From the NCBI RefSeq assembly GCF_004803635.1, contig NZ_SSWX01000013.1, positions 62,001 through 126,000 on the forward strand: a DNA stretch of 64,000 nucleotides, read 5' to 3'. Of the stretch, positions 1 to 64,000 are shown one piece after another. Position numbers and translations under genes: made by a program. This stretch comes from Lampropedia aestuarii. GTDB lineage: Bacteria > Pseudomonadota > Gammaproteobacteria > Burkholderiales > Burkholderiaceae_C. The notes beneath the pieces were generated by a model. It was not told where the DNA came from and did not search any database. It saw only the letters and a program-made list of their open reading frames with translations. Position 1 is the stretch's first letter. Each line of letters opens with the position of its first letter.

Positions 1-553
1 TGTACTGCTTGCTCCAGCGGCCAATCTGGCGCTCAAAATAATTGCCGGGCTTGCCATAGTTGGCCAGGCCCCTGGCCTGGTAATCAACCGTGTGCAGCGC
101 AGCGATCACGCGGTTCATTTCGTCGTAGAGCGCAGCGCGGTCGCTGTTGCCCATTTCGGGCAAAGACTGGTCCCACAGCACACGGCCTTGCTTGAATTCC
201 ATGATGTAGAAGGCGCGCCCGATGATGGACTCGTCATCGCACAGCGCGTACATGCGTGGTACTGGCACGGCAGTGTCAGCCAAGCCGCTCATCACTGCAT
301 ATTCACGCTCAATCGCATGGGCAGAAGGCAGTAACTTGGCCGCTGGCCCAGGTTTGGAGCGCATCACATAACTGGTGCCAGGCGTGTTGAGTTTGTAGGT
401 CGGGTTGGATTGACCGCCTTTGAACATTTCTACCGACAGCGGGCCTTGGAAGCCCTCGACGTGGCGCTCCATCCAGCCGGTTAAGGCTTGCACATCAAAA
501 GCATGTTCGCTGGCGACTTCACGGGTGCCAATAAAGTGCTCAAATTCGCTCAT
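1..553 (-). CDS. Phosphotransferase family protein (APH/ACAD10-like), 3' end cut by the window
   Basis: The reading frame is open from ATG at 553 to the window edge, giving 184 codons of the N-terminal part. The N-terminal lobe has the ligand-binding segment FKGGQSNPTY, then REYAVMSGL, VPVPRMYALC and YIMEFKQGRV, which fits the aminoglycoside-phosphotransferase (protein-kinase-like) fold. The last visible part, YFERQIGRWSKQY, is typical of the subgroup found beside acyl-CoA dehydrogenases (ACAD10/11-like), whose members phosphorylate small molecules or hydroxyacyl-CoAs. The catalytic HGD motif would lie beyond the edge. The Shine-Dalgarno GGAGACTGT precedes the ATG. The specific substrate is not known. 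Confidence 0.8.
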   Translation of the reverse strand, partial: MSEFEHFIGTREVASEHAFDVQALTGWMERHVEGFQGPLSVEMFKGGQSNPTYKLNTPGTSYVMRSKPGPAAKLLPSAHAIEREYAVMSGLADTAVPVPRMYALCDDESIIGRAFYIMEFKQGRVLWDQSLPEMGNSDRAALYDEMNRVIAALHTVDYQARGLANYGKPGNYFERQIGRWSKQY

Positions 554-689
554 ACAGTCTCCGAAAAAAGAAAGCCGCACCGTGGCGCTGCGCGATCTGA
601 GCGATCGCAGCAGCGCCACGGATGCGGCGTACATGCCCAGCGCGCAAATGGCGCAGGACTTAAATGGTGGCAGCAGGTGGTGGGGTGGT

Positions 690-1409
690 TTAGTCGCCCG
701 CCTCGGCAATTTTCAGCAAGCCATCGCGGCTCAGAATGATTAAGCCACCGGTTTCGATGCGGATGATCTCCTCGCGCTCCATGCCCTTGAGTTCCTGGTT
801 GACGCGTTGGCGTGAAGCGCCCAGCAGCTGTGCCAGCTCTTCCTGTGCCAATTGCAGTCCAATGCGGATGTGGTTGCCGCCATTCAAATCGGCAATCCCG
901 TAGCTGCGCGCCAAATGCAGCAATTGTTTGGCCAGGCGCGCGCGCAGCGGCAGTGTGTTCAGGTCCTCGACCAAGCCATACAGACCGCGAATGCGGCGCG
1001 CATGCATGCGCAAAATCGCCTGGTAGAACTCCACGTGCGATTCCAGTATTTTGAAGAAATCCGGTTTGCTCACCATCACGATGGTTGTGTCGCCGTGCGC
1101 ATAGGCATCGTGCGTGCGCTTGTCCCCGTCCAGCAGCGCCACATCGCCAAACCAGACGCCTGGCTCTGCATAGGTCAACGTGATTTGTTTGCCTGTCAGC
1201 GAGGTCGAACTCACGCGCACGGCCCCCTTGGCGCAGGCAATCCACTCCTCGGGAGTGTCGCCACGAGCGCAAATCAAAGCGCCGTCCTTGTACCGTTTGA
1301 CATGTGCACATCGCAGGATATCGTGCCTCAGAGAAGGAGAGAGAGTGCTGAACCAGCGACCGGTGTTGATCGCTTCACGTTCCTGCATGGTAAGAATGGG
1401 TTCGTCCAT
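690..1409 (-). CDS. Crp/Fnr family transcriptional regulator
   Basis: A 239-residue protein of normal family length. Residues about 20-140 form a cyclic-nucleotide-binding-like beta roll (ICARGDTPEEW, GVWFGDVALLDGD). Residues about 155-225 form the winged helix, with LAQEELAQLLGASRQ and RVNQELKGMERE as the recognition region. The classical cAMP phosphate cassette is not fully matched and there is no N-terminal cysteine cluster as in Fnr, so the effector is unknown. The gene lies upstream of the phosphotransferase gene on the same strand, with a 136-bp gap, so co-transcription is possible. Confidence 0.88.
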   Translation of the reverse strand: MDEPILTMQEREAINTGRWFSTLSPSLRHDILRCAHVKRYKDGALICARGDTPEEWIACAKGAVRVSSTSLTGKQITLTYAEPGVWFGDVALLDGDKRTHDAYAHGDTTIVMVSKPDFFKILESHVEFYQAILRMHARRIRGLYGLVEDLNTLPLRARLAKQLLHLARSYGIADLNGGNHIRIGLQLAQEELAQLLGASRQRVNQELKGMEREEIIRIETGGLIILSRDGLLKIAEAGD

Positions 1410-1816
1410 AGCCTGTCTTTTGAGTGACTGATTCGGGTTTATCGGGGGACTGCTTGTGAGGCAGCCAACGCGGAGTGTTTAGGCTTGTGTCTCTGGTCGG
1501 CAGCAGTGCCAGCAGGCAAGCGCGGTGCTGCGCCCTTGGCATTTATCGTGCACTGCAACAAGGCATATTATGGATAAGTTGACAGTCATTGAGCAGGCTC
1601 CGACCCCATGATTTCATGCAGGTTTTCCTGTATGCGCACAATCAAGAGGGCAGGCATCGATGCCGTACTTTGCTGCGCTTCGCCTGCTTGAGTGCCTGAT
1701 TATTCTCTCTGGGGTGTGAGCGGCTGGGTAGACACCGCATTGGGTGAAGCACGCATAGTATCTTGGCGCGTTTGCAACACAATAGCGGCCTTTGTGTCCG
1801 CCCTTGAAGCATGGCT
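1410..1816. other. Intergenic region upstream of the Crp/Fnr gene, no gene seen
   Basis: About 400 bases between the divergent Crp/Fnr and PheC-like genes. Short open frames on both strands have no recognisable family, ribosome site or coding pattern. The piece GAGCAGGCTCC at about 1591-1601 resembles the outer end of the repeat family annotated at 1817-1980 and could be a decayed end of another copy. No other structure was seen. Confidence 0.4.
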
Positions 1817-1980
1817 TAGAGCGGTTCATCATCTCGACGCAGCCGCGTCTGAAGCCCAAAAAAAGCAGCATTACTGCGTTGCCTGTTTTGCGCATACAAA
1901 CGTATGGGCTGCAATAGGCGCCTCGCATTGCCGCTTTTTTTGTCTTGCGCGGTTGCGTGGGCATTGTGAACAGGCTCTTA
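1817..1980. repeat. Interspersed inverted-repeat element, copy A
   Basis: A 164-bp intergenic element. Its left end (GAGCGGTTCATCATC, then GACGCAGCCGCG) is the approximate inverse of its right end, whose complement reads GAGCCTGTTCACAATG then CACGCAACCGCG. Inside is a hairpin CATAC-aaac-GTATG at about 1893-1906, followed by GGCTGCAATAGGCG. Copies B (13867) and C (35734) share the ends and the inner core. It ends 27 bases before the ATG of the PheC-like gene, so it forms most of that gene's upstream region and could influence its expression. It carries no coding capacity of its own. Confidence 0.8.
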
Positions 1981-2007
1981 GGGCGTTTATTGATGGAGTA
2001 TCTCAGT

Positions 2008-2793
2008 ATGTCAATCCGTTTATCTTTTTCTGGCTGCCTGTCAGCCTTGGTCGTGGCTATCAGTCTTGCCAGCGTGCCTGCGCAAGCTGGCGAGCGCCTC
2101 GATACCATCCTGCAAAACAAAGTGCTGCGGGTAGGTACGCCAGGTGACTACCGACCGTTTGCCATGAAAACCAATGGCCAATATGCAGGCCACGATATCG
2201 AGGTGATTGAGGCCATGGCCAAAGAGCTGGGCGTTAAAGTCGAATACGTCGACACCACCTGGCCCAAGCTGATGGAGGATCTGCAGAACAACCGCTTTGA
2301 TGTCGCCGTTGGAGGCATTACCCGCAATGCGGCGCGCATCGGCAAGGTCCATATGCTGCCTGGTTATGCGCCGTTCGGCAAAGTGGCCTTGGTGCGCACG
2401 GCTGACAAAGACCAGTTCAAGAAGCCCGAGGATTTGAACCAAGCCAAGGTGCGTGTGATTAAAAATCCTGGTGGTACGAATGAGGCCTACGTGTTGCAAA
2501 ACATGGCCAATGCACAGATCAGCACGCATGACAAAAATGCCGAGATTCCTGCCCTGATTGCTGAGGGCAAGGGCGATGTGATGATTACCGAGACCTATGA
2601 GGCACTGCACTACAGCAAGGCTGATCCTCGTTTGTATGCGGCTTATTTGGAGCAGCCTCTCACACCCGTCAATGAACTCGGTTTCATGTTGCCTACGGAT
2701 GATGCAGATTACACACGTGTGATGGCGTTCACTTGGGATGTGCTTGGCCTTCGGGGTGTGCTCAAACAAGAGGCGCAACAATGGCTGCAGTAA
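2008..2793 (+). CDS. Periplasmic cyclohexadienyl dehydratase-like / amino-acid-binding protein (PheC family)
   Basis: A 261-residue type 3 periplasmic solute-binding fold with a signal peptide (residues 1 to about 27, cleaved after VPAQA). RLDTIL, VLRVGTPGDYRPF, WPKLMEDL, RFDVAVGGI and NPGGTNE match the pattern of secreted cyclohexadienyl/arogenate dehydratases such as Pseudomonas PheC, which turn prephenate or arogenate into phenylpyruvate or phenylalanine in the periplasm. An ABC amino-acid receptor is the alternative. No permease or ATPase gene lies next to it, which favours the enzyme. The start at 2008 is chosen because GGAG lies 9 bases upstream and the signal peptide begins there; ATG at 1993 is possible. 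Longer starts would run into repeat copy A. Confidence 0.78.
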   Translation: MSIRLSFSGCLSALVVAISLASVPAQAGERLDTILQNKVLRVGTPGDYRPFAMKTNGQYAGHDIEVIEAMAKELGVKVEYVDTTWPKLMEDLQNNRFDVAVGGITRNAARIGKVHMLPGYAPFGKVALVRTADKDQFKKPEDLNQAKVRVIKNPGGTNEAYVLQNMANAQISTHDKNAEIPALIAEGKGDVMITETYEALHYSKADPRLYAAYLEQPLTPVNELGFMLPTDDADYTRVMAFTWDVLGLRGVLKQEAQQWLQ

Positions 2794-3000
2794 TAGTTTC
2801 GCGTATTTGAGCGGACAAAATGCGGGCGCTGTGCATTCGGCATCGTGCAGCGTCTTGAGAAACGCATGCCAGTGCAAGGGCTGTTGCATGTGCGGTCTGT
2901 GTGGATGCCGCTTGTAACTTCCGCAGGGGGTGTTGTAGTCCGCTTTGTATGCGAGCGGTGCCCAAGCGCAGAACTGTCTCTTAGCTCTGCGCGCCATTTC

Positions 3001-4116
3001 TTAGAATGAGTGGCGAAACCCCACCATCATGCCCGCTTGGCTGCGCCCTAAACCGGGCGATGCTGGCACTGGCGTACCAGCCGAGACGCTATAGCCAACT
3101 TGCGCATCATTTTTCAAATAGCCGGCTGAAATGTAGGCTGCGCTGCGTCTGCTCAGGTTGTACGAACCGCGTACCGTGAGCAGTTGGGCATTGGCTTGCT
3201 CGCGGTTGGCGTTGAGATAAATGTATTCGGCATCGAGCACGATGGATGCACTTAAGGGCTGGCGTACGCCAAGGAAATACTGGTCGCTGCGGAACGTTTC
3301 GTTGACTGATCGCAGTTCTCGGTGTATCACGCCGCCGCCAAATCGCGTGGTATTGAGCATCAGGTAACCAGTGAGAAAGGTGTAGTTGTCGTGGCTCTTG
3401 TTGTCATAGACCAGGCCTGGTGGCTGGCCAAAGAATCCTGAGCCTTCAATGCCCTTGTTTGCGTTGTGCGCAAGCGTCACGGCCCAGCGTTTATTGTCGT
3501 ATTGAAGCATGCCTGAATACCCGGAGCAGCCACTTTTGCTTTGCTGCGGGCCACAGTTGGACGGCGGTAATCCATCACGCGCAGTGGAATACATGGCAGC
3601 TACAGTCCAATTGCCAAAGGTGCCTTGGTAGACAGCGGAGTTGTCCATGCGCTGATTGGGAATATAGGAGTTCAGTGAGGCCAAACTATAGACCGCGGAG
3701 CCGATCACATCACTGGCCATCAGTGCCGCTTGGCCCATGGCTTGCTGCCGACCGAATGTCAGTGAACCCCAGCTTCCGCTGAGCCCAACAAACGCTTGAC
3801 GACCAAAAGCGCGGCCACCTTGCATATAGCGGCCATCGGTGAGCGATAGACCACTTTCCAGCACAAAAACGGCTTTGAGTCCGCCTCCCAAATCTTCGGA
3901 GCCTCTAAAACCAAGGCGTGAAGCAGTTTGTCCACCCGTATTCAGTGGCATCCGGGTCATGGATCCAGAACCCTCGACGCGATTGAGGTATTCGACACCA
4001 GTATCAAGTACACCGTAAACACTGACATTGCTTTGTGCATACACACTGCCACTGGCCATGCAACCAATGGTGGCGGCTGCAAGAGCGGTATTGCGCATGT
4101 GAAAAACTCGTTTCAT
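3001..4116 (-). CDS. Outer-membrane porin, Gram-negative Porin_4 (Omp32-like) family
   Basis: A 371-residue protein with a signal peptide (about residues 1-24, ending SGSVYAQ). The mature start SNVSVYGVLDTGVEYL is the usual first strand of betaproteobacterial trimeric porins. Strand motifs recur (SRLGFRGSEDLGG, LTFGRQQAMGQ) and the protein ends in the terminal Phe (VGFRHSF) recognised by the BAM machinery. The start at 4116 has a strong GGAGGAGATACC Shine-Dalgarno site; a longer frame to 4152 adds residues before the signal peptide. It would be a general, probably anion-selective diffusion pore. The AT-rich region upstream may hold its promoter. Confidence 0.92.
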   Translation of the reverse strand: MKRVFHMRNTALAAATIGCMASGSVYAQSNVSVYGVLDTGVEYLNRVEGSGSMTRMPLNTGGQTASRLGFRGSEDLGGGLKAVFVLESGLSLTDGRYMQGGRAFGRQAFVGLSGSWGSLTFGRQQAMGQAALMASDVIGSAVYSLASLNSYIPNQRMDNSAVYQGTFGNWTVAAMYSTARDGLPPSNCGPQQSKSGCSGYSGMLQYDNKRWAVTLAHNANKGIEGSGFFGQPPGLVYDNKSHDNYTFLTGYLMLNTTRFGGGVIHRELRSVNETFRSDQYFLGVRQPLSASIVLDAEYIYLNANREQANAQLLTVRGSYNLSRRSAAYISAGYLKNDAQVGYSVSAGTPVPASPGLGRSQAGMMVGFRHSF

Positions 4117-5024
4117 TGGTATCTCCTCCATATGTTTAAAACGAAAACTCAAATAGCAGAATTCGCACTGCGCCCTGTTTGTTGGAGCAAGTACAGCGGC
4201 GGTATCTGTCTGGGGTATGTACGTGCGCTGCAGCCTCGATCTCGCAGAAGCAGGTCAGCGCCCATGCTTCTCTATGAGCTGCTAACACCACGCTGGATGT
4301 GTTGCTGGCTCAACCTGGTGTAGTCGTTGTAGATGCTGCAGTTGTGCACTGTGCTTGAACGACACACCTTCGGTTGATTGGGGGGGCGGCGCAGGTCAGA
4401 GGCAGCGCTGGCGTTCTCGGCGCGATGGTTGGTCGCCTGTGCTGCATTGATTGAGGCGGTATATAGGAGCAACTGAACAGCTGTGCGCCGATGAGTTCTT
4501 TTTAATTGCAAAGCGGTGATGTGGATTAAATGGCATGTGGTTTTAAATATGGATCAAATCAAATATTGAATGGTATTATTGATGGGTGCCGTAAACTTGG
4601 TTTTATTTGAGTTGTTATATAAGAGCTTGGCTTGATGTGGTATTGATTAATTGATTGGCTGAAGTGATGTTAGTTGTGCTCTGATATTTTTGGCAAGCTG
4701 GTGTTTCCCCTATTTTGAGGCGTATTGGTTCATTGTTTTATTGGTGAATTGTTGTTGGTGTATTGGTTATTGGTGTGGTTGTTGAATTTTTAAAATACGT
4801 GAATTGGTGAGGCAAGCCGTCCTTAGATTGTTTTTATGGGGCGGGTTGGTTTTATGGCTGCTTTAGGGTGGATTTTTTTGTGATTAAGTAATTGTTTATC
4901 AATGGGTTGTGGCGTTTGTTGTGGGGTTTGTGTGTGCTGTCATGCAGCTTGCATTGGTATTTCGTCTCCATGCTGCACTTTGATGTTTTGATGCGCGATG
5001 CAGGTTTGTTTTTCTGATATGAAG
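4117..5024. other. AT-rich, G/T-skewed intergenic region
   Basis: About 0.9 kb between the divergent porin and ABC-importer genes. From about 4530 to 4930 the + strand is strongly enriched in G and T with very little C, and is much more AT-rich than the flanking genes. No frame shows coding pattern or a recognisable protein. The stretch is likely to hold the promoters of both divergent units. The cause of the skew (old insertion, low-complexity drift) cannot be told from sequence. Confidence 0.5.
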
Positions 5025-5110
5025 TGTCAATTAAATATAAATGTTAAATATTTAACGATTCCATAAGTGAAACATTTTGCGAGCATTGTCAATAATATGA
5101 ATATTTGACA
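5025..5110. promoter_or_regulatory. Candidate operator cluster upstream of the catabolic operon
   Basis: Three related half-sites occur in 86 bases: TGTCAA at 5025-5030, TGTCAA at 5087-5092 and its complement TTGACA at 5105-5110. The last two form an inverted repeat with a 12-base spacer. A perfect 14-base palindrome, GTTAAATATTTAAC, lies at 5043-5056. The array ends about 125 bases before the first cluster gene. An IclR-family regulator is encoded inside the cluster and that family binds palindromic sites near promoters, so these are candidate binding sites. TTGACA could alternatively serve as a -35 box, although no well-spaced -10 box follows. Confidence 0.4.
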
Positions 5111-5235
5111 TTTAATAGATATTTTTCTGAGGATATCTAAGGGTTTGGCCTAGTTTGTTTTGGCTGGTTTGGCTGATTTAATAAATAAAAGATCAAATAT
5201 TAATTAATGTTTTAATAGTGAAACGTAAGAACGCG

Positions 5236-6018
5236 ATGCCACCACATATAGAGTTTAAAAATGTTGCTAAACATTTTCCCACGCGTAATCAGCCCAATGC
5301 TTCCAATGTAGTGCAGCATTTGAATTTGCAAATTCAAAAAGGCGAGGTTGTTTCAGTCATCGGCCCATCAGGCTGTGGCAAGAGCACTTTGCTGAATATG
5401 GGTTCTGGTTTGTATTTGCCTAGCGAAGGAGAAGTGCTGGTAGAAGGGGTGCGGGTGACTGGTACGGTGCGACAAGTGGCATTCATGTTGCAAAAGGACT
5501 TGTTAATGCCATGGCGCACGATTCGCCAGAACGTCGAGCTCGGCATGGAAATTGATGGTGTGCGCAAGGACAAGCGCCACCAGGTGGCCAATGCACTGCT
5601 CAAGAAATGCCATTTGGGTGGTTTTGAAAACCATTACCCGTACCAGCTGTCAGGTGGCATGCGACAACGGGCTGCATTGGCACGGACATTGGCTGTCAAC
5701 CCCGATGTCTTGCTGCTCGATGAGCCATTTTCTGCCTTGGATGCACAAACCAAGATGGTGTTGCAGCAAGACTTGGCCGAGACGCTGTGGGATGAGAAAA
5801 AAACTGCGCTCTTTATTACGCACGACTTGATCGAGGCGATCGCCTTGTCCGACCGTATTTTGGTCATGAGCGAGCGGCCGGGACGAATTATTGAGGAAAT
5901 CATCGTTGAGTTGCCCCATCGCAATAACCCGATGCAGCGACGCCGCATGTCTGAGATTGCCCCCATTCAAGGCCGCTTGATGGAGTTATTGCGAGTGGGT
6001 CAGGAAGATCTGCACTGA
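5236..6018 (+). CDS. ABC transporter ATP-binding protein, NitT/TauT (SsuB/TauB) type
   Basis: A 260-residue ATPase. Walker A is GPSGCGKST (about residues 43-51), the Q-loop is in VAFMLQKD, the signature is LSGGMRQRA, Walker B is VLLLDEPFSALD, and the switch His is in LFITHDL. It energises import of a small anion by the permease at 7169 and the receptor at 6074. ATG 5236 is taken as the start; GTG 5218 would add six residues, and neither has a strong ribosome site. It is the first gene of the catabolic block, so uptake of the pathway substrate (a sulfonate- or aromatic-acid-like anion) is inferred. Confidence 0.88.
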   Translation: MPPHIEFKNVAKHFPTRNQPNASNVVQHLNLQIQKGEVVSVIGPSGCGKSTLLNMGSGLYLPSEGEVLVEGVRVTGTVRQVAFMLQKDLLMPWRTIRQNVELGMEIDGVRKDKRHQVANALLKKCHLGGFENHYPYQLSGGMRQRAALARTLAVNPDVLLLDEPFSALDAQTKMVLQQDLAETLWDEKKTALFITHDLIEAIALSDRILVMSERPGRIIEEIIVELPHRNNPMQRRRMSEIAPIQGRLMELLRVGQEDLH

Positions 6019-6073
6019 GCTCAAGACAAAGCGCTTGGATTGCCAAAGTTCAAAGTCACAACAAGGATGCACG

Positions 6074-7078
6074 ATGAAACACCGTTCTATTGATCTGCTT
6101 CGATTATTTGTATTTCCCTTGGCCATGGGGCTTGCGGCCTGGTCGGCGACGCCCAGTGCGGTTGCGCAGGATTTGGAGGAGGTTACTTATTTGTTGCCTG
6201 CACCAGTGACCTCTACTGCTTTTGCCCCTTGGATGCTGGCGCAGCACAAAGGCTATTACAAGGACGAGGGCTTGAATGTGCGATTTATCGCAGCGCGCGG
6301 TGGTGTCGATGTGGCCAAACAGGTGGGGGCAGGCAACGCGGTGATTGGTGGAGCGATGGGCGACACGCCCATCATCGTGCGTGCCAATGGAATTCCTGTT
6401 CAAGCAGTTGCTGTGCTGGGAGCCGGGTCGCTGACTTTGATAGGCACCAAGCAAGACAGTGGTATTAGCAATTTGACTGACTTGAAAGGCAAAACCGCCA
6501 CAGTTGTCGCTTACAGCGATACGACCTATTACGCATTTCTAGGCTCGCTGGAAAAGGTGGGCTTGAATCGCCGCGATTTGGATATCCAGGCAGCCGGTCC
6601 GACGGGTGTGTGGCAATTGTTCAATACAGGTCGCTCGGATGCCATCGCAGGAGTGCCTGATTGGATTGTCAACGTTGAGCAAACCGGCACCAAGGTGAAC
6701 ATCATGCCGCGGGAGCAAACCTTCCAAAGTATGGCGCAAGCGATCATTGCTTCCGAGAAAGTCATCAACGACAACCCAGAGCTGGTGCAAAAACTGGTGC
6801 GAGCCACCTTACGCGGCATGCAGGACATCATGCAAGACCCACAGGCTGCGACCGCTGCTTACGTACAGGCCGTGCCTGCCTACCAGGGGCAAGAGCAATG
6901 GGTGGGTCGAACCTTTGAGCTCTACCGCGACTACGTCTACGCCGATCAAAAAGTGTTGGGCCGCATAGATGCTGAGCGCCTCAAGGCTGTGCAGGATTTT
7001 TATGTCGCGCAAGGCATCGTGCCGCGTGCGCAAGAACTGGACACGCTCTACACCAACCAGTTTGTAGACGCGCAGTAA
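6074..7078 (+). CDS. ABC transporter substrate-binding protein, NitT/TauT (SsuA/THI5-like) type
   Basis: A 334-residue secreted receptor. The signal peptide covers about residues 1-32 (ending SAVAQ). The mature protein begins EEVTYLLPAPVTSTAF, then AQHKGYYKDEGLNVRFI and ARGGVDVAKQVGAGNA, which is the usual N-terminal domain of SsuA/THI5-like receptors. AAGGA precedes ATG 6074; a longer frame from 6035 lacks a ribosome site. It delivers ligand to the permease and ATPase genes on either side. Receptors of this class bind nitrate, sulfonates, thiamine precursors or aromatic carboxylates, and the cluster context favours the last. Confidence 0.88.
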   Translation: MKHRSIDLLRLFVFPLAMGLAAWSATPSAVAQDLEEVTYLLPAPVTSTAFAPWMLAQHKGYYKDEGLNVRFIAARGGVDVAKQVGAGNAVIGGAMGDTPIIVRANGIPVQAVAVLGAGSLTLIGTKQDSGISNLTDLKGKTATVVAYSDTTYYAFLGSLEKVGLNRRDLDIQAAGPTGVWQLFNTGRSDAIAGVPDWIVNVEQTGTKVNIMPREQTFQSMAQAIIASEKVINDNPELVQKLVRATLRGMQDIMQDPQAATAAYVQAVPAYQGQEQWVGRTFELYRDYVYADQKVLGRIDAERLKAVQDFYVAQGIVPRAQELDTLYTNQFVDAQ

Positions 7079-7168
7079 TTCAATAAGGACGGGCTTCCAT
7101 CTGCGCTGCGCATGAGCAGCAGTCTCGATGGATGCTTAAGCAGTTGTTTTGATAAGAGTTTATTGATA

Positions 7169-7945
7169 ATGAAAAAAGATGCTTCCACGTGGATCAGCAG
7201 CGGCTTGGTGCTGTTGGTGTTTTTGATGCTCTGGCAATGGGGCCCAGTTGTGCTGGGAATGCCTGAGTATGTGTTTCCACAATTTACCCGTGTCGTGCAA
7301 GAGGCAGGCCATATGTGGAGCAATAGTGACCTGCTAGGCCATTTTTGGATTACCACTCTAGAGGTAATTCTGGGATTTGTGCTGGGCTCACTGTTGGGGA
7401 TCTTCTTTGGTGTTGTTTTAGGCCTGTCTCCTAAAACCGAGTCCGTGCTCTCGCCCTACATCCTGGCCTTGCAAATCGCCCCCAAAGTCGCTTTCGCGCC
7501 TTTGTTTGTGATGTGGCTGGGCTACACCATTTATCCCAAGGTATTGGTGGCTATCCTGATCGTATTTTTCCCAGTAATGATCAACGTCCTATCGGCAGTT
7601 CGTACCGTTGATCCAGATATGGTCAATTTGGTGCGCACACTCAATGCAGGACGTTTCCAGATTTTCCGCTTGGTCGAATTCCGCTCTGCCATGCCTTCGT
7701 TGTTTTCAGGTTTGCGTATTGCGGCCACGCTCGCGGTGATTGGTGTCACTGTCGGCGAATTGGTGGGCGGCAACAAGGGCTTGGGTTATTTGCTGGTGGA
7801 TGCCGAAGGGCAAGGCAACACTGCAGGCGTTTTTGTCGCCATTGCCGGGCTGACCTTGGTGGGCTTGCTGGCGTATTGGGCTGTTGTGTGGCTTGAGCGC
7901 AGAGTGTTGCATTACATCCCTCGCGCTAACGTGACCACGGTCTAA
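7169..7945 (+). CDS. ABC transporter permease, NitT/TauT (SsuC/TauC) type
   Basis: A 258-residue integral membrane protein with about six hydrophobic helices. The permease EAA-type loop is around ALAVIGVTVGELVGG, and ILALQIAPKVAFAPLFVMWLG is split by the canonical helix break seen in this family. It forms the inner-membrane channel of the importer encoded by 5236-7945. The start at 7169 (MKKDAST) is chosen because the first helix follows directly; ATG 7112 would add 19 polar residues and has no well-spaced ribosome site. The SDR gene begins 12 bases downstream, so transport and catabolism appear to be co-transcribed. Confidence 0.86.
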   Translation: MKKDASTWISSGLVLLVFLMLWQWGPVVLGMPEYVFPQFTRVVQEAGHMWSNSDLLGHFWITTLEVILGFVLGSLLGIFFGVVLGLSPKTESVLSPYILALQIAPKVAFAPLFVMWLGYTIYPKVLVAILIVFFPVMINVLSAVRTVDPDMVNLVRTLNAGRFQIFRLVEFRSAMPSLFSGLRIAATLAVIGVTVGELVGGNKGLGYLLVDAEGQGNTAGVFVAIAGLTLVGLLAYWAVVWLERRVLHYIPRANVTTV

Positions 7946-7957
7946 AGGAGAGTTGGC

Positions 7958-8806
7958 ATGACCACTGTAATGAAGGCCATTGCGTCAAATGGGGGCAGTA
8001 CATCAGCGCTTCAGCGTGAGGACTTGTTCAAGCAAGTGCTAAAGAGCATTCCGGTGGATTTGCTCAAGGGGCGCAAGATCGTGGTGACCGGCGCTGCACG
8101 GGGCTTGGGTTTGGCTTTTGCCCATTGCATTGGCAAAGCTGGCGCAGAGCTTGTCATTGCGGACATTTTGCAAGACGAGCTCGTGCTAGCGGCAGATGCG
8201 CTGCGGCAAACCGGCGCTGTGGTGCATAGCGTGCCACTTGATCTGGCGGACGTCGACTCCATCACGGTGGCTGCGCAGCGTGCCATTGAGTTGCTGGGGG
8301 GGCTCGATGGCCTGGTCAACAACGCTGCAGTGACCGATTCGGGCGGCTTGTCGGCCCATGCCTTGACAGTGCCGGTGTGGGACCGGGTCATGAATGTGAA
8401 TGTGCGCGGCACTTGGTTGATGAGCCGTGCCTGCCATGCCGCATTGGCCGCCAGTGGCCGGGGCGCTATTGTCAATTTGACCTCGGACACCGTGTTATGG
8501 GGCGCGCCCAATCTGCTTGCTTACGTGGCCAGCAAGGGCGCTGTGTCCGCTGTCACGCATTCTCTGGCGCGTGAGTGGGGTGGCGATGGCATCACTGTCA
8601 ATGCAATTGCGCCTGGTTTGACCTTGGTGGAGGCCACTGAGTATGTGCCGCAAGCCCGCCATCAGCACTACGTCGAAGGCCGCGCACTGCCGCGGGAGCA
8701 GCACGCTGCAGATGTTTGTGGCGCAGTGCTGTTTGCGCTGTCGGATCTCTCACGTTACGTGACTGGTCAGGTGTTGCCAGTCAACGGTGGTTTTGTCATG
8801 CATTGA
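7958..8806 (+). CDS. SDR family oxidoreductase
   Basis: A 282-residue classical short-chain dehydrogenase with about 38 extra N-terminal residues before the fold. The NAD(P) motif TGAARGLG is at 44-51, NNAAV follows, and the catalytic pair is Y189 and K193 (YVASK) with an upstream Ser in NLTSD. The C-terminal VTGQVLPVNGG is typical. AAAGGAGAG gives a strong ribosome site. It would oxidise an alcohol or a cis-diol, or reduce a ketone, in the pathway; a dihydrodiol dehydrogenase acting after the Rieske enzyme is one option. Confidence 0.88.
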   Translation: MTTVMKAIASNGGSTSALQREDLFKQVLKSIPVDLLKGRKIVVTGAARGLGLAFAHCIGKAGAELVIADILQDELVLAADALRQTGAVVHSVPLDLADVDSITVAAQRAIELLGGLDGLVNNAAVTDSGGLSAHALTVPVWDRVMNVNVRGTWLMSRACHAALAASGRGAIVNLTSDTVLWGAPNLLAYVASKGAVSAVTHSLAREWGGDGITVNAIAPGLTLVEATEYVPQARHQHYVEGRALPREQHAADVCGAVLFALSDLSRYVTGQVLPVNGGFVMH

Positions 8807-8876
8807 GCAGTGAGCGCATGCCATCACCCAATTCGATCTTTAACACCAATCACATTTTTTGCATGAGGAGTCCACT

Positions 8877-9482
8877 ATGTCTTTAGTCGCACACCAACAC
8901 AATTCCCAAGCGGTCAGCCCGCAAGCACAGCAAGATGCTGTTGTTGCAGAGCAAGTGAACAAGGAGTCACGCAGTTGGGACCGTACTCCAGGCGCGAGTT
9001 TGGAAGAGTGGATGACCAGTCGCATTGCCCGATTTTCAACGCGCAAATACGACTGGGATGCGTTGAAATTCCAAGCCGATTTTGACCCCAAGTTCCGCCG
9101 CGCGCAAATGCGCTATGTGGGCACAGGCGCAACTGGCGTGGGCAATGACCTCAATACCGTGCCCAGCGAGCATTTCACTTTTTCCACGATGGTAATCCCA
9201 GCTGGTCACGAAGGCCCGCCACATATTCACACCGATGTGGAAGAAATCTTTTTTGTCATTCGCGGCAAGCTCAAGCTGGTTATCACACATGGCGATGAGC
9301 GCTACGAGACGATTTTGACCGACCGCGATCTGGTCTCCGTGCCACCGGGTGTCTACCGTGAAGAAATCAACATCGGTGACGAAGACGCCTTGATGTGCGT
9401 GATGCTGGGCGCGAAAAAGCCCATCACGCCGACCTATCCAGCAGACCATCCACTGGCACACATCAAGCGCGAAAAAAAATAA
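8877..9482 (+). CDS. Cupin domain protein
   Basis: A 201-residue single cupin barrel at about residues 95-180 with an N-terminal extension. The first metal motif is PPHIHTDVEE (H116, H118, E122 or E123). In the second motif the usual His position is Tyr (PPGVYREE, Y160), so the metal site would be incomplete or unusual. Such proteins in aromatic clusters act as dioxygenases, isomerases or binding proteins. GAGGAG lies 8 bases before ATG 8877, which decides the start over ATG 8859. The role in this pathway is unknown. Confidence 0.8.
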   Translation: MSLVAHQHNSQAVSPQAQQDAVVAEQVNKESRSWDRTPGASLEEWMTSRIARFSTRKYDWDALKFQADFDPKFRRAQMRYVGTGATGVGNDLNTVPSEHFTFSTMVIPAGHEGPPHIHTDVEEIFFVIRGKLKLVITHGDERYETILTDRDLVSVPPGVYREEINIGDEDALMCVMLGAKKPITPTYPADHPLAHIKREKK

Positions 9483-9526
9483 CGCGTATCTAGGGCGTAT
9501 GCCTGAAGACGTTTCCTGATTCCAGC

Positions 9527-10498
9527 ATGTACACCACCATGACTTCCCCGATTGCTGCTCCTGCGCCTACGGACGCACCTAACCCCAGTGCCGCCCAACT
9601 CGAAGACTTGGAGGCTACTTTTGGCCTGTTCAATATTCGAATGGCCGACGGTGCTGTGGTTTCTGCGCGCGATACGGTCGCTGGCTTGGTTCAAGCGCCT
9701 GTGTTGGTGGCTTTGCATGGTATCGGTTCAGGTTCTGCCTCTTGGCTGGAGTTGGCGCGCATTTTTAATTTGCAACGCCGACTCTTGGCCTGGGACGCGC
9801 CCGGTTATGGCGAGTCCAGTCCTTTGGCCCAGGCGCAGCCACAAGCAACCGCGTATGCCCAACAACTGCAGCGTCTACTGGCTGCGTTGTCGATTGGTGA
9901 TTTTGTGTTGGTTGGGCATTCATTGGGTGCGCTCAGTGCGGCCGCTTTTACCGCAAGCATGGTGCCGGGGTTGATTCCGCGTGCACTGGTATTGATCAGT
10001 CCTGCATTGGGCTACGGTAGTGCGGCCCGAGTAGCCGAAGGCCAGCGGGTGCGTGCACAGCGGCTGGCCAGCATTGAAGATCCCGGTATAGCGGCCATGG
10101 CTGCTGCGCGCTATAGCCATTTGCTCAGTGCGCAAGCCAGTGGCAATGCCAAGGCCTGGGTGCACTGGAATATGGCACGTTTGCAGCCACAAGGCTACCG
10201 CCAAGCAACGGAGTTGCTGTGCGGTGATGACCTGTTGCGCTATTGCCGTGCGATTGAAGCCCAACGCCAGCGCAAAGGCTCGCCGCTGTATCGCTTGCCC
10301 GTGCACATTTGGACTGGCAGTGCCGATGCCATTACTACGCCTTCGCAATGCCAGCAGGTGGCCGATGTTTTTTCTGAGCCCTTGGGGCTGATTGAGGGCG
10401 CCGGCCATGCCTGCTATGTAGAGCAGCCTCATGCCGTAGCCGAGCGGCTCAACCAGGTGTTAGCCACCTTGTCCTCCACTACGGCGAATGGCGTGTGA
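9527..10498 (+). CDS. Alpha/beta hydrolase
   Basis: A 323-residue alpha/beta-hydrolase. The oxyanion-hole motif HGIGSGSASW is near residue 64, the nucleophile elbow is GHSLGA (S132), the acid lies in WTGSADAI and the base His in EGAGHACY. This triad order matches the C-C bond hydrolases of meta-cleavage pathways (MhpC/BphD-like) and also esterases. The presence of an extradiol-type VOC enzyme in the same cluster makes a ring-fission-product hydrolase plausible. ATG 9527 is used; ATG 9539 is an alternative and neither has a clear ribosome site. Confidence 0.85.
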   Translation: MYTTMTSPIAAPAPTDAPNPSAAQLEDLEATFGLFNIRMADGAVVSARDTVAGLVQAPVLVALHGIGSGSASWLELARIFNLQRRLLAWDAPGYGESSPLAQAQPQATAYAQQLQRLLAALSIGDFVLVGHSLGALSAAAFTASMVPGLIPRALVLISPALGYGSAARVAEGQRVRAQRLASIEDPGIAAMAAARYSHLLSAQASGNAKAWVHWNMARLQPQGYRQATELLCGDDLLRYCRAIEAQRQRKGSPLYRLPVHIWTGSADAITTPSQCQQVADVFSEPLGLIEGAGHACYVEQPHAVAERLNQVLATLSSTTANGV

Positions 10499-10500
10499 AT

Positions 10501-11340
10501 ATGATCGATAAGCACCTGATTGATGCCCAAGAGCCTCGCTACATCGTTCCCGCGCTGGAGCGCGGCTTGATGATTCTTGGCCAATTCAGCCGCGAGAGGC
10601 GCGTCTGCAGCGCCCCTGAGTTAGCGCAAGGCTTGCAACTGCCGCGCTCTAGCGTGTTTCGCTTACTCAATACGCTGGAAAGCATGGGTTTTGTAGAGAA
10701 AACCGAAAGTGGGCGCGAGTACCGGCTGGGCTTGGGCGTGTTGCGTCTGGGCTTTGAATACCTGGCTTCGCTGGATTTGACCGAGTTGGGCAACCCTCTG
10801 GTCAATCGTTTGTGTCAGCAAACAGGCCATGCGGCCAATCTGGTGGTGCGCGATGGCAGCCATATCGTCTACATCAGCAAAGCGTCTGCGTCGAACAATC
10901 CATTTATTAGCTCTGTCTCCATAGGTACACGCCTGCCCGCGCATGCGACTGTTTTAGGGCAGGTGGTCTTAAGCGAGCTGAACTTTGAGCAGCTCAACCA
11001 TTTATATCCAGGCACTGAATTGAAATCTTTTACCAAACACACCCCCCGAAATGTGCAGGCACTCTACGACGCCACCCAGTGCATTCGGTCGCAATCCTAT
11101 GTGGTCGGTGAGGGGGTGTATGAAGCCCATATCTCTACCGTTGCAGCACCCGTTTTTAATCACAGTGGACAGATTGTGGCCGCCATGGGCGTCACATTAG
11201 GCACTCCTGCGATCGATGACAGCCAGCGCATGCTGTTGATTGATCGCGTGTGTGAATGTGCCAATGAGCTGTCGGCGCTGCTTGATTATGCGCCTGCGAT
11301 ACAGCGTCGCAAACTGGTCACGCAGTGGGCCATGCAGTAA
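10501..11340 (+). CDS. IclR family transcriptional regulator
   Basis: A 279-residue regulator. The N-terminal winged helix (about residues 10-75) has LERGLMILGQFSRE, ELAQGLQLPRSSVFRLLNTLE and GFVEKTES. The effector domain has LVVRDGSHIVYISK and PAHATVLGQVVLSEL, typical of IclR proteins that sense aromatic or short-chain acids. The gene begins 2 bases after the hydrolase stop; a GTG at 10495 overlapping that stop is an alternative start. Its place within the catabolic operon suggests it controls the operon, with the inverted repeats at 5025-5110 as candidate targets. Confidence 0.9.
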   Translation: MIDKHLIDAQEPRYIVPALERGLMILGQFSRERRVCSAPELAQGLQLPRSSVFRLLNTLESMGFVEKTESGREYRLGLGVLRLGFEYLASLDLTELGNPLVNRLCQQTGHAANLVVRDGSHIVYISKASASNNPFISSVSIGTRLPAHATVLGQVVLSELNFEQLNHLYPGTELKSFTKHTPRNVQALYDATQCIRSQSYVVGEGVYEAHISTVAAPVFNHSGQIVAAMGVTLGTPAIDDSQRMLLIDRVCECANELSALLDYAPAIQRRKLVTQWAMQ

Positions 11341-11348
11341 GGAGCGGT

Positions 11349-12176
11349 ATGCAAAACAACAACCGATTCTCCAGTGATGCGCTGGCGGGCCAAACCGCTG
11401 TTGTGACAGGGGGTAGTTCCGGCATTGGCTTGGCGACGGCAGACTTGCTATTGGCCTGTGGTGCCAAGGTCGCCATTTGTGGGCGCAACCCCGAGCGGCT
11501 GGCCGCTGCGCGCGCGCAATTGCAGGCCGCGCACCCCAACGCGCAATTGCATGCGCAAACCTGCGATGTACTTGACGAGAGCAGCGTGCGTGCGTTTGCT
11601 TTGGAGGTGCAAACCACATTGGGCCCAGCCTCGGTGCTCATCAACAACGCAGGGCAGGGCCGTGTTTCGACCTTTGCGACAACCGATGACGACGCTTGGC
11701 GCGATGAGCTCAATCTCAAGTTTTTCTCGATCATCTACCCGACACGGGCGTTTTTACCGCAGCTGGAGCAACAAGCTCGGCAACTGGGAGATGCAGCGAT
11801 TGTTTGCTCCAACTCGCTACTGGCGCGCCAGCCCGAGGCCCATATGGTGGCGACTTCTGCAGCGCGTGCAGGTCTTGTCAATCTGGTGCGCTCAATGGCC
11901 ACTGAATTCGCCCCCAAGGCAGTGCGCGTCAATGGCATTTTGATTGGTTTGATCGAGTCAGGCCAATGGCGACGCCGCTTTGCCGCGCGTGATAACCAGG
12001 CGCTCGATTGGCCAGAGTGGAGCGCTGCCTTGGCACAACAAAAACACATACCAATGGGGCGCTTAGGCAGGCCTGAAGAGGCTGCGCAAGCCATTGTTTT
12101 TCTCGCGTCCCCGCTGGCCAGTTACACGACTGGCAGCCATATTGATATTTCTGGAGGTCATTCTCGTTATGCATGA
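11349..12176 (+). CDS. SDR family protein with altered active site
   Basis: A 275-residue SDR fold. The cofactor motif TGGSSGIG is at 20-27, NNAG at 99-102 and the catalytic Ser region is VCSNS. Where the classical YxxxK should stand the sequence reads TSAAR (T169, R173), so both catalytic residues are replaced while the flanking helix (AGLVNLVRSMATEFA) and the C-terminal SGGH are kept. It may be a non-catalytic partner, or use a different mechanism as in some BKR-like SDR subgroups. AAGGAG precedes ATG 11349. The stop overlaps the next gene by 8 bases. Confidence 0.85.
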   Translation: MQNNNRFSSDALAGQTAVVTGGSSGIGLATADLLLACGAKVAICGRNPERLAAARAQLQAAHPNAQLHAQTCDVLDESSVRAFALEVQTTLGPASVLINNAGQGRVSTFATTDDDAWRDELNLKFFSIIYPTRAFLPQLEQQARQLGDAAIVCSNSLLARQPEAHMVATSAARAGLVNLVRSMATEFAPKAVRVNGILIGLIESGQWRRRFAARDNQALDWPEWSAALAQQKHIPMGRLGRPEEAAQAIVFLASPLASYTTGSHIDISGGHSRYA

Positions 12177-13869
12177 TAAGAACCAACCCACCTTGGTCAC
12201 CGTTGGCGCTGTAGTTGCTGCTTTCTTGGAGAAATGCGGTGTCAAGGCCGCATTTGGCGTGATCTCCATTCACAATATGCCGATTCTCGATGCCTTCGCA
12301 CAGCGCGGTCAGGTGCGCTTTGTGCCTGCTCGCGGTGAAGCTGGCGCTGGCAATATGGCAGATGCTTATGCGCGCTCTACCTCCAGCCTGGGAGTGTGTA
12401 TTACCAGCACGGGTCCAGCCTCTGGCAACATCGCTGGCAGCCTGGTCGAGGCCACCACCGCAGGCGCGCCAGTGCTGCACATCACGGGCCAGATTGAGGT
12501 GCCCTATCTGGACCGAAAAATGGCCTACATCCATGAAGCGCCGGAGCAGCTCAAAATGCTCGAGGCGGTTTCCAAGGCGGCTTTTCGTGTCTGGACGGCA
12601 GACAATGCATTGGGCGTGTTGAAAAAAGCCGTGCAAGTGGCCATGACCGCGCCGACCGGGCCGGTCAGCATTGAAATCCCGATTGATGTACAGCAGGCCC
12701 TGATCCCGATGCCTGAGGATCTGTCGCCTCTGCCGATTGCCACGGCTGTGCCCGCTGAGGCAGCTCTGGACCAATTGGCCGAGCGGCTGGCCCAAACGAA
12801 ACGGCCGTTGCTGTGGCTCGGTGGTGGCGCGCGCGACGCAGGCGAGGCCGTCAAACGCCTGCAGAAGCTGGGCTTTGGTATTGTCAGCACAGTGCAAGGG
12901 CGGGGCATTGTGGCCGAAGACGACCCCGGCTCGCTGGGGGCCTACAACATCCATAAACCAGTCGAGGCCTTCTACCAAACCTGCGATGCGATGCTGGTGG
13001 TGGGCTCGCGCTTGCGCAGCAACGAAACCCTGACCTACGAGCTCAAGCTGCCCCAACCATTGCTGCGAATCGATGTCGACAGCGCCGCCAATGGGCGCTG
13101 CTATGCCAACGAACAATTTGTCTGCGGCGATGCCAAGCTGGCGCTGGAAGGTTTGGCCGACCGTCTGGAACAACGCGCTTGGCGAGCCGAGCCGCAATTG
13201 CTGCGTGACCTGCGCCAAGTTCATGACGAGGTTGTCGCGACTTTACGCGATGGTTTGGGGCCTTATGCCGCCCTGGTGCAGCAGATTCAGCAGGTGGCCG
13301 GGCGCAATTTCAATTGGGTGCGCGATGTGACCATCTCCAACAGCACCTGGGGTAACCGTGAGCTGCGGGTATTTGAGAAAAACCAGGGCGTGCATGCCAC
13401 TGGTGGTGGCATAGGCCAGGGCATGCCCATGGCCATTGGCGCAGCGGTAGGCGCGGCCGCGACACACTCTGGCCGTAAAACGCTGTGTATTGCAGGAGAT
13501 GGTGGATTCATCCTGAATTTGGGTGAATTGGCGACCTTGGTGCAAGAGCAGTGCGATGCTGTGATTGTCTTGATGAACGACAAAGGCTACGGCGTGATCA
13601 AGAACATCCAAGTGGCGCAATACGGTAGTCGCCACTGCTATGTCGATTTGCACACGCCCGATTACGAGCAGCTGTGCGCCTCTTTGCAACTGCCCCATGC
13701 GCGTCTTACCAATATGGCTGATTTGCCCGCTTTGTTGCAACAGGCGCACGCGCAAAAAGGGCCGTTCATGCTGGAGGTCGACATGCTCTCAATTGGCAGT
13801 TTCAAAAGCCATTTTGCTGGACCACCGGTCAACAAGCTCAAGCAAATCCCAGCCTTGGCACCTGTGTAA
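12169..13869 (+). CDS. Thiamine diphosphate-dependent enzyme (acetolactate synthase / benzoylformate decarboxylase family)
   Basis: A 566-residue three-domain ThDP enzyme. The PYR domain carries the catalytic Glu (E57 in RGEAGAGNMADAYA). The middle domain has LWLGGGARDAG. The PP domain has the ThDP/Mg motif from GDGG (about 443) to NDKGYG (about 470). The family cleaves or decarboxylates 2-oxo acids or joins carbonyls. It could decarboxylate an arylglyoxylate or cleave an acyl intermediate here. ATG 12169 has GGAGG upstream and overlaps the SDR stop, showing translational coupling. The stop codon TAA coincides with the end of repeat copy B. Confidence 0.88.
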   Translation: MHDKNQPTLVTVGAVVAAFLEKCGVKAAFGVISIHNMPILDAFAQRGQVRFVPARGEAGAGNMADAYARSTSSLGVCITSTGPASGNIAGSLVEATTAGAPVLHITGQIEVPYLDRKMAYIHEAPEQLKMLEAVSKAAFRVWTADNALGVLKKAVQVAMTAPTGPVSIEIPIDVQQALIPMPEDLSPLPIATAVPAEAALDQLAERLAQTKRPLLWLGGGARDAGEAVKRLQKLGFGIVSTVQGRGIVAEDDPGSLGAYNIHKPVEAFYQTCDAMLVVGSRLRSNETLTYELKLPQPLLRIDVDSAANGRCYANEQFVCGDAKLALEGLADRLEQRAWRAEPQLLRDLRQVHDEVVATLRDGLGPYAALVQQIQQVAGRNFNWVRDVTISNSTWGNRELRVFEKNQGVHATGGGIGQGMPMAIGAAVGAAATHSGRKTLCIAGDGGFILNLGELATLVQEQCDAVIVLMNDKGYGVIKNIQVAQYGSRHCYVDLHTPDYEQLCASLQLPHARLTNMADLPALLQQAHAQKGPFMLEVDMLSIGSFKSHFAGPPVNKLKQIPALAPV

Positions 13870-14139
13870 GAGCCCGTTCATCATTTCGGCGCATACCGCA
13901 TTGGAGCCTAAAAGAAGACGGTGCGCGGCTAAACGCAGTCGGGTCATTGGCCCGGCAAGAATTTTTAATAAAGCAGCGTGCCGTTTGGGCACTAACCCGC
14001 GAAAAAACAGCAAGGCTCACAAGCAGTATGGCTGCGCTGCCCGCTTCGCTCATGCACATGCATGGGCGGCAACAGCCGCCTTGCACTGCCACTGTTTCAT
14101 GCCTTGCGCGCCTGCGTGCAGAAGATGAACAGGCTCTAA
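13867..14139. repeat. Interspersed inverted-repeat element, copy B
   Basis: A 273-bp element. The left end TAAGAGCCCGTTCATCATT and the complement of the right end, AGAGCCTGTTCATCTTC, are inverted repeats matching copies A and C. The inner hairpin is CATGC-acat-GCATG at about 14054-14067, followed by GGCGGCAACAGCC. It is about 100 bp longer than A and C because of extra sequence in the left half. It sits inside the catabolic cluster between the ThDP-enzyme gene and the aspartate-dehydrogenase-like gene, and its first three bases are the stop codon of the former. Confidence 0.8.
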
Positions 14140-14178
14140 GGCATCACCCGATATGGATTTGTATTGCAGACACCGCCT

Positions 14179-15000
14179 ATGACAACACCACTGAATATTG
14201 CTTTGATTGGATTTGGCGCGATTGGCAGCGCCGCTGCAGCCCTGTTGCAGCAAACGCCACAAGTGCGCTTGGCCGCAGTCGTGCTGGCTGATTTATCGCC
14301 TGCTTCTTGGATGCCTGAAACTGTGGAGCAACTGGCGCAATGGGCCCCAGAGGCTGAACTGCTCGACCATGTGCCCACCACCGGTATTGATCTGGTCGTG
14401 GAAGCTGCCGGCCATGCCGCAATCCACCAGCATATCTTGGCCGCATTGCAGCGCGGACAGGCTTGCATCGTTGCATCGATGGGGGCCTTGTCTGAGCCAG
14501 GCTTGGCCGAGGAACTGGAAGAGGCCGCGCGCCAAGGGCAGACCCAGGTGGAGTTTGTATCCGGCGCTATCGGTGCGGTTGATGCATTGGCCGCAGCCAA
14601 GATTGGTGGGCTGAGCTCGGTGCGCTACACCGGTCGCAAACCGCCATTGGCCTGGCTGGGCACGCCCGCTGAGCGATCGGTGGATTTGCAAAGCCTTGAT
14701 CAGGCGCACACCCTGTTTGAGGGTTCTGCGCGAGAGGCAGCAGCCCAGTTTCCCAAAAATGCGAATGTGGCCGCGACCATTTCGTTGGCGGGTTTGGGCA
14801 TGGATGCGACGCAAGTGCGCCTGATCGCAGACCCCAATGTGACCGACAACATCCACACTGTAGAAGCCGCTGGCGCATTTGGGAGCTTTGAGTTGACGAT
14901 GCGCAATTTGCCTCTGGAGGCCAATCCCAAAACATCGGCACAAACGGTCTACAGCCTGGTGCGGGCGATCCGCAACCGGGTTGTACATACAGTGATTTGA
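14179..15000 (+). CDS. Aspartate dehydrogenase-like protein (NadX family)
   Basis: A 273-residue NAD(P)-dependent dehydrogenase. The Rossmann motif IALIGFGAIGSAAA is near the N terminus, EAAGHAAI carries the conserved His, then come SMGALSEP, SGAIGAVDALAAA and the C-terminal block PKNANVAATISLAGLG. The known family reaction interconverts L-aspartate and iminosuccinate/oxaloacetate. In this cluster it may instead handle a substituted amino or oxo acid from ring cleavage. ATG 14179 is preferred over TTG 14164. Repeat copy B separates it from the upstream genes, so it may depend on read-through or its own promoter. Confidence 0.85.
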   Translation: MTTPLNIALIGFGAIGSAAAALLQQTPQVRLAAVVLADLSPASWMPETVEQLAQWAPEAELLDHVPTTGIDLVVEAAGHAAIHQHILAALQRGQACIVASMGALSEPGLAEELEEAARQGQTQVEFVSGAIGAVDALAAAKIGGLSSVRYTGRKPPLAWLGTPAERSVDLQSLDQAHTLFEGSAREAAAQFPKNANVAATISLAGLGMDATQVRLIADPNVTDNIHTVEAAGAFGSFELTMRNLPLEANPKTSAQTVYSLVRAIRNRVVHTVI

Positions 15001-15020
15001 TCAAGACAAGGACGAGCACG

Positions 15021-16502
15021 ATGAGCACTACACATGACACATGGCAGATCAATGTCGCTGGTGAATGGCGCAATGGTCGAGGTGAGGCCTATGCCAGCAC
15101 CTACCCAGCCACCGGCGAAGAGGTGGGGCGGCTTCACGCCGCCTCGGTAGAAGACACCAACGAAGCCATTGAGCGCGCACACCAGGCCTTCAGCACCAGC
15201 GATTGGGCCAGCCGCCTGCCACACCAGCGTGCTGAAGTGCTCTACCGCGTTGCACAGATGATCCGCGATGGCGCTGAAGAACTGGCCCAATTGCAGCGTT
15301 TGGATAACGGCAAGCCGATCAACGAAACCCGTGCGTTGGTCGCCAGTGCCGCCAGCACATTCCAGTTCTTTGGCGCTGCTTGCGAAACATTGGAAGAGAC
15401 CATCACACCATCGCGAGGCGACTACGTGACCATGAGTGTGCATGAACCCATGGGCGTTGTGGCTGCGATCACGCCGTGGAACTCGCCCATTGCCAGTGAT
15501 GCACAAAAATTGGCGCCTGCGCTGGCTGCTGGTAATGCGGTCATTCTCAAGCCTGCAGAGGTCACGCCGCTGCTGTCTTTGGAGCTGGCGCGTATTTGCG
15601 AGGCAGCAGGTGTGCCCAAAGGCATGCTCAGCGTGTTGCCGGGCAAAGGCTCGGTCATTGGCGATGCGATTACCAAACATCCTTTGGTCAAACGGGTTTC
15701 CTTTACCGGTGGCACCAACACCGGCAAGCACATTGCCAGGATTGCGGCCGACAAAATGATGCCCGTCTCGATGGAGCTGGGCGGCAAGTCGGCCACGATG
15801 GTGCTTGAAGATGCCGATCTGGACCACGCAATCGCAGGCGTTTTGTATGGCATTTTCAGCAGCTCGGGCGAGTCATGCATTGCCGGCTCGCGCTTGTTTG
15901 TGGCGCGCCGCATTTACGAAGAGTTTGTTGACCGCCTGGTGGATGGCGCGCAGCGCTTGCGGGTGGGCGACCCTGCCAGCGAAGACACGCAAATGGGTCC
16001 GCTGATTACCGCCAAGCACCGTGAAAGCATCGAGCGCTATGTGGCCATGGGCGTGGACGAGGGCGGCCGGATTCGCACCGGCGGGGTGCGCCCCAGTGGC
16101 GCGCAGTTTGACAAAGGCTGGTTCTACACGCCGACCATTATCGAAGGTCTGAACAACCAGGCCCGCATTGCTCAGGAAGAAATTTTTGGTCCGGTCTTGG
16201 TGGCCATGCCTTTTGATGACGAGGCATCGCTGATCGAGCAGGCCAATGACAGCGTGTACGCCCTGGCTGCAGGCGTGTGGAGCCGTGACTTTAAACGCGC
16301 CTGGAAACTGGGCCGCGCCGTACAAGCGGGCACGGTCTGGGTCAATACCTACAAGCAGTTCTCGATCGCCACGCCATTTGGCGGCTGGCGCGACTCGGGC
16401 CTGGGGCGTGAAAAAGGGCGTGAAGGCATTTTCCAGTACATGGAGCAAAAAAGCATGTACTGGGGAACCAACGAGACACCACTGGCATGGGCCGGGGTTT
16501 GA
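15021..16502 (+). CDS. Aldehyde dehydrogenase family protein
   Basis: A 493-residue ALDH of normal length. The catalytic Cys is C286 (SGESCIAGS), the general-base Glu is E252 (SMELGGKSA), the cofactor segment is FTGGTNTGK and the C-terminal signature is PFGGWRDSGLGREKG. It oxidises an aldehyde to an acid with NAD(P)+. Semialdehydes from extradiol ring cleavage (2-hydroxy- or 2-aminomuconate semialdehyde type) are plausible substrates given the VOC enzyme gene 26 bases downstream. AAGGACGAG precedes ATG 15021. Confidence 0.9.
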   Translation: MSTTHDTWQINVAGEWRNGRGEAYASTYPATGEEVGRLHAASVEDTNEAIERAHQAFSTSDWASRLPHQRAEVLYRVAQMIRDGAEELAQLQRLDNGKPINETRALVASAASTFQFFGAACETLEETITPSRGDYVTMSVHEPMGVVAAITPWNSPIASDAQKLAPALAAGNAVILKPAEVTPLLSLELARICEAAGVPKGMLSVLPGKGSVIGDAITKHPLVKRVSFTGGTNTGKHIARIAADKMMPVSMELGGKSATMVLEDADLDHAIAGVLYGIFSSSGESCIAGSRLFVARRIYEEFVDRLVDGAQRLRVGDPASEDTQMGPLITAKHRESIERYVAMGVDEGGRIRTGGVRPSGAQFDKGWFYTPTIIEGLNNQARIAQEEIFGPVLVAMPFDDEASLIEQANDSVYALAAGVWSRDFKRAWKLGRAVQAGTVWVNTYKQFSIATPFGGWRDSGLGREKGREGIFQYMEQKSMYWGTNETPLAWAGV

Positions 16503-16528
16503 TTCATGGGCATACAAGGAGTCGCAAG

Positions 16529-17500
16529 ATGAGCGTATTAGGGATTGACCAAATCACGTATGGAGTTCAGGACCTGGCGACCTGCCAGCGCTTTATGCTG
16601 GACTGGGGACTGGCGCTGAGTAGCGAAGCCGAAGACCACATCGTCCTTAGCAGCCTCAACGGCTGCAAGGTCGTGCTTGCCAAGGCCGACAAGCCCGATT
16701 TGCCGCCAGCCATTGAAGAAGGCTCGACGCTGCGCGAAGTTGTCTGGGGCGTAGACAACGAGGCTGATCTGGAGGTCATTGCTGCCCGTATCCAGGGCGA
16801 TCCTGGCTTTGTCGATCAACGCGTAGAAGGCCAACGGCGCATCGGCTGCACCGACCCCAATGGCATGGCTGTGCGTTTTCAAGTCACGCAAAAAAAACCG
16901 ATTGAGGTGGCATGTGCTGCCATGAACACCTGGCAGGCACAGCCGCGTGTCAATACCCCATCACCAATTTACGAACGAGCCCAACCGATTGAGGTTGGCC
17001 ATGTGGTGTTTTTTGTGGCCGACGTGAAAAAAGTCGAGGCCTTCTACACCGAGCGTTTTGGTTTTGTGTCTTCAGATCGCTACCCAGAGCGGGGTGCTTT
17101 CATGCGCTGTGCAGAAAACGGCGGCCACCATGATTTGTTTTTGCTGCAGTTGCCCAATGGCAAGCGCGGCTTGAACCATGTGGCTTTTACAGTGCGCGAC
17201 ATCCATGAGGTGTTTGGTGGCGGCATGCACATCTCACGCTGCGGCTGGGAAACCCAGTTGGGCCCCGGACGCCATCCGGTGTCATCGGCGTACTTTTGGT
17301 ATTTCAAAAATCCGGCCGGAGCCTTGATCGAGTACTACGCCGACGAAGACCAGCTTACCGGCGACTGGGAGCCCCGCAACTTTGAGCCAGGCCCCACGGT
17401 GTTTGCCGAATGGGCCATCGACGGTGGTCTGGATGGCAACACGCGCCGCCAGAAAGATGCCAGTGGCCCGAAAGGCCAATTCTTGACGGAAAAGAACTGA
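16529..17500 (+). CDS. VOC family extradiol-type ring-cleavage dioxygenase
   Basis: A 323-residue protein with two vicinal-oxygen-chelate domains. The N-terminal domain (1-130) lacks metal ligands. The C-terminal domain keeps the 2-His-1-carboxylate set: H158 (EVGHVVFF), H217 (LNHVAFT) and E268 (LIEYY), the arrangement of type I extradiol dioxygenases that bind Fe(II) and open catechols beside the diol. Lengths of 290-320 are usual. AAGGAG lies before ATG 16529; a longer frame from 16487 overlaps the ALDH gene. The ring substrate is not identifiable. Confidence 0.85.
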   Translation: MSVLGIDQITYGVQDLATCQRFMLDWGLALSSEAEDHIVLSSLNGCKVVLAKADKPDLPPAIEEGSTLREVVWGVDNEADLEVIAARIQGDPGFVDQRVEGQRRIGCTDPNGMAVRFQVTQKKPIEVACAAMNTWQAQPRVNTPSPIYERAQPIEVGHVVFFVADVKKVEAFYTERFGFVSSDRYPERGAFMRCAENGGHHDLFLLQLPNGKRGLNHVAFTVRDIHEVFGGGMHISRCGWETQLGPGRHPVSSAYFWYFKNPAGALIEYYADEDQLTGDWEPRNFEPGPTVFAEWAIDGGLDGNTRRQKDASGPKGQFLTEKN

Positions 17501-17511
17501 AGGAGTCCAGG

Positions 17512-18516
17512 ATGCGACTGCCCATGCCTCGCCTGCATTATTTTGTAGGAATTGCTTGCTCCATGCTGGTGACAGGTAGTTTTGCGCAAGCGCAAGAGCG
17601 CACGCCAGCGCAGCAGGCCTTGGCATCTGCGCGCTTTACCATCATCTCGCCTTTTCCTGCTGGCGGGCCCACGGATGTGTTGGCGCGCACCTTGGCTGAA
17701 GGCTTGAGTGCCCGCTATGGCCAGCCCGCAGTAGTGGAAAACCTGGCCGGTGCAGGCGGCAATATTGGCATGGAGCGTGCCAAACGTGCCAGGGGCAATG
17801 GTCACACATTGTTGGTGGTGCCAGCAGGCAATATCACCATCAACCCTGTGTTGATGCCGAACTTTCCGTTCAATATCCAGCGCGATTTCACGCCCATCAC
17901 CATGCTGGCGAACACGCCCAACGTACTGGTCGTTCATCGCGATGCCGGCATTGACACTGTGGATGCCCTGATTGCCAAGGCAAAAGCTCAACCAGACAGC
18001 CTCAGCTACGCCACTCCTGGCGTTGGAAGTGGGCTGCATATGGCAGGGGAGTTGTTCAAGCACAACGCAGAGGTCGACATATTGCATGTGGCGTATCGCG
18101 GCACAGGCCCGGCCATCAATGACGTTATGGCTGGGGTCGTGCCAATGGCGTTCAGCAGCCTGTTTTCGGTCATGCCCTATATGCAGGCGGGCACGCTCAA
18201 GGTGCTGGCAACCACCTCGGCATTGCGCTCACCCATTGCCCCTGAGCTGCCCACCTTGAACGAGTTGGGCGTGCCAGGCATCGATGTGAGCTCGTGGTAT
18301 GGCTTGTTGGGTCCAGCTGGCATGGAGTCTGAACTGGTTCAGCAGTTGGCCCAGGATGCAGCAGAAATTCTGGCCGAGCCAGACATACAAGCGCGCTTGA
18401 CCAACCAGGGCATGAGTAGCAGGTCCATGAGTCCTGCAGAGTTTGCCAGCAGCATTCTGGTCGAAACACGCGAATGGGAAAAGCTGATTCAAGCCCGCAG
18501 GCTTGTGGCGAACTAA
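17512..18516 (+). CDS. Bug-type tripartite tricarboxylate transporter substrate receptor
   Basis: A 334-residue periplasmic receptor. The signal peptide covers about residues 1-26 (ending GSFAQA). FTIISPFPAGGPTDVLAR, VVENLAGAGGNIG, ATPGVGSG and FSSLFSVMPYM are the standard motifs of the Bug (TctC) family, which is greatly expanded in Burkholderiales. No TctA or TctB membrane genes are present here, so it is an orphan receptor that must borrow a permease or act as a sensor. GAAGGAG precedes ATG 17512. It probably binds a carboxylated pathway substrate. Confidence 0.9.
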   Translation: MRLPMPRLHYFVGIACSMLVTGSFAQAQERTPAQQALASARFTIISPFPAGGPTDVLARTLAEGLSARYGQPAVVENLAGAGGNIGMERAKRARGNGHTLLVVPAGNITINPVLMPNFPFNIQRDFTPITMLANTPNVLVVHRDAGIDTVDALIAKAKAQPDSLSYATPGVGSGLHMAGELFKHNAEVDILHVAYRGTGPAINDVMAGVVPMAFSSLFSVMPYMQAGTLKVLATTSALRSPIAPELPTLNELGVPGIDVSSWYGLLGPAGMESELVQQLAQDAAEILAEPDIQARLTNQGMSSRSMSPAEFASSILVETREWEKLIQARRLVAN

Positions 18517-18600
18517 GCCCAAGGAGATCAGCACCATGACGGCCATGGCGATGACGCAATCGCTTTTTATCTTCAATCCATACATTACAGCGGAGGCACT

Positions 18601-18927
18601 ATGAATGACCGTGATAAGCAGCTTCTTTTGACCGTGGTGCTCAAGCACCACCCGGGTCTGACGCTGGACGACGTGCAAGCACGCATGAAGGCCAGCGATT
18701 GGTGGGAGTCGTTTCCGCCACAGGGCTGCCGCATTGTCTCGTGGACCGTGGCCATGGGCCTGGGACAAATTCTCACCCTGGAACTTCCCCCTGAGAAGTT
18801 GCCTCTTGTCAATTTGGAATTAGAGCGCCGCGCCTGGGGCGTTTTTACAACCGAATGTTATCCAAGTTATGACTTCGTGCCCGTGCGTGAACGCATTCGT
18901 GAACGCGTGCGCAACGGCGGCCAATAA
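18601..18927 (+). CDS. Small hypothetical protein of the catabolic cluster
   Basis: A 108-residue soluble protein with a clear GGAGG ribosome site. It contains DKQLLLTVVLKHHPGL, ASDWWESFPPQGC, SWTVAMGLGQILTLEL and a charged C terminus (RERIRERVR). The strand-helix pattern with a central hydrophobic strand suggests a ferredoxin-like alpha+beta barrel, as in muconolactone isomerases, but no catalytic motif is recognised. Its place between the Bug receptor and the oxygenase genes suggests a pathway role. Function unknown. Confidence 0.7.
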   Translation: MNDRDKQLLLTVVLKHHPGLTLDDVQARMKASDWWESFPPQGCRIVSWTVAMGLGQILTLELPPEKLPLVNLELERRAWGVFTTECYPSYDFVPVRERIRERVRNGGQ

Positions 18928-18969
18928 CTCTTACTACCTAGCGAAGACCTAGAAAAAAAGGAAATCCAC

Positions 18970-19197
18970 ATGACTGATCGCTACCTTGAACCACACCAGG
19001 CGCGCAAGCGCGCACCCACAACCTATGAAGACCTTTTGGGGGATGCCATTGAGCGCGCTTATGGCGCGGGCATCCATGATTTAAAAGACCTGGTTCAGGC
19101 ACTGAATGACAGCGGCCTGGCCAGTCCAAGCGGAAAAATCTGGACCGAAGAGGTCTATCGCCAGGAAATCGCAGACCTGGCCAACCAAACTGCGTGA
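18970..19197 (+). CDS. Small hypothetical protein, recombinase-like helical domain
   Basis: A 75-residue protein with AAGGAA upstream. It reads as three or four helices: YEDLLGDAIERAYGAG, DLKDLVQALNDSG and TEEVYRQEIADLAN. The pattern 'gly-ala-pro/ser-pro-ser-gly-lys-trp' (LASPSGKIWTEE) resembles the small helix-turn-helix segment of serine recombinases that reads new gene copies, but the protein has no catalytic domain. It ends 23 bases before the Rieske oxygenase gene. It could be a small accessory or regulatory factor of the oxygenase. Function unknown. Confidence 0.65.
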   Translation: MTDRYLEPHQARKRAPTTYEDLLGDAIERAYGAGIHDLKDLVQALNDSGLASPSGKIWTEEVYRQEIADLANQTA

Positions 19198-19220
19198 CCC
19201 CACTAGCGAGGAATCACTCT

Positions 19221-20258
19221 ATGACCACGAATGGCATCCAATCCTACACCCCTGATCAATTGCTCGAAATCGGCTTGAAGGATCTTTGGTATCCGCTGTG
19301 CCCCAGCTCCTTTATCAAGAAAACACCCGTCTCGCTGCGCCGTTTGGGCCGCAAACTGGCCTTGTGGCGTGACCAGCAAGGCGTCTTGCATGCATTGGAG
19401 GACCGTTGCCCCCACCGAGGTGCACCACTCTCGCAAGGCGTGATCCTGGGCGACCGGCTCTCCTGTCCCTACCACGGTGTTGAAGTGCGCTGTGACGGTA
19501 CCGTGACGCGCGTACCAGGCAGCCCTGGCTGTAAGCTGGAAGGATCACGCCCCACTTTCCACTTCCACATTCGAGAAGCCGCTGACGTTGTTTGGCTCTA
19601 CAACAGCCAAGAGCCGGTGGACGTGCCGCCCCCTTTGGTGTTGCCAGAGGAGCTGACCAATGATGACGAATACGGCCATTTCATTTGCTACACAGAATGG
19701 AAGGGCGACTACCGCTATGTGCTGGACAACGTCATGGACCCGATGCATGGAACCTACCTGCACAAGCAATCGCACTCCATGGCTGAAGGCGACTCATCTG
19801 CCAAATTTGGCATTCGCGCAACCGATACCGGCTTTGTGTTCGAGAAAGAAGGCCAGCGCAATGTGAACTTTGACTGGACCGAATGGGCTGATACCGGCAC
19901 GCATTGGATGCGCCTAGAAATTCCGTATCCCAAAACCGGTGGCCCAGGCGGTAACTTCATCATTATTGGCAGCTACACGCCGATTTCTCCAACCTTGTCG
20001 GCGGTATTCCACTGGCGCTGCCGCAAGTTGCCCAAAGGCTGGCAGCGTGACACATGGCGATTTCTTTATCAGAACCGATTGGAGGCACGCCATTGGCACG
20101 TGTTAGAGCAGGACCGCACCATGCTCGAGAACATGGAGCCCGATGCGAACCAGCATGAAGAACTCTACCAACATGATTTGGGCGTTGTGCGTTTGCGCCG
20201 CCACCTCAAAGGCTTGGCACAGGCACAGATCAACTCTCAACAGAACTCCACAGTATGA
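19221..20258 (+). CDS. Rieske non-haem iron oxygenase, oxygenase component (VanA/TsaM-like)
   Basis: A 345-residue oxygenase alpha subunit. The Rieske 2Fe-2S ligands are C63 and H65 (CPHRGAPL) and C82 and H85 (CPYHG). The mononuclear iron site is N170, D173, H176 and H181 (DNVMDPMHGTYLH), with the third ligand further on. The short length and single-subunit form match the demethylase/monooxygenase branch that works with VanB-type reductases (vanillate, toluenesulfonate, phthalate). GAGGA precedes ATG 19221. The stop overlaps the RidA start as ATGA. It is likely to be the first oxidative step of the pathway. Confidence 0.9.
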   Translation: MTTNGIQSYTPDQLLEIGLKDLWYPLCPSSFIKKTPVSLRRLGRKLALWRDQQGVLHALEDRCPHRGAPLSQGVILGDRLSCPYHGVEVRCDGTVTRVPGSPGCKLEGSRPTFHFHIREAADVVWLYNSQEPVDVPPPLVLPEELTNDDEYGHFICYTEWKGDYRYVLDNVMDPMHGTYLHKQSHSMAEGDSSAKFGIRATDTGFVFEKEGQRNVNFDWTEWADTGTHWMRLEIPYPKTGGPGGNFIIIGSYTPISPTLSAVFHWRCRKLPKGWQRDTWRFLYQNRLEARHWHVLEQDRTMLENMEPDANQHEELYQHDLGVVRLRRHLKGLAQAQINSQQNSTV

Positions 20259-20707
20259 CAAAAAACCATCCCCTTGAAGTGACGCGCGTGGTGTGCGAGT
20301 CGGTGCCCGATTTGCCGCATGCCAGTTGGTCGAATGCGCTGGTAGTGGGGCAGGAGGTCGTGCTGTCTGGGCAGACTGGCCACCCCGCCACGCGCAACGC
20401 AGCACAGGCAGGCAGCCCACTTGGCGCCTACGAGCAAACCTTGGTGGTGTTGAAAAAAATCCAGGCGCTACTTGAAGCGGCAGGTGGTGGCACGCACAAC
20501 ATTCTGAAGCTGGTCGTGTACGTCACTGACATCGCTGACAAGGACGAAGTGGGCCGTGCTCGGCGTGACTTCTTTGGCCAAGGGCCGTATCCAGCCTCCA
20601 CCCTGGTGGCGGTCTCTGCGTTGGTGTTTCCTGAGCTGCGGGTCGAGATTGACGCCATTGCACGCCTGGATGTCGATCTGCGAGATGCCAGTCTTGCCAA
20701 AGAGTAA
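20255..20707 (+). CDS. RidA family protein (YjgF/YER057c/UK114)
   Basis: A 150-residue RidA-fold protein with core motifs ALVVGQEVVLSGQTG, ILKLVVYVTDIAD, and VEIDAIARL near the end. RidA proteins hydrolyse enamines/imines such as 2-aminoacrylate, and the family also contains 2-aminomuconate deaminases. Placement between the oxygenase and its reductase, with a 4-base overlap, argues for a pathway role. This could mean that an amino-substituted ring-fission product is deaminated here, which is an inference. Confidence 0.85.
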   Translation: MTKNHPLEVTRVVCESVPDLPHASWSNALVVGQEVVLSGQTGHPATRNAAQAGSPLGAYEQTLVVLKKIQALLEAAGGGTHNILKLVVYVTDIADKDEVGRARRDFFGQGPYPASTLVAVSALVFPELRVEIDAIARLDVDLRDASLAKE

Positions 20708-20736
20708 ATCCGTTCGTTATCTCAAGAGGTTCAGAT

Positions 20737-21705
20737 ATGTCATCTCAAACGCTGCAAGCGCTGGTGCATACGATGCGCTGCGAGGCTGACGGCATCGTCA
20801 GTGTCGAGTTTCGGCCAGCCACTGCGGCTGAAAAGTTTCCCGACTTCGAGGCCGGCTCCCATATTGACTTGCATTTGCCCAATGGACTGGTGCGCAGTTA
20901 CTCGTTATGCAACCCTTCCAGCGACAGCCAGCGCTATGTCGTAGGCGTGCTCAATGACCGCAAGAGCCGCGGCGGCTCTCGCTATGTGCACCAACAATTG
21001 CGCGTTGGCTCCACACTGCCCATTTCGTCACCCCGCAACAACTTCCAACTTGATGAAAACGCACAACGCTCGGTACTGGTGGCTGGGGGTATTGGCGTCA
21101 CGCCGATTTGGAGCATGTTGCAAAGATTGACGGCCATTGGCCGGTCGGTAGAACTTGTCTACTGCGCACGCAGCCGCAAGGAGGCCGCTTTCTGCGATGG
21201 CATAGAGGCATTGGCGCGTGAGCATTCGGTGCCAGTGACATGGCATTTCGACGACCAGGTGGGGGCGCCACCAGATCTGACAGCGCTCTTGGCCAACAAA
21301 GGAGACAACAGCCATTACTATTGCTGCGGGCCAACACCCATGCTGGATGCGTTTGAGCGCAGCTGTGAGCAGCTGGGTTATGCCAATGTGCATATCGAGC
21401 GCTTTGCTGCAGTACATGTGCCAGCGCCTAGCGCGACTCAAAGTTATGTAGTGGAATGCGCCAAGAGCGGAAAAAGCATTGAAGTGCCTCCTGGCAAAAC
21501 GATTCTTGACAGCCTGATCGATGCGGGCCTGAAACCCGACCACAGTTGCAAGGAAGGGGTGTGTGGCGCGTGTGAGATTGCGGTGATTGAGGGGGAGGTA
21601 GAGCACCTCGACGGTATCCTGACCAAAGCCGAGCGTGAGTCCAATAAGACGATGATGATTTGTGTCTCTCGGGCCAAATCACAGCGGCTGGTACTGGATA
21701 TATGA
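20737..21705 (+). CDS. Ferredoxin reductase of the Rieske oxygenase (PDR/VanB family)
   Basis: A 322-residue iron-sulfur flavoprotein. The flavin motif is RSYSLCN (about 53-59), the NAD site is GGIGVTP (117-123) with CCGPTPM (196-202), and the C-terminal plant-type 2Fe-2S ligands are C271, C276, C279 and C309. This order (flavin, NAD, ferredoxin) is typical of phthalate dioxygenase reductase and VanB. It passes electrons from NAD(P)H to the oxygenase encoded at 19221. It is the last gene of the catabolic block. Confidence 0.92.
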   Translation: MSSQTLQALVHTMRCEADGIVSVEFRPATAAEKFPDFEAGSHIDLHLPNGLVRSYSLCNPSSDSQRYVVGVLNDRKSRGGSRYVHQQLRVGSTLPISSPRNNFQLDENAQRSVLVAGGIGVTPIWSMLQRLTAIGRSVELVYCARSRKEAAFCDGIEALAREHSVPVTWHFDDQVGAPPDLTALLANKGDNSHYYCCGPTPMLDAFERSCEQLGYANVHIERFAAVHVPAPSATQSYVVECAKSGKSIEVPPGKTILDSLIDAGLKPDHSCKEGVCGACEIAVIEGEVEHLDGILTKAERESNKTMMICVSRAKSQRLVLDI

Positions 21706-22057
21706 CCGCCCATGCGGCAGATTAAGAGATGCTAACACCGCACCCCGCAAACCAACGGTTTGCGGCTGAGACCAGGTATGCAGCTGCAGGCAGCGCAACG
21801 TGTATGACCAGCTTGTACAGCGATATGCCAAGGGTGGTGTTAGCGGCTCTGAAAATGCGCTTCTTAGGCTTCTTAGGCTTCTTAGATTGGCTGGTGCTAT
21901 CAAGCCAGCTCAATCCTGCCCAAGCCAGCACCACAAGCGCATACCAAGCTCGCCAAGGCAGCTTGAGCGCATGTTTGACACGCACCCAGCACATTTGCAT
22001 GGATGCTGGGCGGCCTTGCGCCACTCTGAAAAGACCATCAACAGGTTCTTCCACGCA
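21706..22057. other. Intergenic region after the catabolic operon
   Basis: About 350 bases. A 9-base unit, TTCTTAGGC, is repeated in tandem nearly three times at about 21870-21893. On the minus strand a 110-codon frame (22054-21722) encodes two hydrophobic stretches and a lysine/proline tract from these repeats, but has no ribosome site. Sequence near 22030-22050 (CATCAACAGGTTCTT) faintly resembles the outer end of the A/B/C repeat family. No gene is called. Confidence 0.35.
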
Positions 22058-22088
22058 ACGTAGCCGAATTCAATCGGCTACGTTTTTT
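22058..22088 (+). terminator. Rho-independent terminator after the catabolic operon
   Basis: A 10-bp perfect stem (ACGTAGCCGA with TCGGCTACGT), a short loop and a run of seven T on the + strand. It follows the reductase gene by about 350 bases and would end that operon. It points towards the convergent DUF2501 gene, for which it lacks a T tract. Confidence 0.85.
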
Positions 22089-22137
22089 TGCACGCGCACG
22101 CGTTTTTCAGAAGTGGTTCGACCTGCTCAGGCCTGAC

Positions 22138-22734
22138 TTACAGCAGCGATGTGGCGTTGTCCAGCACGTAATCGCAGGCTTTTTCCTTGACGTTGTCCTG
22201 GATGCTGTTCAAGTTGAAGGATGTGCCATTGCCGCCCGTGAGCAAGCCGCCCAGGCCGCTGGCGTAAGAACTGTCTTTCTCAGGCTCGGCCTTGCCCAGA
22301 CCTGCCTTGCTCAACAAGCCTGCTTTCAAGTTGTCAACATTGGCCTTTTTCAGGTAATTGTTTTTCACGCAATACTCCAGCACGCCCGCCACGTTGCCTG
22401 CTGAGCTGCTGGCAATATTGGGCATGCCTAGACCGCTCAGCGCGGACGCGCCCAAGGCGCTAGACGACGCTGAACCGCCCAAAGCACTGCCTAATGCCGA
22501 GGCACCATTGGAGGAGCCCGATAAACCGGTCGCACCCGATCCGTTGAGTTTTTGCAAGGCACTGCCCGAATCCTTTGTGGGCGTTGTACCCGATTGTCCC
22601 AAGCCCAGACTGGAGCCTGCTTGTGCCTTGAGCTTGTCGGTGGCAGATTCACCGGCCGCATGCGCGGCCATGCCGCTCGCCAAACAAGCTGTCAAGGCAG
22701 CCAGGGAAATCGATTGACGGAAAGTCCATGCCAT
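22138..22734 (-). CDS. DUF2501 domain protein (YjjA-like), secreted
   Basis: A 198-residue protein with a signal peptide (about residues 1-26, ending AAHA). A long Ser/Gly/Ala-rich linker follows (about 40-110). The conserved domain then runs from NVAGVLEYCVKNNYL through GLLTGG to KEKACDYVLD. The pair of conserved Cys (YCVKNN and KACDYV) and the surrounding pattern match E. coli YjjA, a protein of unknown function in the envelope. The linker is longer than usual. GGAG lies before ATG 22734. Confidence 0.85.
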   Translation of the reverse strand: MAWTFRQSISLAALTACLASGMAAHAAGESATDKLKAQAGSSLGLGQSGTTPTKDSGSALQKLNGSGATGLSGSSNGASALGSALGGSASSSALGASALSGLGMPNIASSSAGNVAGVLEYCVKNNYLKKANVDNLKAGLLSKAGLGKAEPEKDSSYASGLGGLLTGGNGTSFNLNSIQDNVKEKACDYVLDNATSLL

Positions 22735-22956
22735 AAAAAATCTCCTAATCAGTCAGCGAAGTCAATTAAAGATCGTCTATACGATGGGCGCGCCTACGGT
22801 CAAGCCACATTAAGCGCCTAAAGCCCAATCGCCACTATACCCACAAGTCCACGATCGCGTCGTGCGGGCTGTTTGCTTCAATGACTGACAGTAAGAGCGC
22901 GTTTACACGTCGATGTGAAAACGCTGCCACAGGCGCTCATAGAAGCGAACAAGTTC

Positions 22957-23427
22957 TTAGGCTTCCAATACGCGACCGGCTTTTTTCTCGTCTTCGCTGG
23001 CCACGCGCACTTTGACAATTTCCACGTCAAAAAACAAAGTTTTACCCGCCAGTGGGTGGTTGCCATCAATCGTGGCCATGCCGTCCTCTACCGCCGTCAC
23101 GGTCACCATCATGGCATCGCCTTCAGGGCCTTGGGCTTGGAACTGCACGCCTGGCTCGACCGTGGCATCGTCAGGAAACACCGCCAAAGGCACGACTTGC
23201 ACGGCCTCGTCGTAGTACTCGCCGTAGGCGTCTTCAGGCGCGACTTCGACCTTGAATTTGTCGCCCACTTCTTTGTCTTGCAGTTCTTTTTCAAGGCCGG
23301 GAATGATGTTGCCTGCGCCTTGCAAATACACCAAAGGCTGGCCAGCAGGGGACTGGTCAAGCACTTTGCCGCTGTCATCAGTCAGAACGTAATGGAAAAA
23401 AGCAACGCTGTGGTGGGAGATTTTCAT
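22957..23427 (-). CDS. FKBP-type peptidyl-prolyl isomerase, SlyD-like
   Basis: A 156-residue SlyD-type protein. The split FKBP half-domains (YVLTDDSGKVLDQSP, GNIIPGLEKEL; then FFDVEIVKV) flank an inserted chaperone 'IF' domain (about 70-125, PEDAYGEYYDEAVQVVP to NHPLAGKTL). It catalyses prolyl isomerisation in the cytoplasm and aids folding. The C-terminal His/Cys-rich nickel-binding tail of E. coli SlyD is missing. ATG 23427 begins the conserved part; a longer frame to 23529 adds unrelated residues. Confidence 0.88.
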   Translation of the reverse strand: MKISHHSVAFFHYVLTDDSGKVLDQSPAGQPLVYLQGAGNIIPGLEKELQDKEVGDKFKVEVAPEDAYGEYYDEAVQVVPLAVFPDDATVEPGVQFQAQGPEGDAMMVTVTAVEDGMATIDGNHPLAGKTLFFDVEIVKVRVASEDEKKAGRVLEA

Positions 23428-23747
23428 GGGGAGCTTGGGGTAGGAGAAAGTCAAAAAGAAGATGCGGCGGGCCATGCCACAGCTGGGCTTGTGCTGGTGG
23501 ACAAGTCCAGCCGCGATGGGCGGTGCCATGCATCACAGACAATACAGGCGCGCTGGCGCAAGCCGCATTCAAGTGCTCAGATTGTAATGGCAGGCTTGCG
23601 GCGCAGTCCTTGCAACTGAAGCACATGTGCGCTGCACCACCGGTATGCGTCATGCAGCAGCATGGACCTGCACAGCCGCCATTGGCACGGCAACAGGCGT
23701 CAATGGAGAGCGGTTAGGAGGCAATTGCGGCCCACAACAGCAGCATG
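23428..23747. other. Intergenic region between two FKBP genes, no gene seen
   Basis: About 320 bases between the slyD-like gene and the terminator of the second FKBP gene. Short frames on both strands have no recognised family. No promoter could be placed with confidence, although the region must drive the slyD-like gene. Confidence 0.4.
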
Positions 23748-23773
23748 AAAAAAGCGCCGCATTGGCGGCGCTT
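23748..23773 (-). terminator. Rho-independent terminator of the FKBP gene
   Basis: On the minus strand the sequence reads AAGCGCCGCC, loop, GCGGCGCTTTTTTC: a 9-bp GC-rich stem and a T tract. It lies about 30 bases after the stop of the FKBP gene at 23805. Confidence 0.85.
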
Positions 23774-23804
23774 GCTCAGCGAAGGCTTGGCTCAAGCCCA
23801 GCGG

Positions 23805-24161
23805 TCAGTGCGCGTCCACCAGCTCCACATCGAACTTCAGAGTCGCGTTTGGAGGAATCACACCACCCGCACCGCGCGCGCCATAGCCCAGCTCTGCAGG
23901 AATCAGCAACGTGCGCTTGCCGCCAATTTTCATGCCTGTGAGACCTTCGTCCCAGCCCTTGATGACATGGCCAGCGCCAAGCGGGAACGCAATGGGCTGA
24001 CCACGGTCGTGGCTGGAGTCGAATTTCGCGCCTTGCTGGCCATCATTAAACAACCAGCCGGTGTAGTGCACATGCACATGGTGGCCAGCTTTGGCTTCTG
24101 CGCCAGTGCCCACTTCAGTGTCTTCATACTGCAAGCCCGAAGCGGTGGTGTTAAACGCCAT
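23805..24161 (-). CDS. FKBP-type peptidyl-prolyl cis-trans isomerase (FkpB/MIP-type small form)
   Basis: A 118-residue single FKBP domain without a signal peptide, so cytoplasmic. VHVHYTGWL, FDSSHDRGQPIAFPLG, VIKGWDEGL, GGKRTLLIPAELGYG and VIPPNATLKFDVEL are the canonical core with the aromatic active-site pocket. AAGGAGAT precedes ATG 24161; the longer frame to 24227 lacks a ribosome site. It speeds prolyl isomerisation during folding. It is probably transcribed alone. Confidence 0.92.
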   Translation of the reverse strand: MAFNTTASGLQYEDTEVGTGAEAKAGHHVHVHYTGWLFNDGQQGAKFDSSHDRGQPIAFPLGAGHVIKGWDEGLTGMKIGGKRTLLIPAELGYGARGAGGVIPPNATLKFDVELVDAH

Positions 24162-24287
24162 GGAAATCTCCTTGAATCTGTTGAATAAACAGCCAGTGTA
24201 ATGGCATTGGGCCAGGCATTGGGCCAAGCAACAACCGACCAGCCCTTTAACCCATGAGCCATCATGGCCAAAAGAAAGCAGATGGTC

Positions 24288-24420
24288 GTAGGGTGGGCTG
24301 CTTTGCTGCCCACGCCAGTTGCCGTTCAGAAAAAAGGCGTTGCAACAGGCTTTTAAAAATCACCCGTGGCTGTTTTGAGTACGCGCCATCCGCGTGGGCA
24401 GGAGACCTGCCCACCCTACC
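24288..24420. repeat. 133-bp inverted-repeat (MITE-like) element with GTAGGGTGGGC ends
   Basis: The left end GTAGGGTGGGC-tgctttgct-GCCCACG and the complement of the right end GTAGGGTGGGC-aggtctcct-GCCCACG match in about 22 of 27 positions. Each end is itself a small hairpin (GGGC/GCCC). The core of about 75 bases has no coding potential. The right end contains the stop codon of the low-GC DUF4145 gene at 24416. The shape is that of a small non-autonomous mobile element. Confidence 0.75.
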
Positions 24421-25294
24421 TTGCTTTTATAGAGAATAAAAATATATCTCTATCATTTATTTCCTCTGTTTTTTCATAATTTAAAAAATTTATTTTTCCT
24501 TCGAGTAGATCTCGATTAAATTTTTCGATGAATTCATCTTTTTTTCCCTCTATTAGTCTGGTTTTTTTTGATAGTAATGTTGTGATATTTATTGTTTCTG
24601 CGCCAGTAAATTCCATGCTTAATTTTTCTAATAATTTTAAAAATGAGTTGTAGTCGTCGATAATTGTTTCTAGATTTTTTGTTTTTTCTCTTAATATGTA
24701 TATCGAATTTAACATGTGTTCAATTATGTCGAGTGCGATGAGGATATCTGCTTTTTTTGGTTCTATTATGTCGTGAGCAGCATCATTCCCTAAGAATCTA
24801 ATGGCATGAAGCATCTTTTTGTCAGTATTGGATATATGGCCATTTTTTTGTAAGTTGTTTATTCTGACTTCGAGGTTTCTGCCTGGAATATTTAAGTCCT
24901 TGCATACCGCTTCTACAGTGGCACGTAGTCCAATGCTAGCGATCAGATAAGATTTTATGCCAAGTGTCTCTAAGGTTTGTATGTAAATATTCCTAACCAT
25001 TATAGGAAGATTGAATGTATTTGAAATTGGTCTGTGTTTTGCAATTACGGGTGGGTATGTTGTAAATTCAACGTTGTGATTTATTTCTCCGTTGTCATCC
25101 TCATAATACGCTTCATAGTCGTCGTATTTTTTTAAGAAGGCGTGTGAAAAACATCCTTGACATTTAACAATCATCCATGATGTCATGTCATGGTAGTCAT
25201 AAGGGTCTGATTCTTCAGAAAATGAAGCAAGTTCCTCGTGTCGTGTTCGTCGATGGCATTCGCGGCAATCTAATGAATATATTTCTTTTGACAT
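24416..25294 (-). CDS. DUF4145 domain protein, low-GC, probably acquired
   Basis: A 292-residue protein. The N terminus has CxxC (CRECH) and later CQGC, which may form a zinc-binding knuckle. The central DUF4145 core includes IGLRATVEAVCKDLNIPG, HAIRFLGNDAAH and ALDIIEHMLNSIY. The C-terminal third is charged and helical. DUF4145 proteins are of unknown role and are found in accessory regions and fused to restriction or other defence enzymes. The coding sequence is far richer in A and T than its neighbours. Its last codon and stop (AGG TAG) belong to the bordering repeat, so the C terminus may have been set by that insertion. Confidence 0.8.
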   Translation of the reverse strand: MSKEIYSLDCRECHRRTRHEELASFSEESDPYDYHDMTSWMIVKCQGCFSHAFLKKYDDYEAYYEDDNGEINHNVEFTTYPPVIAKHRPISNTFNLPIMVRNIYIQTLETLGIKSYLIASIGLRATVEAVCKDLNIPGRNLEVRINNLQKNGHISNTDKKMLHAIRFLGNDAAHDIIEPKKADILIALDIIEHMLNSIYILREKTKNLETIIDDYNSFLKLLEKLSMEFTGAETINITTLLSKKTRLIEGKKDEFIEKFNRDLLEGKINFLNYEKTEEINDRDIFLFSIKAR

Positions 25295-25409
25295 TTTATT
25301 TTTTCTTAATGATTTTCTTGTTGAGTATTGCTTGATTTTTCTACGTAATTGATTTTGTTGAGGCGTTGCCGAATTAATGTTGAATGATTTTATCGGTATT
25401 TTATCGGGG

Positions 25410-28400
25410 TTAAATGATTTTTCGAACCGCCGCGCCGGTAAGCGTACCTTTCTTCACCACATCCTCAGGCGTTCCCGCCGCCACAATCTGCCCGCCGTTC
25501 TTGCCGCCTTCCGGCCCCAGATCAATGATCCAGTCGGCCTCGGCAATCACATCCAAATCGTGCTCGATGACGATCACGCTGTGGCCGCCGTTCACCAGCC
25601 GGTGCAACACATGGATGAGTTTTTCCACATCGGCCATGTGCAGGCCCACGGTCGGCTCATCCAACACATACAGCGTATGTGGGGCTTTGTTGCCGCGTTT
25701 GGTGATGTCGTCGCGCACTTTGGTGAGTTCGGTCACCAGTTTGATGCGCTGGGCTTCACCGCCAGACAAGGTGGGGCTGGGTTGGCCCAAGGTCAGGTAG
25801 CCCAATCCCACATCTTTTAACAATTGTAAAGGATGTGCAATGGTCGGCATGCTGGCGAAGAATTCGACTGCGTCGTCGACTTCCATTTGCAAGACGTCGC
25901 CAATCGATTTGCCGCGCCAGGTGACGGACAGGGTTTCTGGGTTAAAGCGCGCGCCGTGGCAGACTTCGCAAGGCACTTTCACATCGGGCAAAAAGCTCAT
26001 TTCGATGGTACGCATGCCCTGGCCTTCGCAGGCCGGGCAGCGGCCTTCGCCGGTGTTGAAGGAGAAGCGGCTGGCGCTGTAGCCACGGGCTTTGGCTTCC
26101 AGGGTGTCGGCAAACAATTTGCGTACTGTGTCCCAAAAGCCGATGTAGGTGGCCGGGCAGGAACGCGGGGTTTTGCCGATCGGGGTTTGGTCGACTTCCA
26201 GTACGCGGTCAATGCCTTCATAGCCTTGCAGGCCTTTGAGGTGTTGCAGGTGCGGTGCGATGCCGGTTTGCTCCAGCGCTTCGCGGCCAGCGCGGGTCGA
26301 TTGCTGGCTGACGACGCGGGCGACGTTGTCTAGCAAGACATCGCGTGCCAAGGTGGATTTGCCCGAGCCTGAGACGCCGGTAATAGCCACCAGGCGGTGC
26401 AATGGCACCCAGCTGCTGACCGCTTGCAGGTTGTGCAGGCTGGCGCCTTGCAAGGTCAGTGCGGGCATGTCGGCCTTGACCTCGCGGCGCAGGCTGAACG
26501 GGTGGCGCATGGCTTCGCGCAGGTATTTGCCGGTGATGGAGTCGGGGTTCTGCGCGACTTCCTCGGGCTTGCCTTCGGCGACGATGGTGCCACCACGCAC
26601 GCCTGCGCCGGGGCCGACGTCGATCAGGTAGTCGGCGTGGCGAATTGTGTCTTCGTCGTGCTCCACAACGACCAGGGTGTTGCCCTTGTCGCTAAGGTGT
26701 TGCAGTGCGCCCAGCAGAATCTGGTTGTCGCGCGCGTGCAGGCCAATCGTGGGTTCATCGAGCACGTAGCAGACGCCTTGCAGGTTGCTGCCCAGCTGCG
26801 CGGCCAGGCGAATGCGCTGGGCTTCGCCACCGGACAAGGTGGGCGCGCCTCGGTCCAGGGTCAGGTAGCCCAGGCCGACTTGTTCCAAAAATGCCAGACG
26901 GGAGCGGATTTCTGGCAGCAAGTCGCGGGCAATGTCGGCTTCGCGCCCGGTCAATTGCAGGGTCTCGGCCCAGATGCGGATATCGCTGACCGAGAGCTGG
27001 GCAATGTCGGTAATCGCCTGGTCGTGAAAGCGCACTTTGCGCGCCGTGGCGTTCAGGCGCGTGCCGTGGCAGGTTGGGCAGGCGGCTTCGCCCACGCCTT
27101 CGGCATCGGGTTCATCAAAACTGCGTTCACGGCCGCGGTTGTCTTCTTGTGGGCCGGAGTCGTCCAGCGCCTTGCGTTGGTCCTTGGTCAGCGCCACGCC
27201 GGTGCCCACACAATCGGGGCACCAGCCGTGTTTGCTGTTGTAGGAGAACAGGCGCGGGTCCAGCTCCGGGTACGAGGTGCTGCACACCGGGCAGGCGCGC
27301 AAGGTCGAGTAGGTGGTGAGTTGGCCAATGCCTTGGGTGGAGTTGCCGTTTTCCAGCGCCTCGCCCAAGCCATCGAGTTGACTCAGCACTTGCAGCACGC
27401 CTTTGCCATGTTCCAGCGCTTTGGCAACTTGTTCGCGCAGCTCGGCTTCGTGTTCTGGCGTGATGTCCAGGCTGAACACTGGCAGTTCAATGCTGTGTTC
27501 CTTGAAGCGGTCGAGTTTGGGGAAGGGCGTGGTCGGCACAAACGCGCCATCGACGCGCAAATGCGTGTGGCCGCGCAGGCGTGCCCATTCGGCGATGTCG
27601 GTGTAAATGCCTTTGCGGTTGACCACCAGCGGCGCCAGCAGGCCGATGTGCTGGCCTCGGTAATGGCGCAGCAGGTGGGCGACGATGCTGTCTTGCGACT
27701 GCGGTTGCACGGCAGCATCGTCGTTCACGCAGTGCTGTGTGCCCAGCTTGACGTACAAGAGGCGCAGGTAGTGCCAGATTTCGGTGGCCGTGCCCACGGT
27801 GCTTTTGCGCCCGCCGCGTGAGAGGCGCTGCTCAATCGCGACGGTGGGCGGAATGCCGTGCACTGCATCGACATCGGGGCGCGAAGCGGGCTGGACGATG
27901 GAGCGCGCATAGGCGTTGAGCGACTCCAAATAACGGCGCTGGCCTTCGCTGAACAAAATATCAAATGCCAGGGTGGATTTGCCTGAGCCAGACACGCCGG
28001 TGATGACGTTGAATTTGCCGCGCGGAATATTGACCGAGAGGTTTTTCAGGTTGTGCTCACGCGCATGCACGATTTGAATGGCGTTGCTGTTGTGGCTGCG
28101 TTCGGTCGCACCATAGGCGACGATGGCTTCATGCACTGCATGGGCTTGTGCTGCGGCTTGGGCAGGTTGGCCCAAGGCGGTTTCGTATTCACGCAAGGCC
28201 ATGGCGGTGAATGACGTTGGGTGCTGGGCCACCATATGTGGCGTGCCTTGCACAACGATTTGGCCACCGGCATCGCCAGCGTCAGGCCCCAGATCAATGA
28301 TCCAGTCGGACGAGCGCATCACATCGAGGTTGTGCTCAATGATAATCAGCGAGTTGCCACCATCGAGCAGCTTGCGTAATGCCCGCATCAGCTTGGCGAT

Positions 28401-31277
28401 GTCGTCAAAATGCAGGCCGGTGGTGGGTTCGTCAAACAGGAATAAGGTGCCTTTGCGCGCCAGGGTTTGGCGGCTTTTGCTGGCCGTTTGCGCCGCTGCT
28501 GCCAAAAAGCCCGCCAGTTTCAGACGCTGGGCTTCGCCGCCGGACAAGGTGGGCACGGGCTGGCCCAGGCGCAGGTATTCAAGGCCCACATCGGCAATGG
28601 GTTGCAGCGCGCGCACGACCTCCCGGTCGTGGGCAAAGGTCTGCAAGGCTTGCTCAACGGTTAGCTCCAGCACATCGGCCACGTTCAGGGCTTGGCCAAG
28701 GCGCTCGATCTTGACTTCCAGAATCTCAGGGCGGTAGCGGCTGCCGTGGCATTCTGGGCAGCGCAGGTAGACGTCGGACAGGAACTGCATTTCGACGTGC
28801 TCAAAGCCACTGCCGCCGCAGACGGGGCAGCGGCCATCGCCGCTGTTGAAGCTGAATTTGGAGGCGGTATAGCCGCGCTGGTTCGACATTGGGGTTTGCG
28901 CAAACAAGGGGCGGATCGAGTCCCAGGCACCCACGTAGCTGGCGGGGTTCGAGCGTGCGGTTTTGCCAATGGGCGATTGGTCAACAAACACCGCGTCGGC
29001 CAAAAAGTCTGTGCCCAGCAAGGCGTCGTGTGGGCCGGGTGCGTCGGTGGCTTTGCCAAACGAGCGCAGCAGTGCGGGGGCCAGCACGTCTTGAATCAGT
29101 GTGGATTTGCCTGAGCCGGAGACGCCGGTGACGCAGACCATGCGTTCGAGCGGAAATTCCACATCGACGTTGTGCAGGTTGTTGGCGCGGGCGCCTTGCA
29201 GCAGCAAGCGCGGCGTGTTGGCTTCGACAGGCCGTTGCTTCGGGTTGTCGATGCGCAGACGTGCACCCAGATAGTCGCCCGTTAAAGTGCGGGCACTGCG
29301 CAGCGCGTCGGGTGTGCCGTCAAACACAATCTGGCCACCGCCGCTGCCGGGTTTGGGGCCCATGTCGATGATGCGGTCGGCTGCCAGCATCACGGCGGGG
29401 TCGTGCTCGACCACGACCAGGGTATTGCCGGCATCGCGCAGGCGCAGCATCGCCTGGTTGATGCGTTGCATATCGCGTGGGTGCAGGCCAATGCTGGGCT
29501 CGTCCAGCACAAACAAGGTGTTGACCAGCGAGGTGCCCAGGGCAGTGGTGAGGTTGATGCGCTGCACTTCGCCGCCCGACAAGGTGCGGCTTTGGCGATC
29601 CAGGGTCAGGTAGCCAATGCCAACCTCGTTCAGAAATTGGAGGCGGGTGTTGATTTCTTCCAGCAGCATGCGCGTGGCTTGGGCCTCGGCATCGTGCTCA
29701 TCGGCATCCGGTGTCAGCGTTTGCATGAATGCATGCAAGTGCTTGAGCGGCATTTGCATCAGGTCATGCAGGCACAGGCCGGGCAGCGCGGCCAGTTGCG
29801 CATCGTTCCATTGCACGCCCATGGGTTTGAAGCGCTTGGCGGCAGGCAAGGCGGCATCGGCTGCGGCTTTGCTGCCAATGCGCCACAGCAGGCTTTCGGT
29901 TTTCAGGCGGGCACCGGCGCAGGTTGGGCAAGTCGTGTAGCTGCGGTATTTGGACAGCAGCACGCGGATGTGCATTTTGTAGGCTTTGCTCTCCAGGTAC
30001 TCAAAGTAGCGGGCAATGCCGTACCAGGTCTGATTCCATTTGCCATTCCACTTGGGGCTGCCGTTGAGCACCCAGTCCTTTTGCTCGGCAGTCAATTGGC
30101 TCCACGGCGTGTCACGCGGAATGCCTTCTTCGCCGGCGTGGCGCAGCAGGTCGTCCTGAATTTCTTTCCAGGCCGGCGTTTGGATGGGTTTGATCGCGCC
30201 TTTGCGCAGTGTCAGTTTGTGGTCTGGAATGACCAGGCCGTAATCAACGCCAATCACACGGCCAAAACCACGGCAGGCCTCGCAAGCACCGGCTGGCGAG
30301 TTGAACGAGAACATTGACGGCGTCGGCTCCTGGTAGCGGATATTGCTGCTGGGGCTGTGCAGGCCTTGCGAGAACGGCAGGATTTCTGGCGTGCCTTGCG
30401 TGCTTTGCGTGCTGGCGCTGTCGTCGCCCGTGCCCTCAGGCAGCACATAGATGGCCAGTCGGCCATTGCCGCGTTTGAAGGCCACTTCCAGGGCTTCGAC
30501 AACGCGTGCGGGCTCAGCGCGGCTGAGGCGGAAGCGGTCGGCGACCACGTCCAGCACTTTGCGCTGGGTTGGGGGGGCGGTTTTTTTTGTGCGGGCCTTG
30601 CTTGTCGATGCGCTGGGTTGCAAGTGCGCTGCCAATGCGGCCACTTCCACCATGCGCTCGGCCTGCACCTTGGTAAAGCCGCTGGCCGAGAGCCATTGCT
30701 GCATTTGCGCGTCGCTGGTGTCTGCTGGCAATTCAACGGCGAAGGTGACGATCAGGCGCGGGTCGGTTTTGCCAGCGCCTTCGCCAAAACGGGCATTCAG
30801 TGTTTCGAACACGCTGTGCGGCGTGTCATGGCTGACAGGCTGGGCATCGACCTGGTCAAACAACTGGCCGGTGCGGGCAAACAGCAGTTTCAGGTGGTCG
30901 TTCAGCTCGGTCATCGTGCCGACGGTGGAGCGGCTGTTGCGCACGGGGTTGGTTTGGTCAATCGCAATCGCGGGTGGCACGCCTTCGATTTTGTCGACTG
31001 CCGGTTTGTCCATGCGGTCGAGAAACTGGCGGGCGTAGGCCGAAAAGGTTTCCACATAGCGGCGCTGGCCTTCAGCGTAGAGCGTGTCAAACACCAAGGA
31101 CGACTTGCCACTGCCGCTGGGGCCGGTGACGACCGTGAGCTCGCCCGTTTGAATGTCCACATCCAGATTCTTCAGGTTATGCTGGCGTGCGCCACGGATG
31201 CGAATGGTGCTGTCGTTTGGGGTGGCTGGCTCGGACGCGAAAGAATCTGGGGCAGAGTGTTTGTCAGTGTGGTTCAT
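25410..31277 (-). CDS. uvrA: Double-length fused UvrA (excinuclease ABC subunit A)
   Basis: A 1955-residue protein made of two complete UvrA units end to end, about twice the usual 940 residues. Four ABC cassettes occur: Walker A GPSGSGKSS (about 52), GVSGSGKST in the middle of the first half, GVSGSGKST near the start of the second half (before LAFDILFSEGQRRYLES), and GVSGSGKST again (before LARDVLLDN). Each is matched by an LSGGE signature and a DEP Walker B. Both halves keep C-terminal zinc fingers (CPVCGGSGFEH...CPECHG; CPACEGQGMRT...CEVCHG). UvrA scans DNA and loads UvrB in nucleotide excision repair. Such fusions are known in Burkholderiales beside a normal uvrA. ATG 31277 is chosen; ATG 31310 is an alternative. 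Confidence 0.9.
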   Translation of the reverse strand: MNHTDKHSAPDSFASEPATPNDSTIRIRGARQHNLKNLDVDIQTGELTVVTGPSGSGKSSLVFDTLYAEGQRRYVETFSAYARQFLDRMDKPAVDKIEGVPPAIAIDQTNPVRNSRSTVGTMTELNDHLKLLFARTGQLFDQVDAQPVSHDTPHSVFETLNARFGEGAGKTDPRLIVTFAVELPADTSDAQMQQWLSASGFTKVQAERMVEVAALAAHLQPSASTSKARTKKTAPPTQRKVLDVVADRFRLSRAEPARVVEALEVAFKRGNGRLAIYVLPEGTGDDSASTQSTQGTPEILPFSQGLHSPSSNIRYQEPTPSMFSFNSPAGACEACRGFGRVIGVDYGLVIPDHKLTLRKGAIKPIQTPAWKEIQDDLLRHAGEEGIPRDTPWSQLTAEQKDWVLNGSPKWNGKWNQTWYGIARYFEYLESKAYKMHIRVLLSKYRSYTTCPTCAGARLKTESLLWRIGSKAAADAALPAAKRFKPMGVQWNDAQLAALPGLCLHDLMQMPLKHLHAFMQTLTPDADEHDAEAQATRMLLEEINTRLQFLNEVGIGYLTLDRQSRTLSGGEVQRINLTTALGTSLVNTLFVLDEPSIGLHPRDMQRINQAMLRLRDAGNTLVVVEHDPAVMLAADRIIDMGPKPGSGGGQIVFDGTPDALRSARTLTGDYLGARLRIDNPKQRPVEANTPRLLLQGARANNLHNVDVEFPLERMVCVTGVSGSGKSTLIQDVLAPALLRSFGKATDAPGPHDALLGTDFLADAVFVDQSPIGKTARSNPASYVGAWDSIRPLFAQTPMSNQRGYTASKFSFNSGDGRCPVCGGSGFEHVEMQFLSDVYLRCPECHGSRYRPEILEVKIERLGQALNVADVLELTVEQALQTFAHDREVVRALQPIADVGLEYLRLGQPVPTLSGGEAQRLKLAGFLAAAAQTASKSRQTLARKGTLFLFDEPTTGLHFDDIAKLMRALRKLLDGGNSLIIIEHNLDVMRSSDWIIDLGPDAGDAGGQIVVQGTPHMVAQHPTSFTAMALREYETALGQPAQAAAQAHAVHEAIVAYGATERSHNSNAIQIVHAREHNLKNLSVNIPRGKFNVITGVSGSGKSTLAFDILFSEGQRRYLESLNAYARSIVQPASRPDVDAVHGIPPTVAIEQRLSRGGRKSTVGTATEIWHYLRLLYVKLGTQHCVNDDAAVQPQSQDSIVAHLLRHYRGQHIGLLAPLVVNRKGIYTDIAEWARLRGHTHLRVDGAFVPTTPFPKLDRFKEHSIELPVFSLDITPEHEAELREQVAKALEHGKGVLQVLSQLDGLGEALENGNSTQGIGQLTTYSTLRACPVCSTSYPELDPRLFSYNSKHGWCPDCVGTGVALTKDQRKALDDSGPQEDNRGRERSFDEPDAEGVGEAACPTCHGTRLNATARKVRFHDQAITDIAQLSVSDIRIWAETLQLTGREADIARDLLPEIRSRLAFLEQVGLGYLTLDRGAPTLSGGEAQRIRLAAQLGSNLQGVCYVLDEPTIGLHARDNQILLGALQHLSDKGNTLVVVEHDEDTIRHADYLIDVGPGAGVRGGTIVAEGKPEEVAQNPDSITGKYLREAMRHPFSLRREVKADMPALTLQGASLHNLQAVSSWVPLHRLVAITGVSGSGKSTLARDVLLDNVARVVSQQSTRAGREALEQTGIAPHLQHLKGLQGYEGIDRVLEVDQTPIGKTPRSCPATYIGFWDTVRKLFADTLEAKARGYSASRFSFNTGEGRCPACEGQGMRTIEMSFLPDVKVPCEVCHGARFNPETLSVTWRGKSIGDVLQMEVDDAVEFFASMPTIAHPLQLLKDVGLGYLTLGQPSPTLSGGEAQRIKLVTELTKVRDDITKRGNKAPHTLYVLDEPTVGLHMADVEKLIHVLHRLVNGGHSVIVIEHDLDVIAEADWIIDLGPEGGKNGGQIVAAGTPEDVVKKGTLTGAAVRKII

Positions 31278-31310
31278 GATGAAGTAAGTACGCAAACCGA
31301 ATGAAGTCAT

Positions 31311-31883
31311 TGAGCTCAGCTCAACAAGGCCAGCACCCGTTTGGATCGCTGCGGATTGCCTGAGTCCGCATCCAGGTCAAAGCACGGGCTATGACGGCGT
31401 GTTCTTGGATCAGGCTCTTAAAGCAGGCCACGCCGGGGAATATGGCAGCCACTATAAGCGCTGCGCTGCACGGCTGCAGGCGGGTGGCGGTATTGGCCAT
31501 GCATGCGCCGGCACAGTGGGCGTGCAATACGGACTCAAGCTTGGCGGGCTCAAGCTTGGGCTTTGGCCTATATGGGGCGCAAGCGCCCAATCCCAAGCCC
31601 TTGTGGCTGACAATCGTGCATGGCTTAGTATCTTCAAGCGCCCATCCAAGATGGCTTCTCAAAAGTCAATAATCCTTTAGTTGGCTAGACAGATTTGTCT
31701 TTTTGGTGCATCAATTTCTCCTGGCTGAAGCCAAAAAACCCCATCTTTTGAAATAAAAACGGCGCTAATTTGCTTTTTATTTACAATCCCATGCTCGCTT
31801 GCAATGGTGGGGGCGGATTGTGTGCCCCACTTTTATAAAAACTTGCATTACTCCATATACTTCTTTGGTTAACCACTTCTTTA
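31311..31883. other. Intergenic region upstream of uvrA and the NYN gene
   Basis: About 570 bases between divergent genes. It holds a direct repeat CTCAAGCTTGG at about 31531 and 31547, and a GC-rich imperfect hairpin (GGGCTT...AAGCCC) at about 31559-31602. GATCAGGCTCTTA at about 31413 resembles the outer end of the A/B/C repeat family. From 31750 to 31883 the sequence is AT-rich and probably holds the promoter of the NYN gene. Open frames here look non-coding. Confidence 0.35.
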
Positions 31884-32525
31884 ATGAATAACGGTCAAAG
31901 CTTACTCAAAATTGCGGTCATTTATGACGGTAGTTTTTTCTGGCGCATCAGCAACTACTACCGCTTTACGCATGAGCGTCAAAGCCACCTCAACATCAGC
32001 GCACTGCACAACTACTTGCGCCACCATATTTCGGCGCTGGAAAAAGACGGCATCTCGACGTTGTGCCAGATCAGCGAAGCCCATTTTTTCCGTGGCCGCT
32101 TCTCGCTCAAGGCTGTCCAAACCACGCGCGACCCGCTCAAGCAATTGGAAACGGACCGCTTTCAAGACCAGGTCCTGATGTGGGCCGGCGTGGTTGCGCA
32201 CTACCAGCCGATGAATGAAGCTGCCAGCCCACCCGAAGAGCGTGGTGTTGACATCAGCTTGGCACTGGAGACCTACGATCTGACTGTCAACCGCCAGTTC
32301 GATGTGGTTGTGTTGTTCACCGGTGCAGCGGACTTCTCGCCCTTGGTGCGCAAATTGCAAAGCCTTGGGACCCGCGTGATGGTGCCGGTGTTTGATTTGC
32401 CCAATTACGCCAAAACTTCACAGCGCTTGCTGGAGGAGGCCACGTACTCGCTGCCGCTGTCTGAGATGATTGATGGGGTGGTCGATGATGAGTACGAAGA
32501 CATGATGGGCGATATTTTTCGCTAA
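31884..32525 (+). CDS. NYN domain (LabA/DUF88-like) protein
   Basis: A 213-residue protein with a PIN-like NYN nuclease fold. Conserved acids are in AVIYDGSFF (near residue 15), RGVDISLALE (about 122) and FTGAADFSPLV (about 150). The usual SGDGDF is here TGAADF, so one acidic position is changed to Ala. NYN proteins cleave RNA or bind nucleic acid; bacterial LabA-like members are mostly uncharacterised. No ribosome site is evident before ATG 31884. It is followed by a bidirectional terminator and stands alone. Confidence 0.82.
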   Translation: MNNGQSLLKIAVIYDGSFFWRISNYYRFTHERQSHLNISALHNYLRHHISALEKDGISTLCQISEAHFFRGRFSLKAVQTTRDPLKQLETDRFQDQVLMWAGVVAHYQPMNEAASPPEERGVDISLALETYDLTVNRQFDVVVLFTGAADFSPLVRKLQSLGTRVMVPVFDLPNYAKTSQRLLEEATYSLPLSEMIDGVVDDEYEDMMGDIFR

Positions 32526-32531
32526 AGCCTA

Positions 32532-32593
32532 GGCAAGCCCTGCACAACTGCCTGCTGTGGTTTGCACGCGGTCTCAGGCGATCTGCTGTGCAT
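32532..32593. repeat. Short interspersed repeat, second family, copy 1
   Basis: Beginning GGCAAGCCCTGCACAACTGC, this stretch aligns with 48313-48372 over about 60 bases with roughly 80 percent identity by eye. The first 30 positions differ at five sites, all transitions. It lies just after the stop of the NYN gene. No inverted ends or coding capacity were seen. Confidence 0.6.
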
Positions 32594-32728
32594 GTCTTGT
32601 TCGTTCATAGCGATTGCTATGGCCTTCAAAAGACGCTTTGCGACTCATCCTGATGCCGCACTTATTGCAGCAACGTGGGTTGTGCAGCGCTTTTCTGGTG
32701 CAGCTGCTGCCTGCTGTGTTTCAAGCCA

Positions 32729-32757
32729 TAAAAAAAGCGCCCTAGGGCGCTTTTTTT
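32729..32757. terminator. Bidirectional rho-independent terminator
   Basis: The symmetric hairpin AAAAAAAGCGCCCTAGGGCG followed by CTTTTTTT has T tracts on both strands. It lies between the convergent NYN and queF genes and overlaps the queF stop codon by two bases. Confidence 0.92.
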
Positions 32758-33637
32758 ATTGTCTTGCTGTGCGGATATTGGCTGGCAAGGTTTGCGGGTT
32801 GCTGCTGCGAAACGGGTTGATATCGAGCCCGCCACGCCGCGTATAGCGCGCTTGGATGCTCAGTTGCAAGGGCGCGCAGCGTTGCCAGATGTCGATGAAC
32901 ATCTGTTCCACGCAGTTTTCGTGAAAACCGGTGTGGTTGCGAAAGCTCACGATGTATTGCAGCAGGCTGGCCTGGTCGATCGGGGGGCCGCTGTAGCTGA
33001 TTTGCACGCTGGCCCAATCGGGCTGGCCGGTGACCGGACAATTGCTTTTGAGCAAGCGGCTGGTCAGGGTTTCGCTGACATGGGCGCGGCTGTGGTCGCT
33101 GCGCAGCAAGTCGGGCCGGGGCGTGTAATGCTCGCACTCAATGTCCAGGCGGTCCAGATCCAGGCCGCTGAGTTCTTGGACTGGTTCTGCATCAAAATCT
33201 TCTGCCTCGATCACGCGCACGCCAATGCTGCTGGTTTGACCGCTGCCACGCCAAGCGGCTTCACTCAAGTCCTTGCGCAGGCAATCACGCACCGCTGCGG
33301 CGTCGGCAAAGCGGGCCTGGTTCAGGCTGTTCAAGTACAGCTTGAGTGATTTGCTCTCAACAATATTCGTGGTCTCACACGGAAAGGTCAGGTGCGCAAG
33401 CGCCACTTGCGGTTTGCCGCGCAGGTTCAGCCAACTGAGTTCGAAGGCGGTCCAGTTGTCGGCACCGACAAAGGGCAGGCGCTGGGTGCCCACGCCCAGG
33501 CTATCGCGCTGGATCTGGCGCGGAATTGGAAACAGCAAGTCAGGTTGGTAGCTGCTAGGGTAGGCGACGTCTTTGCCCAGCGGCAAAGACGCATCCGAGG
33601 CCCCTGCGGGCCCAGTCGAATCGTGCGGAGCTGCCAT
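32756..33637 (-). CDS. queF: NADPH-dependent 7-cyano-7-deazaguanine reductase QueF
   Basis: A 293-residue, long-form (YqfA-type bimodular) QueF. The catalytic Cys is in [14 protein letters not shown]; the substrate/NADPH motif is [14 protein letters not shown], and [10 protein letters not shown] closes the tunnelling fold. It reduces the nitrile preQ0 to preQ1 with two NADPH during queuosine biosynthesis. The start ATG shares one base with the ilvE stop (TAATG), so the two are translationally coupled. Coupling of queF to ilvE is uncommon and probably incidental. Confidence 0.93.
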
Positions 33638-34722
33638 TATTTGATCGTGCGCACCCAGCCGCGTGTGTCGGCAACTTTGCCGCGCTGCAGGCCAGAGAGC
33701 TCGTCACGCAAGGCGTTGGTCACAGGGCCGCTGTCGCCATTGCCGATTGTGAAGCTGCCGCCATCGAACTTGACTTCGCCAATCGAGGCCACGACCGCAG
33801 CGGTGCCGCAGGCAAAAGTTTCTTTGACTTTGCCGCTGGCCACATCGGCTTGCCATTCGGCAAACGAGTATTTGCGCTCTTCCACTGTCAGGCCTTTGCT
33901 GCGTGCCAGCTCAATCAGCGACGCGCGGGTGATGCCTGGCAGGATCGTGCCCAGTGGCGTGGTGAACAGATTGCCATCGTCTTTGACGAAGAAGATGTTC
34001 ATGCCGCCCAGCTCTTCAATCCATTTGTGCTCAGCCGCGTCCAAAAACACCACTTGCTCACAGCCGTTTTCATAGGCTTGGGCCTGCGCAACCAGGCTGG
34101 CTGCGTAGTTGCCGCCGCATTTGGCTGCGCCTGTGCCGCCCACGGCTGCACGGGTGTATTCTTTGGAGACCCAGACTTTGACGGGCTTAGGGCCGCTCTT
34201 GAAGTAGTCGCCCACGGGGGAGGCGATCACGCAGAACACAAAGTGGTGGGCTGGGCGCACGCCCAGGAAGGGCTCGTCGGCGAACATGAACGGACGCAGG
34301 TACAGGCTGCCGTTGCCGCTGGGGATCCAGTCTTTGTCGATGCGCACCAGGGCGTCAACCGCTTCCAGAAAGAGGTCTTGCGGAATGGTGGGCATGGCCA
34401 TGCGGGTGGCTGAAGCGTTGAAGCGTTCGGCGTTTTGGTCGGCGCGAAACAGGGTCACGCTGTCGCCTTCACCACGGTAGGCTTTCATGCCTTCAAAGAT
34501 TTCCTGGGCGTAATGCAGTACGGCGGCGGCTGGATCGATTTTGAAAGCTTCGCGCTTGCGCACTTGGGCATTGTGCCAACCGATGCCTTCGGTCCATTCG
34601 ATGGTGACCATGTGGTCAGAAAACGCGGTACCGAAGCCGCCTTTGGCCAAAATGGCTTCGCGGTCGGCTGCCGAGGTGGGGGCGTCCGTAGGAATATGGC
34701 TGATTTTCAGAGCGTTTGACAT
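33637..34722 (-). CDS. ilvE: Branched-chain amino-acid aminotransferase
   Basis: A 361-residue fold-type IV PLP enzyme. The PLP lysine is in the block around [49 protein letters not shown] and [11 protein letters not shown] are canonical for the long branched-chain class (IlvE-type 2). It makes valine, leucine and isoleucine from their 2-oxo acids with glutamate. The start at 34722 (MSNALKI) follows GGAACCC; the extra 70 residues of the longer frame have no family match. Confidence 0.93.
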
Positions 34723-34990
34723 AAGGGTTCCGACTGGGATTGCGTCAACATGAGCAAAAAAACATTTGCTTGAACCTTGGCTAATCTGCCTAAAGTGTGC
34801 ACGCAACCGCTGCACTGGTGCAAGCATAGCCTTCCATGATAACGATTGTGGCGGCGCTTGCATCGCAACTTGGCCTAAATGGGCATGGAGTTTCGCTTCT
34901 GTTTGGCGTTGGCACGCATCGTATCTAAGCAAGTGGACTGGTCACAGTCAATGGGCACCGGCATCGTGTGATCGCGCGGAGGCCATCACA

Positions 34991-35674
34991 ATGCGCTACC
35001 GCGCCCTGGCAATTCACGCGACAATGCCCGCCATGATGTCATTCACTGCAGATGATTGGGTTCTGGTGCTCGATATGCTGGGCACGGTGGTGTTCGCCCT
35101 TAGTGGGGTCTTGGTGGCCAGGCGCCTGCAAATGGACGGCTTTGGCTTGCTGGTGCTCGCCAGCGTGACGGCGATTGGCGGCGGCACGATTCGGGATCTG
35201 GTGCTGGGCGTGCGGCCGGTGTTCTGGGTGGTTGATGTGCTGTATCTATGGGTGATCTTGATCACTTGCATTGTGGCAATTCCGCTGGCGCAGCTGCTCT
35301 CACGCGCCAAGGTGAACTGGCTGCTATTGCGTGCTGATGCATTGGGCTTGGCTACTTTTACAGCGATTGGCGTGAATAAAGCGCTGGATTTGGGCGCGCC
35401 TGCGATTGTCGCAGTGGGCATGGGCGTGTTGACAGGGGTGGGCGGTGGCGTGATTCGCGATGTTTTGGCTCGTGAAATGCCAATGGTCTTGTGTCGTGAG
35501 ATTTATGCTACAGCCTGCATTGCAGGCGGACTGGTGCAGGTACTTGTCGATCACCAGACTGGGCAGACGCCTTTGGCGATGCTTTCGGGCATGCTGGTGA
35601 CTTTGCTGATTCGCCTGGCAGCCTTGCATTGGCACTGGCAATTGCCAACGTTTGGAAAGCTGGATCAGCACTGA
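34991..35674 (+). CDS. Trimeric intracellular cation channel family protein (YadS/UPF0126)
   Basis: A 227-residue membrane protein with about seven helices in two repeats. Each repeat holds a glycine-rich turn: AIGGGTIRDLVLG and GVGGGVIRDVLAREMP. This is the TRIC/UPF0126 family, which forms K+-permeable trimers; some members affect amino-acid uptake. The start at 34991 is chosen because a strong GGAGG lies 8 bases upstream; ATG 35024, 35033 and 35036 are closer to the first helix. The gene is divergent from ilvE and followed by repeat copy C. Confidence 0.88.
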   Translation: MRYRALAIHATMPAMMSFTADDWVLVLDMLGTVVFALSGVLVARRLQMDGFGLLVLASVTAIGGGTIRDLVLGVRPVFWVVDVLYLWVILITCIVAIPLAQLLSRAKVNWLLLRADALGLATFTAIGVNKALDLGAPAIVAVGMGVLTGVGGGVIRDVLAREMPMVLCREIYATACIAGGLVQVLVDHQTGQTPLAMLSGMLVTLLIRLAALHWHWQLPTFGKLDQH

Positions 35675-35733
35675 AGACTGGGATGCAGCATGTGTTTGGC
35701 CACAGGAGGGGCAAGCGGCCCAGCGCGGGGCCA

Positions 35734-35908
35734 AAAGCCTGTTCACCATCTCCACGCAGCCGCGTTGATGCCCCAAAGGCAAAACACAAAAAAGCGCATT
35801 GCAGCGTTGCCCGTTGTGCCTAAACAAACGCGTGAGCTGCAACACGCGCCTTGCGCGGCCCCATTTTGTGATTTGCGCGACTGCGTGGAGATGGTGAACA
35901 GGCTCCAA
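35734..35908. repeat. Interspersed inverted-repeat element, copy C
   Basis: A 175-bp element and the best preserved of the three. Its left end, from GCCTGTTCACCATCTCCACG on into CAGCCGCG, is matched by the complement of the right end at about 27 of 28 positions. The inner core TTGCCCGTTGTGCCTAAAC to GAGCTGCAACACGCG aligns with copies A and B. It lies between the TRIC gene and phoR, where phoB is usually found. Confidence 0.85.
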
Positions 35909-35961
35909 ACAATTTGCATAATTTATTCCCATGTGCCGCCTGCCTGATTTACCATGCGCGC

Positions 35962-37485
35962 ATGGCTTCAATAGGTTTCATTTTTATCCAAGCCCTCGGG
36001 GTGTTGGCAGCCTGGTGGCTGGGTTTTGGTGGTTGGCAGTTGGTGATTGGCGCGCTGGCTGGTGCTTGGCTGTGGTGGCTGTTGACCGCTTGGCAAAATG
36101 CACGGTTCTATCAATGGGCTAAAAACGAGGGCCAGGCATCGAGCCGTTTTTGGGGCTATTGGGCCAATTTGCAGTATTTTTGGCGCAAGCTGCAACGCAA
36201 GCACCTGTACCGGGAAGAGCGCCAGGAGCGCAATTTGCAAGAATTGCGCATGGCCATCCAGGCCTCGCCCAATGGCGTGATGCTGTTAGACCATGAGTGG
36301 TCGATTGTCTGGCTTAACCACATGAGCTGCGAGCATTTTGGCTTGAATGTGGATCAGGATATGGGGCAAAACTTGCTGACTTTGGTGCGCGATCCTGAAT
36401 TTGCCAGTTATTGCGCAGTCGGTGATTTCCGCGAAACACTAGAAATGGATGGCCGTGGCTTTAGCGCGATGGGCGGCGGTGACAGGCGGCGTTTGTCGAT
36501 CCAGGTGTTCCCCTATGGTGATGACAAGCAGTTGATGCTCTCGCGCGATATCTCGCATATGCAGCGTACCGAAGCGATGCGGCGCGACTTCATTGCCAAC
36601 GTTTCGCACGAAATTCGCACACCGTTGACGATTTTTTCTGGCTATGTCGAGACTTTGCAGACTTTGCCTTTGGATCAGACTGACCGGGAACGCTACTACC
36701 AGCGGATGCAGCAGCAAGCCAGGCGCATGCAGGTGCTGGTTGAGGATTTGCTGACCTTATCGCGCTTGGAAGGCAGTCCGCTGCCGAGTTTGAAAGAATA
36801 CATCGAGATCAAACCATTGCTGCTGCGTTGCTTGGAGGAAGCCGCCGTTTTGTCCAGCTCGCTGGCACCTGATGCACTGGAGCCTGTGCATACACTGTCA
36901 TTGCTGTATACCGAAAGCAATGGCGAAAGCCGTGAGCTGCATGCTGGGCATGCAACTGCGGCACCGGTGAGCACGCGTGGCAATGGCAGTTCGGATCAGG
37001 AAATGGAGCCTGGTCAGGCTGCTGTGCAGCCGCCAGTTGCGGGCTGGCCGAGCACGATGGGCCGTTTGGCTGGAATTGATAAGGAAATCTACAGCGCGTT
37101 CTCCAATCTGGTGGCCAACGCGGTGCGCTACACGCCTGCGCACGGGCGCATTTGCCTGATCTGGACCTGGCATGTCGATGGCAGCGCGACGTTTGGTGTG
37201 AAAGACACGGGGCCAGGTATTGCGGTTGAGCATTTGCCGCGTGTGACCGAGCGCTTTTACCGCGTCGATCGCAGCCGCTCGCGCGAGACCGGCGGCACAG
37301 GTTTGGGCTTGGCTATTGTCAAGCATGTGGCGCAGCGCCATGGCGGGCATTTGCGTATTGACAGTGTGGTGGGTGAGGGCTCGTGCTTTCAGATTGATTT
37401 GCCGCTCACTCGCCTGCAAACACCTGCTGCGGTACAGGCCGCTGAGCAAGAGCGTGCACGCAGAGAGCGCATGCTGGCTGCGTGA
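35962..37485 (+). CDS. phoR: Phosphate-regulon sensor histidine kinase PhoR
   Basis: A 507-residue membrane kinase. Two N-terminal hydrophobic segments (about 1-45) are followed by a PAS domain (about 95-200, RMAIQASPNGVMLLD). The H-box is FIANVSHEIRTPLT, the N-box FSNLVANAVRYTP, G1 KDTGPGI, F-box ERFYRVDRSRS and G2 GGTGLGLAIVKHV. The DHp PhoR pattern (SGYVETLQ) supports the name. Between the DHp and N-box there is a low-complexity insert of about 60 residues (Ser/Gly/Pro/Ala-rich) not typical of PhoR. No phoB gene lies upstream; repeat copy C does. MASIGF at 35962 is used as start. Confidence 0.85.
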   Translation: MASIGFIFIQALGVLAAWWLGFGGWQLVIGALAGAWLWWLLTAWQNARFYQWAKNEGQASSRFWGYWANLQYFWRKLQRKHLYREERQERNLQELRMAIQASPNGVMLLDHEWSIVWLNHMSCEHFGLNVDQDMGQNLLTLVRDPEFASYCAVGDFRETLEMDGRGFSAMGGGDRRRLSIQVFPYGDDKQLMLSRDISHMQRTEAMRRDFIANVSHEIRTPLTIFSGYVETLQTLPLDQTDRERYYQRMQQQARRMQVLVEDLLTLSRLEGSPLPSLKEYIEIKPLLLRCLEEAAVLSSSLAPDALEPVHTLSLLYTESNGESRELHAGHATAAPVSTRGNGSSDQEMEPGQAAVQPPVAGWPSTMGRLAGIDKEIYSAFSNLVANAVRYTPAHGRICLIWTWHVDGSATFGVKDTGPGIAVEHLPRVTERFYRVDRSRSRETGGTGLGLAIVKHVAQRHGGHLRIDSVVGEGSCFQIDLPLTRLQTPAAVQAAEQERARRERMLAA

Positions 37486-37691
37486 GGCAGCGGATGTGGC
37501 AAAGTGAAAGGGCAGGCTGGGCCTGCGCAACATGCATGGTGTTTGCTGTCGATGCCATCCGCACAGGAAAATACCGCGTGCTGCACCGATTCTGAATTCA
37601 GGGTAGGCTGATGTCTGTCTTTGCGGTGCCGATGCACTGTCTGCGGCGCTGTATCCAGGAGTCTGTTAACACCGAATCAGTGAGAATCACC

Positions 37692-38105
37692 ATGACTTAT
37701 CCCGTTCAAAAAACACCTGCGCAATGGCAAGCACTGCTTGCGAATAAAGAGGGCGCCGAGCCACTGGCCTACCAAGTCACCCAGCAGGCCGCCACTGAGC
37801 GTCCGTTCACTGGTAAATACGAGCAATTCTGGCAAAAAGGCCAATACAACTGCATCGCCTGCGACGCGCCTTTGTTTGACTCCAGCACCAAGTTCGATGC
37901 TGGCTGCGGCTGGCCCAGCTTTGACCAGGCTTTGCCAGGCGCGATTGTCGAGCATGCCGACCATAGCCTGGGCATGGCACGTGTGGAAATTGTCTGTGCC
38001 AATTGCGGCGCCCACCTGGGCCATGTGTTCCCAGACGGTCCTACCGAGACGGGCCTGCGTTACTGTTTGAACTCTGCCGCGATGGGGTTTGACGCAGCCA
38101 AGTAA
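37692..38105 (+). CDS. msrB: Peptide-methionine (R)-S-oxide reductase
   Basis: A 137-residue MsrB. The four zinc cysteines are in CIACDAPL and [18 protein letters not shown] is the conserved core, and the catalytic Cys is in [11 protein letters not shown]. It reduces methionine-R-sulfoxide in proteins using thioredoxin. Start at 37692 (MTYPVQK). An msrA gene, for the S isomer, is seen at the right edge of the window, about 26 kb away, so the pair is not in one operon. Confidence 0.95.
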
Positions 38106-38170
38106 GCGCGTTGCATCAAGCTGAGCGCTTGTGTGGCTAAAGCTTCCCCGTAGAATCGCGTGTTTGCGTT

Positions 38171-38194
38171 TGTGCCCAGCAGCAGCTGGGCACA
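38171..38194. promoter_or_regulatory. Perfect hairpin in the msrB-yciB gap
   Basis: TGTGCCCAGC and GCTGGGCACA form a perfect 10-bp stem with a 4-base loop. A run of five T begins 11 bases later. It may be a weak terminator for msrB or a 5' structure in the yciB message, whose ATG is 31 bases downstream. Confidence 0.5.
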
Positions 38195-38224
38195 GGATTG
38201 CCCCTTTTTGATAACGCCCACCCC

Positions 38225-38794
38225 ATGAAGTTTTTATTCGACGTTCTCCCCTTTGTCCTGTTCTTTGTGGCCTACCGCATGTGGGATATTTATGTCGCCA
38301 CTGGTGTGGCGATTGCCGCTTCGGCAGCGCAGATTGTGCTGACGTATGTGAGTGGACGCAAAGTCGAAACCATGCAATGGGTCAGCATGGGCTTGATTGG
38401 GGTGTTTGGTGGCATGACCTTGGTGCTGCAAAATCCGGTGTTCGTGATGTGGCGCTCGTCCATCGTCAATTGGTTACTGGCTGGCGTACTCCTGGTGTCT
38501 TTGGTGATTTTGAAAAAAAATCCACTCAAAGCCTTGATGGGCGCGCAATTGCAGATGCCGGACTTTGCCTGGCGCATCATGACTTGGAGCATGATTGGCC
38601 TGTTCACGCTGATGGGGGTTCTCAATATCGTTGTTGCCAAGAATTTCAGCGAATCGATGTGGGTCAATTACAAGACCTTTGGTAGCCCTTTGATTACGTT
38701 TGCCTTTTTAATTGTGTTGATGCTGGGTCTGAGCCGCTACATCACCGTGCCAAGCCAAGAGCAAAAAGCCAGCAATGACACTCCTCCACAGTGA
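38225..38794 (+). CDS. yciB: Inner-membrane-spanning protein YciB (septation protein A / IspZ)
   Basis: A 189-residue protein with five or six membrane helices beginning at once (MKFLFDVLPFVLFFVAY). WVNYKTFG, SGRKVETMQW and MWRSSIVNW match the YciB/IspZ family, which affects cell-envelope synthesis and septation. The start at 38225 is the family start. It overlaps a GTG of the following bolA frame, so the two are probably translated together. Confidence 0.92.
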   Translation: MKFLFDVLPFVLFFVAYRMWDIYVATGVAIAASAAQIVLTYVSGRKVETMQWVSMGLIGVFGGMTLVLQNPVFVMWRSSIVNWLLAGVLLVSLVILKKNPLKALMGAQLQMPDFAWRIMTWSMIGLFTLMGVLNIVVAKNFSESMWVNYKTFGSPLITFAFLIVLMLGLSRYITVPSQEQKASNDTPPQ

Positions 38795-38802
38795 GTAAGA
38801 CC

Positions 38803-39078
38803 ATGACCGATGTTGTATTGCCGATTACGGCCCAGGCCATCGACGCGCATTTGCGCGAAGTGTTAACGCCTTCGGAACTTCTGGTAATTGATGAGAGTCA
38901 ACAACACGCAGGACATGCAGGAGCCAACGGATCGGGCTTTGGCACCCATTTCAGGGTGTTGATCGCTTCGCCTCAGTTTGCAGGCAAGAGCCGTGTGACA
39001 GTGCATCGTCTTGTGTATGATGCACTGCGTGACTTTTTTGATGCTGGTATGCATGCATTGGCGATTGAAGTGAAGTAG
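38803..39078 (+). CDS. BolA family protein
   Basis: A 91-residue protein with the class II KH-like fold: IDAHLREVLTPSELLVIDES, FGTHFRVLIASPQFAGKS and VTVHRLVYDALRDFF. The invariant His in THFRV and the C-terminal HALAIEV are present. BolA proteins pair with monothiol glutaredoxins in iron-sulfur trafficking or act as regulators. ATG 38803 is chosen; GTG 38791, overlapping the yciB stop, is possible. Confidence 0.9.
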   Translation: MTDVVLPITAQAIDAHLREVLTPSELLVIDESQQHAGHAGANGSGFGTHFRVLIASPQFAGKSRVTVHRLVYDALRDFFDAGMHALAIEVK

Positions 39079-39161
39079 GGCGCGGCTTTGCCAGCCTTGC
39101 ATTGACCGAATCGTTTCAATGATTCTCGTTTTAAAGAAAACTTTAGAGGAATTGGTATTCC

Positions 39162-39950
39162 ATGAAAAAACAATTGCTTTCCGCTTTGCTGGCTAGTGCG
39201 TTTTTAGCCGCGGCCCTGCCTGCTTCGGCGCAAAATCTGGCGACCGTGAACGGCGTAGCGATCCCAGAGGCCCGCTACAACTTTTTCATTGAGCAGTTTG
39301 AGCAGTCTGGCCGTCCAAAAACGCCTGAACTCGAAGCCCAGGTGAAGGAAGAGTTGATCCGCCGCGCCGTGTTCGAGCAAGAGGCCACCAAGCTGAAGCT
39401 GGAAGACTCCAAAGAGTTCAAAGAAGAAATGGACTTGGCGCGTCAAACATTCCTGATTCGTGCGCTGTTCCAGAAACACCAGAAAGACCATCCAGTCACT
39501 GAAGAGGCCATCAAAGCCGAGTACGACAAACTGGTCGAAGCCAACAAAGGCCAAGAATTCAATTCAGCCCACATCCTGGTTGAAACAGAAGACGAAGCCA
39601 AAGCCATCATTGCTGACTTGAAAAAAGACAGCAAAAAATTTGAAGCCATCGCCAAGGAAAAATCCAAAGACCCAGGCTCTGGCTCCAAAGGTGGTGAGCT
39701 GGGCTGGGCCCGCCCAGACGCCTATGTGCCTGAATTCGGTGAAGCGCTGCAAAAGCTGAAAAAAGGCGATATCACCCAAGAGCCAGTCAAAACCCAGTTT
39801 GGTTACCACGTTCTGCAACTCAAGGATGTACGTGACTCCAAACCGCCAGAGTTGGCTGCAGTGAAGCCACAAATCGAAGAGTCCCTGGCACAGCAACAAC
39901 TGACCAAATACCAGGAAGAACTCTACAAAGCCGCCAAAATCGAGCAATAA
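39162..39950 (+). CDS. Periplasmic parvulin-type peptidyl-prolyl isomerase
   Basis: A 262-residue protein with a signal peptide (1-23, ending LPASAQ). A SurA_N-like helical region (about 30-130, NGVAIPEARYNFFIEQ) precedes a parvulin domain (about 135-235: FNSAHILVETEDEA, DPGSGSKGGELGW, FGYHVLQLKDV). It isomerises prolyl bonds and helps fold outer-membrane proteins such as the porin at 3001. GAGGAATT precedes the ATG. A terminator follows. Confidence 0.92.
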   Translation: MKKQLLSALLASAFLAAALPASAQNLATVNGVAIPEARYNFFIEQFEQSGRPKTPELEAQVKEELIRRAVFEQEATKLKLEDSKEFKEEMDLARQTFLIRALFQKHQKDHPVTEEAIKAEYDKLVEANKGQEFNSAHILVETEDEAKAIIADLKKDSKKFEAIAKEKSKDPGSGSKGGELGWARPDAYVPEFGEALQKLKKGDITQEPVKTQFGYHVLQLKDVRDSKPPELAAVKPQIEESLAQQQLTKYQEELYKAAKIEQ

Positions 39951-39972
39951 GCTGCGCTTGAACGGCTGATTC

Positions 39973-39998
39973 CAAAAAGGGCCATCAGGCCCTTTTTT
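39973..39998 (+). terminator. Rho-independent terminator after the parvulin gene
   Basis: AAAAAGGGCCATCAGGCCCTTTT... forms a 6-bp stem with a T run, 23 bases after the stop. A second palindrome without T tract, CTGCCAAGC/GCTTGGCAG, follows at 40002-40020. Confidence 0.88.
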
Positions 39999-40175
39999 CA
40001 TCTGCCAAGCAGCTTGGCAGGCGCTTATTCGCAGGCTGCGAAGGCACAGGCCCGTTGTATGGTGTGCTGCCACACAGGGCCACCATCATGGCATTTTGAG
40101 GCCATGTGCGATTGCACATAAAATGGCTGGTTGATTTGTTGAATCCGCATTTGTTTGCTCCAACTTGATTGCTGC

Positions 40176-41018
40176 ATGTCTCTTTTATTGCAAAAAATCG
40201 CGCCACGCAAAGCCCTGACTGAATGGGCTGGCGTGCTGGCTGCGAGCCGTACATCATGGATTGCCCAGCCATTTATTCGCTGGTTTATTGGCCGTTATGG
40301 CGTGGATATGTCGCAGGCCTTGCATGAGGACCCAGCGGCCTATGCCTGCTTCAACGATTTTTTCACGCGCGCGTTGAAGCCCGATGCCAGGCCACTGGCA
40401 GCAGCAGACTGGATTAGTCCAGTCGATGGCGCGGTCAGCCAACTCGGGCGTATTCGCCAGGGCCAGATTGTGCAGGCCAAAGGCCGCAGCTATTCGGTGG
40501 CTGAACTGCTGGCGGATGAAGATGCCGCTGCTGCATATTCCGACGGGTCTTTTGCCACTTTGTATTTAAGCCCGCGCGACTACCACCGCATCCATATGCC
40601 CTGCGATGGCGCTTTGATGCGCATGAGCCATGTGCCAGGGGACTTGTATTCGGTCAATCAGGCCACAGCTGCTGGCATTGACCGCTTGTTCGCCCGCAAT
40701 GAACGCCTGGTGTGTTGGTTTGAGGGGCCGTTTGGCCCGTTTGCGATGGTGCTGGTGGGCGCAACGATTGTCGGCAGCATTGCCACCAGCTGGCATGGCG
40801 TAGTCACACCGCCGCGCACTGGCGCAATTCGGCACTGGGCTTACAACCAGGGTGACTCCAATCGCATCCATTTGCGCAAGGGTGAAGAGATGGGGCGCTT
40901 CTTGCTTGGCTCCACCGTCATCATGGTGATGCCGCCCGAGGCCTGTGTCCAATGGAATACGCATTGGCAGGCAGGCACGCCGATTCAAATGGGCCAAGAG
41001 ATGGCAGCCAGCAAATAA
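40176..41018 (+). CDS. psd: Phosphatidylserine decarboxylase proenzyme
   Basis: A 280-residue Psd. FNDFFTRALKPDARP, SPVDGAVSQLG, LYLSPRDYHRIHMP with the catalytic His, and the self-cleavage motif LLGSTVIM are all present. Cleavage within LGST makes a beta chain and an alpha chain with an N-terminal pyruvoyl group, which decarboxylates phosphatidylserine to phosphatidylethanolamine at the inner membrane. ATG 40176 is used; the TTG at 40155 lacks support. Confidence 0.94.
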   Translation: MSLLLQKIAPRKALTEWAGVLAASRTSWIAQPFIRWFIGRYGVDMSQALHEDPAAYACFNDFFTRALKPDARPLAAADWISPVDGAVSQLGRIRQGQIVQAKGRSYSVAELLADEDAAAAYSDGSFATLYLSPRDYHRIHMPCDGALMRMSHVPGDLYSVNQATAAGIDRLFARNERLVCWFEGPFGPFAMVLVGATIVGSIATSWHGVVTPPRTGAIRHWAYNQGDSNRIHLRKGEEMGRFLLGSTVIMVMPPEACVQWNTHWQAGTPIQMGQEMAASK

Positions 41019-41207
41019 GCCCTACTATGTCCGGTTGAGTGAGTTGCTCCTCTGCAGGTCCCAGGCCGCTGGCGTGCCAAGCCAGTGCCGCATGTATTTG
41101 TGAACATGCAGGCCAGGGCGCTGGCATGGGCATTTTTGTCTTAATTCGTCCGCTCTGGCGTGCTCAGTTCGCACGGCATGCTGACTCCTGTAATCGATAG
41201 GTTGTGT

Positions 41208-42083
41208 ATGAAGTCGACGCCTCCCCAAATTTCTCAAACACTCACGCACACGATTGATGAAATCGATGCCGAAGCCTTGAATCCCAAAGCCTTGCAACCA
41301 CAATCGTACCGTTTGGCGTTTGATGACCCTGAGTTTTTAACGCGTAAAGAGACCCGCGGCATTCGTTTTCAGCTGGAGTTGCTCAAGCCCGAATTGGAGC
41401 AGGAGGCGCGCGGCATCCATCAAACCGTGGTGGTTTATGGCAGCGCTCGTATCGTGGATGCGGAAGCGGCAGCAACCATGCTCAAGGACGCCATTGAGCT
41501 AGGTGAAGAGCAGGCGATTGCCATGGCTGAGCGGGCTGTGCGCAATGCGGTTTACTACGAAAAGGCGCGTGCTTTTGCCAACATGGTCGCACGTGACTGC
41601 GAGTCCGAATCTGAGGAAAAACGCTTTGTGATTTGCACTGGCGGCGGCCCAGGCATCATGGAGGCAGCCAACCGCGGCGCCTACGAGGCCGGTGCATTGA
41701 ACGTGGGCCTGAACATTACTTTGCCGCATGAGCAAAGTGGCAACCGCTACATCACACCAGGCCTGAGTTTCAAGTTCCATTATTTTGCCCTGCGCAAAAT
41801 GCATTTCTTGATCCGTGCCAAGGCCTTGGTCGTGTTCCCTGGCGGCTTCGGCACCTTGGATGAGCTGTTTGAAGTCCTGACCTTGGTGCAAACAGGCAAA
41901 GCCAAGCGCTTGCCGATTGTGCTGTTTGGCTCTGACTATTGGAAGCGCATCCTGAATTTGGATGTGCTGGTAGAGGAGGGCATGATCTCTGCGCTCGATC
42001 TGGAACTGATTAATTACTGCGACGAGCCACAGCAGGCCTGGGATGCGATTCGCAGTTTTTACCAGACAGAAAAAACGGCCTAA
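41208..42083 (+). CDS. LOG family protein (putative cytokinin riboside 5'-monophosphate phosphoribohydrolase / lysine-decarboxylase-like)
   Basis: A 291-residue Rossmann-like protein. The diagnostic motifs are GGGPGIMEAANRGA and PGGFGTLDELFE. VVVYGSARI opens the fold. The family cleaves nucleoside 5'-monophosphates at the N-glycosidic bond; the name lysine decarboxylase in older databases is wrong. The long form with a helical N-terminal extension is common in proteobacteria. ATG 41208 is used; a frame from 41160 adds 16 residues. Confidence 0.85.
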   Translation: MKSTPPQISQTLTHTIDEIDAEALNPKALQPQSYRLAFDDPEFLTRKETRGIRFQLELLKPELEQEARGIHQTVVVYGSARIVDAEAAATMLKDAIELGEEQAIAMAERAVRNAVYYEKARAFANMVARDCESESEEKRFVICTGGGPGIMEAANRGAYEAGALNVGLNITLPHEQSGNRYITPGLSFKFHYFALRKMHFLIRAKALVVFPGGFGTLDELFEVLTLVQTGKAKRLPIVLFGSDYWKRILNLDVLVEEGMISALDLELINYCDEPQQAWDAIRSFYQTEKTA

Positions 42084-42143
42084 TGGGCTATGTGCAGGCG
42101 CTTGCCTGCAATTGAATTTTGAGAATGAACAGGGCGAATCGCA

Positions 42144-42893
42144 ATGGAGTTGGCGGATATTCTTTTCTCGCAAGGCTTTGGCACACGGCGCGTGTGCTAT
42201 GGCCTGGTGCAGTCGGGCTTGGTGCAGTGGGCCTACACAGGAGGGGACTGGCAGCAGACCCTCGATGGCGCTTTCTGGTTTGACGAGCTAGAGGATTTGC
42301 AACTCAAGGTCCAAGGCGTACACTGGCCTTACCAGGAAAAAGCCTACATCCTGCTGCATAAGCCAGCCGGTTACGAGTGCTCGCAAAAGCCTTCCACTTA
42401 TCCCAGTATCTTCACCTTGCTGCCGGCGCCTTTACGCCAGCGTCCGGTTAAAGGCGGACAAACAGGCGTTCAGCCCATTGGCCGTTTGGACCAGGACACC
42501 ACCGGCTTGTTGTTGCTCACCGATGACGGCACTTTTATCCACCGCCTCAGCTCACCCAAGCACATGGTGCCTAAGGTGTATGAGGTGCATGCCTGCCACC
42601 CGGTGACGGACAAGCAGATTCAGCAATTGCTGGCAGGCGTGGTGTTGCATGATTCGAACGAACAGGTCAAAGCCGATGAGGTTGAGCAGCACAGCGATAC
42701 GCACATCAGCCTGACTTTGCATGCCGGCAAGTACCACCAGGTCAAGCGCATGCTGGCTGCGGTGGGCAACCGTGTCGAGCGACTGCACCGCAGCCGCATT
42801 GGTGACCTGGACTTGCCTGAATCCTTGCAGCCTGGGCAGTGGCGCTGGTTGAGCCCAGCCGAAGTGGCGGCCTTGTACGAGAAAAGAAAATAA
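42144..42893 (+). CDS. Pseudouridine synthase, RsuA/RluE family (16S rRNA U516 type)
   Basis: A 249-residue protein. An S4-like RNA-binding segment (MELADILFSQGFGTRRV) precedes the catalytic domain with YILLHKPAGYECS, the catalytic Asp in GRLDQDTTGLLLLTDDG, and GKYHQVKRMLAAVGN. It turns uridine into pseudouridine in rRNA. The RsuA-like pattern (KPAGYECSQK) favours 16S position 516. A bidirectional terminator follows. Confidence 0.88.
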   Translation: MELADILFSQGFGTRRVCYGLVQSGLVQWAYTGGDWQQTLDGAFWFDELEDLQLKVQGVHWPYQEKAYILLHKPAGYECSQKPSTYPSIFTLLPAPLRQRPVKGGQTGVQPIGRLDQDTTGLLLLTDDGTFIHRLSSPKHMVPKVYEVHACHPVTDKQIQQLLAGVVLHDSNEQVKADEVEQHSDTHISLTLHAGKYHQVKRMLAAVGNRVERLHRSRIGDLDLPESLQPGQWRWLSPAEVAALYEKRK

Positions 42894-42978
42894 AATAAGC
42901 ATCTAAGCGTGCCTGGCTGGGGCGGCCGGCGCGCCTGTAGGCTCTGAGAACGTAAACACGTTCTGACACTCTGCCAAT

Positions 42979-43017
42979 AAAAAACCGGAAGCTGCAGCGC
43001 AACTTCCGGTTTTTTTA
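42979..43017. terminator. Bidirectional rho-independent terminator
   Basis: AAAAACCGGAAG and CTTCCGGTTTTTTT, separated by about 13 bases, form a strong hairpin with A/T tracts on both sides. It ends the pseudouridine-synthase message (+) and the DUF349 message (-). Confidence 0.9.
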
Positions 43018-43039
43018 TTGGGCGTCAATCACTGCAGAT

Positions 43040-45769
43040 TCAGCGTTTGAGCAGCACTTTCAATGCCGATTGCAGGCGCTTGCTGGTGGCCTCATCGGCT
43101 CCTGTGGCCAGCACAGCTTGCAAATCGGTGGTCCATGTCTCGGCTGGGCTGGCAGCATTTCTCTGTGTCAGCAATTGCAATTGCAGCGCACGGCGCTCGC
43201 TCAGGTGGTCGGCTGGAGTTGGCACCTCAGCAGCCATTTCCAAGCGCAGTACAGCTTCCGAGGCTTTGGCGTTGTTGGTTGCTGATTGGGAAATGGTGTT
43301 TTTCCAGCTGTTCCATTGTGCGGTAGAGACGCGTTTGCTGATTTGGCTTGGCTCAGGCAGTTTGTCTGCGCTGCGCTCTTTCCAGGCGTCTAGCAATTGT
43401 GTGACGGCTTCGCCATGGGCTTGGGCTGACAGTTTGCGCAAAGCCGTTTGTGCATTTTCCAACGCATTGCGTTGGGCGCGGAATGCGCGGTCACCCAGGC
43501 GTGGGGCTGCGGCAGGGCGGCCATCACGCTCTCTGGGGCTGCGGGCTTCAAAGCCATTGCGGCGCTCATCGCGGCCATCACGGCTATCGCGCGGGCTGTT
43601 GCGGCGTGCGTCGCGTGGGTTGCCCTCTCGCGTTGCAGGCTTTTGCGCGCCTTGAGCACCTGGGCGGTCATCGCCACGCACCGCAATAACGGCTTTGGGT
43701 GCTGCTGGTGCTGGTGCAGGGGCAGCTTCAGCTGGGGTTTGCTCTGCATCTGCTGTGCTGGCTTCGCTGCTTTGGGCTGTTGTATCAGCTTGTGGCAGTT
43801 CGGCGCCAGCGTTGTTGTCTGCATTGGCTTGGGCTGTGCTGTCTGCTGCAGATGTGGCAGGTGCTGGTGCTGCCGCGGCGGTTTCAGGCGTTGAGCGGAT
43901 GGCAGCTTGCAGCGCGTCCATCGCATCACGGATGGTTTGTGCGTGACCACCTGCAATCGCTTCTTCCAAAGCTTGTGAGGCATTCAATACCGCTTGGTCG
44001 TGCACCGAGGCCACGGCGTCGGCTTGGCTGCGCTGCGCGTCCTTGCGCTGGAAAGCCTGGTCTAGCGGCTGGCGGAATGCATCCCAGAGTTTTTGCTCTA
44101 GTTTGCGATCCAGTGGCACAGACTGGGCTTCAGCTTGCCAGCGTTGCTGCAGTGCTTTGATCGCACGCACATCGAGTTGAGCGCGCGCACCCAGCTCTTT
44201 GGCCTCTTCAATCAGGCTGCGGCGCAGGTCGGCGCTTTGTTTGCGGGCGTTGTCCAGCGGCGCACCGGCCTGCTCGTAGGCTTCTTTCCATTGCGCTTGC
44301 AACTGGCCAAAGACTTTGTCATTGACATGGCCTGCGCTGCGCCAGCGGTTGGAGAATTGCTGGAGCTGGCGCTGCAGGGCTTTCAGATCGACGGGCTCGG
44401 TCAATGTGCTTGCGTAGGCGCGCACTTCATCAATCAGGGTTTGGCGCTCAGACTTGTGTGCCTGGGCTTCAGATTTTACTTTTTTCAGCCAGACATCAAT
44501 GATTTCGCGGGCTTTGCTAATGGCTTCGTCAAAGCGTTTCCACAGGTGCGCATTGGGTGGGCTGGAGCGGTCCACCTGGCGCCATTGCTCATGCAGCTCG
44601 CGCACTTGGGTTTGCAAGGCCTTGCCGCTCGCTGGTGCCTGGCCTTCGCCGGCGGGCACGAGCAGTTCGGCGCGGGCAATCAGCTCTTCACGCACCTGGT
44701 TGGCGCCCCAGCGTTGCCAGCCTTGCAAATCACCGGCATCAATCAGCGCGCGGTTGATGCGGCGCTCCAGCTCGGTATCGACTGAGCCGCCCAGTTCTTT
44801 GAGCATCTCACGCAAGGCAGCAGCGGCTTGGCTGCTTTGTTTGGATTGGCCTTGTTTGACAGTGGCCTCCAGTGCTTTGACGGCGGCATTGACCTTGGCT
44901 TGCTGCTCGGCACTCAAAGTCACGGCGGCCACGGTCGTGTCGACAGGCGCTTGCAGGCCATGCAGTGCGCGCAGCTCGTCGGCCCATACTTGCACTTGTG
45001 GCAGTGGTGCCTTGGGGTCTTGCGCGGCCAATTTGGCTTGCTCCAGTGCTGCAGAGAATGCTTCGAACACCTGAGTCAATTGCACGCGTGAGCTTTCAAT
45101 TGCATTGGTGTGGCGCGGCTCAACGCTGCTCCACAGTGGCGCAGAGATCAGCTCAGCGGCGTTGCTGCTCCACTTGTTCACGTCTTGCGCAAGGCCAGGT
45201 GCGGCTTCGGCAGCTTGCTGCCAAGGCTTGGTCGACAGCACGTCAATGCGTTGGGCCAGCAGCACGGCAGCTTCTTTTTGCACCATGGTTTTGTGCTGCA
45301 GCTCTTCCAGGCTTTTGATTTGGTCGGCAATGCGGCTGCGCAAGTCGGCCAGCGGCTCTTTGGACAGCGGTGCACCGGCTTTGGCCGCATCGCGCAACCA
45401 CGCCATGCCGTCGGCAATGTGGAAGGTCGTTGCGGCCAGGATTTTTTCTGCCTTAACGGCCCAATCTTGGCCTGCTTCTTCCTGTTGGTTGGATTGGCGG
45501 ATATCGTTCATACGTTGGCGAATAGGTTTTGCGGCGCCTTTGTCGCTGGCGCTCAGGGCTTTAAAGACTTGTTGCAAAAGAGCTGGCTCAGGATTGCTGG
45601 CCAGCCACTGGTTCACGCATTCGAGTCGCTTGGCGGTATTGCTGGCAGAAAAAACGCCTCCCGTGACTGCATCCAAAGGGTGCGGTGGGGCTGGCGTTTT
45701 GACTGCGGGCACAGCGATAGGGGCCGGGGGCGGCTCTGGCTTGCGCGAGAAAAAAGGAAACAGGGCCAT
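43040..45769 (-). CDS. DUF349 domain protein
   Basis: A 909-residue, mostly helical protein. DUF349 repeats (WKxA-type, for example DLKALQRQLQQFSNRWRSA, VRAIKALQQRWQAEAQ, WKRFDEAISKAREI) fill about 350-620. An Ala/Pro/Thr-rich, then Arg/Asp/Gly-rich disordered linker spans about 630-770, and a helical C-terminal domain follows. DUF349 proteins have no established enzyme activity. The start at 45769 begins MALFPFFSRK; a frame to 45808 lacks a ribosome site. The gene is monocistronic and ends in a terminator. Confidence 0.85.
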   Translation of the reverse strand: MALFPFFSRKPEPPPAPIAVPAVKTPAPPHPLDAVTGGVFSASNTAKRLECVNQWLASNPEPALLQQVFKALSASDKGAAKPIRQRMNDIRQSNQQEEAGQDWAVKAEKILAATTFHIADGMAWLRDAAKAGAPLSKEPLADLRSRIADQIKSLEELQHKTMVQKEAAVLLAQRIDVLSTKPWQQAAEAAPGLAQDVNKWSSNAAELISAPLWSSVEPRHTNAIESSRVQLTQVFEAFSAALEQAKLAAQDPKAPLPQVQVWADELRALHGLQAPVDTTVAAVTLSAEQQAKVNAAVKALEATVKQGQSKQSSQAAAALREMLKELGGSVDTELERRINRALIDAGDLQGWQRWGANQVREELIARAELLVPAGEGQAPASGKALQTQVRELHEQWRQVDRSSPPNAHLWKRFDEAISKAREIIDVWLKKVKSEAQAHKSERQTLIDEVRAYASTLTEPVDLKALQRQLQQFSNRWRSAGHVNDKVFGQLQAQWKEAYEQAGAPLDNARKQSADLRRSLIEEAKELGARAQLDVRAIKALQQRWQAEAQSVPLDRKLEQKLWDAFRQPLDQAFQRKDAQRSQADAVASVHDQAVLNASQALEEAIAGGHAQTIRDAMDALQAAIRSTPETAAAAPAPATSAADSTAQANADNNAGAELPQADTTAQSSEASTADAEQTPAEAAPAPAPAAPKAVIAVRGDDRPGAQGAQKPATREGNPRDARRNSPRDSRDGRDERRNGFEARSPRERDGRPAAAPRLGDRAFRAQRNALENAQTALRKLSAQAHGEAVTQLLDAWKERSADKLPEPSQISKRVSTAQWNSWKNTISQSATNNAKASEAVLRLEMAAEVPTPADHLSERRALQLQLLTQRNAASPAETWTTDLQAVLATGADEATSKRLQSALKVLLKR

Positions 45770-45915
45770 GATGAACCAAGACTCCGAATCAATGGGCTTG
45801 CATGCCATGTAAGCTGGCGGGCAAGCCCTGTATCTGATTAAAACTGCTCAGGCATGCGCACTTGTGGAGCGGTCTTGCTTGCGGCAGTATAGATAAAAAG
45901 AGCGGTCTTGAAAGC

Positions 45916-46848
45916 TTATGGGGCTTCGTTGACTTCAGAGTTTCGCTCGATTGCTGGCGCCTGAATGCCCAAAACCTGCCGCAATGCTTTGCTGCGTGTG
46001 GCCACTTCACGTTTGGCGTCAGCACTGGCAAATTTGCTGTACTGGTTGAGCAGAGGTACCATCTGGCCATAGACGCGTGGCGTTGCGGCCATGCATTCGC
46101 CTTGCTCCAGAAAATCGGATTCGCCGGTGAAGTTGCCCACCAGGCCGCCGGCTTCTGTAACCAGCAAGCTGCCAGCGGCAATGTCCCAGATGCTCAACCC
46201 GGTTTCAAAGAAACCGTCGGTAAAACCCGCTGCCACATAGGCCAGATCCAGCGCGGCTGAACCAGGGCGGCGCAGGCCAGCCGTGCGTTGTGAGAATTCC
46301 GTGAAAATTTGCAGGTATTGGGCGTAATCGTCACCAGCGCGGAATGGGAAGCCGGTAGAGATCAGGCTGTCTTGCAGTTGTTTGCGCTTGCTGACGCGAA
46401 TGCGGCGGTCGTTCAGAAACGCGCCACGGCCGTGTGTGGCGGTAAACAAGTCGTTGCGGGCAGGGTCATACACGACCGCTTGCTCGATGCGGCCTTTGTA
46501 TGCCAGTGCAATGCTGATGCTGTAGACCGGAAAGCCGTGGATGAAGTTGGTTGTGCCATCGAGTGGGTCAATGATCCAGACATGGTCGGCGTTGCGTTTG
46601 CCATGCTTGGTGCCGCTTTCTTCGGCCAGAATGCCGTGTTGCGGGTAGGCGCTCAGCAAGGTTTGCACAATGATGTCTTCAGCTGCCGTATCAATCTCGG
46701 TCACAAAGTCATTGATCTGCTTTTGCGAAATACGCACCGCTTCCACATCCAGTGCGGCGCGGTTGATCACACTGCCAGCTGCACGTGCCGCTTTGATGGC
46801 GACGTTCAACATGGGGTGAAGGCTGGTAGATGTGGTGGTGGTGCTCAT
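45916..46848 (-). CDS. suhB: Inositol monophosphatase family protein SuhB
   Basis: A 310-residue IMPase. Metal-binding motifs are present: the FVTEID Asp, [18 protein letters not shown] and [15 protein letters not shown]. The family removes phosphate from inositol monophosphate; E. coli SuhB also takes part in rRNA antitermination. The C terminus carries about 40 extra residues beyond the core. The start MSTTTTS at 46848 is used. It is divergent from trmJ, a common arrangement in Burkholderiales. Confidence 0.92.
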
Positions 46849-47391
46849 GGAACTGCAATATACGAAAAAAACCAACAACAATGTCGCTGATGACTCAGCA
46901 CCATTGTGCCTGCTGGAGTAGGTGGGGGCGCTATTGAGACAGTGCTGGAGAGCGCTCTCTCATAGTGTGCGCCAAAATGGATGCCAAGCACCTATCTCGG
47001 CGGGATCTCTGCCAAGCCCTTCAAACAGGTGACAATGTATAGCGTCAAGCCAATTGGTGCCAGTCGGGAAAGTCTGCAAAACTCCCGCAAGGGCTTTGCC
47101 TGCCTGTGTACCAAAAAACTTGCAAGCCGACATCGGCTAATTCAGCATTTTACCGCCCTGGCGCATGAAAAAGCGCAGCGGCAGATCCTTTCTTTCTCTA
47201 TTCAATGCCATTTTCGATGCCATTTTGCCGTTGTAGCCTTGCCAGTGGGGGTGTTTCCTGCTTGCTGGCGAGTCGCATGAGGGACTGGGTGGTAGCTTGT
47301 GTGGCCAAGCATGGGCACGGCAATGTGACCAAGATCTGCTGCGGGATAGCCACTCATTAAAAAACAAGCGCGCTCGCGCCTTGTCTAAGCC
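46849..47391. other. Intergenic region between suhB and trmJ
   Basis: About 540 bases between divergent genes, longer than usual for this pair. It holds the perfect palindrome GAGAGCGCTCTC at 46948-46959 and a short tandem ATGCCATTTT at about 47205-47225. A 99-codon + frame starting at 46981 has no recognised family or ribosome site. Promoters for both genes presumably lie here. Confidence 0.4.
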
Positions 47392-48231
47392 ATGAAAACC
47401 AGATTTATATTGATACAGACTAGCCACGCTGGCAATGTGGGGGCGGTGGCCCGTGCCATGCGCACAATGGGCTTTGACGACTTGGTGTTGGTGGAGCCAC
47501 GCTGGCCAGATGTATTGACCCACCAGGAAGCCATCGACCGAGCCAGCGGTGCCACCGATGTTTTGAGCAAGGCGCGGGTAGTTGCCACTTTGGACGAAGC
47601 CTTGGATGGCGTGCAGCACTTGTGCGCCACGGCGATGGTGCCGCGTGATTTTGGGCCGCCCACGCGCAGCCCCAGAGCCCATTGTGAGTGGCTGGCGCAG
47701 CGGCAGGCCGACAGTGCAGAGGCATCAGATCCAGTGGCAGCGACACCTTTTGTCATGCCTGAAGGCGTTGCCTTTTTGTTTGGAAGTGAGCGCTTTGGCA
47801 TGCGTAACGAGGACGTTTACCGCTGCAATGTGGCCTTGCAAATTCCAACGGCAGCGGACTTTGGTTCGCTCAATATTGCCGCGGCGGTGCAGGTGATTGC
47901 GTATGAATGGCGTTTGTTTTTGGATGCGCAGTCTGCAGTGGTGCGGCCTGCGCTGGGTGCAGGGGCTGAGGCGGGCGCGCCTGCGTCTGGCGTGGCAGCA
48001 GCTGCACTGGCCGACGCCCAGGCGGTTGCAGGTTTGTTGGAGCACTGGCGTCAAGGCCTGGAGGCGATTGGCTATTTGGATCCGGCGGCACCTAAAAAAC
48101 TCATGGCGCGGTTGCAGCAAATGTTTAATCGGGCGCAACTGAGTCCTGAGGAAATCCATTTGCTGCGTGGCGTGGCCAAGTCCATGCTCTACACCGCAGC
48201 TCAGGCGAGCAATTTGCCACAACGCGATTAA
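47392..48231 (+). CDS. trmJ: tRNA (cytidine/uridine-2'-O)-methyltransferase TrmJ
   Basis: A 279-residue SPOUT methyltransferase. TSHAGNVGAVARAMRTMG, the SAM-knot motifs LFGSERFGMRNEDV and LQIPTAADFGSLNIAAAVQV are all typical. It methylates the 2'-OH of residue 32 in tRNA anticodon loops. The C-terminal extension (about 200-279) is dimerisation/tRNA binding in the family. It lies just upstream of cysE. Confidence 0.92.
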   Translation: MKTRFILIQTSHAGNVGAVARAMRTMGFDDLVLVEPRWPDVLTHQEAIDRASGATDVLSKARVVATLDEALDGVQHLCATAMVPRDFGPPTRSPRAHCEWLAQRQADSAEASDPVAATPFVMPEGVAFLFGSERFGMRNEDVYRCNVALQIPTAADFGSLNIAAAVQVIAYEWRLFLDAQSAVVRPALGAGAEAGAPASGVAAAALADAQAVAGLLEHWRQGLEAIGYLDPAAPKKLMARLQQMFNRAQLSPEEIHLLRGVAKSMLYTAAQASNLPQRD

Positions 48232-48312
48232 GCATTTTGTTGTCTAGTGCCGCTGGGCTGCGCCCAGCACGCAATGGGCTAATTTGCGATAATCTTTGGT
48301 TAAGCCATACTT

Positions 48313-48372
48313 GGCAAGCCCTGCGCAACTGCTTGTTGCGGCCTGGGTGTCGTCTCACAGGCGATCCGCTGA
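48313..48372. repeat. Short interspersed repeat, second family, copy 2
   Basis: GGCAAGCCCTGCGCAACTGC and the following 40 bases align with 32532-32593. Shared blocks include GTCTC, AGGCGATC and GCTG. It lies in the leader of cysE, 33 bases before the chosen start codon, so it could affect cysE expression. Confidence 0.6.
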
Positions 48373-48404
48373 GGTATTTGTTTTTCCTACTTTGAATGCG
48401 ATAC

Positions 48405-49190
48405 ATGCTGTCCCGATTACGAGCCGATCTCCGATGCATACTTGAGCGTGACCCTGCGGCGCGCACTACATGGGAGGTGTTGACTTGTTATCCAGGTCTG
48501 CATGCGCTGTGGATTTACCGTTTGGCGCATTGGTTTTGGACCCATGGTCTGAAATGGCTGGGACGGTTTTCCTCGCATGTGGGGCGTATGCTGACAGGCA
48601 TTGAAATCCATCCGGGCGCAACGATTGGTACAGGCGTGTTCATTGACCACGGCATGGGGGTGGTGATTGGGGAGACGGCTGAAATCCATGATGGCGTGAC
48701 GATCTACCAGGGGGTCACCTTGGGGGGCACATCCTTGCACAAAGGCAGCAAGCGCCATCCGACGATTGAGGCTGGTGTGATCATTGGTGCAGGTGCCCAG
48801 GTATTGGGTGGCTTTACTGTGGGGGCGGGCGCCAAGGTCGGCAGCAATGCGGTGGTCACCAAACCGGTGCCGGCAGGCGCTACTGCCGTCGGCAACCCAG
48901 CCAAAATCATTTTGGCCAAAAGTGAACGGCCACGCCAGGATGCGCAGGCAGCTGGCGTGTTTAGTGCGTATGGGGTGACTTTGAGTGACGACCCGGTCTC
49001 GCAGGCGATCAAGGGTTTGATTGATACCGCGTCTCAGCAGGAGGCACAGGTCGAGCTATTGCGCAAAGAGGTCAAGCGCTTGTCTGCGCTGTTGGAGCCG
49101 CAGACGCCTGCTGCGGTGGAGGTTGGCAAAGAGTCAGAAGGCGCCAAACAGACCGATTTGAAAGAGTTGCGCGAACTGGTTGATGAGTAA
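48405..49190 (+). CDS. cysE: Serine O-acetyltransferase
   Basis: A 261-residue protein. The N-terminal helices ([17 protein letters not shown]) and the left-handed beta-helix of hexapeptide repeats ([41 protein letters not shown]) carry the catalytic His in DHGMG. It makes O-acetylserine from serine and acetyl-CoA, the first step of cysteine synthesis. The C-terminal 60 residues are a charged coil rather than the short inhibitory tail of E. coli CysE. Start MLSRLR at 48405; ATG 48396 adds three residues. Confidence 0.93.
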
Positions 49191-49212
49191 TTGCCCGCAG
49201 CTTTCAGGCAAG

Positions 49213-49246
49213 GCACCGATGATCTAAAAAGACATCGGTGCTTTTT
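49213..49246 (+). terminator. Rho-independent terminator after cysE
   Basis: GCACCGATG and CATCGGTGC form a 9-bp stem followed by five T, 23 bases after the cysE stop. Confidence 0.88.
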
Positions 49247-49273
49247 CATGTGCTGCATGCAAAGTGCGCACAA

Positions 49274-49309
49274 GAAAAAGCCCGCTTATTGGGCAATAAG
49301 CGGGCTTTT
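49274..49309 (-). terminator. Rho-independent terminator of the tRNA-Arg array
   Basis: On the minus strand, AAAGCCCGCTTATT and AATAAGCGGGCTTT form a 14-bp stem followed by a T run. It lies directly after the last tRNA of the array. Confidence 0.92.
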
Positions 49310-49312
49310 AAA

Positions 49313-49390
49313 TGGTGCGGCTGGCAGGATTCGAACCCACGACCCCTTGGTTCGTAGCCAAGTACTCTAATCCAACTGAGCTACAGCCGC
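49313..49390 (-). tRNA. tRNA-Arg(ACG), copy 4 in transcription order
   Basis: A 78-nt tRNA including an encoded CCA end. Acceptor GCGGCTG/CAGCCGC, D-stem GCTC/GAGT, anticodon loop CTACGAA (anticodon ACG), T-loop TTCGAAT. It is the last of four identical genes in one array, and the terminator follows. Confidence 0.97.
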
Positions 49391-49445
49391 ATAAACAAAA
49401 GAACTTATTAAAAGAATTTGCTGCGATGGGCAAATCTTATTGAGA

Positions 49446-49523
49446 TGGTGCGGCTGGCAGGATTCGAACCCACGACCCCTTGGTTCGTAGCCAAGTACTC
49501 TAATCCAACTGAGCTACAGCCGC
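49446..49523 (-). tRNA. tRNA-Arg(ACG), copy 3 in transcription order
   Basis: A 78-nt copy identical to its neighbours, anticodon ACG, with encoded CCA. The spacer to copy 4 is 55 nt and AT-rich. Confidence 0.97.
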
Positions 49524-49575
49524 ACAAAAAACGAAAGAACGGTAAAAAATAGATTCCGATGAAGCTATTTGATAA

Positions 49576-49653
49576 TGGTGCGGCTGGCAGGATTCGAACC
49601 CACGACCCCTTGGTTCGTAGCCAAGTACTCTAATCCAACTGAGCTACAGCCGC
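49576..49653 (-). tRNA. tRNA-Arg(ACG), copy 2 in transcription order
   Basis: A 78-nt identical copy, anticodon ACG, with encoded CCA. The spacer to copy 3 is 52 nt. Confidence 0.97.
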
Positions 49654-49715
49654 ATAAAAAAGAAAACGAAAGAACTTTTCAAAAAACTTGCTGCGATGAG
49701 CAAATTCCTATAAAT

Positions 49716-49793
49716 TGGTGCGGCTGGCAGGATTCGAACCCACGACCCCTTGGTTCGTAGCCAAGTACTCTAATCCAACTGAGCTACAGCCGC
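49716..49793 (-). tRNA. tRNA-Arg(ACG), copy 1 in transcription order
   Basis: A 78-nt identical copy, anticodon ACG, with encoded CCA. It is first in the array; the promoter must lie in the gap between it and leuD (49794-49904). The spacer to copy 2 is 62 nt and shares the phrase TTGCTCATCGCAGCAAG with other spacers, a sign of tandem duplication of gene plus spacer. Confidence 0.97.
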
Positions 49794-49904
49794 TGAAGAG
49801 CGAGATTCTAGCATACAAAAAAATGCTGCTTTGGCGACATTCAAGCAAATAGTGAAGAATTTTGCATTGGGCTTCATTTCTTCACTATTTTGGCGCGCCA
49901 GGCT

Positions 49905-50573
49905 TTACTCGTGGACTTGCTCAACTGCCATCGTATGCGCCAGCCATGGTTTGTTGGCCAAGCGGGCGGCTTCAAATGCTTTGATTTTGTCGGCATGGCG
50001 CAAGGTCAGGCCAATGTCATCAAAGCCGTTGAGCAGGCAGTATTTGCGAAATGGAATCACATCAAACGCCAATTCTTCGCCGCTTGGGCGAATGATGACT
50101 TGGCGCTCCAGATCCACGGTCAGCTCATAGCCTGGAAACGCGTTGATTTCGTTGATCAGCAAGTCAACCACCGTCTCTGGCTGAACAATCGGCAGCAAGC
50201 CATTTTTAAAACTGTTGTTGAAAAAAATGTCGGCATAGCTGGGCGCGATGATGGCGCGAAAGCCATATTGGTCCAAGGCCCAGGGCGCGTGCTCGCGCGA
50301 GGAGCCGCAGCCAAAGTTTTGGCGCGTTACCAAAATCGATGCATTTTTATAACGCGGCTGGTTCAGCACGAAATCGGGGTTGGGCTTGCGCTCGGATTCG
50401 GGCACGCCGGGCTGACCAGGCTGGTCCAGATAACGCCACTCGTCGAACAAATTAGGGCCAAAGCCGGTGCGCTTGATGGATTTGAGGAATTGTTTGGGAA
50501 TGATCGCATCGGTATCGACGTTTTCGCGATCGAGTGGGGCTGCAAGGCCTTTGTGTACTGTGAATTTTTGCAT
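49905..50573 (-). CDS. leuD: 3-isopropylmalate dehydratase small subunit
   Basis: A 222-residue swivelling-domain subunit. [28 protein letters not shown] and [19 protein letters not shown] are diagnostic. With LeuC it isomerises 2- to 3-isopropylmalate in leucine synthesis. It follows leuC and the entericidin gene on the same strand, the usual order in Burkholderiales. Confidence 0.96.
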
Positions 50574-50766
50574 GGGGCGATGAAAACACGCTGGCAGGCA
50601 TACGGCAAATCAATAGGCGCTGGTGGCAGGCCTATCTCTGTGTATGTCGCTGGCGTTGTTTGCTATGGGCAATAGGAAACAATGAAGGGGTATTGCTGGC
50701 TCCAGCAGCAGCTGCAATGCGCAAGCGGGCTGCTGGAGCTGGCAAGGATGGCGTTACTGCGCCGAC

Positions 50767-50898
50767 TTATTTAGCAGCTTTCTCGATGGCTTTGCCACCT
50801 TGCTGAACGTCTTGTCCAACACCTTGCACGGTATTGCAACCTGCCAGAGCAGCGATGGAGAGGAAGGAGACCAAAACGATGGAGGCGATTTTTTTCAT
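50767..50898 (-). CDS. Entericidin A/B family lipoprotein
   Basis: A 43-residue lipoprotein: signal sequence MKKIASIVLVSFLSIAA, lipobox LAGC, then a short amphipathic tail NTVQGVGQDVQQGGKAIEKA. AAGGAA precedes the ATG. Entericidins are small cell-envelope lipoproteins, one of which acts as a bacteriolysis toxin in enterics. The gene sits between leuC and leuD and is likely to be transcribed with them. Confidence 0.88.
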   Translation of the reverse strand: MKKIASIVLVSFLSIAALAGCNTVQGVGQDVQQGGKAIEKAAK

Positions 50899-51032
50899 AT
50901 GAATTCCTTTTGAAATGTTGGCAAAGATCAGTGCAAAAAACGGACCTTTGGGTTTTCCTAATGCCCGTGAGCAATTTAGAGCATTTGCCGAATTTTGCCA
51001 ACGCATGTGTCTCAAAAAAGCACGGTCTATGC

Positions 51033-52484
51033 TTATGAAAAACGGCGAATATCGACGAAATGTCCATGAATTGCGGCAGCAGCAGCCATCGCCGGACTGA
51101 CCAGGTGGGTGCGTCCACCAGCGCCCTGGCGGCCTTCGAAGTTGCGGTTGCTGGTTGAGGCACAGCGCTCGCCTGGATCGAGGCGGTCGGCATTCATGGC
51201 CAGGCACATCGAGCAGCCCGGCTCGCGCCATTCAAAACCTGCGGCAGTGAAGATTTTGTCCAGGCCTTCGCGCTCGGCCTGCTCACGCACCAGACCAGAG
51301 CCTGGCACTACCATGGCCAGCTTGACGTTTTTGGCTACTTTTTGGCCCAAACGTTTGACCACGGCAGCCGCTTCGCGCATGTCTTCGATCCGGCTATTGG
51401 TGCACGAGCCAATAAAGATTTTGTCGACGTGGATGTCGGACAAAGGCTTGCCTGGCTCCAAGTTCATATAGGTCAGGGCGCGCTCCATCGCATTGCGTTT
51501 GACCGCATCTTTTTCTTTGTCTGGGTCGGGTACTTTCGCATCCACACCCAGCACCATTTCGGGCGAGGTGCCCCAGGTCACTTGCGGCACAATTTGCGTG
51601 GCATCAAGCTCAACCACTTTGTCGAACACCGCGTCCGCATCGGAGTGCAAGGTGCGCCAGTAAGCCACGGCTTGGTCCCATTCGACGCCGCCGACGAATT
51701 GGCCCGTTTTGTCGTCAAAACCTGGCGCCAGTGGACGGCCTTTGAGGTAGTCGATGGTTTTGTCGTCCACTGCGATCATGCCCGCGCGCGCGCCGGCTTC
51801 AATGGCCATATTGCAGACCGTCATACGGCCTTCAACTGACAAGGCGCGAATTGCAGAGCCCGCAAATTCAATGGTGTAGCCGGTGCCGCCTGCGGTGCCG
51901 ATTTTGCCAATGATGGCCAGGACAATGTCTTTGGCGGTGATGCCTGGGGCCACATCGCCTTCGACCTTGATCAGCATGTTCTTGGCTTTTTTGGCCAACA
52001 AGGTTTGCGTGGCCATCACATGCTCGACCTCGCTGGTGCCAATGCCGTGGGCCAAGGCGCCAAAGGCGCCGTGTGTCGAGGTGTGGCTGTCGCCGCAGAC
52101 CACGGTCATGCCGGGCAGGGTGGCGCCGTTTTCAGGGCCAATCACGTGCACAATGCCTTGGCGCTGGCTCATGAAGGGGAAGAATGCAGCAGCGCCAAAT
52201 TGGTTGATGTTGTGGTTGAGCGTGATGATCTGCTCTTTGCTGATAGGGTCGTCAATGCCGTCGTAGCCGCGCTCCCAGCCGGTGGTCGGCGTGTTGTGGT
52301 CGGCCGTCGCAACGATGGAGCTGACGCGCCAGACTTTGCGGCCAGCTTCTCGCAAACCTTCAAATGCTTGCGGGCTGGTGACTTCGTGCACCAGGTGGCG
52401 GTCAATGTACAGCACAGCTGTGCCATCTTCCTCGGTGTGTACAACGTGCTCGTCGAAAACTTTATCGTAAAGTGTTTTGCTCAT
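51033..52484 (-). CDS. leuC: 3-isopropylmalate dehydratase large subunit
   Basis: A 483-residue aconitase-type subunit. The 4Fe-4S cysteines are in CTNSRIEDM and in [25 protein letters not shown] and TADHNTP are canonical. It forms isopropylmalate isomerase with LeuD. The gene is first of the leuC-entericidin-leuD unit. The 116-bp gap upstream, before the LysR stop, holds the direct repeat TGAAATAGGGGCTG (about 52507 and 52574). Confidence 0.96.
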
Positions 52485-52600
52485 GGGACTCTCGTTTTAC
52501 TGCTTCTGAAATAGGGGCTGATGGACTGGTTCAGGTCTGGTATCAAGCCAGATAGCCAGTGCATCAGCGGTATGTTGAAATAGGGGCTGTCATGGCGTAC

Positions 52601-53662
52601 TCAGTGCGGGCTGCTACTGGCATACCAGCCATTGCGCAGTTGGGCGTTTGGGGCGCGTGTGCGGCTGCGCAATTGGGCTTGCTCTTCCAGATGGGCAACT
52701 AGCAACTGGGTGGCATTGGGCAACGTAGCAAAGTCGCGCGCAACAATCCACGATTGGCGCCAAGCCCAAGCATCACTGAGCGGCACGCACATCAAATGGC
52801 CCAGCGGCTGCAGCAAGGCAAAAGCCCGATCGGGCATGACGCCGATGCCAAAGCCGTTGTCAATCATGCGGCACATGGTATCGAGGCCAGATACCTGGAT
52901 GCGTTGGCGCAAATGTTTGCCTACTGAGGCTGCGGCTTGCCGCATCAACAAGCCAATGCTGCTGTGGCTGTGCAGGCCGACAAAATCACAGTCCAGTAAT
53001 TCCGCAAAACTGACGCTGTAATCGTCTTCGCTGCCGTTGTGGTTGAGGCTGCTGGCGCGTGCTGAGGCGCTGGAGCTGTCATGGCGAGCGCCCAGCGCAA
53101 CCGCCAACGGATGGTGCGAGGGCATCACTGCGACCAAACGGTCGCGGTGGTAGGGGCGCGATTGCAGTGCGGTCGGCTTGGTGCCTGGTGTATAGCAGAT
53201 GCCCAATTCCACCGCGCCTTCTTGTACCGCTTGTTGTGTGTCGTTGCTGATGTGCTCTTGCAAATCAATCTTGATGGCTGGTTGACGCTGGGCAAACAGG
53301 CCCAAGTCCTCCGGCAGGAACTGCACAATGGTCGACAGGCTGGCGTGCAAGCGAACATGTCCGCGCACGCCTTCTGCGTACTCCTGCAAGTCGGTATGCA
53401 TGCGCGTGATGTCGTGCAGGATGCTGCGTGCATGCTGCAAAAAACTCTCGCCAGCTGGGGTGGGTTTGACGCCACGGCTGTGGCGCTCGAGCAAGACAAT
53501 GCCGACTTCGCTCTCCAAATCGGACAAACGTTTGCTGACCGCAGAGGGGGCAATGAACTCGCGTTCTGCAGCTTGTGCAATGCTGCCGGTCTCGCACACC
53601 GCCACAAACAGCTCCAAGGTGGTCAGGCTGAGATGGCGGGATAAGCGGTAACTTTCTTGCAT
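52601..53662 (-). CDS. LysR family transcriptional regulator
   Basis: A 353-residue LysR protein. The N-terminal winged helix is LTTLELFVAVCETGSIAQAAE and APSAVSKRLSDLESEVG. The effector domain (about 95-330) has an extra Ser-rich stretch of about 20 residues near 205-225 (SSSASARASSLNHNG). It is upstream of leuC on the same strand. Its target and effector are not known; control of the receptor gene at 53861 is possible. Confidence 0.88.
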   Translation of the reverse strand: MQESYRLSRHLSLTTLELFVAVCETGSIAQAAEREFIAPSAVSKRLSDLESEVGIVLLERHSRGVKPTPAGESFLQHARSILHDITRMHTDLQEYAEGVRGHVRLHASLSTIVQFLPEDLGLFAQRQPAIKIDLQEHISNDTQQAVQEGAVELGICYTPGTKPTALQSRPYHRDRLVAVMPSHHPLAVALGARHDSSSASARASSLNHNGSEDDYSVSFAELLDCDFVGLHSHSSIGLLMRQAAASVGKHLRQRIQVSGLDTMCRMIDNGFGIGVMPDRAFALLQPLGHLMCVPLSDAWAWRQSWIVARDFATLPNATQLLVAHLEEQAQLRSRTRAPNAQLRNGWYASSSPH

Positions 53663-53860
53663 GGCGACGTGGAGTGGTTTTTAGATTCGTATTCTACGAT
53701 TGCAGTGTATTCTCCATGCTTAAAGTGCCTATTGTCATCGTGATTGGCGATGTCTGGTGTGCCGGGTTCCGAATGGCCGCGCTAACAGTCCATGGGCTGC
53801 TGGCGCAAACCAGAGTCGTGCTGCTTTTCAAAACACGGCTGTCGCAGCAGGGGGTGGGGT

Positions 53861-55090
53861 TTACTTCTTCAATAGCGGGCAGGCGGATTGGCTGACGGGC
53901 AAAAAGGCTTGGTCGGCCGGGATTGTCGAGGTCAAGTCGTAGTAGTCCCAAGCGCCTTTGGATTCCTTGGGTGACTTGACCTTGAAGACGTACATGTCAT
54001 GCACGACGCGGCCATTGTCTTGGATCGAGGCATTGCGGATGACCGCATCTTCAATGGGAATTTCCCGGATTTTTTCTTGAATCACGCGCCAGTCATCGGT
54101 GCCAGCAGCGGCTACGGTTTTCAAATAGTGCAGGGTGCTGGAATACACGCCCGCCTGCACCACGGTGGGTTTGTTGCCGCGAAACTGCTCGCCAAAGCGG
54201 GTGGCAAAGGCCCGTGTCTGGTCATCCAGGTCCCAGTAAAAACCTTCTGAGAAGGTCAGGCCTTGCGCCGTTTCCAGCCCCATTGCATGCACGTCGGTCA
54301 AGAACACCACCAGCGCGGCAATTTTCTGGCCGCTGCTGGTCACGCCAAACTCTTGCACGCTTTTCATGGCATTGACGGTGTCTTGCGCGCCATTGGCAAA
54401 GGCGATCACATCGGCGCCCGAGGCTTGTGCTTGCAGGATAAAGGACGAGAAATCACTGGCGTTGAGCGGGTGGCGCACAGAGCCTACCACGGTGCCACCA
54501 TTGGCTTTCAAGACCTCTGTGGCGTCTTTTTCCATCGCATGGCCAAACGCGTAGTCGACGGTGATGAAGAACCATTTCTTATCGCCGGCCTGGGCCATCG
54601 CGGCGACCGGACCTGCGGCCAGTGAATACGTGTCAAACATCCAGTGAAAGCCATTGCGTGCGCAGTCCTCATTGGTCAGTTTGGCCACGGCTGGCCCGCT
54701 GTAGAGCGCAATGCCACCGCGGTCTTTGATGATTTTCTGCACCGCCAAAGCCCCAGCCGAATTGGTCAGGTCGACCAAGGCATCGACGCCTTGCACATCG
54801 ATCCATTCGCGTGCGCGTGAGGCGGCAATATCAGCCTTGTTTTGGTGGTCGGCGCTGACCACTTCGATGTTCATGCCTTTGCATTCGGCTTTCAGGCAGT
54901 CTTCTACCGCCATATTGGCAGCGACGACCGAGCCTGGGCCCCCCATGCCGGAGTAGGGGCCTGAGAGGTCGGTCAAGACGCCGATCTTGACTTTGCCATC
55001 GGTCAACTCAAGAGCGTTGGCCGACTGGCTGGCGAGGCCTGCCATGAGCAAGGCGCAGGCGAAAACGATCTGTTTTTTGGGTGTGAACAT
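53861..55090 (-). CDS. Branched-chain amino-acid-type ABC substrate-binding protein
   Basis: A 409-residue type 1 periplasmic receptor (LivK-like). Signal peptide 1-27 (ending SANALE). KIGVLTDLSGPYSGMGGPGSV, SADHQNKADIAA, SGPAVAKLTNEDC and WFFITVDYAFGHAME are typical of receptors that bind amino acids, amides or aromatic acids. No permease or ATPase genes are adjacent. It lies 101 bases downstream of mmsA on the same strand, so it may be co-transcribed. It ends in a Cys-containing tail (SACPLLKK). Confidence 0.87.
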   Translation of the reverse strand: MFTPKKQIVFACALLMAGLASQSANALELTDGKVKIGVLTDLSGPYSGMGGPGSVVAANMAVEDCLKAECKGMNIEVVSADHQNKADIAASRAREWIDVQGVDALVDLTNSAGALAVQKIIKDRGGIALYSGPAVAKLTNEDCARNGFHWMFDTYSLAAGPVAAMAQAGDKKWFFITVDYAFGHAMEKDATEVLKANGGTVVGSVRHPLNASDFSSFILQAQASGADVIAFANGAQDTVNAMKSVQEFGVTSSGQKIAALVVFLTDVHAMGLETAQGLTFSEGFYWDLDDQTRAFATRFGEQFRGNKPTVVQAGVYSSTLHYLKTVAAAGTDDWRVIQEKIREIPIEDAVIRNASIQDNGRVVHDMYVFKVKSPKESKGAWDYYDLTSTIPADQAFLPVSQSACPLLKK

Positions 55091-55191
55091 GCTTGTCTCC
55101 TTTTGGAATGGTGGCCGATGGGCTCTTGTACTCTTCTCTCGGGTAAAGCTTGCCGGCGCGATGCGTCAGCAAGCAAGGCTTTGCGATGCGT

Positions 55192-56691
55192 TTATTCGTT
55201 GCCAGGAAAGGCCAGCGACGTCGGCGTGGCCGAGGCTTGCTCAGGCCAGCGCTGCGATACTGTTTTGAGCTTGGTGTAAAAGCGCAAGGCATCGGGCCCG
55301 AACAGGTGGGCTTCGCCAAAGCGCGAGCGGCGCAACCCGCCAAAATTGTGGTAGCCCACTGGCACGGGCACAGGCACGTTCACCCCAATGCCGCCGGCGT
55401 CGACCTCGGACACAAAGCGGTTGGCGCTGGCGCCGCTGCGGGTGTAGATCACTGCGCCGTTGCCGTATTGGTGGCTGTTGGTCAGCTGCAGGGCTTCGTC
55501 CAGGCTGTTGACGCGCATCAATGCGCGTGCCGGGCCAAAGACTTCTTCCTGGTAAAACGGCATATCGGGGCGGACATGGTCCAGCAAGCTTGCGCCCACA
55601 TAAAAACCGGCGGCATCGCCTGCGCATGGCGCTTGCCTGCCATCCACCACCAACTGCGCACCGTCTTGCACGCCCGCTGCAATGGCGTTTTCAATGGCCG
55701 CTTTGGATTGGGCGGAAATGACGGCGCCAAAGTCCGCTTGGCTGTCGTTGTAGGGGCCGACCTTCAAGGCTTGAATCAGAGGTTTGAGCAAGGTTTTCAA
55801 TCGCTCAGCCGTTTCATCGCCCACGGCGACAAGCACCGACAAGGCCATGCAGCGCTGGCTGGCCGAGCCATAGCCTGCTGTGACAAAGCCTGAAGCAGCC
55901 GCTTCCAGATCGGCATCGGGCATCACAATCATGTGGTTTTTGCCACCGGTATACGCGCCGACCCGTTTGTTATGGGCCGTGCCCTTGTGGTAGATGTATT
56001 CGCCCACCGAAGTCGAGCCAACAAAGCAGACTGCGGCAATGTCCGGGTGTTCCAGCAAGGCGTCAACCACTTCCTTGTCGCCGTTGACCACGTTCCAGAT
56101 GCCATCGGGCAAACCGGCCTGCTTCCACAAGTCGCCCAAAGCCAGTGCTGCGCTGGGCACTTTCTCTGACGGCTTGAGTATCACGGCATTGCCCACGGCC
56201 ATGGCCATCGTGCTCATCATCAAGGGCACCATCACAGGGAAGTTGAATGGCGCAATGCAAGCGACCACGCCCAAGGGCACACGCATTGAATACACATCAA
56301 TGCCACCGCCGACATTGCGAGAGAATTCGCCTTTGCTCATCGCTGGGGCATTGGTGGCAAATTCCACTGCCTCCAGTGCGCGGGCCAACTCGCCTTTGGC
56401 GTCCTGGATGGTTTTGCCGTTTTCCTGGCCGATGATTTCAGCCAGTGCGTCGGTGTTGGCAATCAGCAGCTCACGGAATTTGTACATCACCGCCACGCGG
56501 TGGGCGTGGGAGGCGCTGCCCCAGGCTTGTTGCGCTTTGGCCGCTTTGGCAATTGCCTCATCGACAAAGCGGCGGTCTGCCATGTCTAGCTGGGCCGATG
56601 CACTGCCAGTTGATGGGTTGTACACGGCGGCATGGCGCAGGCCTGGGCCTGTGACGTGCTGTCCGCCAATAAAGTGGCCGATGGTTTTCAT
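55192..56691 (-). CDS. mmsA: CoA-acylating methylmalonate-semialdehyde dehydrogenase
   Basis: A 499-residue ALDH-superfamily enzyme. The catalytic Cys is C281 (SQRCMALSV). The family-specific FNFPVMVPLMM and GGKNHMIVMPDAD, where the usual general-base Glu is replaced by Asn, identify the CoA-acylating class. It turns (methyl)malonate semialdehyde into propionyl-CoA or acetyl-CoA in valine and beta-alanine breakdown. A strong AAGGAGACA precedes the ATG. A decayed partner dehydrogenase gene lies just upstream. Confidence 0.92.
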   Translation of the reverse strand: MKTIGHFIGGQHVTGPGLRHAAVYNPSTGSASAQLDMADRRFVDEAIAKAAKAQQAWGSASHAHRVAVMYKFRELLIANTDALAEIIGQENGKTIQDAKGELARALEAVEFATNAPAMSKGEFSRNVGGGIDVYSMRVPLGVVACIAPFNFPVMVPLMMSTMAMAVGNAVILKPSEKVPSAALALGDLWKQAGLPDGIWNVVNGDKEVVDALLEHPDIAAVCFVGSTSVGEYIYHKGTAHNKRVGAYTGGKNHMIVMPDADLEAAASGFVTAGYGSASQRCMALSVLVAVGDETAERLKTLLKPLIQALKVGPYNDSQADFGAVISAQSKAAIENAIAAGVQDGAQLVVDGRQAPCAGDAAGFYVGASLLDHVRPDMPFYQEEVFGPARALMRVNSLDEALQLTNSHQYGNGAVIYTRSGASANRFVSEVDAGGIGVNVPVPVPVGYHNFGGLRRSRFGEAHLFGPDALRFYTKLKTVSQRWPEQASATPTSLAFPGNE

Positions 56692-56787
56692 GGCATTGTC
56701 TCCTTGTTGTGTAATGGGAAAAGCGCTGGGCGAGGGCGGACTTTGCTTGGTCGGCCAAAATCCGCTCTGGCATTCTTAAGCCGTGCT

Positions 56788-57297
56788 TCAGGCCGCACGG
56801 GTATGGCAGAAAATACTGTTGAAGCCCTTGTGCTGATGGCCCTTTGCTGCATGGCTGCTGAGCAGTGGCTGGCTGGTCGTGGGCTGTGCGGTCGGCATCG
56901 GTCGGGCGCGTGCCAGTTCGACACCTCGGCCGCAGGCCATGCAGGTCAAGCCGGTTGATGCGGCTGCGTGAGTCCTGTCAGCAATGGGTGCGTCGATACA
57001 ACCAATGGCCACTGGCTTGCACGACCTTCGCGATGGCCCGGGCCGCGTGGAGCGCAATCGTGGAGCCATCGCCAAAGAACGTGGTGAGCTGAGCGCGGGC
57101 AGCAGCGCGTTGGTGAGGACGAAGCTGCTGTTTTGTGCCGTATCCGATGGGTCGGCGACACAGGGGGGCTCGTTATTGGCAAAGGCTGCCAGGGCAGATT
57201 CGGCTAGACCGAAGCTGCACACGTCAAAGCCCGCTTTCACCAAATTGGGGGCGATTGGAAAACCTTTCTTGCCCGAGCGAATATCTCCGATGCGCAT
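56788..57297 (-). pseudogene. Decayed 3-hydroxyisobutyrate dehydrogenase-like gene (mmsB-like)
   Basis: Reading from 57297, the frame starts MRIGDIRSGKKGFPIAPNL then VKAGFDVCSFGLAESALAAF, which resembles the N-terminal dinucleotide domain of the family with the GLGNMG motif lost. Further on, a different frame reads FFGDGSTI then ALHAARAIAKVVQASG, and the first frame has IGCIDAPIAD and STGLTC, matching the GST, IDAPxxGG and GxLT blocks. The end (SSHAAKGHQHKGFNSIF) resembles the family C terminus. Blocks thus survive in order across at least two frames with deletions. Total length is about 60 percent of a normal 290-residue gene. GGAGACAAGC still precedes the start. Confidence 0.7.
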
Positions 57298-57300
57298 GCT

Positions 57301-57395
57301 TGTCTCCTATGCTTATTTGCGCATAATAAAATGCATAAACGCATTGCACTAGACGCATTTTGCATATTCATTATGCAAAAACGCATTCAAGAAGG
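57301..57395. promoter_or_regulatory. Divergent regulatory region with repeated ATGCAT/ACGCATT sites
   Basis: The gap between the decayed mmsB-like gene and the divergent LysR gene is dense in related elements: AAATGCATAAACGCATT, GCATTTTGCATAT and TATGCAAAAACGCATTC. Together they form overlapping direct and inverted copies of ATGCA and ACGCATT. LysR proteins usually bind T-N11-A inverted repeats between themselves and their divergent target, so this is the likely control site for both directions. Confidence 0.55.
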
Positions 57396-57403
57396 ACTTG
57401 TCA

Positions 57404-58354
57404 GTGACGCCATTCAATTGGGATGATTTGCGGGTTTTTTTGGCCATTGCACGCCACCAGTCGGCCTTCGATGCGGCCGCAGAAATGGGGATGAATCAGT
57501 CGACCGCGTCGCGCCGTTTGCAACGGCTCGAACAAAGCATTGGCTCGAAACTGTTTGAGCGTAACTCACGTGGCCATCGCTTGACCAATGCTGGGCACCG
57601 GCTGCTTGAGCATGTGGAAAAGCTGGAGGCGACGATTTACTCGATGGAGTCCAGCTCGTTTGGCGACAGCGTGGCATTGTCGGGCGATGTGCGTATTGGC
57701 ACGACCGAGGCCTTCGGCAGTTTTTTTCTGGCCCCGCACCTGGCACGCTTTTGCCAACGCCACCACAGCATCCACGTCGATTTGCTGCCGATGCCGCGCA
57801 ACATCAACCTCTCCAAACGGGAGGCCGATATGTCGGTGACATTGGAGCGGCCCATTGCAGACCATTTTGTCGTTGTGAAGTTGCTGGAGTACCGCTTGGT
57901 GCCGTATGCGAGCCGCAGTTATCTGCAGTCGTTGCCGCCGCTCCGGCACCGCGATGACCTGACGCATTTGCGCTGGGTGGATTATGTGGATGACATGGTC
58001 TTTACCGACCAGCAACTGAACCTTAAAAGCGTGGTGCCGGATGCACAACCGTATTTTTGCAGCACCAGCCTGAATGCGCAGTTCTCGGCAGTCAGAGCGG
58101 GCATGGGCATTGGCATCCTGCCGTATTTTCTGTGCCAGAACGTGCCCGATTTGGTGCCTGTCTTGCCCGAGCAAGTGGGCATTACCAGAACCTATTGGCT
58201 GGCAGCGCCCTCAGAGCGCCGCGAATTGGCGCGCGTCAGAGCACTGTGGGATTACTTGCGCCTGGTGGCCAGCATCAATGCGGATTTCTTGATGGGCCGC
58301 TCGCCAACGCCGGTGCAGGTGACCCATGCGTCGTTTGACCAGTTGCTGTCTTAG
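57404..58354 (+). CDS. LysR family transcriptional regulator
   Basis: A 316-residue LysR protein. Winged helix: DLRVFLAIARHQSAFDAAAEMGMNQ and STASRRLQRLEQSIGSKLF. The effector domain has IGTTEAFGSFFLAPHL and GMGIGILPYFLC. GAAGGA lies 7 bases before GTG 57404, which is preferred to TTG 57398. Divergent position suggests control of mmsA and the former mmsB-like gene, so it may sense a valine- or beta-alanine-pathway intermediate. Confidence 0.86.
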   Translation: MTPFNWDDLRVFLAIARHQSAFDAAAEMGMNQSTASRRLQRLEQSIGSKLFERNSRGHRLTNAGHRLLEHVEKLEATIYSMESSSFGDSVALSGDVRIGTTEAFGSFFLAPHLARFCQRHHSIHVDLLPMPRNINLSKREADMSVTLERPIADHFVVVKLLEYRLVPYASRSYLQSLPPLRHRDDLTHLRWVDYVDDMVFTDQQLNLKSVVPDAQPYFCSTSLNAQFSAVRAGMGIGILPYFLCQNVPDLVPVLPEQVGITRTYWLAAPSERRELARVRALWDYLRLVASINADFLMGRSPTPVQVTHASFDQLLS

Positions 58355-58475
58355 AACTTGTACAAAACTCTGCTTTTAGGCTCCAAAACGCTCAGCGTCG
58401 AGCTTTGGCGCGCTGAGACGACGCTGCTCGCCGTGATGGCAGCAGGCTTCGTTCGAGACTGTGAACAGATGGTGG

Positions 58476-58823
58476 TCAGTAACGCGGCACAGCGGTATCA
58501 ACCGTCAATGACCAGGAGTCAATGCCACCGGTAATATTGGCCAAGGACGAGAAGCCATTGTGGTGCAAAAAATTGGCCACATTCTGGCTGCGCATGCCGT
58601 GGTGGCAGAGCAAGGCTGTAGGGCGATCGGGGTCAAGCTGGTTGAGCATGCCGGGAATATTGCCCATTGAGAGCTGCAGCAGCTCGCACCCTTCAGGTGC
58701 GGTGACCGAGGCCTGGGCCCACTCCCATGGCTCGCGTACGTCGATCAGCAAAGGCTTTTCTTGTTTGGCCAACTGCTGCTGGCTCCATTCTGCGGTTTGT
58801 TGTGGCGTGATTTGTTCAATCAT
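58476..58823 (-). CDS. Rhodanese-like domain protein
   Basis: A 115-residue single-domain rhodanese. LLIDVREPWEW, the active-site Cys in LLCHHGMRS, and ANITGGIDSWS are canonical. It transfers sulfane sulfur, with unknown acceptor. The small size and CHHGxRS loop match the GlpE/PspE group. It is convergent with the LysR gene. Confidence 0.92.
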   Translation of the reverse strand: MIEQITPQQTAEWSQQQLAKQEKPLLIDVREPWEWAQASVTAPEGCELLQLSMGNIPGMLNQLDPDRPTALLCHHGMRSQNVANFLHHNGFSSLANITGGIDSWSLTVDTAVPRY

Positions 58824-59198
58824 AGTTGCGAGAAAGGTTTAAAAATCCAGTGTGTCTGTTGGCTGGTGGCACCTCGCATCTCGCACCGACGAATGCCAAT
58901 GCGGGATCGGCACTGGGGTGCGCTTGGCATCTCCATCACCATGTGCTGATGGCTGCGGTGCTCTGGGTGAAACCTGCCAGATGCGGCATTATGACAAAGC
59001 CCAATGCCATTGCCGCATGCAATGGCGTCCTTCGGGCATTTTGAAAATGCATGTGGCCGCGCATTCATGCGGTATGCTTGCTGCCGTTTGCATGCCCATC
59101 ACATGGTTGCTGGCATGCGGCGCTGCGACACACAGTGGATGCATGGGCATCAACGGGCCCGTGGCAGCGCGAGCTGGATTGTTTTTAGGTTTGTTTTT
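58824..59198. other. Intergenic region between rhodanese and folA genes
   Basis: About 375 bases between divergent genes. The open frames that cross it are extensions of folA or of its shadows and have no family match. The only features seen are short GCATGC-rich repeats near 59080-59130. The folA promoter presumably lies here. Confidence 0.4.
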
Positions 59199-59744
59199 AT
59201 GAGTTCTTCCCCTTCACCCCGCATTGCCTTGATTGCCGCAATGGCCCGCAACCGCACGATTGGCCTCAATGGTGGCATGCCTTGGCATTTGCCCGAGGAT
59301 TTGCGTTATTTCAAAGAGAAAACCATGGGACGGCGAATGGTCATGGGCAGCCGCACCTGGGCCTCCTTGCCCGGTCTTTTGCCAGGGCGTGAGCATGTGG
59401 TGGTGTCATCACGCCAGTTGGAGCTGCCTGCCGGTGTGGTCTTGGTCGATAGCCTGGAGCGTGCGTTGGCACTGCCACTGCAGCCGTCTCAGTTGGGGGC
59501 CGAGCAAGGCGCTGAACCGACCGTGTTTGTGATTGGCGGTGGTCAGATCTACCAGCAGGCATTGCCTGTGGCCACTGATTTGTATTTGACCGAAATCCAG
59601 GCGGATATTGAGGGCGACACCCAGTTTCCTGAGTGGGATCGCCAGGCGTTTCGTGAACTCAGCCGCCAAACGCACCAGGCCCCCATTGCCAAAGGTGGCG
59701 CGCCTGTTGCGTTTGATTTTGTGCACTACTGCAAACAGCCGTAA
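59199..59744 (+). CDS. folA: Dihydrofolate reductase
   Basis: A 181-residue DHFR. ALIAAMARNRTIGLNGGMPWHL, the substrate Asp in LPEDLRYFK, GRRMVMGSRTW and VFVIGGGQIYQQAL mark the fold and NADPH site. It reduces dihydrofolate to tetrahydrofolate. About 20 residues longer than E. coli FolA because of a small insert (PLQPSQLGAEQGAEP). ATG 59199 lacks a clear ribosome site, but is the family start. Confidence 0.93.
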   Translation: MSSSPSPRIALIAAMARNRTIGLNGGMPWHLPEDLRYFKEKTMGRRMVMGSRTWASLPGLLPGREHVVVSSRQLELPAGVVLVDSLERALALPLQPSQLGAEQGAEPTVFVIGGGQIYQQALPVATDLYLTEIQADIEGDTQFPEWDRQAFRELSRQTHQAPIAKGGAPVAFDFVHYCKQP

Positions 59745-59837
59745 GCTGGCTGCCCTACCCATGCTTGTGCATGGTTGGTTGTTGCATTCGTGTTCGGTCT
59801 GTCTCGTTTGTCCAGAGCTTAGCTAGGAGTTGAATGA

Positions 59838-60341
59838 ATGGCTGCATCTATTTTGGCCGTGTTTCCAGGAACCTTTGACCCCATCACGCGCGGTCATGAA
59901 GAAATGATTCGCCGCGCTGCCGGTTTGTTTGACCGTTTGATTGTTGCTGTGGCTGCCGGGCATCACAAAAAAACCATGTTCAGCTTGGGCGAGCGCATGG
60001 AGATGGTGCGCGATGTATTTGCTGATTTACCCAACATCTCTGTGGACAGCTTTTCTGCGCTGATGCGCGATTTTGTGCTTGCGCATGGCGCGCAGGTCAT
60101 GGTGCGTGGCGTGCGTGGCGTCACCGATTTTGACTACGAAGTGCAGTTGGCGGGCATGAACCGCAAGCTCATGCCCGATGTAGAGACGGTATTCATGACC
60201 CCTGGTGAGCGCTACCAGCATGTCAGCAGCACGTATGTGCGAGAGATCGCCAGCTTGCACGGAGATGTGCAAGGGTTCGTCTCGCCTCTGGTGCACCAGC
60301 GCTTGCTGCAGAGGGTCAAAGAGCGTCAGTCTGACAATTGA
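59838..60341 (+). CDS. coaD: Phosphopantetheine adenylyltransferase
   Basis: A 167-residue nucleotidyltransferase. VFPGTFDPITRGH carries the TxGH motif; VRGVRGVTDFDYE and HVSSTYVREIA (ISSTxxR) are canonical. It transfers AMP to 4'-phosphopantetheine in coenzyme A synthesis. AGGAG precedes the ATG. The 3' end overlaps the convergent metallopeptidase gene by 16 bases. Confidence 0.95.
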   Translation: MAASILAVFPGTFDPITRGHEEMIRRAAGLFDRLIVAVAAGHHKKTMFSLGERMEMVRDVFADLPNISVDSFSALMRDFVLAHGAQVMVRGVRGVTDFDYEVQLAGMNRKLMPDVETVFMTPGERYQHVSSTYVREIASLHGDVQGFVSPLVHQRLLQRVKERQSDN

Positions 60342-61549
60342 GTTGCAGCCGTGCCTGTTCTTTGATGCCTATAACGCCGCACGGCGTTATGCACAAAGTT
60401 GAGCTTTTGCAGCACGGCGGTTGACAGGGCAAACGGGTAGGCGTCGTTGTGGCCTAGGCTGCGGTTGAGGCTGTTCAATAACAAAGACAGTCCCATGGCC
60501 TGGTTCAGCAATGGGCCTATATCTTGTGGTGAGCCATCTTGCGGCGCTTGTGCAAACACAACGAATGGGTTGTCAACGGTTGTATGGATGCTGCCTGCAT
60601 GGCCTTGGGTGGCAAATTGCAGCTGGTAGCTGCAAGCGGTTTCTTGCACATCAATCAAATGCAGGTAATGCGCCCAGGTCTCTGCCCAGTCCTCCCAGGG
60701 GTGGGCTGCGGCGTATTGGCTGACGTGGTCTTGTTGCCAATCCTGGCGAGGGTTGGCATAGTGGTGCTCCAGGGCTTGGCCATAGTCGCTGCGCTCGTCG
60801 CCAAATAAGGCGCGAAACGCATCGAGTGCCAATGCATCCTGCAGAAAAAACTGGTCCCAATAAAAGTGGCCCACTTCATGGCGCAGGTGGCCTAGCAGTG
60901 TGCGATAGGGTTCATGCAGGTTTATGCGCCTGCGTGTGCGCTCTGCGTCATCGGCTTCCAAAATATTGAGGGTGATCAGGCCGTTGGCATGGCCAGTCAT
61001 GACCGGATCCTCACCTGGAACATCTTCCAAAAATTCGTAGCGCGGTGTGCGCTCACGCACATCAAGCCCTAATTTGGCCAAGGTGTAAAACAAACGTCGC
61101 TTGGCATTTTCAATCGTTTTCCAGGCCAGTACATTGCTGGGTGTGGACAGGTTGGGAATGGTTTTGGTTTGTCTGCACGAGAGGCAGTAGCCTGATGGAT
61201 CCGAGGCATCCAGCAAAAAATTGCAGTTATTCTGGCTCTGTGCATTAAGGCAAAATTTGAACCGTTTGGCCTGGGACTGGTCGGGCGAGCCCGCTTCCGG
61301 GGAGTCAAGGAGCGACCACAAAGCCGGCTGCGATAGTGCCGTAGCAGCAGGCGTGCCTGACTCCAGGGCGTTGGGGGCGGCTTGTGATTCCAGCCCCGAG
61401 GGCTGATTGGCTGAAGATGCAGGGAGCGCTTGTAGTGCAATAAGGCGCAGCGAGTCAGGGTCAAAACCCAAAGAGCTGCTGCAATAAAGACAGCTTTGAC
61501 TCTCAAAAAAGACCAAGCTGTTGCAGTGAGTGCATTGGAATGTTTGCAT
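60326..61549 (-). CDS. Putative zinc-binding metallopeptidase (DUF2248-like)
   Basis: A 407-residue protein. The N-terminal zinc ribbon (CTHCNSL...CLYCSS) and a second Cys cluster (CNFLL...CLSCRQT) precede the peptidase domain with HEVGHFYWDQF, a zincin-like HExGH motif, and WAETWAHYLHLID further on. The family is called putative zinc-binding metallopeptidase and has no known substrate. GAGGACATC precedes ATG 61549. The gene is convergent with coaD. Confidence 0.87.
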   Translation of the reverse strand: MQTFQCTHCNSLVFFESQSCLYCSSSLGFDPDSLRLIALQALPASSANQPSGLESQAAPNALESGTPAATALSQPALWSLLDSPEAGSPDQSQAKRFKFCLNAQSQNNCNFLLDASDPSGYCLSCRQTKTIPNLSTPSNVLAWKTIENAKRRLFYTLAKLGLDVRERTPRYEFLEDVPGEDPVMTGHANGLITLNILEADDAERTRRRINLHEPYRTLLGHLRHEVGHFYWDQFFLQDALALDAFRALFGDERSDYGQALEHHYANPRQDWQQDHVSQYAAAHPWEDWAETWAHYLHLIDVQETACSYQLQFATQGHAGSIHTTVDNPFVVFAQAPQDGSPQDIGPLLNQAMGLSLLLNSLNRSLGHNDAYPFALSTAVLQKLNFVHNAVRRYRHQRTGTAATQLSD

Positions 61550-61668
61550 GTTGATGTCCTCAACGATTAATGATTGATCAATTAATGCAAACTGGCGCCC
61601 ATAAGCCCCCAAGCGCCAATTTGCGCTGTGTACTGTTTGAAATTAAAAAATGCAGTATTAAAAACGGC

Positions 61669-61965
61669 TCAATGAATCACCACAGGGTGGTGTGCCAAAC
61701 CGGTGTAGCTGTCCAAAGTGTCTTCCACTTCTTCTTGAGTCGGGGTGTTGCGCTGCCATTCTTGAATTTGCGCATGGAATACTTCGGCCCAGCTGCCATC
61801 CAAATAGACCTCACGGCCTGAGCGTTTATCAACAATCTCAAAACCGTGGCGCACGAGGTTGTGTTCAGCTTTGGGCGTGAAAAGCGGGTTTGCCTCAAGA
61901 GGCATGGGAATATCCTGCTGCATGTGCACAACCGAAAAGGCTTCAGAGTCATACAGTGTGTTCAT
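61669..61965 (-). CDS. DUF3567 domain protein
   Basis: A 98-residue protein. MNTLYDSEAFSVVHMQ, HGFEIVDKRSGREVYLDG and NTPTQEEVEDTLDSYTGL are the family blocks. DUF3567 is found almost only in Burkholderiales and has no known function. GGAGGACTCC precedes ATG 61965; the longer frame to 62025 is less likely. Confidence 0.9.
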   Translation of the reverse strand: MNTLYDSEAFSVVHMQQDIPMPLEANPLFTPKAEHNLVRHGFEIVDKRSGREVYLDGSWAEVFHAQIQEWQRNTPTQEEVEDTLDSYTGLAHHPVVIH

Positions 61966-62320
61966 GGAGTCCTCCAGTGTGATAGGTTCATTCAGCATGG
62001 ATGAGGGCGTTTGGCTAATTTTCAATAGATGGAGTCCGAGCTAGCACGAAATGCAAGTGCGATCTGATTGTCTGCAGCTTGTCAATATCGCTAAGTATGC
62101 ACGAAAAAAATAGCCGCTAGAGTTAGTGGACCATGCTGTGCCAACATCGGTGAAATGCCTGTGCGTGCGCTTGGCCATTGACGGGTTGATGACGGGGGCG
62201 GGGGGCCTCCTGTGAGTCGCTTATACGGGGCAACTACGGTCATCTGCAGGCAGCGGGCTCTCTGCGCTAGAGAAGCCCGCTGGGTGGGCTGGGTTAGCAG
62301 GCGTGCCCTGCTGAGCCGTT
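61966..62320. other. Intergenic region between icd and the DUF3567 gene
   Basis: About 355 bases. Apart from the hairpin at 62251-62282, annotated separately, nothing distinct is seen. The promoter of the DUF3567 gene presumably lies here. Confidence 0.4.
62251..62282. promoter_or_regulatory. Strong hairpin downstream of icd
   Basis: CAGCGGGCT and AGCCCGCTG form a 9-bp stem extended by TCT/AGA with a short loop. No T tract follows on either strand. It lies 39 bases after the icd stop and may protect the 3' end of the icd message or act in factor-dependent termination. Confidence 0.45.
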
Positions 62321-63586
62321 TTAAGCTTGTTCGATGTGTTCAACCAACAGCGCGCCAAAGCCAGAGCAGCTCACCTGCACTGCCCCTTCCATCATGCGCG
62401 CAAAGTCGTAGGTCACATGTTTGCTTTGGATGCTTTTGGTCATCGCTTGGATGATGGTGTCAGCCGCCTCTGTCCAACCAATATGGCGCAGCAGCATTTC
62501 TGCTGACAAAATCATCGAGCCTGGGTTGACATAGTCCTTGCCAGCGTATTTGGGCGCCGTGCCATGTGTGGCCTCAAACATGGCCACGGTTTCGTTCAGG
62601 TTGGCGCCAGGTGCAATACCGATGCCGCCCACATGCGCTGCCAGTGCCTCCGAGATGTAATCCCCATTGAGGTTGAGTGTGGCAATCACGCTGTACTCGA
62701 TGGGGCGCAACACAATTTGCTGTAAAAATGCATCGGTGATGCAGTCTTTGATCGCAATGTTTTTGCCGTTATTGGGGTTTTTCAGGCGCAACCAGACGCC
62801 GCCGTCAATTTCTTCTGCACCGAATTCGCGCTTGGCCAAGTCAAAGCCCCAATCGCGGAAAGCACCTTCGGTGAACTTCATGATGTTGCCCTTGTGCACC
62901 AAGGTCACGCTGGGTTTGTCATGGTCGATGGCATATTGAATGGCCTGGCGTACCAAACGTTCCGTGCCCTCACGCGAGACGGGTTTGATGCCCAGGCCCG
63001 AGGTGTGCGGAAAGCGCACTTTATTGGCACCCAGCTCGTCTTGCAAAAACTGGATGAGTTTTCGCGCCTGGTCGCTGTCGGCCTGGAATTCAATGCCTGC
63101 ATAAATGTCTTCCGAGTTCTCGCGGAAAATCACCATATTGGTTTTATGCGGCTCTTTGAGCGGCGAGGGCACACCCGCAAAGTACTGAATTGGGCGCAGG
63201 CAAACATACAAGTCCAGCTGTTGGCGCAACGTCACGTTGAGTGAGCGGATGCCACCACCGACGGGTGTTGTGAGCGGGCCTTTGATTGAGACCAGGTGCT
63301 CTTTGACGACATCAATGGTTTCAGCCGGCAGCCAGGCATTTGGGCCATACAGTTTGGTGGCTTTGGCGCCGGCGTAGACCTCCATCCATTCGAGCTTGCG
63401 TGCGCCGCCATAGGCTTTTGCAACGGCGGCATCGACCACGCGGCGCATCACTGGGCTGACATCTACTCCCACACCATCGCCTTCGATGAAGGGAATGATC
63501 GGATGGTCTGGGACATTCAGGGTATTGTCCGCATTGAGGGTGATTTTCTGGCCTTGGCTAGGCACTTGGATATGCTGGTAATTCAT
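62321..63586 (-). CDS. icd: NADP-dependent isocitrate dehydrogenase
   Basis: A 421-residue E. coli-type [16 protein letters not shown], the phosphorylatable Ser in [24 protein letters not shown] and [12 protein letters not shown] are all canonical. It makes 2-oxoglutarate, CO2 and NADPH in the TCA cycle. GGAGACTGT precedes ATG 63586; the longer frame to 63649 adds residues with no match. Confidence 0.95.
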
Positions 63587-63868
63587 ACAGTCTCCGCAAG
63601 CGAGTGGGGTGCTGATCGGTGGCTTGGTGTATTTGCGGCAAGTGCGCAAACGGCGGCTGCATGTTGGCGCGAATGGCCCGATTCAACAACCGTGGCCATG
63701 CGCCAATCATGAGGGTGTGCATATGAACAGGCACGCTCAATGCAGGCCCGGTGCACATTGCCGCGCATTTTAGCCTCCCAGTGAGACCGCCTGCACGGCG
63801 TGGCCAGGCCAAGTGCCTATAAAACTGTACGGAGGCGACAGCTTTGCGCTTGTTCTTTCCAAAGCGTC

Positions 63869-64000
63869 TTATTGGCCAATCAGCAGGCTTTTGAAGGTGG
63901 TCTTGAATTGATCTACCTTAGGTCCAACCACGGCCGCGCAGTAGCCTTGGTTGGGGTTGTTCTCAAAGTAACGCTGGTGGTAATCTTCTGCAGGCCAGTA
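63869..64000 (-). CDS. msrA: Peptide-methionine (S)-S-oxide reductase MsrA, C-terminal part
   Basis: The last 44 codons are visible, reading YWPAEDYHQRYFENNP then QGYCAAVVGPKVDQF. The EDYHQRY block and the GYC resolving-cysteine region are typical of MsrA. The gene continues beyond the right edge. It repairs methionine-S-sulfoxide and complements the MsrB at 37692. Confidence 0.9.
   Translation of the reverse strand, partial: YWPAEDYHQRYFENNPNQGYCAAVVGPKVDQFKTTFKSLLIGQ

Follow-up and report, generated by a model that had tools for sequence, protein, structure and literature searches.

Bacterial breakdown of kynurenate, a neuroactive and immunoactive tryptophan metabolite that serves as a signal in animals, by the quinoline pathway was solved biochemically decades ago, and a paper title from 1961 concerns this route. 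The enzymes of the pathway carry the numbers EC 1.14.99.2, 1.3.1.18 and 1.13.11.10, to our knowledge some of its enzyme numbers lack sequences, and no gene was assigned to it in the literature that we searched. In the nicotinate and hydroxypyridine pathways (NicC and NicD types), ring cleavage is followed by the action of an alpha/beta-hydrolase on the amide. Kynurenine is converted by Pseudomonas to either anthranilate or kynurenic acid, according to PMC4938989.

Here, we analyzed a gene cluster within a 64,000-nucleotide stretch of Lampropedia aestuarii DNA (the window). Pfam-type domain calls gave 18 co-directional genes at 5236-21705 (Table 1), with ATG starts assumed, which puts the opening codon of the ABC ATPase at 5236 and the stop of the reductase at 21705. 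Every gene named in a first-pass annotation was recovered there on the same strand; its two small unknowns are the 108-aa protein and the HTH_62 protein, and its reading of an aerobic aromatic catabolic cluster was upheld. Intergenic gaps range from -8 to 90 nt, the sole exception being the 309 nt that separate the ThDP gene from the AspDH gene, and a hairpin with a T-tract lies downstream of the final gene (22057-22084). Promoter-like motifs (7 versus a shuffle mean of 10.0) and terminator-like motifs (17 versus 21.0) showed no excess over shuffles, and thus we only infer that the 18 genes are co-transcribed. An Rfam scan of 3000-24000 in the window gave no match at gathering scores.

Table 1. 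Genes of the cluster, with positions in the window and supporting matches
Feature	Position	Strand	Support
ABC importer ATPase, NitT/TauT type	5236..6018	+	PF00005 E 1.1e-31
NMT1-type substrate-binding protein	6074..7078	+	PF09084 E 1.3e-35
ABC permease	7169..7945	+	PF00528 E 6.6e-32
SDR1, classical SDR, proposed dihydrodiol dehydrogenase	7958..8806	+	PF13561 E 1.8e-51; S176, Y189, K193 in 49/49 rows
Cupin, proposed pyridine-ring dioxygenase	8877..9482	+	PF07883 (Cupin_2) E 4.5e-12
Alpha/beta hydrolase, proposed amide hydrolase	9527..10498	+	PF12697 E 1.5e-19
IclR regulator	10501..11340	+	PF01614 E 5.1e-37
SDR2, proposed double-bond reductase	11349..12176	+	NF005468 433.6 bits, cut-off 266
ThDP enzyme (TPP enzyme), proposed 2-oxoacid decarboxylase	12169..13869	+	NF005470 880.3 bits, cut-off 495
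Aspartate dehydrogenase (AspDH; Asp_DH_C)	14179..15000	+	NF009827 374.2 bits, cut-off 226
Aldehyde dehydrogenase (ALDH; Aldedh)	15021..16502	+	PF00171 E 4.5e-168
VOC extradiol-type dioxygenase	16529..17500	+	PF00903 E 2.8e-15; H172, H231, E282 in 49/49 rows
Bug/TctC receptor	17512..18516	+	PF03401 E 4.5e-60
108-aa protein, function unknown, ferredoxin-like model	18601..18927	+	No Pfam match; pLDDT 75.7; weak fold matches
HTH_62 protein	18970..19197	+	PF20552 E 1.9e-31
Rieske oxygenase with VanA_C domain	19221..20258	+	PF00355 E 2.4e-21; PF19112 E 1e-11
RidA-family protein (Ribonuc_L-PSP), optional part	20255..20707	+	PF01042 E 2.5e-20
FNR/[2Fe-2S] (Fer2) reductase of oxygenase	20737..21705	+	PF00111 E 2e-12; PF00175 E 2.1e-9

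The cluster resembles the kynurenate pathway in the number and type of steps as far as 5-(2-carboxyethyl)-4,6-dihydroxypicolinate. The oxygenase and electron partner that the pathway requires are represented by the Rieske/VanA_C and FNR/Fer2 domains (predicted activity), the diol dehydrogenase and extradiol dioxygenase by the SDR1 triad and the VOC His-His-Glu residues (predicted substrates), and the 2-oxoacid decarboxylase and ALDH by family-level matches (ThDP and Aldedh). Judged from its sequence, the cluster probably serves to import kynurenate, or its close analogue xanthurenate, and to degrade it completely and aerobically along the quinoline pathway of tryptophan breakdown.

We propose that the acid would enter through the ABC importer and the Bug receptor, under IclR regulation, and that the Rieske oxygenase with its reductase would convert kynurenate (4-hydroxyquinoline-2-carboxylate) to the 7,8-dihydrodiol (step 1), which SDR1 would oxidize to 7,8-dihydroxykynurenate (step 2). 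The VOC dioxygenase would then split the benzene ring at the C8-C8a bond to give 4,6-dihydroxypicolinate with a 2-oxobutenoate side chain (step 3), the double bond of which would be reduced by SDR2, a protein without the classical SDR residues (step 4); decarboxylation of the 2-oxoacid by the ThDP enzyme would yield an aldehyde (step 5), and ALDH would form 5-(2-carboxyethyl)-4,6-dihydroxypicolinate (step 6). Finally, the cupin might use O2 to open the pyridine ring at its C4-C5 bond (step 7), the alpha/beta hydrolase would cut the remaining amide to release 2-oxoglutarate and iminosuccinate (step 8), and AspDH would reduce iminosuccinate to aspartate or, where RidA is present, RidA would deaminate it to oxaloacetate (step 9). 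Each of the nine core enzymes is assigned one step and all formulae balance, including that of the lower half (C9H9NO6 + O2 + H2O = 2-oxoglutarate + iminosuccinate). The order of intermediates in steps 1-6 is known for the kynurenate pathway, whereas steps 7-9, with the cupin, the hydrolase and AspDH, are newly proposed here and lack a description in the literature searched. That complete kynurenate catabolism proceeds through this novel lower half, with cupin opening at C4-C5, hydrolysis and dedicated capture of iminosuccinate by AspDH, is a tentative reading, to which we give slightly less than an even chance.

The lower half is like the nicotinate and hydroxypyridine pathways in its proposed order of ring cleavage and amide hydrolysis, and the FMO that relatives carry as an optional part has 6-hydroxynicotinate 3-monooxygenase as its closest match (E 9.8e-84). 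It differs in that the window gave no FMO match, a 70% identical copy lying elsewhere in the genome amid other neighbours. A NicC-like FMO was rejected as a core step, with FMO found in 20 of the 32 betaproteobacterial clusters, RidA instead in two and neither in the stretches examined of ten, one of which (L030) stops at a contig end.

We then compared residues across the relatives, excluding alignment rows below 85% length or 35% identity and duplicate short loci; L035 and L088, apparently one genome, are present twice in the counts. The Rieske residues C72, H74, C91 and H94 were kept in 48/48 rows, and the conserved residues of the VOC, SDR1 and Rieske proteins fit the roles predicted for them. 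In the hydrolase, S132, D267 and H294 showed 97% or higher conservation over 44 rows, and in SDR2 the catalytic Tyr and Lys are replaced by T177 and R181 (43/43 rows). The cupin retains H122, H124 and E128, and R167 replaces the usual second-motif His in 52/52 rows; this absence of one usual metal-ligand His counts against the proposed dioxygenase role. Its predicted structure is poor (mean pLDDT 68.7), and Foldseek returned a generic cupin list including oxalate oxidase, quercetinase, phosphoglucose isomerase and 5-nitrosalicylate dioxygenase. For the 108-aa protein, a single fold match passed E 0.001 and the TM-scores stayed under 0.4; neither fold search was decisive. The HTH_62 gene of the relatives usually lies immediately 5' of the Rieske gene.

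The first-pass annotation had called the gene set unusual. Indeed, it matches no described cluster in the literature searched, but it is not unique: a neighbourhood search with AspDH alone as bait, using a custom-built gene caller, found the core of SDR2, ThDP, AspDH, ALDH and VOC genes in 33 of 40 loci from named genomes, and because the other four genes accompany AspDH in these 33 loci, their co-occurrence is more than chance. One of the 33 (L053) has a VOC match of just 33% identity, which was excluded from the residue counts. With the limit set at E 1e-150, a search across the class recovered the window's own genome alone out of 274, and looser limits were used in later searches. Environmental carriers of the cluster include Variovorax paradoxus, Comamonas odontotermitis and Aquincola tertiaricarbonis. 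Most of the core also appears in Klebsiella, Acinetobacter, Caballeronia and Novosphingobium records, in whose versions a RidA annotation is absent. RidA was discarded as a pointer to the substrate, given that it is optional, being present in two of the 32 betaproteobacterial clusters of the named-genome scan.

An amino-aromatic substrate had also been suggested. A nitrogen-bearing aromatic is likely, but the ThDP enzyme, classical SDR and AspDH are a better fit for a fused bicyclic N-heteroaromatic acid such as kynurenate than for an aniline or aminobenzoate. Another acid of this kind, quinaldate or a different hydroxyquinoline carboxylate, might enter the same Rieske-SDR-VOC-ThDP-ALDH sequence, which we regard as unlikely. 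Near the cluster, L065 and L069 carry molybdenum-hydroxylase large-subunit genes, of a family including quinoline 2-oxidoreductase, and L043 has a 2Fe-2S subunit-like gene; however, just two cluster-holding stretches carry the large subunit, and the L065 enzyme is matched best by 4-hydroxybenzoyl-CoA reductase rather than by a quinoline enzyme.

The cluster shares with the VanAB and DdmABC demethylases a Rieske oxygenase with a VanA_C domain (PF19112, 45.8 bits, cut-off 23.5) and an FNR/Fer2 reductase, and among PDB entries the Rieske protein is matched best by dicamba O-demethylase (DdmC; E 8.9e-19, residues 29-193). The substrate could thus be a nitrogen-free aromatic acid, with O-demethylation of the vanillate or dicamba type and an AspDH that merely serves nitrogen metabolism, but we consider this improbable. 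No NCBIfam match of the Rieske protein reaches its cut-off or belongs to a demethylase model, and its gene, unlike those of the demethylases, lies among extradiol, ThDP and AspDH genes, the reductase being swapped in some relatives for a Rieske-type ferredoxin (L064) or a flavodoxin (L053), each with an FAD reductase. Moreover, AspDH is present in 33/33 core loci, which is partly expected because it was the bait, as well as in the clusters of Klebsiella, Acinetobacter, Caballeronia and Novosphingobium that came up through VOC, and in L050 it forms a separate operon with the cupin and hydrolase genes.

With the 2-aminomuconate (3-hydroxyanthranilate) meta pathway, the window shares an extradiol-type enzyme, an ALDH and RidA, and AspDH relatives adjoin 3-HAO genes in L049, L051, L054 (with kynureninase and tryptophan dioxygenase families) and L116 (beside annotated kynU). 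The route hinted at in the first-pass annotation, aminophenol extradiol cleavage followed by ALDH oxidation to 2-aminomuconate and RidA deamination, is nevertheless very improbable: it is unsupported because RidA is optional, PF06052 (the 3-HAO family) had zero matches in the cluster's 18 proteins, ALDH scored 394.5 bits against the 2-hydroxymuconic semialdehyde dehydrogenase model TIGR03216 (cut-off 693.25), and the extra Rieske oxygenase aside, the ThDP enzyme, SDR2 (one of two SDRs), cupin and AspDH are left without a role. The matches listed for ALDH include no 2-aminomuconic semialdehyde dehydrogenase model. We know of no requirement for a ThDP enzyme in that route.

The AspDH homologues that lie with kynurenine or 3-hydroxyanthranilate genes in L049, L051, L054 and L116 speak for the kynurenate reading. 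For this reading, we also examined associations with tryptophan and kynurenine genes, in statistics that ignore relatedness among the sampled genomes. In the family sample, the cluster was present in all three genomes with an aromatic aminotransferase adjoining tryptophan dioxygenase (G613, G650, G670; at least three pairs among the matches listed, to about E 4e-132) versus 11/147 others (one-sided Fisher 6.6e-4), a count made post hoc once the pattern had been noticed. Pairs were taken within 10 kb with positions compared by eye, and since only the matches listed were used, an aminotransferase of greater divergence next to the dioxygenase may have escaped notice. Outside this sample, G404 likewise combines the cluster with such a pair, while G646 lacks kynureninase and yet has no aminotransferase adjoining its dioxygenase. 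Among the family genomes with tryptophan dioxygenase, the cluster occurred in 4/5 without kynureninase versus 8/91 with it (6.9e-4); the dioxygenase itself was less clearly associated, occurring in 12/14 cluster genomes versus 84/136 others (p 0.063), a point against the reading.

In the order sample, tryptophan dioxygenase was present in 8/10 cluster genomes versus 49/290 others (3.6e-5), and kynureninase was as associated (8/10 versus 42/290). Among dioxygenase-positive genomes of this sample, the cluster was found in 0/16 kynureninase-negative versus 8/41 kynureninase-positive ones, which argues against the kynurenate reading. Three of the 13 ThDP-positive genomes (G278, G440, G534) were left out of the cluster count, as the only other cluster genes in their stretches are Bug- or SDR-like; G346 was counted although its stretch has no recognized Rieske gene. 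Two further points stand against this reading. The window's own genome carries both tryptophan dioxygenase and kynureninase, and a homology search of the cluster-holding stretches revealed no tryptophan dioxygenase, kynureninase, formamidase or that aminotransferase.

By its family match, the window's AspDH is classed as an aspartate dehydrogenase (EC 1.4.1.21). Purified KpnAspDH showed 26.5 U/mg in oxaloacetate amination and 3.42 U/mg in deamination (PMC5554190), and the primers given there, when translated by eye, encode an MKKVMLIGY start and a CRELA end, the termini of the 254-aa AspDH of the Klebsiella cluster. The Klebsiella cluster protein appears to be the enzyme assayed as aspartate dehydrogenase, which also favours the kynurenate reading.

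Overall, this widespread cluster is probably the missing genetic basis for kynurenic acid catabolism, by a route that is testable step by step. If so, it would provide candidate sequences for the sequence-less enzyme numbers of the pathway and explain the role of a catabolic aspartate dehydrogenase. Kynurenate-removing bacteria of soil, plants or the gut would become predictable from their genomes, and the alpha-, beta- and gammaproteobacteria that carry the cluster, including animal-associated ones, could be sinks for a host signalling molecule.

The cluster is genuine and conserved. Its gene list and positions in the first-pass annotation, which had described an aromatic-catabolic gene set on one strand, are correct: the named genes were all recovered where that annotation placed them in the window, a part of a 4.17 Mb genome. 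The 18 genes are preceded by a porin gene on the opposite strand, and the last of them is followed by a hairpin and a T-tract. GC content falls to 45% before and across the first importer gene, and is 53-59% in the remainder of the cluster. Elsewhere in the window, one 1966-residue ORF looks like a tandem fusion of two halves of UvrA, its UvrA interaction domain lying at a distance from its DNA-binding domain.

Coordinates of the features discussed, in the window or in loci (L) fetched from this or other genomes
Feature	Sequence	Position	Strand	Content
Cluster	window	5236-21705	+	5'->3': three importer genes, SDR1, cupin, hydrolase, IclR, SDR2, ThDP enzyme, AspDH, ALDH, VOC, Bug receptor, 108-aa protein, HTH_62 protein, Rieske oxygenase, RidA, reductase
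GC fall	window	4001-6000		
UvrA-like ORF	window	25410-31310	-	
NicC-like FMO	L104 (own genome G000, contig C75)	8829-9977		between Bug receptor genes
AspDH homologue + DHDPS-family gene	L054	3349-10792		
same	L049, L051	about 4300-10800		
same	L116	10688-23983		
same	L055	9021-10795		
Tryptophan dioxygenase adjoining aromatic aminotransferase, Lrp-type regulator nearby	L107	6353-10175		
same	L108	9514-12197		
same	L109	9457-14724		
same	L110	13397-17995		

Named genomes were scanned with AspDH (aspartate dehydrogenase) as bait, which gave 40 loci. SDR2, ThDP, AspDH, ALDH and VOC genes occur together in 33 of these, 32 from betaproteobacteria (Variovorax, Comamonas, Vandammella, Aquincola, Rhodoferax, Pseudorhodoferax) and one from Maritimibacter, whose VOC shares just 33% identity; L049-L052 and L054-L056 make up the remainder. 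The Rieske gene is visible in every core locus except L030 and L041, both of which stop at a contig end. RidA is found in 2/32 betaproteobacterial clusters, a NicC-like monooxygenase (FMO) in 20/32, and neither is in view in 10/32. The FMO of the own genome lies away from the cluster and is 70% identical to that inside Variovorax clusters. Molybdenum-hydroxylase subunit genes are found some 10 kb or less from the cluster in L043, L065 and L069, and by eye in L064. A close ThDP homologue was present in 14 of the 150 family-sample genomes, and the VOC gene in all 14 genomes checked (13 ThDP-positive family genomes, the own genome aside, plus G404 from outside that sample).

Annotated records of Klebsiella pneumoniae, Acinetobacter baumannii and Caballeronia contain Rieske, SDR1, VOC, cupin, hydrolase, SDR2, AspDH, ALDH and ThDP genes together with ferredoxin, FAD oxidoreductase and MFS transporter; a Novosphingobium record has this enzyme set too, but with neither a clear SDR1 nor a ferredoxin in view. 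The P. aeruginosa enzyme (reference 9 of the paper on Klebsiella KpnAspDH) may belong to a similar cluster. For purified KpnAspDH, PMC5554190 gives 26.5 U/mg for oxaloacetate amination and 3.42 U/mg for deamination; the primers there encode nine N-terminal and five C-terminal residues identical to those of the Klebsiella cluster AspDH (read by eye, termini only), and the mass of 26.8 kDa agrees with 254 residues.

Putative active-site residues, with roles known from the protein families, were counted over aligned rows. H172, H231 and E282 of the VOC enzyme and the classical Ser-Tyr-Lys of SDR1 are each kept in 49/49 aligned rows; the Rieske protein retains its four cluster ligands in 48/48 rows, H185 in 47, and H190 and D307 in 48. 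The cupin retains HxH and Glu, with Arg instead of the second-motif His (52/52). In SDR2, Thr and Arg replace Tyr and Lys in 43/43 rows, which makes it unlikely to be an ordinary alcohol dehydrogenase.

The Pigmentiphaga stretch L050 carries cupin, hydrolase, IclR, AspDH and Bug genes without the remaining cluster genes, and in L062 and L093 the AspDH-IclR-hydrolase-cupin group is separate from the SDR-ThDP-ALDH-VOC-Rieske part; the latter looks like an upper pathway and the former a lower one. Relatives differ in what supplies the oxygenase with electrons, a Rieske-type ferredoxin with FAD reductase in L064 and a flavodoxin with FAD reductase in L053, the locus with the 33% identical VOC.

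A ThDP enzyme and an ALDH acting after an extradiol cleavage point to a ring-opening product with a 2-oxoacid side chain bound to an aryl group, as is the case if the opened ring is one of a fused pair. Breakdown of kynurenate (4-hydroxyquinoline-2-carboxylate) passes through a dihydrodiol and a diol; the ring is then cut at 8,8a, the side chain is reduced and decarboxylated, and the aldehyde is oxidised to 5-(2-carboxyethyl)-4,6-dihydroxypicolinate. This last compound appears among tryptophan-pathway metabolites in PMC10543884. Cupin, hydrolase and AspDH would be left over for a lower half, in which this picolinate, one O2 and one H2O would yield 2-oxoglutarate and iminosuccinate; AspDH would convert iminosuccinate to aspartate, and RidA, where present, could deaminate it. 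The computed elemental formulae balance for all steps, which is a consistency check and not proof.

Several observations speak for a link between these genes and kynurenine metabolism. L054 carries AspDH, 3-HAO (3-hydroxyanthranilate dioxygenase family), kynureninase, FAD_binding_3 protein, tryptophan dioxygenase, ALDH and a DHDPS-family gene in one run, and in Phaeobacter AspDH, a DHDPS-family gene, kynU and 3-hydroxyanthranilate 3,4-dioxygenase are annotated inside about 13 kb. In all, 3-HAO is present in four of the five AspDH/DHDPS-family loci, the exception being L055. Such loci may encode a path for 3-hydroxyanthranilate, with iminosuccinate released by an aldolase-type enzyme and taken up by AspDH. 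The genomes G613, G650 and G670, which bear the cluster, have tryptophan dioxygenase next to an aromatic aminotransferase (NF006719, above cut-off), and a kynureninase homology search of the three gave no match; at this pair G670 has a formamidase above the TIGR03035 cut-off, to which one in G613 is 76% identical. G404, also with the cluster, has an aminotransferase/dioxygenase group beside kynureninase and a second dioxygenase. The groups in L107-L110 are candidate kynurenate-forming operons. PMC4938989 describes Pseudomonas converting kynurenine to anthranilate or else kynurenic acid.

Among the tryptophan-dioxygenase-positive genomes of the family sample the cluster was present in 4/5 without kynureninase versus 8/91 with it (kinship uncorrected), a contrast fixed before the kynureninase search; the aminotransferase count there, likewise uncorrected, was post hoc, made after the dioxygenase-neighbour pattern emerged. 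Other findings speak against a link. The contrast in kynureninase was reversed in the order sample, at 0/16 without versus 8/41 with the enzyme, kinship again uncorrected, and kynureninase and tryptophan dioxygenase each occur in 8/10 order-sample cluster genomes. Tryptophan dioxygenase was found in 12/14 family-sample cluster genomes versus 84/136 others (p 0.063, uncorrected for kinship). The own genome has both tryptophan dioxygenase and kynureninase, on contigs other than that of the window, and a homology search of the cluster-bearing stretches with nine proteins detected no tryptophan dioxygenase, kynureninase, formamidase or dioxygenase-linked aminotransferase.

The titles, abstract openings and passages searched yielded no genes named for kynurenate catabolism, and as far as this literature extends the cluster matches no characterised one. 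Taken together, the best reading of the cluster is the pathway for kynurenate, its lower half being newly proposed.
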